From Lineus longissimus (lineage: Eukaryota > Nemertea > Pilidiophora > Heteronemertea > Lineidae), in NCBI RefSeq assembly GCF_910592395.1, contig NC_088308.1, positions 4,464,001 through 4,528,000 on the forward strand: DNA of 64,000 nucleotides, given 5' to 3'. Every line of letters starts with the position of its first letter. The first letter of the stretch is position 1. Positions 1-64,000 of this stretch are shown here, piece by piece. Under the pieces are notes generated by a model, which saw only the letters and a list, made by a program, of their open reading frames with translations, had not been told where the DNA came from and ran no database searches. The position numbers and the translations under genes are program-made.

Positions 1-844
1 TCTCCTGTGTACGGTGGACACTGCAAAGGTGGTGTCTGCAAACAGTTGGTAGAAAGTTTTTGTACATTTTCTGATCCATCCAAGAACTGCTATCTGTACA
101 AGAACTCTGAAAACTTCCATTAGTGCCAGCCCGGCATTATCTGGAGACACTCCAGCATCCTCTCACCCTTAAAACTGCGATTATCTTGAGGAAATCATCA
201 ATGGTGTGATTTTCAAGCGATTTGTAATACATGTGTAACCATTCATATGTATTTTCAATCGCCACAATGTTTTTATCGGATGTTTAAATTCAATGTCTGT
301 CTGGTGTCATGGTGGCCCCTGATTACCAATAACTCAATGTCCAAAGACTTCTGTGATATGAAACAATAGATTGGCTAGTTGCATTTATTTAATTTGTCTT
401 TCGAAATAGATTTAGTGCCCACAAAAATTACAGAATATAAATGGACAGGTGTCCTAGGTTACCCAGATTTCTTCTCTTAGGGGCATTCTGACCAGGGACT
501 TTCTGGTTGTGGTGTATGATTGGAGTTCATGCTTGATGATGAAATTCTGTTTTTAATTTTGAACGAGTGTCCAGTAATTTAGGAATCTCATTCTGAAAAT
601 AACTCTCATGTTTTCTGCAGATCAATTTGACTTAAAAGGGTCTTCTGTCTAGATTTGTTAAATGATGTCCTCATTAAAAAATCTGAATTTATCATTTTGA
701 AATGACTTGTTGAGTTTTATTTCTATCTTCTCGTTCATCATTTTCCACAACTTGCCACACTAAATGGTGTCCTAGGACTGTACACCCAGCAGTTCTCCCC
801 CTTAGAGAGTAAAATTTCCATGGCTTGACAGCCAACAGTGTGAA
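1..844. other. Non-coding stretch, nothing recognised
   Basis: AT-rich sequence with no ORF of note on either strand, no splice-like exon structure and no repeat that I could identify. It borders the minisatellite patchwork that starts near 845. Confidence 0.5.
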
Positions 845-1060
845 TGATTGAGAACGAATTGTCCTCTCATCTCAGTGGTATCACCAAACTGTGAGCCCCC
901 TTGAGAATAAAGTGTCCTCGGATCTCAGTGTATCTCAAGATTGTACAACCAACAGTGAGCCCCCAGTGTCCTCGTAGGATGCTTGGTATCACAGATGGAC
1001 ACCCAACAGTACCTTTCCTTTTCGAAATGTCTCCGGGACACAGGGCCTGCTTATACATCT
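845..1060. repeat. Degenerate tandem repeat, about 60-bp period
   Basis: About three diverged copies are seen, each combining GTCCTC-ATCTCAGTG with CCAACAGTGAGCCCCC-type words (near 865-900, 910-960 and 965-1010). The copies have drifted in both length and sequence. An ORF crossing the region on the minus strand is only 63 codons and is interrupted outside the repeats, so I treat this as non-coding. Confidence 0.55.
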
Positions 1061-1218
1061 AACAGCACGTTTTGAGGTTGTTATCATTCATTCATGTAGA
1101 ACAGAACTTCAGGTCAGATGGTCTTTTTCACATGCTTAACAATGGTAACTGTCAGGTTGAATCCAGAGACAGTCACAAGCTAAGACAAGACATCACGAAA
1201 GGCGTGTCTCAAAGAACC

Positions 1219-1500
1219 TGACCAGATAACCAGCTGGGGGAGGATAGTTGTTCAATCGCCTGGTGATTACATATTACTCGAGAACATTGGCATTTTGAGT
1301 TTGTGTGCCTCCAACAACAAGATGATCAAATAACCAGCTGGCAGAGGTTGGTTGTTCTGTCATCTCTCCTGCAGTCTCCAGTGCCTACTGACTTCTCATT
1401 AGAGGATAATGTTATTTTTGGTTGTGCTTTCGACAACTAAAAAAGATTAGATAACCAGCTGGGAGAGGTTGGTTGTTCCGTCATCTGTTCTGTATTCATT
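1219..1500. repeat. Three-copy tandem repeat, about 105-124 bp
   Basis: The word ATAACCAGCTGG recurs near 1225, 1329 and 1450. Each time it is followed by a G/C-rich AGAGG(T)TGGTTGTTC-type stretch and a CATCT-like word. Spacing is about 104 and 120 bp. CAGCTG is an E-box core, but I see no other promoter context. Confidence 0.55.
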
Positions 1501-1519
1501 GGCACTGTAGATTGGTGTA

Positions 1520-2035
1520 TTGATGGACATGGAGAAGCATGTCTTCATCAGAACAGAAGGGAGACATCATGGAGAAACGTGTCTTCAATCCAAGATGACA
1601 AAGACCATGGAGAAACCTGTCTCTCTCAGATTGAAGGGAAACAGTAAGGAGAAACCTGTCTTCATTACAAGAGGACGAAGACAATATGGATAAACCCGTC
1701 TTAGTGAGATGATGGTGGAGACAATATGAAGAAGCCTGTCTTTCCGAGATGATGGTGAAGACAATCTTGTGAAACCAGTCTTTGTGAGATGATGGTGGAG
1801 ACAATATAGAGTTACCAGTCTTTATTTGCCGAGGGAGGCAACAATCTATACGGAGACCAGTCTTTTTTACAACTGTCTCCATTAGAAGGAAGGGAAACAT
1901 AAACAAGAAACTTGTCTTCATTAGTAGGCCTAGAGGATGAAGACAATATGCAGAAACCCGTCTTTGGGACGATGATGGAGACAATAAATTATGATGAAAG
2001 CAGTCTTTATCAGATAAGTGTGCAGACAATCTGGA
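1520..2035. repeat. Degenerate minisatellite, about 56-60-bp period
   Basis: A run of diverged copies with the theme GAGATGATGGTGGAGACAAT followed by an A/G-rich stretch and CC(T/A)GTCTT. The best preserved copies lie between 1680 and 1800. A 177-codon minus-strand ORF (1496-2029) exists only because the repeat lacks stops in that frame. Its translation is a low-complexity echo of the repeat and I do not call it a gene. Confidence 0.6.
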
Positions 2036-2059
2036 GAGGCCTGTCTCTGTGTCTTTCCC

Positions 2060-3130
2060 TCATTAAAGTGCCCTGGCCGTCTGTGGCATGTCTCATCCAA
2101 TACCTGAATGGGACATAAAACAAAAGGGTTGAATGCTGCCCGTCTTCAAGAGCAAAGTGAGATAGAAGCTCTACCAGAGACAGAGGGTCTCGACGTTATT
2201 TGAAGTAGCCTAACGTCGTTCAGTCAAACATGTGACACAGTCAAGACACTCTTGACATTGGTCCATGGCTGTGTCGTGTGACTATATTTGTGTCTCCAAT
2301 GAGACATGCTGATGAGTTCCCCAGGAAACTCTGGACAGTCATGTAAAATGTGTTTGTGTCTTTCTCTCAAGAACATGCCCCTGGCCGTCTATGGTATATC
2401 TCTGTCCATGCTAAAGGGACATGGTTGTACCACATCCACAGGGATGGGTTACAACACTGAAGTTCGAATGCCATGGGATTACTTCGATGTCTTTCTCTCT
2501 GGAACATGTACATGCCCTGGCCGTCTATGGCATATCTCTGTCCATGCTAAAAGGACATGGATGTACCACATCCACAGGGATGGGGTACAACACTGAAGTT
2601 CGAATGCCATGGGAATATTTCGCTGTCTTTCTCTCTGGATCACATGTGCACGCCCTGGCCGTCTATGGCATGTCTCTGTCCATAAGAGACATGGTTCTAC
2701 CACATCCACAGGGACGGGGTACAACACAGAAGTTTCGAATGCACTGGAAATACCTTTGTGTCTTGCTCTCAAGGATGTACCCCTGAGCATGTCTCTGTCC
2801 ATGCTAAAGGGACATGTCTGTACCCCATAACTACTCTTTCTTGGGAAGGGATGGGGCTACAACATAAAATTTTGAATGCCATATGGAATTATTCCTGTGA
2901 CAACTTGTCTTCAAGAGCACGAGATAAAGAAGCTCTACCAGAGACAGAGGCTCTTGATGTGGTCTGAAGTTGTCTGTCGTATTTGTTCAGTTAAACGTGA
3001 TAGAGTCAACACACTCTCACATTGGTGCGTGGTTGTGAGTAGATTTTTCTCTCCAATATGGATGCGGTGAGACATGATTAGGAGGTCTCCTGGACAGCCT
3101 TCGATGCTGTGGGGATATTTTCGTGTCTTT
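2060..3130. repeat. Nested repeat: 137-bp tandem array inside a duplicated flank
   Basis: Three to four copies of a unit of about 137 bp start with (G)CCCTGGCCGTCTATGGCAT near 2378, 2515, 2652 and (degenerate) 2781. They are bracketed by two copies of a different block of about 210 bp (near 2143-2345 and 2909-3125), 766 bp apart. Those blocks share CTTCAAGAGC, GAAGCTCTACCAGAGACAGAG and GAGACATG words. The structure implies a local tandem duplication of a composite unit. No stable ORF spans it. Confidence 0.6.
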
Positions 3131-3224
3131 CCCTCAAAACCCGCCAAAGCAGACTGTCTGGAAACTGCCCTAGCTAGTCTTCGAAGAGAACTTGAGTTCA
3201 TCCTTGCCTGAACATACACGAGTT

Positions 3225-3680
3225 CTCTCAATCAGTAGGGTCGCGATGTTGTCACAGGTACATGAGCTACTCCAAGTAGGCTGCATGAGTTGCTAAGTTG
3301 GTCTATCACTGGGTATACCTTCTCGAGGACAGAGAGATGGAGTCGCCACCACCTGAGGCAGAAGAGCCCCGATATTGCATTGGGTTGTTTGAATCGGTTC
3401 CAACCCAGAGGCACACGTATAGGGTGCTGTTGCTGTTCTAGAATCATGTTTACCTCAGGTCCATGAGGCACCTCGGGCTCATGAACTACTCAAAGGAGTC
3501 TACTCGAGTTGCCAAGTTGGGTACTATGGTACTTGGGCCTGTCTTCAAGAGAACACCAAGATGGAGTGACCAGCAGGGTCCTGATGGTTCCCCCCAAGTC
3601 CATGAGGTATCTCATGTACATGAGCTACTCCAGATAGGCTGCTTGAGTTGCCAAGGAGGGTATTGGGGCTCCTAAAGAGC
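3225..3680. repeat. Degenerate repeat with a CATGAGCTACTCCA theme
   Basis: Three diverged copies carry CATGA(G/A)CTACTC followed by GAGTTGC(C/T)AAG, near 3260, 3480 and 3620, each preceded by a GAGGCACCTC or GAGGTATCTC-like word. The spacing is irregular. The sequence looks like an old, decayed tandem array. Confidence 0.45.
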
Positions 3681-4229
3681 AAAGTGAGGTGGAACCTCTG
3701 CTCTCACTCCTCTCTTTTGCAAGAGTGGCCCACTGATGCTTGCTGTCTTGGTGAAGTATTGGGATTGGTTGTGACTTTGTCTCCGGTCATTATATGTGAC
3801 CCACTACGACAAAATGAGTTGCATGTCGCGCAGAAGATGAGCCTAAAGTGACACCAGGACATAATAGAAGAAATTGATGTACTCAAGATGTCACAAAAGG
3901 CAGACAACACTGAAATGAACAACTAGTCCGTCTCATCTTGTCAAGCTCGGAGCGACTTATTTCATCATGGCAGGTCACACAATGGAACAAACGAAAAACA
4001 TTCAATCAATGAGTTTATTCACAAGTTTTTACTTACATTTTAATCACAAAAATATAAATGCCGACATTCTGGTCATTAAATGAATTTTGGTCAACATTTG
4101 CCCAGTACAGTAAGTCACAAGCTGAGGATCTATTGAGATAGTGACAGTCAGGATAAATGTGTATGGGAGTGATGTGATAGCAATTCAAGTTCAAGGCAGG
4201 ATGACTGCAAAAAAATTTGCAAGGGCGAT

Positions 4230-4575
4230 CATGGCCATCTGGTCTGCCTCTGTTGAAATGACCCTTGACCACGCCAGAATGTCACTCAAGTCAACCAGGT
4301 GATCAGAGGAGCAGTTGGATGTACTATTGTCTCAACAAATTTTCCACTCTTGGCTGCGACTGCTGAAACGGCCACAAAATGTCACCCACCGTGGTGCTTC
4401 AGTCTACCAAGTGATCAGATATTACGCAGCTGCTTGTTCTCTTGTCTCAAAAGTTGTTCCACTCTTTGACTGCATCTGTTGAAATGTCCACAACAAAATG
4501 TCACAGTTGTCCTCAGTCAACCAAGTAATAAGCTGAACAGCAGGTTCTTCTATTGTCTCAAAAGCATGAACAGAC
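4230..4575. repeat. Three-copy degenerate repeat, about 115-120 bp
   Basis: Each copy has (T)GAAA(T/C)G-CC...AAAATGTCAC, then AGTC(A/T)ACCA(A/G)GTGATCAG, then TATTGTCTCAA. Copies start near 4250, 4365 and 4480. No coding potential is evident. Confidence 0.5.
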
Positions 4576-4639
4576 TAGTCTCATCCAAAAGCAAAGTAGG
4601 TAAACATGTTACCAAAAACAGACAACTCAAATAAACTGT

Positions 4640-5224
4640 ATAAAACTTTATTCGATTATAATTATTATGGTGATAAATGAATCTAATGACTCTATGTCAA
4701 ATCTAAAATGGTCTAAGATTAAGAATGTTCTCAACATATACAAAGGGACAAGACTACACATCCATTGCACGGCCAAAGGTTAAAAACTCGACAGACGAAA
4801 ACAACATGACCATTCAATCCTGATGGGAGATGTAGTATCTTGCAAAGATGATAAGTTGAATGATTGGTTTAAAAGTTCGACCAGATGATCGCAACATGAA
4901 AGGATGCAGGTGGGCATATATTACATGATGTTTATATACAAACAATAGTACACATTGTGATTAAAATGCATCATGGTCATCATAGCTCAGTCTAGTGTCT
5001 GGCTTTCCATTTTTTCGATTCCAAAGGTTACTGGACCGATTCCAAAGGTTACTGGACCGAGTTCACGGTTAACACTAACAGTCCTATATTCACCAGCTTT
5101 GCAAAATCCTTCCTCGGCTCTTGTGGCGACGAAATGGCAGAGATGCAAAACACGAGATAAGCTGTACATTGATTGGACAGGAATCGTTCTCCATTTGAGT
5201 AAGGCAAGCGTTCGTCCTGGATGT
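4640..5224 (-). other. Probable H2A.Z 3'UTR and polyadenylation site
   Basis: Read on the minus strand, an AATAAA hexamer (plus-strand TTTATT near 4645-4650) lies about 575 bases downstream of the H2A.Z stop codon. A second AATAAA is near 4015. The first is the simpler candidate for the 3' end. H2A.Z messages are normally polyadenylated and lack the histone stem-loop, and I see no histone stem-loop after the stop here. Confidence 0.4.
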
Positions 5225-7028
5225 TTATGTGGCCTTCTGTGATCCCTTCTTTCCAATGAGAGACTTGTGAATATGTGGAATAACACCTAAAAGTGAAGAC
5301 GGATATGGTTAGTGACGTCACATATTGCAATATACCCCCAATGGCATAAGCAGCTCTAGTAACACAATGACAATTCTGCCATCTTCACCATCAGGACAGA
5401 CAATAGATGGCAGTAGGGTAGAGGTCTTTGTTATGTTCAAAGCATTAATCATCAGAGTATTGATTTATCATCCTGTCAAGGATAGAAGCTATGTTGGAGG
5501 TTACCATGGAAACAGTAACTGGGGTAAGCCATGGTTCTGGTGCAGACAACCATGGTTTTCACAGAGGGTTCAAGTAGCTCCTTTGGCTTTGACAAGCTCC
5601 ACACCAGACTTAAAATGCAACCTGAGGCCACAAAAAGCTGATCTTTTAAAAGCTCATGCTCAGATCTATCTTCAGATGAAAATAACTGCACACTTACCAC
5701 CACCAGCAATGGTTGCTTTGATCAAGGAGTCCAACTCTTCGTCTCCTCGGATGGCCAGCTGCAAGTGACGAGGTGTGATACGCTTTACTTTCAGATCCTT
5801 ACTGGCGTTACCTGCCAACTCTAACACCTGAAATGGGACAAATAACATTAATACACATTTTTAAATTACAACAAACAATGATAGTGTGGTAAGACATATT
5901 CCATATTATCGCCACGTTCTGCACAATAGTCTAGATAGGCTATGGCCAATTGTAACAATTACCGGTAACTCTTATTTTTTGTCACATTTGTTTTGTTGAT
6001 CACCAACTTAGGCTACATCGATCAATAATTATGACCAGACGAGACCTGTCATCATCAAACATGTTGCCATGGTACCTGAAGCACACGTCACTTGCCGTTA
6101 CAACTATATAGATCACCATTCAAGGCCAATACAATGGCAAGTGGCCGCAGGCTTTATGAAAAGTGATAGACCCAAGGCATTCCATTGTTTTGGGGAAACC
6201 CAGCAGCCGCCATCTTGACCTCCATCCAAAACAACAATGGCGGCTTTCCCGCCAGATTTCGAACCAAAGCAAAACAGTCCAAAAGCAAACGCGTTTTACT
6301 CCAAGATGATAAATTGACACGAGAAAAATGAAATGTCACTTAGAAAGAGGAGATTACTTCTGATCTTTTCACGGATGAATGAGCATTTTCTGGTGAACAG
6401 AAAGGAAAGTATTCAACTTTGAAAATAGAGAAAATTCTCAAAACGAGTGACCGAGATTTGCAATGTTTTGAATTAGCATTCATTGTTAGCGCTCGAAATC
6501 TGGAGTTATTTTTAACCGATAAATAATTTGAATACTGCACTATGATAATTATGAAATATACTCACTTCTGCAGTTAGGTACTCAAGAATAGCAGCGCTGT
6601 ATACGGCGGCAGTGGCACCAACTCGCCCATGGCTTGTCGTTCGGTTTTTCAAATGTCTGTGGATTCGACCAACGGGGAACTGGAGACAAAAAAGACGAGT
6701 TTTTTTAATCAGGGGTCGAATAAAACAATGATCATAACGGAATTCAACAGATACAAATATGGGAAAACTCAAAATCTATGAGTAAATAAAATCAACCAAC
6801 CTGAAGTCCAGCTCTGGCGGATCTTGACACTGCTTTGGCTTTCGCCTTTCCTGAATCTTTACCGGCTTTACCTCCTGCCTGTAAACAAAGCATCAAACGC
6901 TTGAATTAGACATTCATCGGTCAAAAGACTACTGCATAAATGAAGATTGTACATCAAATAACCCAAAAATATGCACTTAAAAATCGGATGACCAATTTTA
7001 ACGGAGATTTAGACGGATTTTTTACCAT
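5225..7028 (-). CDS. H2AZ: Histone variant H2A.Z (five coding exons)
   Basis: The protein is the replication-independent H2A variant that replaces H2A in nucleosomes at promoters and regulatory DNA. Coding exons on the minus strand are 7026-7028, 6801-6878, 6566-6679, 5698-5827 and 5225-5286. Together they give 387 nt, 128 residues, the usual H2A.Z length. All introns are GT-AG. The first coding exon is the ATG alone; exon 2 opens with [17 protein letters not shown], the Lys-rich acetylatable tail. The histone fold carries [30 protein letters not shown] and [19 protein letters not shown]. The [16 protein letters not shown] segment supplies the acidic patch and docking domain that separate H2A.Z from canonical H2A. 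The last exon encodes a short tail ending SQKAT. There is no SQ(E/D) H2A.X-type tail and no long insect H2Av tail. Identification is secure. Confidence 0.97.
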
Positions 7029-7119
7029 TTCGAACGCTCTGTTATTCCTTTGCTTTCAACTGACGCTAGTGACCTCCCGCCAATGCAATACTGTACTATA
7101 AATAGACTGTGTACCACGT

Positions 7120-7172
7120 GACCTCAATCATCCAATTAAAAATTCTGTTCAGGTTCTCTATTTATATACGAG
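7120..7172 (-). promoter_or_regulatory. H2A.Z promoter, TATA box
   Basis: On the minus strand TATATAAATAG (plus-strand 7158-7168) lies about 130 bases upstream of the H2A.Z ATG, which would put the transcription start near 7130-7140 and give a 5'UTR of about 100 bases. A second TATA-like word (plus-strand 7096-7105) is nearer the ATG and reads TATAAATAG on the plus strand. Confidence 0.5.
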
Positions 7173-8000
7173 ATGGCGACACTCCTCACTGTGCCTAAAA
7201 AGCGCGGCAAACCTGAAAAGCCCGCCAAACAAAACAAAAGGTCGGCAATACTACTGCATATATGGAGCCAATTTAGCGCCATTCGGTGTCAGATCATGAT
7301 AAGTCTGATTAGGTCAAGTGACAGCTCGCCTTGGTAACATCACAACATGATAGCCTGCTGTGAGTTTTGCTAAGCGCAACAACTCCAAACTGTTTTGTGA
7401 AAGGTCAACGTTGTGTATTAACTTACCATGTATGTATATAAATAAAAATATGCCCTTTAGCCATTGTATGGAAATTTTTTTAATGATAATCTCTTATCTT
7501 ATCTTATATGTCTATCTTATCTAAAACTCTGTCACAAGTCCCCAACTTTCTGGGCCTTCGGCCTTACCCCTGATTACCCGGAACTAACCTCTACTCAAAC
7601 CTCTATCACAAACCAGGGGCCTGGGACCAGCATCCTGAACTGCACAATCAGAGGCGCTCCGTCCGTAACCCCTCCCCCCCCGGCAACACTATAGTCCTAC
7701 CTTAGTTTAAATTCGGCTCAGCTGTCCCGACTGCCGCGTCCGTTGCATGGTCATTGTCAGTATATCGTTGGGGAAGACATAGACATCCAGGTGTTCACCT
7801 ATTGTCAGGTCCCACCTCGCATCCTCAAATAAACCCATGTTGCCAAGTAGGCTATATGTCCGATTTATCCGTCTGCGCACAACCAAGTGGTCCAAATATA
7901 CCAACTCGGGATACCAACGCAATGTGTTCCAGCACCTTCAAGTTGGAATCGGTTTGAAGTGGAGTCTTTCATTTATGCTAATGGGCCACGTTGAGAGCCA
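7173..8000. other. Intergenic, between the H2A.Z promoter and the minisatellite
   Basis: No gene is supported. A short imperfect CTTAT/TTATC run lies at about 7490-7530. Several ORFs of 60-76 codons are present, but none has exon-like borders or a recognisable motif. Confidence 0.45.
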
Positions 8001-8350
8001 TGGTTGTGTCCCTGAAATGGTCGGTTTGACGGTATGTAGAGCCGTGGTTGTGTCTCTGAGTTGACGGGTTGACGGTATACAGCCGTGGTTGCGTCTCTGA
8101 GTTGATCCGGTTGATGGTATAGAGCCGTGGTTGTGTCTCTGAGTTGGCCAGGTTGACAGTATGAGTCGTGGTTTTGTCTCCCCTCCGAGTTGGTCTGAGT
8201 CGAGTTGACGGTGATAGAGCCCTGGTTGTGCCTCAGACTTGATCCGGTTGACGTAGAGCTGTGGTTGTGTCTCTGAGTCGGTCGGGTTGACGGTATAGAG
8301 CTGCCTAGTGGTTGTGTCTCAGAGTTGGTCAGGCCGTTGACCGTTAAGCT
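8000..8350. repeat. Minisatellite, about 55-60-bp period
   Basis: Roughly six diverged copies follow the theme GAGCCGTGGTTGTGTCTCTGAGTTG(A/G) ... GGTTGACGGTAT, with best copies at 8035-8160. Indels have shifted the period from copy to copy. It lies about 0.75 kb upstream of the promoter of the giant-exon gene. Confidence 0.6.
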
Positions 8351-9077
8351 GAATTCTTCACGGTAGTCATTAACATATAACCGTGGTTGAAATTCACACA
8401 GTTCTGATATTGATGGGTCAAGCTGATGGTTCCAAGATGGCCTTCACCCAGTGCCTTAAGAGTAACTCCTGACTTCTTGAGGACGCCGAGCCGATTGAAT
8501 TTTGTCTCGAGAGAAAAACGACCATCTGAAAGGAAATCTGGTAGTCAGGTTATCAAATTATTTTAAACGGACAAACTGTGCCCTGGATTGTCCCCGATAC
8601 TAGAACGCGTTGTTTTATTAGAACCAATGAGGCCAATTTTATAACACCGTTCTTTTGATGTTGTTTGAAAAGCTTTTTCAACTTTGTAGTTGATTGGTTA
8701 AGGCCCGATTAGTGCTGCATCTTTACGCAGCCATAACAGGGTTGGCTCTGGGGATTGGTTTTCCTTGCATTGGCTGTTCGATGCATTTGGGATGGATTTT
8801 CTGTGAACTTGTTTAAACATTCCGATTACTAATTGCTCGTAAGCTTATATTCAAAACCTATTGATTCAGGCCTTGAAGGCACTCGTCCTAAAAGTAAAAA
8901 AAGACAGGTGAGCGGACCGAATGAAGAGTTACGTAAATTGGACATAAGATGACCCGAGTGACCATTCCCACATATGAACATTTCCTATAGGCCTATATAG
9001 AACCACTGTAATTCATATTCATAATCACTAAACACAGGACCTACGGGCCTAAATACCAGATTTGCCTTCCTACAGGG
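8351..9077. other. Upstream flank of the giant-exon gene
   Basis: No coding exon is evident. The only clear signals are those of the promoter that follows. The sequence is AT-rich with several AGGCCT-type palindromic words. Confidence 0.4.
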
Positions 9078-9110
9078 TATAAAAGTGGAATAGGGATTGA
9101 TTATTCAGTA
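9078..9110 (+). promoter_or_regulatory. TATA box and initiator of the giant-exon gene
   Basis: TATAAAA at 9078-9084 is followed 29-30 bases later by a TCAGT initiator whose A (about 9107) would be +1. This spacing is textbook for a focused RNA polymerase II promoter. It is the only strong core promoter found between H2A.Z and the giant exon. It leads directly into a plausible non-coding first exon. Confidence 0.6.
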
Positions 9111-9405
9111 GCTGGTTGGATTGAAAACAAAGGAATTATAATTAAACAGCCTACTTATTAGGATAATTATTCATTCGACAGGTTTGTCCTTATATGCCTG
9201 ACAAGGCCTGTGGAGTGCGACAAGCTGCGAAAGCGCTGCTCGATCCAATCAAGTCATATCCTTTATCCATCCATTTGTGGAGTGAGGTGGTGTGGTGATT
9301 CCTGGATAACGCTGTTAATGACCAACAACAGACTGGCGGACACATAGGGCCTAAAGCAAACTGCAGTAGCACAACACTATTGGAAGACAACATTGGACCG
9401 CAAAG
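9107..9405 (+). other. Non-coding first exon (5'UTR) of the giant-exon gene
   Basis: It runs from the predicted start to a strong donor (CAAAG|GTAAG, GT at 9406-9407). It contains an upstream ATG near 9194 opening a short ORF of about 34 codons that ends inside the exon. The downstream partner is the acceptor CTCTTTTCTCTTCAG ending at 9937. The exon was inferred from the sequence signals only. Confidence 0.5.
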
Positions 9406-9544
9406 GTAAGCCTATCTTTATTTTTCTGTGTTCTTTTATGAAAGAAGGAGTGAAAAAAGGTTGGAGAAGAACTAGAGAGGTCCAGACAGAACGGTATCAC
9501 TGACAACGAAAAGTGTTGTTCCAGAACGTCTATCAAACCCCTCG

Positions 9545-9582
9545 CCCCCCCCCCCCCCCCCCCAAAAAAAACACACACACAC
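9545..9582. repeat. C19-A8-(AC)n tract in the 5'UTR intron
   Basis: Nineteen consecutive C (9545-9563) are followed by eight A and an AC dinucleotide run. It lies inside the predicted intron 9406-9937. The length of such a tract is often unreliable in assemblies. Confidence 0.85.
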
Positions 9583-10115
9583 GCCTTCGACCCATCAGGG
9601 AGTTGTAAGAGACCCGCGGCAGTTGAAGACGCTCAGACTTGAATCCCTGGGGCTATATGTTAGAATTGTTAGATCTTGTTAGTAATGGTTTGGACTTCTG
9701 TCACGATCTTCAACTTGAATACATAGCCATTGACATGTTGACTTGGTGAACAAAAAAAGCTCAATGTCTGTCCCAATCTAACCTCCGCGTCCACAGGAAA
9801 CGAATAATCTTGCATCGGGGTGCGATTCTAAAAAAGTATTTCAAGGATTGATCATAGGCATCACCTGGGGCTAGAACTTGAAACCCTGCAGCAATTAGAA
9901 CTCGGAGTCTCATAACTCATAACTCTTTTCTCTTCAGGATCAGACCGAAAGTCAAAGTCGTCTCCAACAATCGACTCGAACGCAAGGCAAGACCAGTCAC
10001 CTCAGGAAAAGATATATCATAAAGGTACAGGGATACTTTTAATGACTTGTCCATTGCCGGCTTCAACCAAAACTGTATTGAGTGATACATTGTAGTAAAA
10101 AACAACGTTTCAGAA

Positions 10116-13100
10116 ATGGAAAATAGTCACGAACAACCAAAAATATTAGATTTCACGCCAGTACTTCAGGTCGCTCCTAAACCTCCAGCTTCACCAATTG
10201 AGCAAGAGGTGCTAGGCTACGCTCCCAAATTTTCAGCTGCGTCATTTGAGCCAGAGGCGCTAGGCTGTGCTTCTAAACTTCCCACCCTGTCAGTTGAGCA
10301 AGAGGTCTTTACAAAACTTCAGGTTGACGGCCCGGTATTAGAACAATCTCCAGATGCAGTCACAATGTCTGGAAATTTCGAATTTACGCTTACCGGTCTC
10401 GAAAAACTAACCATTGAACAGGGTCAGCGAATAGTTATCAAAGGAAAAATACAAAACTACCAGCTAATTGATGACGATGGAAATAGAATATCCAACGAGG
10501 CAGAAAGAGGGGAGGATCTTCAGGTCATGAGTCCAAGGGTAACTTACCAAGTGGCTTTCGGCCCACAGACTCCAGCGAGTTCACCGGTGGACGACCAGAC
10601 CGTGGATGGCAAGGGCCCTGAGACCGCTGAGAGAATCTGCCAAGTTTCACAAATCATTCGGCAATTTTCACTTTCTAACCTGCCCCGAGAGAGTGACCTG
10701 CGCGACCAGACGATTCGTCAAGGTCAAAGGGTGATTTTTGTACGTACTTGCTTAGATGCTGATGCTGGGAATTCAAATGAGATGCAAGTACGATTCCTGG
10801 AGACGGAAAGAGATGAGCATTTCATGTCATTTCAACCGCGTCCCACCATCTCTGTTCATTCGGTAGTAGGGACAACTAAGGAGAATACTTCTGAGGGTTC
10901 TGAAATCAGCAGAGGCTTTTCGTTAACCGATCTGGCCCGAGCTCGTGACCTTGAATTAATCATCTGTCAAGGTCAAAAGGTCATTTGGGATCAAGGTCGA
11001 ATCGATGCTGAAAAGGAGGATAGAACGGGTGAAGGACCTCTGGAGACTGAGAGGGACGAATACTACCTAGCATTTAGACCACGGCGAAGGGTGAAGATAC
11101 ATCAAACTGTCCTGACAGAAGACATCAGTACTATTGACGTTCAGCAACACCATTGTGGAGAAGGAACAACTGGGGCCAATGTCGTAGAAGAGACAATGAT
11201 CGAGGAAACCACCACCTCCGACAGCTTTTCGAAATTAATTGACCTTGGAATTTTAGGGTCATCCAAGGAAGCAATCAGAAAGTTTATTGAGACCGAGCGA
11301 GAAGAAAGAAACCTCGTCCAGGGTAGGAGACCATTGCTAGAATCCCAAGGTGCGATAGATGAGTCTGATGAACTCGATGTCTCTGAGGAGGAACTGACCG
11401 AAACTGTACACGATCGTGACGAGCACAAACCTGTTCATCCCCTTATGGACACGCCAATCGGCAAATCAGAAGATGAAAAACTCTATGGAAAAAATGAAAT
11501 TGGAGAAATCATAATTGAGGTTCCGTATGCTGAAGACTTTCATTCTGAAGCGAAATTTGAAGTTGGCCCTCGAGGTATTGAAACTGAGCAGCAGGTGGAA
11601 ATTGAAAGGAGTGAGAACGATATACACGTAGTTCAAGGAGAGAGACCTCTCCTTGGCCAGGGAGAGGAACCAAGTCAGAAGTCTCCTGATGGTGCTCAGA
11701 CGTATAATTCGGAGAAAGGGGGCGATTCTGAAGAGCACATTGATCAGGTTAACGTGTGTGAAGAAGAATGCGCCCCTGAGAGTGATTTCGAAGCAGCACT
11801 GAGTGAAACACGAACTAAGGAGATATCTGACACGAGTTCAGGGGACTTCTTCAACCGACTGTCTTATCTGATTGAAAATGAGAAGTCAAAATGGATGTCG
11901 ATGGAAAGAGGAGACACAGAAACCGCCAGATCTGAAACGTCTCTGGCCGATTCCTTCCTAGATGTGATCAGTCAGGCTATACCCGAAATGGGTGTCAGAA
12001 TAAAAAGAAGTGGAACTGTGATATCTTACAAAGAAGTCAAAAGATGCCAGTTATGTAGGGAATTGACCTCACCCGATTTGAGCGAAAAGGACGATGGAGA
12101 AACAAGATTAACTGATGACTCACAAGATCAGAAGTTTGTAAATACTTTAAGGTTTGATTTGGGAACAGGAAAGAATGCAAAAGTATATAGTACAAGTGAC
12201 ACTTCTTCACACGACATTGAGGAAATCGGAGCTCTTATTGAATCAAACAATAAAAATGATACAGCAATAGAAGCAGGTCATGATTCTGAACAAGGGACGA
12301 CTTATAAAGAGATCATACATAAAGATATTTATCTTTTACCACATCATAGCAACTGCAGCGATTTGAACTTGCCCACAACCGAAATACTTCCAGGTTGCCA
12401 ACCAACTGTAAGTGCATTTATTCACTACGAGAACATGCATGCAGAACTTCCACGCGGTACCAAACACCCGGGTGTCGGACATTCAGATGCAACCACAGAT
12501 GTTGAGAATGACAATCTGACATCGGAAGAGTCTGTGACTGAAAATAGAGCTAGTCGAACAGTCACGAGTCAGATGACCGAAACGAATACAGAATCTACTG
12601 GGGGAGATTCAAAGATGGGACAAAACAATAGCGAAGACGTTTGCCTGAATTTTCAAAGTGGGGTAGTGAGCCCCATTAAGGCATTTTCAATACATTTGGC
12701 AGAAAAGGGCAAGGGTGATGGCCGGCTAGGAGACAACAGTCGAGAGCAAGATGATTTCATTGGAACTGTCACAGCGAGGACAAATGAAACAGAAACGGTG
12801 TGGACTTCGAATCTTCTTCAAACTGCCTTGTCGGGCGAGATTGTCAACTTCCAGCACAAACTTTCATCAGAGAACACATCACATAGAGAAGACCCGACTG
12901 CACAAACAAATACTGGAAGTGAAACTGGCCTGGACGTGATAGATACTAGAGTCGGCAAGACCAGACTTTCAATCCATATAGCAGGTGTAACAGAAACCAT
13001 ATCCACAACAGACAACCAGACAAAGACCAAGGATGATATTGAAACAACTGTAGAAGTAGATGTCCCTGTGTCGGACCTCGAACTCACTCCATCTGAAGTG

Positions 13101-16100
13101 CTGACAATCAGAACTCAAACCGCCACCAACAATGATATCGAAACAACTGCAGGAGAAGATGTCCCAGCGTTAGACCTCGAACTCACTCCATCGGAGGGGC
13201 TGACAATTAGTAACACATCAGTAGAAATCTCTGTTGAGGAGATAATACCTAGACCAGTTGATGAAATACAACCAACAACGGATGATGGAAGGGACACTCG
13301 CCTGACTTTCATTAGCGGTATTGTTGATAAGGTCAGTTCTTTTGGTATTCAACTGACAGGTGATGGCAGAAATGTTCAAGTTACAAGGACCAAACGCAGC
13401 CAAGATGATATTGGAGGTTCTGCTACTGAAGACCGTACGCACTCACATGGTACATCCATTAGTTCAACAACAGCACCGAATGTCGATGCAACACTAACCA
13501 TGTCTACAAGAGAGGGGCTGACAATCACCACTCCAACTGTGGGGAAGGATGATAACCAAACACCTGAAGAAGAATATGTCCTTGTGCCCGACCTCAAACT
13601 CACTCCACCTGAGGGGCTCACAATCGCCACTCCAACTGTGGCCGAGGATGATATTGAGGCATCTGTAGAAGGAGATGTCCCTGTGCCCGACCTTGAACTC
13701 GCTCCACGTGAGGGGCTGACAATTAGTACCCCATCAGTGACGACCTCTGTCGAGGAGTCCATATCAAAACCAGATGATGTGATACAACCAACAACTGATG
13801 ATGGAAAGGATACTGACCTGAATTTCATTAGCGGTGTTGTTGATCCGGTCAGTTCCTTTGGTATTCACCTGACAGATGATGACAAGAATGTTGAAGTCAA
13901 AAGAACCGAACCAAGCCAAAATGATAATTTAGGTTCTACTACTGAAGATCGAACCCACCCTCAGAAAACACCCATCAGTACCATGACAATACTGAATGCC
14001 GATGCAACACTAGCCATATCTACAAGAGAGGGTCTGACAATCACCACTCACACCGTGACCAAGGATGATATCGAAACAGCTGTAAAAGAAGATGCTCCTG
14101 TGCCCGACCTTGAACTCGCTCCATCTGAGGGGCTGACAATCATTACCCCATCAGTGACGACCTCTGTCAAGGAGACCATATCAAGACCAGATGATGCGAT
14201 ACAACCAACAACTGAGGATGGAAAGGATACTGGCCTGAGTTTCATTAGCGGTAATGTTGATACGGTCAGTTCTTTTGACATTCACCTGACAGACGATGAC
14301 AAAAATGTTGAAGTCACAAGAACCAAACCAAGCCAAGATGATATTAGAGGTTCTGCTACTGAAGATCGTACGCACTCAGAGAAAACATCCATCAGTACTA
14401 TGACAGTACCGAATGCCGATGCAACACTAGCCATATCTACAAGAGAGGATAAGACACTACCAGGATCTGAAAAAGGTGGAATTATTGGCCCAAATGAACC
14501 GAATGCCGATGCAACCATATCTACAGGGGAGGGACTGACAATCACCACTTCAACCAGGGGCACCAATGATATCGAAACACCTCTAGAAGGAGATATCCCA
14601 GCCCCCGACCTGGAGATCCCTCCACCTGAGGGGCTCACAATCACCACTCCAACCGTGGCCACGGATGATATCGAAACATCTACGGAAGAAGATGTCCCTG
14701 AGCCCGACCTTGAACTCACGCTATCTGAGGGGCTGACAATCACCATTCCAGCCATTGGGAAGGATGATAACCAAACCGCTGTAGAAGAAGATGTCCCTGT
14801 GCTTGACCTTGAACTCATTCCATCTGAGGGGTTCACAATCACCACCACATCAGTGGCAAAGGATAACGAAACACCTGAAGAAGATGAAGATGTAATACGG
14901 AATAACGATGCAACACTAACCATATCTGCAAGAGAGGAGCTGACAATAACCACTCCAACCGTGACCATATATGATATCGAAAAAGCTGTAGAAGAAGATA
15001 CCCCTGTGCCCCACCTCGAACTCACTCCATCTGAGGGGCTGGCAATCACCACTCCAACCGTGACCAAGGATGAATTCGGAATAGCTATAGAAGGAGATGT
15101 CCATGTGCCCGACCATGAACTCACTCCATCAGAGGGGCTGACAATCACCACTCCAACCGTGACCAAGGATGATATCGAAACAGCTGTAGGAGAACATGTC
15201 CCTGTACCCGACCATGAACTCACTCCATCTGAGGGGCTGACAATCACCACTCCAACCGTGACCAAGGATGATATCGAAACAGCTGTAGGAGAACATGTCC
15301 CTGTACCCGACCATGAACTCACTCCATCTGAGGGGCTGACAATCACAACTCCAACCGTGGCCAAGGATGAATTCGGAACAGCTATAGAAGGAGATGTCCC
15401 TGTGCCCGACCATGAACTCACTCCATCAGAGGGGCTGACAATCACCACTCCAACCGTGACCAAGGATGATATCGAAACAGGTGTAGGAGAACATGTCCCT
15501 GTACCCGACCTAGAACTCACTCCATCTGAGGGGCTGACAATCACCACTCCAACCGTGACCAAGGATGATATCGAAACAGCTGTAGGAGAACATGTCCCTG
15601 TACCCGACCATGAACTCACTCCATCAGAGGGGCTGACAATCACCACTCCAACCGTGACCAAGGATGATATCGAAACAGCTGTAGGAGAACATGTCCCTGT
15701 ACCCGACCATGAACTCACTCCATCTGAGGGGCTGACAATCACCACTCCAACCGTGACCAAGGATGATATCGAAACAGCTGTAGGAGAACATGTCCCTGTA
15801 CCCGACCATGAACTCACTCCATCTGAGGGGCTGACAATCACCACTCCAACCGTGACCAAGGATGATATCGAAACAGGTGTAGGAGAACATGTCCCTGTAC
15901 CCGACCTAGAACTCACTCCATCTGAGGGGCTGACAATCACCACTCCAACCGTGACCAAGGATGATATCGAAACAGCTGTAGGAGAACATGGCCCTGTAAC
16001 CGACCATGAACTCACTCCATTTGAGGGGCTGACAATCACCACTCCGACCGTGGCCAAGTATGATATCGAAGCAGCTGTAGAAGAAGATGTACCTGTGCCC

Positions 16101-19100
16101 GACCTCGAACTCATTCCATCTGAGGGGCTGACAATCACCACTCCAACCGTGACCAAGGATGATATGGAATCAGGTGTAGACGAAGATGTCCCTGTGCCCG
16201 ACCTCGAACTCATTCCATCTGAGGGGCTCACAATCACCACTCCAACCGCAACCAAGAATGATATCGGAATAGCTGTAGAAGAAGATGTCCCTGTGCCCGA
16301 GCTTGATCTCACTCAATCTGAGGGGCTAACAATCACCAATCCTATCGTGACCAAGGATGATATTGAAGCAGCTGTAGAAGAAGATGTCCCTGTGCCCGAC
16401 CTAGAACTCACTCCATCTGAGGGGCTGGCAATCACCACTCCAACCGTGACCAAGGATGAATTCGGAATAGCTATAGAAGGAGATGTCCCTGTGCCCGACC
16501 ATGAACCCACTCAATCTGAGGGGCTGACAATCACAACCCCAACCGTGGCCAAGGATGAATTCGGAACAGCTATAGAAGGAGATGTCCCTGTGCCCGACCA
16601 TGAACTCACTCCATCAGAGGGGCTGACAATCACCACTCCAACCGTGACCAAGGATGATATCGAAACAGCTGTAGAAGAACATGTCCCTGTACCCGACCAT
16701 GAAATCACTCCATCAGACGGGCTGACAATCACCACTCCAACCGTGACCAAGGATGATATCGAAACAGCTGTAGGAGAACATGTCCCTGTACCCGACCATG
16801 AACTCACTCCATCTGAGGGGCTGACAATCACAACTCCAACCGTGGCCAAGGATGAATTCGGAACAGCTATAGAAGGAGATGTCCCTGTGCCCGACCATGA
16901 ACTCACTCCATCAGAGGGGCTGACAATCACCACTCCGACCGTGGCCAAGTATGATATCGAAGCAGCTGTAGAAGAAGATGTACCTGTGCCCGACCTCGAA
17001 CTCATTCCATCTGAGGGGCTGACAATCACCACTCCAACCGTGACCAAGGATGATATGGAATCAGGTGTAGACGAAGATGTCCCTGTGCCCGACCTCGAAC
17101 TCATTCCATCTGAGGGGCTCACAATCACCACTCCAACCGCAACCAAGAATGATATCGGAATAGCTGTAGAAGAAGATGTCCCTGTGCCCGAGCTTGATCT
17201 CACTCAATCTGAGGGGCTAACAATCACCAATCCTATCGTGACCAAGGATGATATTGAAGCAGCTGTAGAAGAAGATGTCCCTGTGCCCGACCTAGAACTC
17301 ACTCCATCTGAGGGGCTGGCAATCACCACTCCAACCGTGACCAAGGATGAATTCGGAATAGCTATAGAAGGAGATGTCCCTGTGCCCGACCATGAACCCA
17401 CTCAATCTGAGGGGCTGACAATCACAACTCCAACCGTGGCCAAGGATGAATTCGGAACAGCTATAGAAGGAGATGTCCCTGTGCCCGACCATGAACTCAC
17501 TCCATCAGAGGGGCTGACAATCACCACTCCAACCGTGACCAAGGATGATATCGAAACAGCTGTAGAAGAACATGTCCCTGTACCCGACCATGAAATCACT
17601 CCATCAGACGGGCTGACAATCACCACTCCAACCGTGACCAAGGATGATATCGAAACAGCTGTAGGAGAACATGTCCCTGTACCCGACCATGAACTCACTC
17701 CATCTGAGGGGCTGACAATCACAACTCCAACCGTGGCCAAGGATGAATTCGGAACAGCTATAGAAGGAGATGTCCCTGTGCCCGACCATGAACTCACTCC
17801 ATCAGAGGGGCTGACAATCACCACTCCAACCGTGACCAAGGATGATATCGAAACAGCTGTAGGAGAACATGTCCCTGTACCCGACCATGAACTCACTCTA
17901 TCAGAGGGGCTGACAATCACCACTCCAACCGTGACCAAGGATGATATCGAAGCAGCTGTAGAAGAAGATGTACCTGTGCCCGACCTCGAACTCATTCCAT
18001 CAGAGGGGCTGACAATCACCACTCCAACCGTGACCAAGGATGATATGGAATCAGGTGTAGACGAAGATGTCCCTGTGCCCGACCTCGAACTCATTCCATC
18101 TGAGGGGCTCATAATCACCACTCCAACCGCAACCAAGAATGATATCGGAATAGCTGTAGAAGAAGATGTCCCTGTGCCCGAGCTTGAACTCACTCCATCT
18201 GAGGGGCTGGCAATCACCCCTCCAACCGTGACCAAGGATGAATTCGGAATAGCTATAGAAGGAGATGTCCCTGTGCCCGACCATGAACTCACTCCATCAG
18301 AGGGGCTGACAATCACCACTCCAACCGTGACCAAGGATGATATCGAAACAGCTGTAGGAGAACATGTCCCTGTACCCGACCATGAACTCACTCCATCAGA
18401 GGGGCTGACAATCACCACACCAACCGTGACCAAGGATGATATCGAAACAGCTGTAGAAGAACATGTCCCTCTACCCGACCATAAACTCACTCCATCAGAG
18501 GGGCTGACAATCACCACTCCAACCGTGACCAAGGATGATATCGAAACAGCTGTAGGAGAACATGTCCCTGTAACCGACCATGAACTCACTCCATCTGAGG
18601 GGCTGACAATCACCACTCCAACCGTGGCCAAGTATAATATCGAAGCAGCTGTAGAAGAAGATGTACCTGTGCCCAACCTCGAACTCATTCCATCAGAGGG
18701 GCTGGCAATCACCACTCCAACCGTGACCAAGGATGATGTGGAATCAGGTGTAGACGAAGATGTCCCTGTGCCCGACCTCGAACTCATTCCATCTGAGGGG
18801 CTCACAATCACCACTCCAACCGCAACCAAGAATGATATCGGAATAGCTGTAGAAGAAAATGGCCCTGTGCCCGAGCTTGAACTCACTCAATCTGAAGGGC
18901 TAACAATCACCAATCCTATCGTGACCAAGGATGATATCGAAGCAACTGTAGAAGAAGATGTCCCTGTGCCCGACCTAGAACTCACTCCATCAGAGGGGCT
19001 GACAATCACCACTCCAACCGTGACCAAGGATGATATCAAAACAGCTGTGAAAGAAGATGTCCCTGTGCCCGACCTCGAACTCACTCCATCTGAGGGGCTC

Positions 19101-22100
19101 ACAATCACCACTCCAACCGTGACCAAGGATGATGTCGAAACAGCTGTAGAAGAAGATGTCCCTGTGCCCGACCTCGAACTCACTCCATCTGAGGGGCTGA
19201 CAATCACCACTCCAACCGTGACCAAGGATGATATCGAAACAGCTCTAAAAGAAGATGTCCCTGCGCCCGACCTCGAACTCACTCCATCTGAGAGGTTGAC
19301 AATCACCACTCCAACCGTGACCAAGGATGATATCAAAACAGCTGTGAAAGAAGATGTCCCTGTGCCCGACCTCGAACTCACTCCATCTGAGGGGCTCACA
19401 ATCACCACTCCAACCGTGACCAAGGATGATATCGAAACAGCTGTAGAAGAAGATGTCCCTGTGCCCGACCTCAAACTCACTCTATCTGAGAGGTTGACAG
19501 TCACCACTCCAACCGTGACCAAGGATGATATCAAAACAGCTGTGAAAGAAGATGTCCCTGTGCCCGACCTCGAACTCACTCCATCTGCGGAGCTGAAAAT
19601 CGCCACTCCAACCGTGACCAAGGATGATATCGAAAGAGCTGTTAAAGAAGATGTCGCTGTGCCCGACCATGAACTCACTCCATCTGAGGGGCTGACAATC
19701 ACCACTCCAACCGTGACCAAGGATGATATCGAAACAGTTGTAGCAGAAGATGTCACTGTCGCCGTCAATCAACTCACTCCATCTGAGGGGCTGGCAATCA
19801 CCACTCCAACCGTGACCAAGGATGATATCGAAACAGCTCTAGAAGAAGATGTCCCTCTAGCCTTCAATCAACTCACTCCATCTGAGGGGCTGGCAACCAC
19901 CACTCCAACCGTGATCAAGGATGATATCGAAACAGCTGTAGAAGAAGATGTCCCTGTGCCCGACCTCGAACTCATTCCATCTGCGGGGTTGACAATCACC
20001 AATCCTATCGTGACCAAGGATGATATCGAAATAGCTATAGAAAAAGATGTCCCTGAGCCCGACCTTGAACTCATTCCATCAGAGGGGCTGACAATCACCA
20101 CTCCAACAGTGACCAAGGATGATATCGAAAGAGCTGTTAAAGAAGATGTCGCTGTACCCGAGCTTGAACTCACTCCATCTGAGGGGCTGACAATAACCAC
20201 TACAACCGTGACCAAGTATGATATCGAAGGAGCTGTAGAAGAAGATGTCCCTGTGCCCGAGCTTCAACTCATTCCATCTGAGGAGCTTACAATCACCGAT
20301 CCTATCGTGACCAAGGATGATATCCAAGCAACTATAGAAGAAGATGTCAATGTGCCCGGGCTTGAACTTACTCCATCTGAGGGGCTGACAATCACTACTC
20401 CAACCGTGACCAAGTATGATATCGAAGCCTTTGTAGAAAATGATGTGCCTGAGCCCGACCTTGAACTCACTCCATCTGATCCTAGCCAGGATGATATTGG
20501 AGGGTCAGCGCATGTAGATCCTATTCCCACTAAGGACATGTCGTTCAGTACAACTTCAGTACCAATATCCGATGTAGCGTACACCATATCAACAAGAGAG
20601 GAGCAGACACGACAAGAAACTGATGATGACAGAGTTAATGGCCTGAACGTGACTGTGCCGACGGTACATTTCCCTGATACCAACAAGGATGATATTGAAA
20701 CCCCTGTTGAAATAGAAGTTGCTGGGTCCGACCTTCAAACGACTCCATCTGAGGGAATGACAATCGGCACTCCATCTGATACGGACACCGTACCAAGGAC
20801 ACCTGACGAAGCAGCTGTAGAAGAAGATGTCCCTGTGCCCGACCTAGAACTCACTCCATCTGAGGGGCTGGCAATCACCCCTCCAACCGTGACCAAGGAT
20901 GAATTCGGAATAGCTATAGAAGGAGATGTCCCTGTGCCCGACCATGAACTCACTCCATCAGAGGGGCTGACAATCACCACTCCAACCGTGACCAAGGATG
21001 ATATCGAAACAGCTGTAGAAGCACATGTCCCTCTACCCGACCATGAACTCACTCCATCTGAGGGGCTGACAATCACCACTCCAACCGTGACCAAGGATGA
21101 TATCGAAACAGCTGTAGGAGAACATGTCCCTGTAACCGACCATGAACTCACTCCATCTGAGGGGCTGACAATCACCACTCCAACCGTGGCCAAGTATGAT
21201 ATCGAAGCAGCTGTAGAAGAAGATGTACCTGTGCCCAACCTCGAACTCATTCCATCAGAGGGGCTGACAATCACCACTCCAACCGTGACCAAGGATGATG
21301 TGGAATCAGGTGTAGACGAAGATGTCCCTGTGCCCGACCTCGAACTCATTCCATCTGAGGGGCTCACAATCACCACTCCAACCGCAACCAAGAATGATAT
21401 CGGAATAGCTGTAGAAGAAAATGTCCCTGTGCCCGAGCTTGAACTCACTCAATCTGAGGGGCTAACAATCACCAATCCTATCGTGACCAAGGATGATATC
21501 GAAAGAGCTGTTAAAGAAGATGTCGCTGTGCCCGACCATGAACTCACTCCATCTGAGGGGCTGACAATCACCACTCCAACCGTGACCAAGGATGATATCG
21601 AAACAGTTGTAGCAGAGGATGTCACTGTCGCCGTCAATCAACTCACTCCATCTGAGGGGCTGGCAATCACCACTCCAACCGTGACCAAGGATGATATCGA
21701 AACAGCTCTAGAAGAAGATGTCCCTCTAGCCTTCAATCAACTCACTCCATCTGAGGGGCTGGCAACCACCACTCCAACCGTGATCAAGGATGATATCGAA
21801 ACAGCTGTAGAAGAAGATGTCCCTGTGCCCGACCTCGAACTCATTCCATCTGCGGGGTTGACAATCACCAATCCTATCGTGACCAAGGATGATATCGAAA
21901 TAGCTATAGAAAAAGATGTCCCTGAGCCCGACCTTGAACTCATTCCATCAGAGGGGCTGACAATCACCACTCCAACCGTGACCAAGTATGATATCGAAGG
22001 AGCTGTGGAAGAAGATGTCCCTGTGCCCGAGCTTGAACTCACTCCATCTGAGGAGCTTACAATCACCAATCCTATCGTGACCAAGGGTGATATCCAAGCA

Positions 22101-25100
22101 ACTATAGAAGAAGATGTCCCTGTGCCCGGGCTTGAACTTACTCCATCTGAGGGGCTGACAATCACTACTCCAACCGTGACCAAGTATGATATCGAAGCCT
22201 TTGTAGAAAATGATGTGCCTGAGCCCGACCTTGAACTCACTCCATCTGATCCTAGCCAGGATGATATTGGAGGGTCAGCGCATGTAGATCCTATTCCCAC
22301 TAAGGACATGTCGTTCAGTACAACTTCAGTACCAATATCCGATGTAGCGTACACCATATCAACAAGAGAGGAGCAGACACGACAAGAAACTGATGATGAC
22401 AGAGTTATTGGCCTGAACGTGACTGTGCCGACGGTACATTTCCCTGATACCAACCAGGATGATATTGAAACCCCTGTTGAAATAGAAGTTGCTGGGTCCG
22501 ACCTTCAAACGACTCCATCTGAGGGAATGACAATCGGCACTCCATCTGATACGGACACCGTACCAAGGACACCTGACGGAAATGGTATCGGCCTGACCTT
22601 TGTTGGTGGTATTGTCGATAGGGTCAGTTCCTTTGGTATCCGTCTGAAAGATGAAGACAAGAATGTTGAAGTGACAAAGATGGATACTAGCCAGGATGAT
22701 ATTGGAGGGTCAGCGCAAAGAGATCATATTCCCACTGAGGACACGTCCTTCAGTACAACTTCAGTACCAAGATCTGATGTAACGTACACCATATCAACAA
22801 GAGAGGAGCAGACACGACAAGAACATGATGATGGCAAAGTTATTGGCCTAACCGTTAATGTACCGACGGTGCATCTCCCTGATACCAACCATGATGATAT
22901 TGAAACTCCTGTTGAAGAAGAAGTTGCTGGGTCCGACCTTGAAACGACTCCATATGCGGGAATAACAATCGGCACATCATCTGTTACGGACACTCTACCA
23001 AGAAAAGATGATGGAAGGGATATTGGCCTGGCCTTTGTTGGTGGTATTGTCGATAACATCAGTTCCTTTGGTGTCCATCTGAAAGATGATGACAAGAATG
23101 TTGAAGTGACAAAGACAGATCCCAGCCAATATGGTATTGGAGAGTCAGCGCACGTAGATCCTATTCCAACTCAGGACATGTCGTTCAGTACAACTACTGT
23201 ATCAAATACTGACGTAACGTACACCATATCATCAACAGAGAAGCATACACGACAAGAAACTGATGATGGCAGACTTATTGGCCAGAACGTGACTGTTCCA
23301 ACATTGCATTCCCCTGATACCAACCGGGATGACATTAGAGGGTCTTCCCAAGTAGACCCTATTTCGACAGAAGACACGTCCTTCAGTACAACTTCAGTAC
23401 AAAATGTTGACGTTACGTACGCACTATCGTCAAACGAGGAACAGAAACGACCAGAAACTGATGATGGCAGAGTTATTGGCCTGAACGTGACTGTGCCGAC
23501 CGTACATTTCCCTGATACCAACCAGGATGATATTGAAACTTCTGTTGAAGAAGAAGTTCCTGGGTCCGACCTTCAAACGACTCCATCTGCGAGAATGACA
23601 ATCGGCACTCCAACTGTTACGGACACCGTACCAAGGACACCTGACGGAAATGGTATTGGCCTGACCTTTGTTGGTGGTATTGTCGATAGGGTCAGTACCT
23701 TTGGTATCCATGCAAAAGATGATGACAAGAATGTTGAAGTAACAAAGACATATCCTAGCCAGGATGATACTGGAGGGTCAGCGCAAGTGGATCCTATTCC
23801 CACTCAAGACACGTCCTCCTGTGCAACTTCCGTGCCAAATGCTGATGCAACGTACACTATATCAACAAGAGAGGAGCAGACGCGACAAGAAACTGATGAT
23901 GGCAGAGTTATTGGCATCAACGCGAGTGTTCCAACATTGCATTTCCCTGACACCAACCAAGATGATATTGGTGGGTCTGCTCAAGTAGATCCTGTTCCCA
24001 CTCAGGACACGTCCTTCAGTACAACTACAGTACCAAATGCTGACGTTAGGTACACCACATCAGGAAGAGAAGTGCAAACACGACAAGAAACTGATGATGG
24101 CAGAGTTATTGGCCTGAACGTGACTGTGCCGACGGTACATTTCCCTGATACCAACAACGATGATATTGAAACCCCTGTTGAAGAAGAAGTTGCTGGGTCC
24201 GACCTTCAAACGACTCCATCTGCGGGAATGACAATCGGCACTCCATCTGTTACGGACACCATATCATCAAAAGAGAAGCATACACGACAAGAAACTGATG
24301 ATGGCAGACTTATAGGCCTGAACGTGACTGTTCCAACATTGCATTCCCCTGATACCAACCGGGATGACGTTAGAGGGTCTTCCCAAGTAAACCCTATTCC
24401 GACAGAAGACACGTCCTTCAGTACAACTTCGGTGCCAAATGTTGACGTTACACACGCAATATCGTCAAGCGAGGAACAGAAACGACCAGAAACTTATGAT
24501 GGCAGAGTTATTGGCCTGAACGTGACTGTGCCGACGGTACATTTCCCTGATACCAACCAGGATGATATTGAAACCGATGTTGAAGAAGAAGTTGCTGGGT
24601 CCGACCTTCAAACGACTCCATCTGCGGGAATGACAATCGGCACTCCATCTGTTACGGACACATTACCAAGGACACCTGACGGAAATGGTATCGGCCTGAC
24701 CTTTGTTGGTGGTATTGCCGATAGGGTCAGTTCCTTTGGTATCCATCCAAAAGATGATGACAAGAATGTTGAAGTAACAAAGACATATCCTAGCCAGGAT
24801 GATATTGGAGGGTCAGCGCAAGTGGATCCTATTACCACTCAAGACACGTGCTCCTGTACAACTTCAGTGCCAAATGCTGATGCAACGTACGCTGAATCAG
24901 CAAGAGAGGAGCAGACGCGACAAGAAACTGATGATGGCAGAGTTGTTGGCATCAACGCGAGTGTTCCAACATTGCCTTTCCCTGACACCAACAAAGATGA
25001 TATTGGTGGGTCTGCTCAAGTAGATCCTGTTCCCACTCAGGACACGTCCTTCAGTACAACTACAGTACCAAATGCTGACGTTAGGTACACCACATCAGGA

Positions 25101-28100
25101 AGAGAAGTGAAAACACGACAAGAAACTGATGATGGCAGAGTTGTTGGCATCAACGCGAGTGTTCCAACATTGCCTTTCCCTGACACCAACAAAGATGATA
25201 TTGGTGGGTCGGCTCAAGTAGATCCTGTTCCCACTCAGGACACGTCCTTCAGTACAACTACAGTACCAAATGTTGACGTTAGGTACACCAAATCAGCAAG
25301 AGAAGTGAAAACACGACAAGAAACTGATGATGGCAGAGTTATTGGCCTGAACGTGACTGTGCCGACGGTACATTTCCCTGATATCAACCACGATGATATT
25401 GAAACACCTGTTGAAGAAGAAGTTGCTGGTTCCGATCTTCAAACGACTCCATCTGCGGGAATGACAGTCTGTGGCTCATCTGTCACGGACACCGTACGAA
25501 CAACAGATGACGGAAATGGTATTGGCCTGACCTTTATCGGCGGTGTTGTCGATAGGGTCAGTTCCTTTGGTATCCATCTAAAAGATGATGGCAAGAATGT
25601 TGAAGTTACGAAGACATATCCTAGCCAGGATGACATTGGAGGGTCAGCGCAATTAGATCCTATTCCCACTCAGGACACGTCCTTCAGTACAACTTCAGTA
25701 CCAAGATCTGATGTAACGTACACCATATCAACAAGAGAGGAGCAGACACGACAAGAACCTGATGATGGCAAAGTTATTGGCCTAAACGTTAATGTACCGA
25801 TGGTGCATTTACCTGATGCCAACCATGATGATATCGAAACTCCTGTTGAAGAAGAAGTTGCTGGGTCCGACCTTGAAACGACGCAATCTGAGGGAATGAC
25901 AATCGGCACATCATCTGTTACGGACAGCCTACCGAGAAAAGATGATGGAAGGGATATCGGCCTGGCCTTTGTTGGTGGTATTGTCGATAAGGTCAGTTCC
26001 TTTGGTGTCCATCTGAAAGATGATGACAAGAATGTTGAAGTGACAAAGACAGATCCCAGCCAATATGATATTGGAGAATCGACGCAAGTAGATCGTATTC
26101 CAACTCAGGACATGTCGTTCAGTACAACTACAGTACCAAATGTTGACGTTACATACGCAATATCGTCAAGAGAGGAACAGAAACGACCAGAAACAGATGA
26201 TGGCAGAGTTATTGGCCTCAACGTGAGTGTTTCAACGTTGCATTTCCCTGATACCAACCATGATGATATTGAAACTCCTGTTGAAGAAGAAGTTGCTGGG
26301 TTTGACCTTCAAACGACTCCATCTGCGGGAATGACAATCGGCACTCCATCTGTTACGGACACCGTACAAAGGACAGCTGATGGAAGGGATAATGGCCTGG
26401 CCTTTGTTGGTGGTATTGTCGATAAAGTCAGTTCCTTCGGTATGTATCTTAAAGATGATGACAAGAATGTTGAAGTGACAAAGACAGATCCCAGCCAGGA
26501 TGATATTGGAGGGTCAGCGCATGTAGAACCTATTCCCACTCAGGACACATCCCACGGTGCAACTTCAGCGCAAAAACCTTACGCGTCGTACACCATATCA
26601 ACAAGAGAGGAGCAGACACGAAAAGAAACTGATGATGGCAAAGTTATTGGCCTAAACGTTAATGTACCGACGATACTTTTCCCTGATACCAACCACGATG
26701 ATATCGAAACTCCTGCTGAACAAGAAGTTGCTGGGTCCGACCTTCAAACGACTCCATATGCAGGAATGACAATCGGCACATCATCTGTTACGGACACCTT
26801 ACAAAGAACAGCTGATGGAAGGGGTGTTGGCCTGGCCTTTGTTGGTGGTATTGTCGATAAGGTCAGTTCTTTTGGTGTCCATCTGAAAGATGATGACAAG
26901 AATGTTGAAGCGACAAAGACAGATCCCAGCCAATATGATATTGGAGAATCGACGCAAGTAGATCCTATTCCAACTCAGGACATGTCGTTCAGTACAACTA
27001 CAGTATCAAATGCTGACGTTACATACGCAATATCGTCAAGAGAGGAACAGAAACGACCAGAAACAGATGATGGCAGAGTTATTGGCCTCAACGTGAGTGT
27101 TTCAACGTTGCATTTCCCTGATACCAACCGGGATGATATTGAAACTTCTGTTGAGGAAGAAATTGCTGGTTCCGATCTTCAAACGACTCCATCTGCGGGA
27201 ATGACAGTCTGTGGCTCATCTGTCACGGACACCGTACGAACAACAGATGACGGAAATGGTATTGGCCTGACCTTTATCGGCGGTGTTGTCGATAGGGTCA
27301 GTTCCTTTGGTATCCATCTAAAAGATGATGACAAGAATGTTGAAGTTACGAAGACATATCCTAGCCAGGATGACATTGGAGGGTCAGCGCAATTAGATCC
27401 TATTCCCACTCAGGACACGACGTCCAGTACAACTTCAGTACCGAGATCTGATGTAACGTACACCATATCAACAAGAGAGGAGCAGACACGACAAGAACCT
27501 GATGATTGCAAAAATATTGGCCTAAACGTTAATGTACCGATGGTGCATTTACCTGATGCCAACCATGATGATATTGAAACTCCTGTTGAAGAAGAAGTTG
27601 CTGGGTTCGACCTTGAAACGACGCCATCTGCGGGAATGACAATCGGCACATCATCTGTTACGGACACCCTACCGAGAAAAGATGATGGAAGGGATATCGG
27701 CCTGGCCTTTGTTGGTGGTATTGTCGATAAGGTCAGTTCTTTTGGTGTCCATCTGAAAGATGATGACAAGAATGTTGAAGCGATAAAGACAGATCCCAGC
27801 CAATATGATATTGGAGAATCGACGCAAGTAGATCCTATTCCAACTCAGGACATGTCGTTCAGTACAACTACAGTACCAAATGTTGACGTTACATACGCAA
27901 TATCGTCAAGAGAGGAACAGAAACGACCAGAAACAGATGATGGCAGAGTTATTGGCCTCAACGTGAGTGTTTCAACGTTGCATTTCCCTGATACCAACCG
28001 GGATGATATTGAAACTCCTGTTGAAGAAGAAATTGCTGGTTCCGACCTTCAACCGACTCCATCTGCGGGAATGACAGTCTGTGGCTCATCTGTCACGGAC

Positions 28101-30710
28101 ACAGTACCAAGAACAGATGACGGAAATGGTATTGGCCTGACCTTTGTCGGAGGTGTTGTCGATAGGGTCCATTCCTTTGGTATCCATCTAAAAGATGATG
28201 ACAAGAATGTTGAGGTGACGAAGACATATCCTAGCCAGGATGACATTGGAGGGTCAGCGCAAGTAGATCCTATTCCCACTCAGGACACGTCCTCCTGTAC
28301 AACTACTGTGCCAAAATCTGGTGCAACGTACACTATATCAACTAGAGAAGAGCAGACACGACCAGCGACTGATGATGTCAGAGTTATTGGCCTGAACGTG
28401 ACTTTTCCAACATTGCATTTCCCTGATACCAACCATGATGATATTGAAACTCCTGTTGAAGAAGAAGTTGCTGGGTCCGACCTTCAAACGACTCCATCTG
28501 CGGGAATGACAATCGGCACTCCATCTGTTACGGACACCGTACAAAGGACAGCTGATGGAAGGGATAATGGCCTGGCCTTTGTTGGTGGTATTGTCGATAA
28601 AGTCAGTTCCTTCGGTATGTATCTTAAAGATGATGACAAGAATGTTGAAGTGACAAAGACAGATCCCAGCCAGGATGATATTGGAGGGTCAGCGCATGTA
28701 GAACCTATTCCCACTCAGGACACATCCCACGGTGCAACTTCAGCGCAAAAACCTTACGCGTCGTACACCATATCAACAAGAGAGGAGCAGACACGAAAAG
28801 AAACTGATGATGGCAAAGTTATTGGCCTAAACGTTAATGTACCGACGATACTTTTCCCTGATACCAACCACGATGATATCGAAACTCCTGCTGAACAAGA
28901 AGTTGCTGGGTCCGACCTTCAAACGACTCCATCTGCGGGAATGACAATCGGCTCATCATCTGTTACTGACACCGTACCAAGGACAGCTGATGGAAGGGAT
29001 AATGGCTTGGCCTTTGTTGGTGGTATTGTCGATAAAGTCAGTTCCTTTGGTGTCCATCTGAAAGATGATGACAAGAATGTTGAAGCGACAAAGACAGATC
29101 CCAGCCAGGATGATATTGGAGGGTCAGCGCATGAAGAACCTATTCCCACTCAGGACACGTCTTTCAGTACAACATCAGTGCAAAATCCTGACGTAACGTA
29201 CACCACATCATCAAGAGAGGAGCAGGAACGACAAGCGACTGATGATGGCAGACGTATTGACCTGAACATGAGTGTTCCAACAGTGCCTTTCCCTGATACC
29301 AACCAGGATGATATTGAAACTCCTGTTGAAGAAGATGTCACTGTGTCAGACCTTGAAACGATTCCATCTGTGATGAAGACTATACAAATAATTGATAACG
29401 AGATTCAACCAATGGTGGGCGATGGAAGGGATTTTGAAACTCCTATTCTGGAGGATGACCTTCAAATGACTCCATCTAAAGAAGTGACAATCAACACTTT
29501 GTTAGCGACGGCGTCGGTGAGAAAGACCGTAGTCGGCACAGACGATGTGATAAAAGTAGCAACTGACGTTGGAAGGGATATTAAGACTCCTGTTCAACAA
29601 GATGCTACTATCTCCGACCTTCAGCTAACTCGACCAGAGGTTGCATTCGTAGAGGAACCAAGATTATCCGTGAAGGAGCGGTCTGAGAATGAAATCGGTT
29701 CGTGTAGTGACGAGGATACCAGCGATGACTTGACGTTTGATTATAAAACCCAAGATAATATGGATACGTTTTTGACGGCAGATAGCAGACAACTTGGCTA
29801 TGAGCTTCAGGTGTACACATATAAAGACAATGGCATAGCAGACACGGTGCAGAAGGTTATGTCATTTGAGAACCATGATAGAACTGCCACAGGCAGTATT
29901 AAGGATTTGAAGAAAGATAGATCTGAAGAAGTCAATGAATCTTCATATGCGAAACTCGATGCAGGTTCTCATTTGGCAGAAGATGTTTCATCCCCGTCAA
30001 GGTTGGACACGTCTGCCACAAGTAGTGAGGGAACACCGTCTGCAAATCCTGAACAATCTGGTCCAACGCGGAGAGCTCCTGACATTGTCCCCGGGACTTG
30101 CGATGACAGTGAATCCCGTAATGAAAAACGACACGATACGAAGACCGAAAGTACTGGATTTTTCTCAAAGCTTTTTGGTGGTGTTTTTAAATCAAAGGAC
30201 TCGAACAAAACGTTGCGTGCTGAGGCAGGCGTTGAAGCTAAAGAAGAATCAAGCGAACCTAAAGACAATGATGAAAAGGAAGCGTCAAAATCAGACTCGC
30301 GTTCCGAAACAAGCTCCGGATCAGAATCGAGGTCAGATTCCAGTTCAAGCTCCGATTCTGATTCAAGCTCCAGTTCCAGTTCTGATTCAAGCTCCAGTTC
30401 CAGTTCTGATTCAAGCTCTAGTTCCGACTCAAGTTCTGATTCAGAACCTGATTCAAGCATCAAATCTGATGATAATTCCAAATCTGATTCAAGTCGGAGG
30501 AAATCGAAGAAGCAGATAAAGAAAAGGATGAAGACGAACTATACGCGAGGACCGGACGATGAGAAAGAGACGGCCAGCAGCCATGGTTCTGATCATGGGC
30601 GCATTGGTTCCGTTGCTGCCGCGGCCGAATTCTCAGGCGTTGTGGCCAAGCCATCAACCTCGTCAAAAAAGCGCAAACCATCAAAGAAGAGCTGGCTCAG
30701 ACGCTGGTAA
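10116..30710 (+). CDS. Giant repeat protein in one 20.6-kb coding exon, function unknown
   Basis: I do not recognise this protein. The 6864-codon frame starts at the first ATG after an in-frame TGA (10083-10085); the exon begins at 9938 after a strong acceptor. There is no signal peptide or membrane segment, so it is probably cytoplasmic or nuclear. Residues about 86-340 hold three diverged units of about 80 residues (FxLTxL...QGQ(R/K)VI...ETERDE). Residues about 970-1475 mix two repeat types. A 33-residue unit (LTPSEGLTITTPTV plus KDDIETAV) fills about 1475-3455 and 3565-4045. A 145-residue unit fills about 4045-6410. The tail has an amphipathic TGFFSKLFGGVFKSK (about 6680), a Ser/Asp/Glu-rich run (about 6725-6790) and a basic end (KKSWLRRW). 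It is acidic, rich in Thr/Pro/Asp/Glu/Ser, with very few Cys and Trp, hence probably disordered. Architecture recalls AHNAK, MUC16 or PEVK-type proteins, without detectable homology by eye. An uninterrupted frame over 20 kb of recent repeats argues that it is translated. Confidence 0.85.
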   Translation: MENSHEQPKILDFTPVLQVAPKPPASPIEQEVLGYAPKFSAASFEPEALGCASKLPTLSVEQEVFTKLQVDGPVLEQSPDAVTMSGNFEFTLTGLEKLTIEQGQRIVIKGKIQNYQLIDDDGNRISNEAERGEDLQVMSPRVTYQVAFGPQTPASSPVDDQTVDGKGPETAERICQVSQIIRQFSLSNLPRESDLRDQTIRQGQRVIFVRTCLDADAGNSNEMQVRFLETERDEHFMSFQPRPTISVHSVVGTTKENTSEGSEISRGFSLTDLARARDLELIICQGQKVIWDQGRIDAEKEDRTGEGPLETERDEYYLAFRPRRRVKIHQTVLTEDISTIDVQQHHCGEGTTGANVVEETMIEETTTSDSFSKLIDLGILGSSKEAIRKFIETEREERNLVQGRRPLLESQGAIDESDELDVSEEELTETVHDRDEHKPVHPLMDTPIGKSEDEKLYGKNEIGEIIIEVPYAEDFHSEAKFEVGPRGIETEQQVEIERSENDIHVVQGERPLLGQGEEPSQKSPDGAQTYNSEKGGDSEEHIDQVNVCEEECAPESDFEAALSETRTKEISDTSSGDFFNRLSYLIENEKSKWMSMERGDTETARSETSLADSFLDVISQAIPEMGVRIKRSGTVISYKEVKRCQLCRELTSPDLSEKDDGETRLTDDSQDQKFVNTLRFDLGTGKNAKVYSTSDTSSHDIEEIGALIESNNKNDTAIEAGHDSEQGTTYKEIIHKDIYLLPHHSNCSDLNLPTTEILPGCQPTVSAFIHYENMHAELPRGTKHPGVGHSDATTDVENDNLTSEESVTENRASRTVTSQMTETNTESTGGDSKMGQNNSEDVCLNFQSGVVSPIKAFSIHLAEKGKGDGRLGDNSREQDDFIGTVTARTNETETVWTSNLLQTALSGEIVNFQHKLSSENTSHREDPTAQTNTGSETGLDVIDTRVGKTRLSIHIAGVTETISTTDNQTKTKDDIETTVEVDVPVSDLELTPSEVLTIRTQTATNNDIETTAGEDVPALDLELTPSEGLTISNTSVEISVEEIIPRPVDEIQPTTDDGRDTRLTFISGIVDKVSSFGIQLTGDGRNVQVTRTKRSQDDIGGSATEDRTHSHGTSISSTTAPNVDATLTMSTREGLTITTPTVGKDDNQTPEEEYVLVPDLKLTPPEGLTIATPTVAEDDIEASVEGDVPVPDLELAPREGLTISTPSVTTSVEESISKPDDVIQPTTDDGKDTDLNFISGVVDPVSSFGIHLTDDDKNVEVKRTEPSQNDNLGSTTEDRTHPQKTPISTMTILNADATLAISTREGLTITTHTVTKDDIETAVKEDAPVPDLELAPSEGLTIITPSVTTSVKETISRPDDAIQPTTEDGKDTGLSFISGNVDTVSSFDIHLTDDDKNVEVTRTKPSQDDIRGSATEDRTHSEKTSISTMTVPNADATLAISTREDKTLPGSEKGGIIGPNEPNADATISTGEGLTITTSTRGTNDIETPLEGDIPAPDLEIPPPEGLTITTPTVATDDIETSTEEDVPEPDLELTLSEGLTITIPAIGKDDNQTAVEEDVPVLDLELIPSEGFTITTTSVAKDNETPEEDEDVIRNNDATLTISAREELTITTPTVTIYDIEKAVEEDTPVPHLELTPSEGLAITTPTVTKDEFGIAIEGDVHVPDHELTPSEGLTITTPTVTKDDIETAVGEHVPVPDHELTPSEGLTITTPTVTKDDIETAVGEHVPVPDHELTPSEGLTITTPTVAKDEFGTAIEGDVPVPDHELTPSEGLTITTPTVTKDDIETGVGEHVPVPDLELTPSEGLTITTPTVTKDDIETAVGEHVPVPDHELTPSEGLTITTPTVTKDDIETAVGEHVPVPDHELTPSEGLTITTPTVTKDDIETAVGEHVPVPDHELTPSEGLTITTPTVTKDDIETGVGEHVPVPDLELTPSEGLTITTPTVTKDDIETAVGEHGPVTDHELTPFEGLTITTPTVAKYDIEAAVEEDVPVPDLELIPSEGLTITTPTVTKDDMESGVDEDVPVPDLELIPSEGLTITTPTATKNDIGIAVEEDVPVPELDLTQSEGLTITNPIVTKDDIEAAVEEDVPVPDLELTPSEGLAITTPTVTKDEFGIAIEGDVPVPDHEPTQSEGLTITTPTVAKDEFGTAIEGDVPVPDHELTPSEGLTITTPTVTKDDIETAVEEHVPVPDHEITPSDGLTITTPTVTKDDIETAVGEHVPVPDHELTPSEGLTITTPTVAKDEFGTAIEGDVPVPDHELTPSEGLTITTPTVAKYDIEAAVEEDVPVPDLELIPSEGLTITTPTVTKDDMESGVDEDVPVPDLELIPSEGLTITTPTATKNDIGIAVEEDVPVPELDLTQSEGLTITNPIVTKDDIEAAVEEDVPVPDLELTPSEGLAITTPTVTKDEFGIAIEGDVPVPDHEPTQSEGLTITTPTVAKDEFGTAIEGDVPVPDHELTPSEGLTITTPTVTKDDIETAVEEHVPVPDHEITPSDGLTITTPTVTKDDIETAVGEHVPVPDHELTPSEGLTITTPTVAKDEFGTAIEGDVPVPDHELTPSEGLTITTPTVTKDDIETAVGEHVPVPDHELTLSEGLTITTPTVTKDDIEAAVEEDVPVPDLELIPSEGLTITTPTVTKDDMESGVDEDVPVPDLELIPSEGLIITTPTATKNDIGIAVEEDVPVPELELTPSEGLAITPPTVTKDEFGIAIEGDVPVPDHELTPSEGLTITTPTVTKDDIETAVGEHVPVPDHELTPSEGLTITTPTVTKDDIETAVEEHVPLPDHKLTPSEGLTITTPTVTKDDIETAVGEHVPVTDHELTPSEGLTITTPTVAKYNIEAAVEEDVPVPNLELIPSEGLAITTPTVTKDDVESGVDEDVPVPDLELIPSEGLTITTPTATKNDIGIAVEENGPVPELELTQSEGLTITNPIVTKDDIEATVEEDVPVPDLELTPSEGLTITTPTVTKDDIKTAVKEDVPVPDLELTPSEGLTITTPTVTKDDVETAVEEDVPVPDLELTPSEGLTITTPTVTKDDIETALKEDVPAPDLELTPSERLTITTPTVTKDDIKTAVKEDVPVPDLELTPSEGLTITTPTVTKDDIETAVEEDVPVPDLKLTLSERLTVTTPTVTKDDIKTAVKEDVPVPDLELTPSAELKIATPTVTKDDIERAVKEDVAVPDHELTPSEGLTITTPTVTKDDIETVVAEDVTVAVNQLTPSEGLAITTPTVTKDDIETALEEDVPLAFNQLTPSEGLATTTPTVIKDDIETAVEEDVPVPDLELIPSAGLTITNPIVTKDDIEIAIEKDVPEPDLELIPSEGLTITTPTVTKDDIERAVKEDVAVPELELTPSEGLTITTTTVTKYDIEGAVEEDVPVPELQLIPSEELTITDPIVTKDDIQATIEEDVNVPGLELTPSEGLTITTPTVTKYDIEAFVENDVPEPDLELTPSDPSQDDIGGSAHVDPIPTKDMSFSTTSVPISDVAYTISTREEQTRQETDDDRVNGLNVTVPTVHFPDTNKDDIETPVEIEVAGSDLQTTPSEGMTIGTPSDTDTVPRTPDEAAVEEDVPVPDLELTPSEGLAITPPTVTKDEFGIAIEGDVPVPDHELTPSEGLTITTPTVTKDDIETAVEAHVPLPDHELTPSEGLTITTPTVTKDDIETAVGEHVPVTDHELTPSEGLTITTPTVAKYDIEAAVEEDVPVPNLELIPSEGLTITTPTVTKDDVESGVDEDVPVPDLELIPSEGLTITTPTATKNDIGIAVEENVPVPELELTQSEGLTITNPIVTKDDIERAVKEDVAVPDHELTPSEGLTITTPTVTKDDIETVVAEDVTVAVNQLTPSEGLAITTPTVTKDDIETALEEDVPLAFNQLTPSEGLATTTPTVIKDDIETAVEEDVPVPDLELIPSAGLTITNPIVTKDDIEIAIEKDVPEPDLELIPSEGLTITTPTVTKYDIEGAVEEDVPVPELELTPSEELTITNPIVTKGDIQATIEEDVPVPGLELTPSEGLTITTPTVTKYDIEAFVENDVPEPDLELTPSDPSQDDIGGSAHVDPIPTKDMSFSTTSVPISDVAYTISTREEQTRQETDDDRVIGLNVTVPTVHFPDTNQDDIETPVEIEVAGSDLQTTPSEGMTIGTPSDTDTVPRTPDGNGIGLTFVGGIVDRVSSFGIRLKDEDKNVEVTKMDTSQDDIGGSAQRDHIPTEDTSFSTTSVPRSDVTYTISTREEQTRQEHDDGKVIGLTVNVPTVHLPDTNHDDIETPVEEEVAGSDLETTPYAGITIGTSSVTDTLPRKDDGRDIGLAFVGGIVDNISSFGVHLKDDDKNVEVTKTDPSQYGIGESAHVDPIPTQDMSFSTTTVSNTDVTYTISSTEKHTRQETDDGRLIGQNVTVPTLHSPDTNRDDIRGSSQVDPISTEDTSFSTTSVQNVDVTYALSSNEEQKRPETDDGRVIGLNVTVPTVHFPDTNQDDIETSVEEEVPGSDLQTTPSARMTIGTPTVTDTVPRTPDGNGIGLTFVGGIVDRVSTFGIHAKDDDKNVEVTKTYPSQDDTGGSAQVDPIPTQDTSSCATSVPNADATYTISTREEQTRQETDDGRVIGINASVPTLHFPDTNQDDIGGSAQVDPVPTQDTSFSTTTVPNADVRYTTSGREVQTRQETDDGRVIGLNVTVPTVHFPDTNNDDIETPVEEEVAGSDLQTTPSAGMTIGTPSVTDTISSKEKHTRQETDDGRLIGLNVTVPTLHSPDTNRDDVRGSSQVNPIPTEDTSFSTTSVPNVDVTHAISSSEEQKRPETYDGRVIGLNVTVPTVHFPDTNQDDIETDVEEEVAGSDLQTTPSAGMTIGTPSVTDTLPRTPDGNGIGLTFVGGIADRVSSFGIHPKDDDKNVEVTKTYPSQDDIGGSAQVDPITTQDTCSCTTSVPNADATYAESAREEQTRQETDDGRVVGINASVPTLPFPDTNKDDIGGSAQVDPVPTQDTSFSTTTVPNADVRYTTSGREVKTRQETDDGRVVGINASVPTLPFPDTNKDDIGGSAQVDPVPTQDTSFSTTTVPNVDVRYTKSAREVKTRQETDDGRVIGLNVTVPTVHFPDINHDDIETPVEEEVAGSDLQTTPSAGMTVCGSSVTDTVRTTDDGNGIGLTFIGGVVDRVSSFGIHLKDDGKNVEVTKTYPSQDDIGGSAQLDPIPTQDTSFSTTSVPRSDVTYTISTREEQTRQEPDDGKVIGLNVNVPMVHLPDANHDDIETPVEEEVAGSDLETTQSEGMTIGTSSVTDSLPRKDDGRDIGLAFVGGIVDKVSSFGVHLKDDDKNVEVTKTDPSQYDIGESTQVDRIPTQDMSFSTTTVPNVDVTYAISSREEQKRPETDDGRVIGLNVSVSTLHFPDTNHDDIETPVEEEVAGFDLQTTPSAGMTIGTPSVTDTVQRTADGRDNGLAFVGGIVDKVSSFGMYLKDDDKNVEVTKTDPSQDDIGGSAHVEPIPTQDTSHGATSAQKPYASYTISTREEQTRKETDDGKVIGLNVNVPTILFPDTNHDDIETPAEQEVAGSDLQTTPYAGMTIGTSSVTDTLQRTADGRGVGLAFVGGIVDKVSSFGVHLKDDDKNVEATKTDPSQYDIGESTQVDPIPTQDMSFSTTTVSNADVTYAISSREEQKRPETDDGRVIGLNVSVSTLHFPDTNRDDIETSVEEEIAGSDLQTTPSAGMTVCGSSVTDTVRTTDDGNGIGLTFIGGVVDRVSSFGIHLKDDDKNVEVTKTYPSQDDIGGSAQLDPIPTQDTTSSTTSVPRSDVTYTISTREEQTRQEPDDCKNIGLNVNVPMVHLPDANHDDIETPVEEEVAGFDLETTPSAGMTIGTSSVTDTLPRKDDGRDIGLAFVGGIVDKVSSFGVHLKDDDKNVEAIKTDPSQYDIGESTQVDPIPTQDMSFSTTTVPNVDVTYAISSREEQKRPETDDGRVIGLNVSVSTLHFPDTNRDDIETPVEEEIAGSDLQPTPSAGMTVCGSSVTDTVPRTDDGNGIGLTFVGGVVDRVHSFGIHLKDDDKNVEVTKTYPSQDDIGGSAQVDPIPTQDTSSCTTTVPKSGATYTISTREEQTRPATDDVRVIGLNVTFPTLHFPDTNHDDIETPVEEEVAGSDLQTTPSAGMTIGTPSVTDTVQRTADGRDNGLAFVGGIVDKVSSFGMYLKDDDKNVEVTKTDPSQDDIGGSAHVEPIPTQDTSHGATSAQKPYASYTISTREEQTRKETDDGKVIGLNVNVPTILFPDTNHDDIETPAEQEVAGSDLQTTPSAGMTIGSSSVTDTVPRTADGRDNGLAFVGGIVDKVSSFGVHLKDDDKNVEATKTDPSQDDIGGSAHEEPIPTQDTSFSTTSVQNPDVTYTTSSREEQERQATDDGRRIDLNMSVPTVPFPDTNQDDIETPVEEDVTVSDLETIPSVMKTIQIIDNEIQPMVGDGRDFETPILEDDLQMTPSKEVTINTLLATASVRKTVVGTDDVIKVATDVGRDIKTPVQQDATISDLQLTRPEVAFVEEPRLSVKERSENEIGSCSDEDTSDDLTFDYKTQDNMDTFLTADSRQLGYELQVYTYKDNGIADTVQKVMSFENHDRTATGSIKDLKKDRSEEVNESSYAKLDAGSHLAEDVSSPSRLDTSATSSEGTPSANPEQSGPTRRAPDIVPGTCDDSESRNEKRHDTKTESTGFFSKLFGGVFKSKDSNKTLRAEAGVEAKEESSEPKDNDEKEASKSDSRSETSSGSESRSDSSSSSDSDSSSSSSSDSSSSSSSDSSSSSDSSSDSEPDSSIKSDDNSKSDSSRRKSKKQIKKRMKTNYTRGPDDEKETASSHGSDHGRIGSVAAAAEFSGVVAKPSTSSKKRKPSKKSWLRRW
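13030..14540 (+). repeat. Composite repeat region mixing both unit types
   Basis: Coding. Copies of the 33-residue theme (TPSEGLTI...TKDDIET) alternate with a hydrophobic patch (ISGVVDPVSSFGIHL near 13310, 13830 and 14245) and with ATLAISTREGLTI and SATEDRTH-type stretches. These elements occur separately in the two large arrays further on. This looks like the least amplified, possibly ancestral arrangement from which both arrays expanded. Confidence 0.65.
14540..20480 (+). repeat. 99-bp (33-residue) in-frame tandem array, first block
   Basis: Coding. About 56-60 units of 99 bp, most differing by a few bases, with the first few (to about 14930) irregular. Variable positions cluster in the AVGEHVPVPDH segment; LTPSEGLTITTPTV is the most constant part. 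A block of nine units (891 bp) at 16031-16921 is repeated almost base for base at 16922-17812, so part of the array duplicated very recently. Confidence 0.9.
20481..20808 (+). repeat. Partial 145-residue unit embedded between 33-residue arrays
   Basis: Coding. It has the DPSQDDIGGSAHVDPIPT ... EGMTIGTPSDTDTVPRT segment typical of the long unit, then returns abruptly to the 33-residue array at PDEAAVEEDV. A near-identical copy lies 1770 bp downstream (from 22251), where it continues into full long units. The abrupt return marks the junction of a segmental duplication inside the exon. Confidence 0.75.
20809..22250 (+). repeat. 99-bp (33-residue) array, second block
   Basis: Coding. About 14-15 units, largely a copy of units from the first block. 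The piece near 18230-18960 matches 20890-21500 at an offset of 2661 falling to 2562 bp, and 19620-20480 matches 21490-22250 at an offset of 1869 falling to 1770 bp. Both offsets step by exactly one 99-bp unit. Confidence 0.85.
22251..29340 (+). repeat. 435-bp (145-residue) in-frame tandem array
   Basis: Coding. About 16 units. Each contains in order SQDDIGGSAQVDPIPTQDTS, a V-rich stretch ending TISTREEQTRQETDDG, RVIGLNVTVPTVHFPDTN, DDIETPVEEEVAGSDLQTTP, SAGMTIGTPSVTDTV, and the hydrophobic patch GLTFVGGIVDRVSSFGIHL plus KDDDKNVEVTKT. Truncated units occur (e.g. near 23330 and 24270), and blocks of two to five units are duplicated: 25440-26300 with 27180-28040 (1740 bp apart) and 26300-26790 with 28475-28965 (2175 bp apart). 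Confidence 0.9.
30290..30485 (+). repeat. Ser/Asp low-complexity coding tract
   Basis: Codons alternate Ser with Asp or Glu in the giant protein's tail, encoded by TCC/AGT/TCT/TCA mixed with GAT/GAC/GAA. It is strongly acidic and offers dense potential CK2-type sites. Basic Lys/Arg clusters follow directly. Confidence 0.9.
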
Positions 30711-31188
30711 GTATGAGTGTAATCTGGCACAGCAGCAGTCGCGGTTTTAAAGATGGCAGTCAGTGGCCTTGTGGAATTGGAGTGTCGTCCAGAAAGTCGG
30801 CGCGACGGTTACTGTCCGATTTTTCTGTATAATGAAACCAGGAATATGTATTGACAAGTCTATTTATAACTACTTTTGTTGACCTTTGGCATCAAATAAC
30901 AACATTCATTGGGGGGGACCAGAATGGTAAAACATCCTAACTCTTTCGTGGTATCAATGAATTTTTAAATCGCTTGCTTAATTGATGATAATATAATTCA
31001 CAATCTTTGAGAAAGCAACATAAGCGCTCAAGGAACTTTCTCCCTTATAACATTAATGGTGCTGCACCTGCCGCTCAGTATAATGAAGGATGTGTATCCC
31101 AGGTAACAATGGCAGAAATGAGATATTCATGTCTTCCTTCTTTTCTACATCCAGGTTACCAGAGAGGACAGATCCGGCACAACTCTAA
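30707..31188 (+). other. Possible alternative last intron and exon of the giant gene
   Basis: The stop codon region reads CGCTG|GTAAGTATG, a near-perfect donor with GT at 30707-30708. A good acceptor (TTCCTTCTTTTCTACATCCAG) ends at 31154. Splicing joins the phases and replaces W-stop by W plus LPERTDPAQL, then TAA at 31186-31188. Retention and splicing give proteins differing only by these ten residues. RNA evidence is needed to choose; both forms are plausible. Confidence 0.5.
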
Positions 31189-32259
31189 ACGGAACAGTCG
31201 CTTTTGAGACGTCACCAGTGTGCAATTAATTGAATGGCGAGAAAGAACAAACAACAGCTCATCTTGACGACTTGGTCGAAATGAACTTTCGAAAATTTAC
31301 TTTCAGACGAACTCTTTTGCAGGCGGGTTTCGGCACCCTGACGAAGAGCTAAACCACAAATTGATCTCTATTGCCTTCTCCTATTGTTCTCATCAGTCAC
31401 TTCGTCAAAGAAGAAGTCAACATTTCCGTGGGATTTTTGTGGTTTTCTCCAATTTTGAGGGAGATCACCCGGTATAAAAAGTAAAAGAGGCAAGAGCATC
31501 CTGTAAGATTTGGCGTGAAATTCATAACTAAGGTGAATCATCCAGTAAAAATTGATATATATTTGCGAGAACCTTGGGCAAGCTTATATTAAAGATATCC
31601 GTTTTGGTCTGTCTGGAGCTACATATTCTTGTCTTGGCTGAGCATACATTCGTTGATTCAAAAATAGTTTTTGTGATATATGCGGTGATGAGTAACTTGG
31701 TGAGGGAAATTATTCTGCATGGTAGTAATGAAAATATGTATTTCATTCATATACATCAACCTTGAAAAATATTTCTACGGTAATTCATGCATAAGATTGA
31801 TTAGGAATATTTATCAACTAGGGCCTAAACGTAAAAGCTTATTTAACAGGATGTGTACATCATGACTACAGGAGTAATTTTTTTGGTGTTTGTTGCAATA
31901 ATAAATCTAAAAGCAAGAATTCTTGCTACACCAAGCACAAATTAATCATATGGGTGCTGATAACACTGAAAAAACGTCGGAACACTCTTATTTGGTAAAA
32001 AATACCTTCATAAAGTTGTATAAATCACGGATGTACATGCTCTATATCCGTGTATCGATCAACTTGCTATCCATTGATTGCACTTTTATTGATAGATAAA
32101 CCATAAAGATGCAGGAAAAAGGGTATTGTCAGTCATTTCTTCATGGAATAATACATTGATGGTAACAATGTATGTGCAAAAAAATGTTCACTCCGGTGTT
32201 CAATAAAATTTGACTGTGCTAACACCTATTTGTATTTATTTTTCTACGTCGTGTCCCTC
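31189..32259. other. Probable 3' flank of the giant gene
   Basis: AT-rich, no gene supported. Candidate polyadenylation hexamers AATAAA lie near 31900 and 32200 on the plus strand. A TATA-like word at about 31470-31478 has no exon behind it. Confidence 0.4.
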
Positions 32260-32427
32260 TTAAAGGGACAGTATAGGCAGCAAGCTAGGCAGGCGAGATA
32301 AAGTTGCACGAAGTCGCCAATAGGGGTTTCTCACATCTCACAGTACGTCGAAATGATTCACGATGTTTAGTGCCAATTGAAGATGGCCAAATTAGCCCCT
32401 CTGCTCCTGCCTATAGTCCCCCTTTAA
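32260..32427. mobile_element. MITE with TTAA target duplication (piggyBac-like)
   Basis: The left end is TTAA-AGGGACAGTATAGGCAG (32260-32280). The right end reads CTGCCTATAGTCCCCCT-TTAA (about 32407-32427), its imperfect inverse. TTAA flanks on both sides and a 168-bp length with no ORF fit a non-autonomous element mobilised by a piggyBac-type transposase. Family assignment rests on the TTAA duplication only. Confidence 0.7.
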
Positions 32428-33005
32428 ACGGCAAAACATTGCATCTCAAAATATTTGACACATTTCTGCTTAGAGTAACTAGCCTCAAACTCTATGATTT
32501 CTGGAAAAAGTGTCCGTCCCTATAGCCTGGTGAGGGATTAATGCATTATGGTTCTATAGAGACCATGACAGTTTCAGGAGCTATAGCCAATACTACAGGG
32601 TCGACTATAATGCATGATAGTCGTCACACAACTTTTCGATGTAGTGTCAGCTGGGAGCGACCCCTGTTGCATAGTAGGCTCCGTTTTCCCCGACTGTATC
32701 TTTCACCCTTTGTCGCAATGTATGGGATGTTACTTCTGAACAGTACGAAATCAGCGCCTCTGGTGTCAAAATTGCTGACCGGTGGCCACGTGCGTTTGTT
32801 GACATACTGCACAGCACGCTGGGAAGCAAGCGCGTATGCAAATAAGGGTCATTGGGGTCACTAAACAACGGTTCTGCCAATCAGAAGGCAGCAATAACCG
32901 CTCACTCGCTGTTCACGGTGAGCAAACCGTAAAATACCGGTCTTCTATTTTCCCCATATTTCGTTACAAAATCCATATTCTTCAAAAAAAACTCAGGGAA
33001 GAAGA
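32428..33005. promoter_or_regulatory. Probable cyclin F promoter region
   Basis: A CCAAT box (CTGCCAATCAG, 32875-32885) precedes the cyclin F gene by a suitable distance. The surrounding DNA is more G/C-rich than its flanks. A TTTGAA word (CHR-like) lies near 33164. CCAAT and CHR elements are characteristic of G2/M-expressed genes, but each word is short and common. A 107-codon ORF here has no support as a gene. Confidence 0.35.
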
Positions 33006-33801
33006 ATGAAAGGTACTCATAAAACAATGTCTGCGATTTTTATTTATTTTAAATGATGGTAACGTCTGAACGGACGAAAGTTTGGGGGCACTCGACGGTT
33101 TGATTTCTCCCTGTACATTTTGTAGTGTATTTTCCTTGCTTCACCTTCCAGCTGTGGCGGTAGGTTTGAATTGTGAAACTGGGCAGTCGGTCCTGATTTT
33201 AATCCTGTGCACTGTCATTAGTGTCAAGGCTATGACCTTACAGGCATAGGATGTGTCTTGGCAGAAAAAGTCCTTTCGAAATGATGCAAGTGAATGCAGC
33301 TAAAATGTGAATGTGACATTGTGAGTCAAAGCAACAGCAAGCATACGCCACTGCCACTGGTACTGCCAGTGGGTGTGGCTGTGCTGTGGCAACTCGAACC
33401 TCGCTCAGTCAATGACCGAATCATGAACTGACTCAGTGACTGGCCGGCTGAATGAACCAAATTGAACCCGACTTCGTGGATGCCAATCGCAATACCGCCA
33501 ATTTGAAGACACCCGGGCCGACCGTCATGGAGTCTGCACAGTGATAAACCCTTGCCCTTGGTTTTACACCAGGCAGTGGAAGTCATTGCTAGCCCAAACA
33601 AACCGAAATACTAGGCTCAACGAACAAAAGATCATGTGGTGTGCGACCATGCGGTCTTGTTTGCTGCTTGTTTGTTGTGGCCATCAATGGCTTCCTCCGC
33701 CTAGTGTGAAGGCCTCTATTTAACCTTGCCTGGCTAACGTCCGTCATGGCATTAGCCCCATCATGCCATCAGCTATTGAACAATCCTCTTTTCTTTTTCA
33801 G

Positions 33802-36800
33802 TGATAAAAAATGGGGGGAAATGCCGCTATGTTGTGGTGTCTCCACGTACGGCATCTATATCTGGGAGAGGAGCGATACCAGCAGCAGAACTATATCGTA
33901 GTGTGACGACCATCTGGGCTCTACCAGAAGAACTCGTGCTTCATCTACTCCGTAGTCTTCATATAAAAGATTTGCTCAATATGAGAAGTGTTCACCCTGC
34001 GTTTCGAGATCTCATTGATTGCAGTCCGATAGTTTGGCAAATGAGTTGCTTCAAGGACACGTGGCCAACCTTGCCGAACATCCTACATTTTGAAAAGTAA
34101 GTGAGATAGGTGCGAGGTCTACTCTGTCGAAAGACAAATTACTGTTACATGTAGATGTACAGCCAAAGGTTGTTTATTTTATTTTGGTGTTCTGTTCGTT
34201 TGCAAGTTAGAATGTGTTACCAGTGCTGTTTAGATAAGATATTCAGTCATGCCATGGGGATGTACATGTAGGCCCCTATTGGTAAAATAGTGTTGTCTCC
34301 CCCCACAGAGCGGAAAGATATTGTGAATTAGTGTTTATTCCACTGCAACTGTGGTCATATAGATTTTATGTTCAGTGCAAACCGGTTACTAGGGACATGC
34401 TGATACTGTCTACACCTTTCCTGGTACTTTTGCCTCACCTAAAAGTCTGATGATTTGTCAGCTTCCCTTCCATAATAGAGCTCTCACATTTATTTGTTTT
34501 CAGGGCAGCTAAACAGGGCAATATTCAGGCATTGCTCAAACTTGGGATTGCTTATCTTTACAATGAAGGATGTAAGTTGTTTCATTGACTAGAATAGAAT
34601 GGCTATTGAAAAGGCTTGACCAGCAATATCAAATTGCCAACTTCTAAGTAACTGCTCCCAAACCAGTTTGAGACTGTAACATGCATCCTATTAAGTAATA
34701 AGATCTATTTTGCTATTGATGTTTGTTCATTGTTGTCCCTTTGTTGTTAGATATAATTCACAGACTTGTACATACATGTATATGTCTGGTGCTGCCTCCC
34801 TTACGATATTGATGTACACTTGATTGGGAATATATGCAATCTTAGCCCAAGACTAAACTCTACTTAGAAAAAGAGACAGAGGGTGCAAATTTTCTCTCCG
34901 AATGATATGTTATTGTAATGAATTCAACATTATACAAGTTATATTTTCTGTTCTTTCAGTACCCAGTGATCAGGAGGGGAAAAAGATCACAAGTAACGGA
35001 GAAACTGCGGCAGCAATGTTTTGTCAAGCAGAAACGTTAACACCATCCACAGCGCCATTCACTTGGTTATTTATTCGTCCACCTTGGTCCAATACGGGCG
35101 CTTGCTGCAAGGAATGCGTCTTCAAAAATATGTTGCAGTATGTCAAAGCGGTAGGTTATTGTTGCCTTTCAACTGAAATCTTTGCATTAGAAGTATTTAG
35201 AATCATGGAAAATGAAGTGGTTAGTGTGGTGCAGAACTGTGCCACACCTGGTCTTGTCGACAGGTTTTTTTAGAAAGAAGTGCAAAGGATGTAATGTAAG
35301 TATCATGACTAAGTACTAAGTATCATGACTAAGTACACAGAAACACGGAACAAAGTCAGTTTCTAAATGTTTTGTTTGAACCTTTTATTTTCAGACAAAT
35401 GATGTGTCTGTTAATTTATGCGTTGCTCACATTCTGAAGCTGTTTGATGACTGTGATAGTGGGCAGAGGAGGCTGAAATATCTGTCGCAAGCAGCCAACC
35501 AAGGCTCAGCCATAGCCATGTATGACCTGTGGAAAAGTAAACAGCCACTCGAGGAAAACAATAAGGTAAAGATCACAGAATCCTGTTTTCCAGTAGTACT
35601 AAGATTTCTGATTTCTGTAACCTGTAAAATATATGCCGTTGTCTGAAAGGTGAAATTTTCTGCTGTTAATTTGAGGTTCAGGTTGGACCACAAAATAGAA
35701 TCGCCCACAAAGATTGTCCGGGTTACAATTTCCAGAAAGGCAAAAGTACAGTAGCTCTACTATGTTCAGAGTCAGCAAACCATCTAAGTCATCATTTGCC
35801 TGATGCTAGTGCCTAGTAATGGGAGTTCTGTTGGTGGACCTTAAAGTCTTCAAATTATACTTAATCTTTTGTTCCATTTCAGTGCCATGATAAAGCAGTT
35901 GAACTTCAGAGCATCAGAGAGCTACGAGACGTGGGCAGTCTTGGGGAAATCGAATCACAACTGCGACTGTGCCAGGCGTACGTTCGCGGGCAGTTTGGTG
36001 GAATCTCAAGCAGTCAGGCAGCAAGCTTTGTCAGGGAGTTTGTGCAATCTTCAAAACCAACGAATATCCAGGACATTTACAACTGGAACCGTGATCTCAC
36101 AAATACCATGAGGTGAGGAATTCTACTTTCTCAGTGTAGCCTTTTTAGGCATTGCTGGGGTATTATAGTGTACTTCCGTTTCAAAGCAATCTTCCCAACG
36201 CAAAAGGTGGCTTGTTTAAATCTTGAAAAATGGTAGTTGAGTGGAACTGACCTTGCCGTCAGAACAGAATCTGTTCACCCTTTGGGATGACACTAAAGCA
36301 GTGGCATAATTAGCTAGATTTCATCTGAAAACAAAAAAGCTTTTTTGTCTGAAATATTCTGTTAATTTCAGATACATCCTTGTGGACTGGCTTGTTGAGG
36401 TGGCCGGGATGAAGGAGTTCTCTACGCATACTCTCCATATAGCAATAAGTGTCGTGGACCGCTTTCTCAGGAATCACAAAATGATCAGGTCAAAGTTACA
36501 GCTACTTGGTGTCTCAGCAATGGTCCTTTGCTCAAGGTTTGTAAATCTTTCTTAATCTCTTTCTTAACTGGTTGCTAGAAAGACTCAGATATTTGGTTGT
36601 TGTCCTGAGATCAACTTAATTGTTGCATAATTGATATAAATGATTTGTAGTGGATGTCAAAGCAAATGTGCCTGATTGTTGTTTTAACATTTTATGCAGA
36701 AAAAGAGCCATATTTCATGCAGATTTGCTTTAAATGTTGGTAGAGTGGTTAACCACAGATGAAAATCATTGCAACGTCTGTTTTAAATGCTTTCAGGTTT

Positions 36801-39579
36801 CTGGGTCGAGATATAATCACAATCCGAGAGGCAGCATGGTTGACAGACAATACCTATAAATACGAGGATGTGGTCCGAATGATGGGTGAAATCATATCGA
36901 CTCTTCGTGGAAAGATTAGGGTGAGAGACCAGTACATGGAGTCAAAAGACATCAAAACGAAGAAGATTTAATACAAGTAGGCCTACCGACTCACTGGGAC
37001 ATTCACCTACAGGATTTACTATTTAAAAAGTACATTTGGCTGTGTATGTATGGGCATACAAGAAATGGTACCTTCTACGAGATTTACTGTATGTTTAAAC
37101 TAAACTGAGGCTTGTCTTTCGCTTTCTTAAATGCTTATATTTGCATTTTCAGGTGGTGACTAGCCTTGATCACCTCTACATATTCGAAACTCTTGCCAGC
37201 TTAGACTTACGAAGCAAATACTTATCAGAATATGTGTGCGAGCTAGCTTTACTGCAGTCAGAACTGGGTGCTTATAGACAGTCTGAGGTAGCAGCATGTT
37301 CTCTTCTCCTGTCGAATCTCGCTCTCAAAAAGGAGTCTCCCTGGCCTGCTCACATGCAAGAGTTCACGGGATTCACTCTAGAAGACTTGACAAAATGTAC
37401 TCTACATATCCACGAGAAATGGTAAGTCCGTCTGTGAATTAATTTAGAAACTTGTTGAATTTTGTTCTGTAAACCTATATGAAGTTCTAGGTCTTGTAAG
37501 TGGAGCCAGTCCTTACATGTACTCAGTGGTTAGTGCGTTAAAGGTGACCTCGGTGTTGCAGAAAAAGCAAAGTTTTCAATGGACTCTCGTACTAATCTGT
37601 AGACTTTAGCTTGATTATCTGGATTTAATCTCTTGTAGTTTCCTTGAGGGTACCATGACAGACCATAGAGAAGTGGAGCTGCAGGCGGTCAAGCAAAGAT
37701 ACTCCGATGAAGCCTTCTATGAAGTGTCAACAATAAAGGTAAGTTCAGAATATATTGAGAGCCAAGCGACAGTCTTGAGGCTTAAAAAGCATATTTGACC
37801 CTGCAGTCATCCTACTGAGTACTGTGGCGATGTCGGAGACATCATCTGTGTACTGTTGTTAGCCTCTATCAGAAAAGGAAGGTTTATGCGTAGCACACAT
37901 CTGCTTACATGCAGGCTGTTAATGCACACAATCTTACCGTTTTCAAATGGTAAGAATTTTGTTGTCATTTGTAGTTGTCTTATGTATGGATAACTCCCAT
38001 CACACACTTTAATAAAACCTTCTCTGTCTTTCAGATGGTCAGTTCTGATGACCTGTGCAGTCTCCTTGGTGTGAGTGAGCACTCCTTCAATGGCTTGGAG
38101 CTCAAGATCAGATACAAGAAACACGAGGGTCTCATCATGTCTCCGTCCAGGAACAAAGGCAAATGTGCAAAGTAAGTACTCGTAGGGACTCTGGTCTATA
38201 AATGATATTTGATGTGATAGCAATACAGGTCTTTGTTCCCGTAAAGATTGACGCCTTTTTAGCTCTATACTTTTACATGCACAGCAAAACCTGCCTTGAA
38301 ATGGTATGGACTAAATAAAGCCTCATCGATGAATGCATAATTACTCATCGATGTGAACTTTTAAGCAGATGCATGTAAGCATATATTTCCTCTCCTTTGC
38401 AGTCAGCCTGCCAACTTGAGTGCCGATCGTGAGAAATCCGCTACGCCTGTGATGGACGCTAATACTGAACTGTTCAATGACTCTGGCCTCTCAGGATATT
38501 ACGCCGACAAGGAAGATGAAGGAGAATCATTCATGGAATGCAGTGGTAAGATATTAAAGGGGACTATTTCCCTGTAGTAATCCATATTCAAAGTTGAAAA
38601 TATATTTTTGAACTGTAACTCTGTTTAGTTCATGAAAGGTCCTTGACTGATTTCTTTGTTGGTTAGGTACCAGAGCACTAAACCATAGCACAAGGCAGGA
38701 TACATCCTGGTCTATCTTTGTAGTTGTTCGAATCTAAAATGATTGTCCAACATGTTGTGGGTTTGTTGTCAGTTCTCCCATCTTGGCCTTGATCAGGTCT
38801 AAGGATTAAAAGATGTAAATGGCTAGAGCCAATGGTTTCCTCGTTTTATCAAATGCACCTTGTCTCCACTTACAGAATCGGATGAAAGCATTGATCTAGC
38901 CAGCCTCTGGAGCGAGGATAAGAACATTCCCATGCCGTCCCCACCAAACTTTGTCAGCCTGTCTCACTTCCAACCGTCGGGAAACAACTTCACCCGCATT
39001 AAGTCGTGCGCATCGATGGAAGCACTGTCAACACCGTCGACAACCACTGCGTCATCTTCCTTCTTCTCTCCTATGCCCTCGGCAACGTTATCGAGACTTT
39101 CTGGCCCGCCTGTTATCAATATTCATCGCCGCACGAGCAGGTCACGTTTGCTTACTCCGTCCTCGGCCATCTCGACACCTATGGAGACTGAGGGGAATCG
39201 AGGTGTGATGGGCAGTCGCTCCGATGGCAATATCCTCTGCGAGGGTTCCAGCAGCCTACCCAGCAAGACGTCTATGGGTTTGAGTGGTACAACCCTATTC
39301 CCCAGCAGGTCCGACTCAAGTGTACTTAGTGATAGACCACGGGTCCTCCACGATCATTCTGGAAGGCATAATATACCTAGTTGCATGATAGACAATGATA
39401 GTAGTAGGTTTACTTCAAAGTTTAGCGTTGGAGATGTCAGGCCTGCGAGGTCAGCTTTAAGGAACGTTGCCAATACTAACACAGCTGGAAAATCAACAAT
39501 GTTGACCGGGACACCAGCAATTAAAAGAAAAAGCTCTGCTCAGCTTGGGAAGGATATGAAAACTCACACACGACACTAA
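33802..39579 (+). CDS. CCNF: Cyclin F, F-box substrate receptor of an SCF ubiquitin ligase
   Basis: Cyclin F recruits substrates to SKP1-CUL1 ligase in G2. Coding exons, all phase-consistent: 33802-34096, 34504-34571, 34960-35150, 35395-35565, 35883-36112, 36372-36536, 36797-36920, 37153-37421, 37639-37738, 38035-38171, 38403-38545, 38876-39579; about 866 residues (human about 786). The F-box (LPEELVLHLLRSLHIKDLL) is at about residues 41-80. A Sel1-like middle carries LGIAYLYNEG and WLFIRPPWS. The cyclin box opens with MRYILVDWLVEVA near 318, preserving the substrate-docking hydrophobic patch, then REAAWLTDNTYKYEDVVRMM. The last exon is a Ser/Thr/Pro-rich tail ending in a basic KRKSS stretch. 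The frame requires an upstream first exon ending in phase 1. The best candidate is ATGAAAG at 33006-33012 (donor GTACTC), encoding M-K-V; another is 32836-32917. The ATG at 33811 is out of frame. Confidence 0.93.
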
Positions 39580-40765
39580 AGTGAGTGAAAAATCTGTTGG
39601 CTAATTTTGTGGACATCTTGCCATTTGCTGTTTCGTACATAGTATTGCATGCCAGAACTGTATTGGCTGCTGCCCATACCCACGCATCTCCAAAAATCGG
39701 TTTTTCGTGCAGAAAATGTGTTTTTGATGATATTGTCTGTAACAGTGCAGTAGGTGTTACTTTTGACAATTGCCATTGGTGTATTTATTTTATGTTGACA
39801 AATTATGAGAATCTATGGTAAGGACTAAGAAATATTGTTGATTTAATAATCATAACATTGATTGAGATTGAAATTGAAATAGAGAATGAAATGTATGTGG
39901 TTGCTTTCTTACTCCTGCCTGTTAATCATGAAAGCCCTTAATTCATGAATATGAAGTATTGAATAATGTTGAACTGAAATTGTGTGACCCAGTTTTGTGA
40001 CATATTGATTCTGCTGCAATACCACCTATTTTGAAAGGATTTTCTAAATATTTACATAATGAAGTTGCATTCTGTGTTTATCATCACTCATACTTTGGGA
40101 ATTGATAATGCCTTTTAATACATGTACATGTTTGTTTTGTTAAATCTGAATCTTGATGTACTTTTTGATAATCATACATGTAAGGCCAAGTAAAATTAAA
40201 AACCTTTTTCTTGACCCCAATGACAACTCCACCAGACCAGTTTTTTAAAGGATTTTTTGAATGTATTTTACATGCATCTACATGTAGCTGGCATCTGCTA
40301 TGTATTTCGGTCAGAAAGACTTAATGATGAGCAGTCAAACGAAGTTACCTCTCTGTTTGTCTTTGAAGTGCATTTGAGGGAAACAATTGGAAAACAGTGA
40401 ATTATTGAAGAAATTCATAGAAATCTAATAATGATACTTGCCTTGATATTTGGGAATGAGTTGTACATTTGTTGATAAATGAGTTTGTAGCATGTGTTAT
40501 ATTCATTTTTTGAGCGAAGCCTTTGCAATTTTTTGTGAAATCTGTTTAAATTTTATCATTTTGTAAATAGGCCTATATGTTTCATAAGATATGTATGAAT
40601 CTTTCGATCGGTTGATATAAATTTCTGAAGTCCTAGGTGTGTATACTGTATTTGTCTTCAAAGGATTTAAGATATTCAATTCTTTATCTATGTTGGATGA
40701 GGGAGGGTTAATCTAAGCATCAATTTAGTTTTCAATGACAAACAAGGTGAACTTGCAGAATCTTC
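39580..40765 (+). other. Cyclin F 3'UTR and flank
   Basis: Very AT-rich sequence with no coding potential. I see no unambiguous AATAAA; an ATTAAA variant lies near 40195. The end of the message cannot be fixed. Confidence 0.4.
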
Positions 40766-40860
40766 ATGTTGTCCTGGCGTCATATGACCATGGTCCTATA
40801 TGAGGCAAAGGCCCAGTTTCTGGGCCACAATGCCTAGATGATGATGATGATGATGATGTA
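40766..40860 (+). mobile_element. Possible truncated retroelement tail with hairpin and (GAT)n
   Basis: A perfect 7-bp hairpin (GGCCCAG-TTT-CTGGGCC, 40810-40826) is followed by a GAT/ATG trinucleotide run (about 40834-40858). A terminal hairpin plus a short tandem tail resembles the 3' end of some non-LTR retrotransposons or SINEs. Only the tail is present. It could also be a plain microsatellite. Confidence 0.35.
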
Positions 40861-41129
40861 ACGTCAGACAAGCCTGTGGGAGCTCTGGCTGGAGACCTGA
40901 AGTGGGGATAAGTTTGTTCATACAACATGCATTTGCAACAATGTAGCACATTTTTGCTTAAAATCAAAAGTAAACAGAACAGTATTATTACATGTTTCAC
41001 ATGTCGTGATCCTTCCTTAATCCAATATGGTTGCCATGAAAGAAGTTTATGTCATAACGTGAGAGTGTGTGTCTAGATTCATATGTGAACAGTGATGTTG
41101 AGTTGATTGCCAGATAGGTTAGTTAGGCC

Positions 41130-44100
41130 AACCTGACCATTGAGACATTGAAGACAGGTCCAACCTTGCCATTGAGACAACTTAAGTAGCCTCCTTGTGA
41201 AGGGTACAACCTGCCTGTCATGCACCTCTCACAACATCCAGACCCTTCTGCCTCTAGCAGCTATCTCACTGTTCACTTGAAGACAGGTCCAACCTGGCCA
41301 TAGAGACAAGTAGTCTCCTTGTGGAAGGTACAACCTGCCTGTCATGCACCTCTGACAACATCCAGACCCATCTGCCATTATATTGCAGCTATCTCACTCT
41401 GCACTTGAAGACAGGTCCAACCTGATCCTAGAGACAAGTAGCCTCCTTGTGAAGGGTACAACCTGCCTGTCATGCACCTCTGACAACATCCAGACCCTTC
41501 TGTCTCTAGCAGCTATCTCACTCTGCACTTGAAGACAGGTCCAACCTGGTCATTGAGACAAGTAGCCTCCTTGTGAAGGGTACAACCTGCCTGTCATGCA
41601 CCTCTGACAACATCCAGACCCTTCTGTCTCTAGCAGCTATCTCACTGTTCACTTGAAGACAGGTCCAACCTGGCCATAGAGACAAGTAGCCTCCTTGTGA
41701 AGGGTACAACCTGCCTGTCATGCACCTCTGACAACATCCAGACCCATCTGTCTCTAGCAGCTATCTCACTGTTCACTTGAAGACAGGTCCAACCTGGCCA
41801 TTGAGACAAGTAGCCTTCTTGTGAAGGGTACAACCTGCCTGTCATGCACCTCTGACAACATCCAGACCCTTCTGTCTCTAGCAGCTATCTCACCGTTCAC
41901 TTGAAGACAGGTCCAACCTGGCCATTGAGACAAGTAGCCTCCTTGTGAAGGGTACAACCTGCCTGTCATGCACCTCTGACAACATTCAGACCCATCTGTC
42001 TCTAGCAGCTATCTCACTTTCACTTGAAGACAGGTCCAACCTGGCCATAGAGACAAGTAGCCTCCTTGTGAAGGGTACAACCTGCCTGTCATGCACCTCT
42101 GACAACAAACAGACCCTTCTGTCTCTAGCAGCTATCTCACTCTGCACTTGAAGACAGGTCCAACCTGGCCATAGAGACAAGTAGCCTCCTTGTGAAGGGT
42201 ACAACCTGCCTGTCATGCACCTCTGACAACAAACAGACCCTTCTGTCTCTAGCAGCTATCTCACTTTTCACTTGAAGACAGGTCCAACCTGGCCATAGAG
42301 ACAAGTAGCCTCCTTGTGAAGGGTACAACCTGCCTGTCATGCACCTTGGACAACATACAGACCCTTCTGTCTCTAGCAGCTATCTCACTTTCACTTGAAG
42401 ACAGGTCCAGCCTGGCCATAGAGACAAGTAGCCTCCTTGTGAAGGGTACAACCTGCCTGTCGTGTACCTCTGACAACATCCAGACCCATCTGTCTCTAGC
42501 AGCTTTCTCACTGTTCACTCGAAGACAGGTCCAACCTGATCATAGAGACAAGTAGCCTCCTTGTGAAGGGTACAACCTGCCTGTCATGCACCTCTGACAA
42601 CATCCAGACCATTCTGCCTCTAGCAGCTATCTCACTGTTCACTTGAAGACAGGTCCAACCTGGTCATAGAGACAAGTAGCCTCCTTGTGAAGGGTACAAC
42701 CTGCCTGTCATGCACCTCTGACAACATCCATACCCTTCTGTCTCTAGCAGCTATCTCACTGTTCACTTGAAGACAGGTCCAACCTGGTCATAGAGACAAG
42801 TAGCCTCCTTGTGAAGGGTACAACCTGCCTGTCGTGTACCTCTGACAACATCCAGACTCATCTGCCTCTAGCAGCTTTCTCACTGTTCACTCGAAGACAG
42901 GTCCAACCTGATCATAGAGACAAGTAGCCTCCTTGTGAAGGGTACAACCTGCCTGTCATGCACCTCTGACAACATCCAGACCATTCTGCCTCTAGCAGCT
43001 ATCTCACTGTTCACTTGAAGACAGGTCCAACCTGGTCATAGAGACAAGTAGCCTCCTTGTGAAGGGTACAACCTGCCTGTCATGCACCTCTGACAACATC
43101 CATACCCTTCTGTCTCTAGCAGCTATCTCACTGTTCACTTGAAGACAGGTCCAACCTGGTCATAGAGACAAGTAGCCTCCTTGTGAAGGGTACAACCTGC
43201 CTGTCATGCACCTCGGACAACATCCAGACCCTTCTGTCTCTAGCAGCTATCTCAATGTGCACTTGAAGACAGGTCAAACATGGTCATAGAGACAAGTAGC
43301 CTCCTTGTGAAGGGTACAACCTGCCTGTCATGCACCTCGGACAACATCCAGACCCTTCTGCCTCTAGCAGCTATCTCAATGTGCACTTGAAGACAGCCCC
43401 AACTTCGCCATTGAGACAACTCAAGTAGCCTCCTTGTGAAGGGTACAACCTGCCTGTCATGCACCTCTGACAACATACAGACCCTTCTGCCTCTAGCAGC
43501 TATCTCACTGTTCACTTGATTGAAGTCAGGTCCAACCTGGCCATTGAGACAACTTAAGTAGCCTCCTTGTGAAGGGTACAACCTCCCTGTCATGCACCTC
43601 TGGCAACATCCAGACCCTTCTGCCTCTACCAGCTATCTCACTGTTCACTTGAAGACAGGTCCAACCTGGCCATAGAGACAAGTAGCCTCCTTGTGAAGGG
43701 TACAACCTGCCTGTCATGCACCTCTGACAACATACAGACCCTTCTGCCTCTAGCAGCTATCTCACTGTTCACTTGATTGAAGTCAGGTCCAACCTGGCCA
43801 TTGAGACAACTTAAGTAGCCTCCTTGTGAAGGGTACAACCTCCCTGTCATGCACCTCTGGCAACATCCAGACCCTTCTGCCTCTACCAGCTATCTCACTG
43901 TTCACTTGAAGACAGGTCCAACCTGGCCATAGAGACAAGTAGCCTCCTTGTGAAGGGTACAACCTGCCTGTCATGCACCTCTGACAACATCCAGACCCTT
44001 CTGCCTCTACCAGCTATCTCACTGTTCACTTGAAGACAGGTCCAACCTGGCCATTGAGACAAGTAGCCTCCTTGTGAAGGGTACAACCTGCCTGTCATGC

Positions 44101-46107
44101 ACCTCTGACAACATGCAGACCCATCTGTCTCTAGCAGCTTTCTCACTGTTCACTTGAAGACAGGTCCAACCTGGCCATAGAGACAAGTAGCCTCCTTGTG
44201 TAGGGTACAACCTGCCTGTCATGCACCTCTGACAACATCCAGACCCTTCTGTCTCTAGCAGCTATCTCACTCTGCACTTGAAGACAGGTCCAACCTGGTC
44301 ATAGAGACAAGTAGCCTCCTTGTGAAGGGTACAACCTGCCTGTCATGCACCTCGGACAACATCCAGACCCATCTGCCATTAGCAGCTATCTCACTCTGCA
44401 CTTGAAGACAGGTCCAACCTGATCATAGAGACAAGTAGCCTCCTTGTGAAGGGTACAACCTGCCTGTCATGCACCTCGGACAACATCCAGACCCATCTGC
44501 CATTAGCAGCTATCTCACTCTGCACTTGAAGACAGGTCCAACCTGATCATAGAGACAAGTAGCCTCCTTGTGAAGGGTACAACCTGCTTGTCATGCACCT
44601 CGGACAACAAACCGACCCATCTGCCTCTAGCAGCTATCTCATTGTGCACTTGAAGACAGGTCCAACCTGGCCATAGAGACAAGTAGCCTCCTTGTGAAGG
44701 GTACAACCTGCCTGTCATGCACCTCGGACAACAAACAGACCCATCTGCCTCTAGCAGCTTTCTCACTTTCACTTGAAGACAGGTCCAACCTGGCCACAGA
44801 GACAAGTAGCCTCCTTGTGAAGGGTACAACCTGCCTGTCATGCACCTCGGACAACACACAGACCCTTCTGTCTCTACCAGCTTTCTCACTGTTCACTTGA
44901 AGACAGGTCCAACCTGGTCATTGAGACAATAGCCTCCTTGTGAAGGGTACAACCTGCCTGTCATGCACCTCGGACAACAAACAGACCCATCTGCCTCTAG
45001 CAGCTATCTCACTTTCACTTGAAGACAGGTCCAACCTGGTCATTGAGACAACTTAAGTAGCCTCCTTGTGAAGGGTACAACCTGCCTGTCATGCACTTCT
45101 GACAACATCCAGACCCTTCTGTCTCTAGCAGCTATCTCACTGTTCACTTGAAGACAGGCCCAACCTGATCATAAAGACAAGTAGCCTCCTTGTGAAGGGT
45201 ACAACCTGCCTGTCATGCACCTCTGACAACAAACAGACCCATCTGCCTCTAGCAGCTTTCTCACTTTCACTTGAAGACAGGTCCAACCTGGCCACAGAGA
45301 CAAGTAGCCTCCTTGTGAATGGTACAACCTGCCTGTCATGCACTTCTGACAATATCCACACCCTTCTGTCTCTAGCAGCTACCTCACTGTTCACTTGAAG
45401 ACAGGTCCAGCCTGATCATAGAGACAAGTAGCCTCCTTGTGAAGTGTACAACCTGCCTGTCATGCACCTCGGACAACAAACAGATCCTTCTGCCACGAGC
45501 AGCTATCTCACTGTTCACTTGAAGACAGGTCCAACCTGGTCTTAGAGACAAGTAGCCTCCTTGTGAAGGGTACAACCTGCCTGTCATGCACCTCTGACAA
45601 CAAACAGACCCATCTGTCTCTAGCAGCTATCTCACTTTTCACTTGAAGACAGGTCCAACCTGGCCATAGAGACAAGTAGCCTCCTTGTAAAGTGTACAAC
45701 CTGCCTGTCATGCACCTCGGACAACATCCAGACTCTTCTGCCTCTTCCAGCTATCTCACTGTTCACTTGAAGACAGGTCCAACCTGGCCATTGAGACTTA
45801 AGTAGCCTCCTTTTGAAGGGTACAACCTGCCTGTCATGCACCTCTGACAACATCCAGACCCTTCTGCCTCTACCAGCTATCTCACTGTTCACTTGAAGAC
45901 AGGTCCAACCTGGCCATTGAGACAAGTAGCCTCCTTGTGAAGGGTACAACCTGCCTGTCATGCACCTCTGACAACATCCAGACCCTTCTGCCTCTAGCAG
46001 CCATCTTACTGTTCACTTGAAAGACAGGTCCAACCTTGTCATAGAGACAAGTTGCCTCCTTGTGAAGGGTACAACCTGCCTGTCATGCACCTCTGACAAC
46101 AGACAGT
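41130..46107. repeat. 124-bp minisatellite, about 40 copies
   Basis: It fills about 5 kb between the convergent cyclin F and ABCC genes. Units include TTGAAGACAGGTCCAACCTG, GAGACAAGTAGCCTCCTTGT and TGTCATGCACCTCTGACAAC. The usual period is exactly 124 bp (e.g. 41518, 41642, 41766), with a few units longer by about 10 bp. Each unit carries stop codons, so the 67-85-codon ORFs on both strands are repeat artefacts. Higher-order duplication is visible: 372 bp (three units) at 42461 and 42833, and 257 bp at 43441 and 43698. Each unit holds four short inverted repeats. There are no spacers, so it is not a CRISPR array. Confidence 0.95.
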
Positions 46108-47029
46108 ATCGAAAGGTTGCAGTGTCAACTAGGTGTCCTAGAACATTTGAGGAACAATTAGAAAATGTCTCAACTAGGTCAAAATGGATAGTCTGGGAAA
46201 CTGGAGACTGGAATAAGTAAGGTCACAATGTTGGTGTGTTGTTGTTGTGACATTGTCCAATATCGATATGGTCTCTGGCGGAGAACCCACAAATAAGATG
46301 GGTAGATCAGTGAACTTTATCGTGGGGAAGTCATGGCTTAATACTAGTATTGGCTCCTCCATCATGGCAAACATGCAAACTGGCATGCTCAGGAAAATGG
46401 AATGGTATTTTGGAAGCAATTTAGCTGCCATTCAAAGGCTAAGATCAACCATGAAAACAAAACACTTTTTCACCTTGAAGAATATTTTATTGAGAGAATA
46501 CTCCAGAAGATGCACATACAGATCATCGAATTGGCAACAGATCATATCCAACAAACACATATATCAATAAAGTTACATTTAGATCTTAAAAAGACAAATT
46601 AGTAGACTGATTGCCATTGAAATGGACCCCAGGTAAATGTCCCTGTACATGTATTTTGTATGGTTAAAATGCCTGTTTCGAGAACGAGGCATTGTACACG
46701 TACATGAACATGGATTTGGATGAGAATAAGAAACAATCAAAATCAAATTCATAAATGATCAATGAAAAAGACTAGATATCACATGTTCAATAAGAATCAA
46801 CAAGACAAGCCCTAAATACAGCCATTTTCACATTTACATTACATGGTCGCAGCCAGTAGAAGAAATTCAGTTGGACTTATCGCTTGAGTTTCTGTAGTCA
46901 TTTTCATTAGGGCTACTTGTGTAAAATTAAGCAAGGAATTCACCATTGTGATTTCTACTTGTGGCTGCGATGGGATAAAGTTGAAGTAGCAGTTGTTATT
47001 GACATTGTTTGGCACCCAAGTTGTTAACA
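46108..47029. other. Probable distal 3'UTR or flank of the ABCC gene
   Basis: No gene is supported. On the minus strand an AATAAA (plus-strand TTTATT near 46485) is followed by an A/T-rich stretch and could end the ABCC message, although that would make a 3'UTR of more than 3 kb. Another candidate is near 47311. Confidence 0.35.
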
Positions 47030-47204
47030 TACAGTGGCACCCCCCTTGGCTGACACCTCTCTATTAAGACTTTCTGTAAGGATACTAGTTTTGGACCCAA
47101 ATTAGTTGTTTCCGTTCAATTACCCTCTCTAATCAGGACACCTCTCTATAAAGGACAGCACTTGTCAGTCCGAAGAGTTTCCTTATTAGAGAGGTTCTAT
47201 TATA
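47030..47204. mobile_element. MITE-like element with TA ends (pogo/Tc1-like)
   Basis: The left end TACAGTGGCACC...CCTCTCTATTAAGAC and the right end CCTTATTAGAGAGGTTCTATTATA are imperfect inverses, about 175 bp apart. Internal CCTCTCTA(A/T)TCAGGACACC words repeat the same theme. A related piece starts near 47407 (AGTGGAACCACTCTTAGCAG). Confidence 0.5.
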
Positions 47205-48384
47205 GATATGCAATTGGTCTGAGTCACATCATTGAATATGTCGGTAACAATGACTTTCTGATGACCAATTTTTTTTTATCTGTACCTATTCATTAATATT
47301 GACTCATGATTTATTTTTCTTGATTATATATACATACATGAATATAAGAAAATAATTGATACCTAGATGCATGGCACAATGTTACATATTACATAGAAAT
47401 GCTATATAGTGGAACCACTCTTAGCAGACACCTCTGTAAGAAGGTGTCAAAACACCTAAATATGAGATAAGCATCCTCAAATAAAAAAGCTAAGATGAAA
47501 ATCTCGACATGCTACATGCATATAAGATACCATTAACCCACTTATTTTGTCGCGGCCCTAAATTTGACAAAAAGGATCATTTTCAGATTTCACTCCCATT
47601 AACTTTTGCAAATGAATTTTTGCACCATAAATATTCACGTTTTACCCCTTCCGAAAGCACATGAAAATATTAGGCTCACACAAATAAACACAAACTTAAC
47701 TTAACTTAAGTTTGTTTATCATACATAGTGTGTCAATAGCACTCGAGCAAGTTTCTGCACCAGCTATACACTGTAGCATGCAAATGTGCACTTGTCCGCC
47801 CCACATACAAAGAATGTTGCCAGTGAACTATTCTTCTTGTCTGTATAGCAGTGTATGATTGTCAACTATGAAGAATGTACTGGGGAAAACATAAAATGCA
47901 TAAACATGTGAACATCTTAATGAGTGCGGCAGTGAAGAAAAAATGCATAGACGAAAAAGAGATAAGATTTCCTTGAACTCGGCAGCCTGTTCAACACAAC
48001 AAGGACAGAGTTAAACCCTCCCTAGAGAAAAGAAATACCCGCATATGTGTATCCAATATAGTACCATCAAAGACAAAGACCAGCAAGAATGGATACAGAA
48101 TTGATATGCTCACTAACGTAAGTTTACTAACAAACAATGATCATCTGTGATAAAATGAACAAAACCTAGATCATCTTTTAATGAACGATTCCATTCACCC
48201 AGGCACTCAAAATGCCCAAGTGCAACTGAAGCAGAGAACTGTGACTGCTAGGAACTAGTACAGACGATCACATAGTGAATCTGATCAATCGGGTACCAGT
48301 AACTAACATTGACTACTGATGTTTATCATCACAACAATTGTTCCGCAATTTCCGATTTGATGAGAAAGACTATCAGTTCATGTA
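47205..48384. other. Non-coding, nothing recognised apart from one MITE fragment
   Basis: AT-rich. A partial copy of the neighbouring TACAGTGG element is near 47407-47460. No exon or RNA gene is seen. Confidence 0.4.
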
Positions 48385-48715
48385 ACTAGATTTGGTAAAG
48401 CCTAGTTCAGATCTATGAGTTCAGATGTACATGTAACTATGTAACTAGATTTGATAAGGCCTATTAGTTCAGATCTATGAGTTCAGATGTACATGTAACT
48501 AGATTACTGATAAGATCCATGAGTTCAGATGTAACCAAAATTATTGATTCAGATCTATGAGTTCAGGCGTACATTGTAACTAGATCACTGATTAAGCTCA
48601 CAGAGTTCTGATATGTAACTTGATCAGTGATTGAGATCTAGGAGTTATGATATATCTTTTGATTACTGATAAGATCTATGAGTTCAGATGAAACTAGATT
48701 TCTGATGAGATTATA
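48385..48715. repeat. Degenerate minisatellite with an AGATCTATGAGTTCAGATG theme
   Basis: About five copies of roughly 60-75 bp, each with (A)GATCTATGAGTTCAGATGTAC followed by TGTAACTAGAT and TGATAAG. Copies become more diverged to the right. Confidence 0.7.
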
Positions 48716-49011
48716 AAGCACACTACTTTTGGAGTGGGACTAGAGTATTGTGATTAGAGAGACATAAGTAGGGTAAACGAACAGATTTATGTATCAGCAT
48801 TATATAAAGCAGTATCGCCCTTGAGAACAAGCATCCCAAACTGTCCTGGTTTTGTGGTGAAATAACCGAGGGACTCGGCACCTCGGCAGACCAGTTGCTC
48901 GGCAGACCAGTTGCTCGGAACCTGGTCACGCCTGGCTATGCTCGATTCTCCAGGTTGAGTATAGAGACCGCCACCATACATGCAGCTCACAACATAGAAG
49001 TGCTACACACA

Positions 49012-49186
49012 ACAATGGAATCTCGTTAAAGGGAATCCTTTTGTAGTGAACATATGGTTATAGGGAACTTACTTCCAAGTTCCATCTCAATAACATGCAA
49101 TGAAGTCTGAATACTGTGAACTTTGAATACAGTGAGTCAATTTTTCTCAATTCCAAGTGGGTAGGCTGTAACGAGATTCCACTGTA
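49012..49186. mobile_element. MITE-like element with TACAGTGGAATCTCGTTA ends
   Basis: The left end (A)CAATGGAATCTCGTTAA (about 49012-49028) is matched by the right end TAACGAGATTCCACTGTA (49169-49186), its near-perfect inverse. Length is about 175 bp with no ORF. It resembles the TA-flanked elements at 47030 and 53550 and is probably pogo/Tc1-related. Confidence 0.65.
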
Positions 49187-49726
49187 CTTCTTATACATGT
49201 TATACCACAAATGCATTTCTACTAAAAGCACACCCTAAAACTTGGTGATATAACCAATTGGTCATTGTGGTCCACACAAAAGTCAAATCAAAGATAGATA
49301 TGGTGATTTGCAGTACATATAACTAACCCGCTTAATATGACCAGACGATAAGATACATGTAAATCAAGTCAGATATTTTTTTCTCTCTGATGAACTACAA
49401 CCATTTGGGTCTATACACAGTCACCAGTATAAAGAGTAAAAAAATAGTTACCAACTGTTAACTTGGAAATGTTTGATGGGCCTATTATCTTCACCTTTAC
49501 TAATCATTGTGAAAATACACTAAAAAAATTGACTGAAATTACTGTTACAGAGTTGTCAAAATGCTAAATTAAAGGTGTGCTAATTTCACAAAACAAACTA
49601 AGATTGCCCCAAACATTTTCAGGTTTACAGTATTGAAATCAACGTCAACTCAAATACATGATAGCCAACAACACAATGACAGACACCAAATAGGAAGGAA
49701 TCCTGCGCAGCTTCCGTGGGGATAAT

Positions 49727-63947
<14,221 letters not shown>

Positions 63948-64000
63948 CTGAAAAAACCAAAGTTTAAGAAAAAAGATTTATTTATTTATTTTCTTCCAAT

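Follow-up and report, generated by a model that had tools for sequence, protein, structure and literature searches.

A giant predicted protein of Lineus longissimus built of a conserved 31-residue FVGG module interleaved with a variable 33-residue spacer

The window analysed here, a 64-kb stretch of DNA from Lineus longissimus, contains an ATG-initiated open frame of 6864 codons on the plus strand (10116-30710) without an internal stop, and this 20.6-kb frame appears, as predicted from its openness and from splice consensus, to be one coding exon of an animal gene. The protein that it encodes consists of two interleaved modules, namely a conserved 31-residue module, here termed FVGG, and a variable 33-residue spacer, here termed DIE. 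The frame is almost certainly protein-coding and under selection. The best explanation of its product, to which we assign a rough probability of 0.4, is an intracellular, largely disordered and strongly acidic scaffold protein of a functional gene, with FVGG modules acting as multivalent binding sites on acidic spacers and with a basic tail.

The open frame and the predicted gene

The stop-to-stop frame starts at 10086, and an in-frame stop thus lies ahead of the ATG at 10116. Upstream, a TATA-box-like TATAAAA (9078-9084, plus strand) matches the consensus of a candidate promoter and is followed by two predicted 5' UTR exons on the same strand, at 9107-9405 (the start taken from the first-pass annotation, the end from a donor CAAAG/GTAAGC) and at 9938-10024 (splice consensus). 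The first of these has an in-frame TAG, with no in-frame ATG from there to 10116. The giant coding exon (10114-30706) is followed by a good splice donor, CTG/GTAAGTATG, whose GT at 30707 overlaps the apparent stop of the giant frame. Joining this donor to a predicted acceptor at 31155 would add a last coding exon (31155-31188, plus strand), ending in ...SWLRRWLPERTDPAQL and a TAA at 31188, and would give a 6874-residue product of about 735 kDa. The predicted gene consists almost solely of the giant exon. Thus, the reading of 10116-30710 as a 6864-residue frame in the first-pass annotation is confirmed, with a frame that is open and fits one exon, as is its report of 99- and 435-bp tandem repeats, both of which were recovered by a tandem-repeat scan. 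Its further statements that the protein lacks a membrane helix and a signal peptide agree with the hydropathy profile, in which the highest 19-residue Kyte-Doolittle mean is 1.35 and the N-terminus is polar and not signal-peptide-like.

On one side the neighborhood includes a minus-strand histone gene, which we take to be an H2A.Z variant (the Pfam histone family was recovered in two of its three pieces, with one just below the cut-off), and further along lie a plus-strand gene with F-box and cyclin_N domains, presumably cyclin F, and a minus-strand transporter with ABC_tran and ABC_membrane domains, presumably of the ABCC type (all by Pfam). No second copy of the giant gene was found elsewhere in the 64-kb window, and Rfam and tRNA searches returned no match. 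The window scan showed the locus to be rich in tandem repeats: a 124-bp satellite of about 40 copies, 4% divergent and carrying non-triplet indels, occupies 41148-46101 between the cyclin F-like and ABCC-type genes and served as a non-coding control, while further minisatellites with periods of 40, 77, 136 and 42 bp flank the histone gene (1528-2770 and 7994-8330).

Several features of the giant frame bear on its coding status. Its non-repetitive ends would remain open by chance with log10 P of -25.7 for the 960 open codons at the N-terminus and -11.7 for the 444 at the C-terminus, as computed from base composition only. In the two 99-bp arrays, which are 7.3% and 8.4% divergent, no frame-breaking indel and a single in-frame one were observed over 6,932 aligned bases (5,543 + 1,389). 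In the control 124-bp satellite, 4,914 bases at 4.1% divergence yielded 16 indels, each of which broke the frame, with 8 distinct ones among them; this figure comes from two concordant runs, a third with a badly chosen starting unit having given 83. In the smaller non-coding arrays all 4 indels of the 136-bp array and 15 of the 18 of the 42-bp array were frame-breaking; the 40-bp array is useless as a control because its zero indels come from 169 bases. The 435-bp array has a -2 and a -1 indel within 9 bases of each other near its end, with a net change of -3.

Repeat architecture and selection

The FVGG module conforms to the pattern LxFVGG[IV]VDxVxSFGIxL...VEVT, with the core GLTFVGGIVDRVSSFGIHLKDDDKNVEVTKT, and opens the long repeat unit. 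By a looser pattern there are 17 copies (16 by a stricter one), extending from a degenerate version (aa ~843-846; module at 12642-12734, aa 843-873, recovered by self-comparison and motif scan) to aa 6300. All elements lie on the plus strand. A region with three modules at 13299-14324 (13299-13391, 13815-13907 and 14232-14324) precedes the main 33-residue array at 14529-20468 (aa 1472-3451), delimited by tandem scan and unit alignment, with the consensus TPSEGLTITTPTVTKDDIETAVEEDVPVPDLEL. This is followed by an interruption of long-unit-like sequence that has no FVGG module (20469-20852, aa 3452-3579) and then by a second 33-residue array (20853-22244, aa 3580-4043), delimited by tandem scan and unit tests. 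Irregular long repeats with modules at 22590-22682, 23025-23117, 23658-23750 and 24693-24785 fill 22590-25523, and a 435-bp (145-residue) array occupies 25524-29438, each of its units being opened by an FVGG module (25524, 25959, 26394, 26829, 27264, 27699, 28134, 28569 and 29004). The tandem scan itself reported 60.0 copies at 14529-20479, 14.6 at 20807-22249 and 9.6 at 25194-29370, along with periods of 198 bp (2 x 99). Comparison by eye indicates that the 145-residue unit includes a 33-residue segment of the short-array type (DDIETPVEEEVAGSDLQTTPS... in comparison with DDIETAVEEDVPVPDLELTPS...), and hence the two arrays look related. The spacing between D[DE]I-type anchors is most often 33 residues (43 times), then 66 (24 times). 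Exact repeats of 515 and 454 nt occur at offsets of 891 (9 x 99) and 2175 (5 x 435) nt, and such exact duplications at whole multiples of the unit point to recent expansion or turnover. The 33-residue arrays together make up about 2,440 residues and stay acidic, with no Cys across aa 1472-4043; the spacer is rich in T, P, E, D and V, with just 3.5% K.

The two modules differ in their signatures of selection. The nine 145-residue units are under purifying selection, with a pN/pS of 0.52 (codon bootstrap 0.39-0.70) and no stops against 4.9 expected (P 0.006), although one reverse frame is also low at 0.68. This set excludes a unit at aa 4304 that leaves the register (with it, ten units give 0.62) and omits most of the long units before aa 5137. 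Along the unit, pN/pS is 0.33 over the first 35 residues, which carry the FVGG module (bootstrap 0.17-0.68), then 0.59 in the middle, 0.50 in the 33-residue segment and 0.70 over the last 11 residues; the FVGG module is the most constrained portion of the repeats. For the 33-residue arrays pN/pS is 1.05 over 70 units (aa 1604-3451 and 3580-4043, units before aa 1604 being left out) and 1.01 over the 52 distinct ones (bootstrap 0.63-1.92). The other five frames of the same DNA give 0.66-1.01, the coding frame being the highest of the six, and among the classes of amino-acid change tested none is depleted. In simulation these arrays would lack any stop by chance with a P of 0.18, and given that the absence of stops is unremarkable the argument for their frame rests on the indels. 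Thus, the 33-residue arrays keep their frame while their sequence drifts, and the earlier proposal that survival of the frame reflects selection on translation is borne out by the absence of frame-breaking indels and by the pN/pS of the 145-residue units, but not by the stops or substitutions of the 33-residue arrays.

The ends of the protein have features of their own. The N-terminal 960 residues had been described as unique; however, self-alignment revealed three degenerate repeats of about 90 residues (10368-11140, plus strand, aa 85-341; FSLTxL...IxQGQRVI...LETERDE...PR), with aa 170-258 matching aa 254-339 (38%, E 1.3e-12) and a weaker first copy that is 26% identical to the second, and aa 841-894 matches the long repeat at aa 1232-1285 (35%, E 3.5e-6). 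A weaker echo links aa 391-437 and 494-541 (36.7%, E 0.003). In the ~90-residue repeats QGQ and E.ER.E are invariant, and no family matched them. A galectin-like reading of these repeats, based on what we took to be a galectin pattern, was rejected, since three members had no Pfam family at E<=10 and no galectin appeared in the PDB search.

A separate FF[SN][KR]L-like motif (SDSFSKL, SGDFFNRL, STGFFSKL) occurs at 11208-11237, 11832-11861 and 30144-30173 (aa 365-374, 573-582 and 6677-6686), the third copy belonging to TESTGFFSKLFGGVFKS (30144-30194, plus strand). Recovered by a motif scan without statistics and confined to the non-repetitive ends, it might represent a docking motif. At the C-terminus a Ser/Asp-rich run (30324-30446, plus strand) is followed by a basic tail (30495-30707, plus strand; charge and motif scan) with NLS-like clusters, RRKSKKQIKKRMK and KKRKPSKK, and a net charge of +13 over the 94 residues aa 6781-6874 of the predicted spliced product; clusters of this kind are common in proteins generally. 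Taken in blocks of at most 300 residues, the protein has a negative net charge throughout (23 of 23 blocks).

Predictions of structure lean towards disorder. AlphaFold2 gave a mean pLDDT of 27 for two 145-residue units (alignment of 11 similar rows) and of 46 for one N-terminal repeat (3 rows), values that may reflect either disorder or the little information held by such shallow alignments, and models too poor to be compared with known folds. In a charge-hydropathy analysis seven of nine regions, four of them barely, fall on the disordered side; the two classed as ordered are aa 1-84 and 3580-4043.

A homologous protein and the likeness to known systems

Searching with aa 4100-4999 recovered one match among the 7994 candidates that shared most words and were scored: P0002 (E 1.1e-57), a 603-residue 'hypothetical protein' from a JGI metagenome, which is a fragment encoded by a 2,425-base contig. 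Its alignment with the window protein scores 122 bits, the best of 300 shuffles reaching 25.0 (220 of the 300 aligned at all). P0002 has six whole FVGG cores spaced 78-93 residues apart, plus partial ones at both ends. Of the seven segments that follow its modules, three clearly belong to the DIE type (DIETALHEEIPVSELHLIPSDRETISTITATMTK). Identity of P0002 to the window protein averages 0.450 within the FVGG core, against 0.252 in the stretch behind it and 0.269 in the one ahead of it. When the window protein is cut into overlapping 300-residue segments, 32 of 46 match P0002 above 35 bits and 14 do not; the strongest matches (>50 bits) fall in aa 901-1650 and 3901-6600, and the match is weak or absent inside the 33-residue arrays and absent from aa 1-750 and beyond aa 6600. 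P0002 differs from the window protein in its module spacing, in showing three recurring unit types (1/4/7, 2/5 and 3/6 are alike by eye, as if repeating in three-unit sets) and in having no long 33-residue array within its 603 residues. A repeated LxFVGG[IV]VDxVxSFGI core together with DIE-type segments is found in both proteins, and it is nearly certain that the window protein has a family, of which one further gene or more exists. That this other gene lies in another species is likely, though less so than the existence of the family, as P0002 could be a paralogue. Thus, the earlier view of an undescribed and unrecognised protein stands as regards credible known domains but not as regards its isolation, given the 31-residue module shared with P0002.

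Among 5.8 billion proteins, no relative of the N-terminal piece was found in 3729 candidates or in the 7994 scored. This silence says little about animals because the database offered no positive control for animal proteins, and annotated animal relatives may exist. No relative was confirmed among 1, 7 and 25 pattern matches in viral contigs or among 43 in GTDB contigs, and phage records contained none. Nine peptide strings from both modules were absent from the papers searched, and none of the proteins in the excerpts dealing with very long exons or very large repeat proteins, among the matches listed, was recognised as the window protein.

Profile searches of the frame (Pfam over the whole frame in six pieces, NCBIfam over four of the six, PHROGs over two stretches and P0002) and a PDB search uphold the earlier statement that it has no recognisable domain, inasmuch as no credible domain was recovered. 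No Pfam, NCBIfam or PHROGs match to the frame has an individually significant stretch. Matches summed over the protein include Sipho_Gp157 (1.4e-14), phrog_17232 (1.6e-09), phrog_15548 (1.1e-07), S1_2 (5.6e-07), VpsT-like_REC (7.4e-07), FAF (1.9e-06), GH101_N (4.4e-06), phrog_18001 (5.3e-06) and clan_AA_DTGA (0.0012). The five of these that are from Pfam score above their curated cut-offs for whole proteins; we take these totals to be sums of weak matches across many repeats. On P0002 Pfam returned no family.

The S1_2 family (PF13509), with a summed score of 30 against a cut-off of 21.8 and no individually passing stretch, aligns its profile positions 9-33 of 61 with the FVGG core. One of the 15 core members matched it at E 0.12, two other families scoring better and DUF4527 equally. 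Membership in the S1 domain was rejected, as less than half of the domain is covered and no stretch is individually significant, and the resemblance offers at most a hint of a β-hairpin in the core. The best sequence matches in the PDB, to 2rc3_A (a CBS domain, E 0.024) and then 3gbo_A (E 0.4), were taken as chance. A PDZ-like reading of 'GLTFVGG...FGIHLK' was likewise set aside, as this pattern is missing from the degenerate module at aa 843 and no PDZ match was obtained.

In general design the closest parallel is with the AHNAK proteins, which bind annexin A2/S100A10, dysferlin and the like. These are likewise proteins of about 600-700 kDa with tandem repeats in a giant exon alongside small exons. 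An excerpt on them describes AHNAK repeats of about 128 residues and an AHNAK2 exon of about 17,559 bp that encodes repeats of 165 residues (PMC10682155). The PDZ domain is absent from the window protein at E<=1 (aa 1-1495, 3929-4962 and 5963-6864) or E<=0.1 (aa 1496-3928 and 4963-5962), and its repeats are of 33 and 145 residues, the long unit being a compound of the 31-residue FVGG core and 33-residue-type segments; the comparison is one of repeat lengths rather than of directly aligned sequences. Thus, the window protein is not a member of the AHNAK family, although it may act in a broadly similar way. A long coding exon is also a feature of giant ankyrin-B and ankyrin-G, an excerpt on the latter describing a 7.8-kb exon that adds a large Ser/Thr-rich region (PMC5422562). 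However, splicing in the ankyrins makes this exon part of a multidomain protein, unlike the window exon, which makes up practically the whole predicted gene and has no ankyrin, ZU5 or death domain within the giant frame itself. Secreted mucins have a signal peptide and Cys-rich domains, whereas the window protein has a polar N-terminus by hydropathy, no Cys in aa 1472-4043 and no mucin-type Pfam domain.

Possible functions and significance

A multivalent scaffold is a possible, if tentative, mechanism for such a protein. The FVGG modules might be short hydrophobic sites for binding or self-association, possibly in the form of β-hairpins, many of which would be displayed along a polyanionic flexible chain, while the basic NLS-like tail might anchor or localise the protein. 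The protein would serve as a multivalent scaffold or bristle, reaching further the more spacer units it has, and these units might turn over through unequal exchange.

The earlier suggestion of a flexible spacer or entropic spring agrees with the acidic, spacer-like 33-residue units but not with the finding that the constrained part is the separate 31-residue FVGG module. A spring of the titin-PEVK kind, for which the T/P/E/D/V-rich units, predicted disorder and tandem turnover might speak, is distinctly unlikely: neither Ig nor FnIII nor any other anchoring domain was matched, conservation falls on a hydrophobic module and not on the spacer, and K makes up only 3.5% of the spacer, little by the standard of PEVK composition. 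A scaffold or bristle is the better fit, since a spring alone would leave the FVGG module without a role. A nuclear condensate or nucleolar scaffold that works in the manner of treacle or Nopp140 could be suggested by the C-terminus, where two basic clusters come after the Ser/Asp run, and by CK2-like [ST]xx[DE] patterns, of which the five repeat regions have 5.7-9.4 per 100 residues. This is unlikely, though less so than the spring, as the Ser/Asp and basic features are limited to about the last 140 residues and the CK2-like counts come without a background model.

A more serious alternative, real though falling well short of probable, is that the gene is genuine and its FVGG parts matter, the 33-residue arrays being a tolerated coding minisatellite that stays in frame and whose length is neutral. 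Their pN/pS near 1, the lack of a depleted class of change and the recent turnover are in keeping with this, as is the presence of FVGG modules in P0002 without a long 33-residue array; against it, the arrays stay acidic and have no Cys. The data do not separate such a passenger from a spacer, because a spacer too needs little constraint on its sequence. By comparison, it is highly improbable that there is no gene at all and that a non-coding minisatellite happens to be open. The minisatellite-rich surroundings and the P of 0.18 for a stop-free 33-residue array would suit it, but it is opposed by the openness of the two ends, the lack of frame-breaking indels in the 99-bp arrays, the purifying selection on the 145-residue units and the homology to P0002.

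Thus, in conclusion, the protein is probably a new family inside a known class, that of giant, disordered repeat proteins whose coding sequence lies in a single large exon. At slightly under even odds, it would represent an undescribed giant animal scaffold family based on a new repeat of about 31 residues, the FVGG module, possibly a minimal β-hairpin or a motif for self-association. In such a family the modules would be fixed and the acidic spacers would freely expand and contract within one exon larger than that of AHNAK2. If so, it would be a further family whose coding exon is very large, and one that is nameless in the libraries searched. Its parts would differ in how they evolve, the module being constrained and the spacer drifting while it stays in frame. 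Whether the length of a disordered array matters could then be tested directly, by setting the length of the array against the conservation of the modules across individuals and species.
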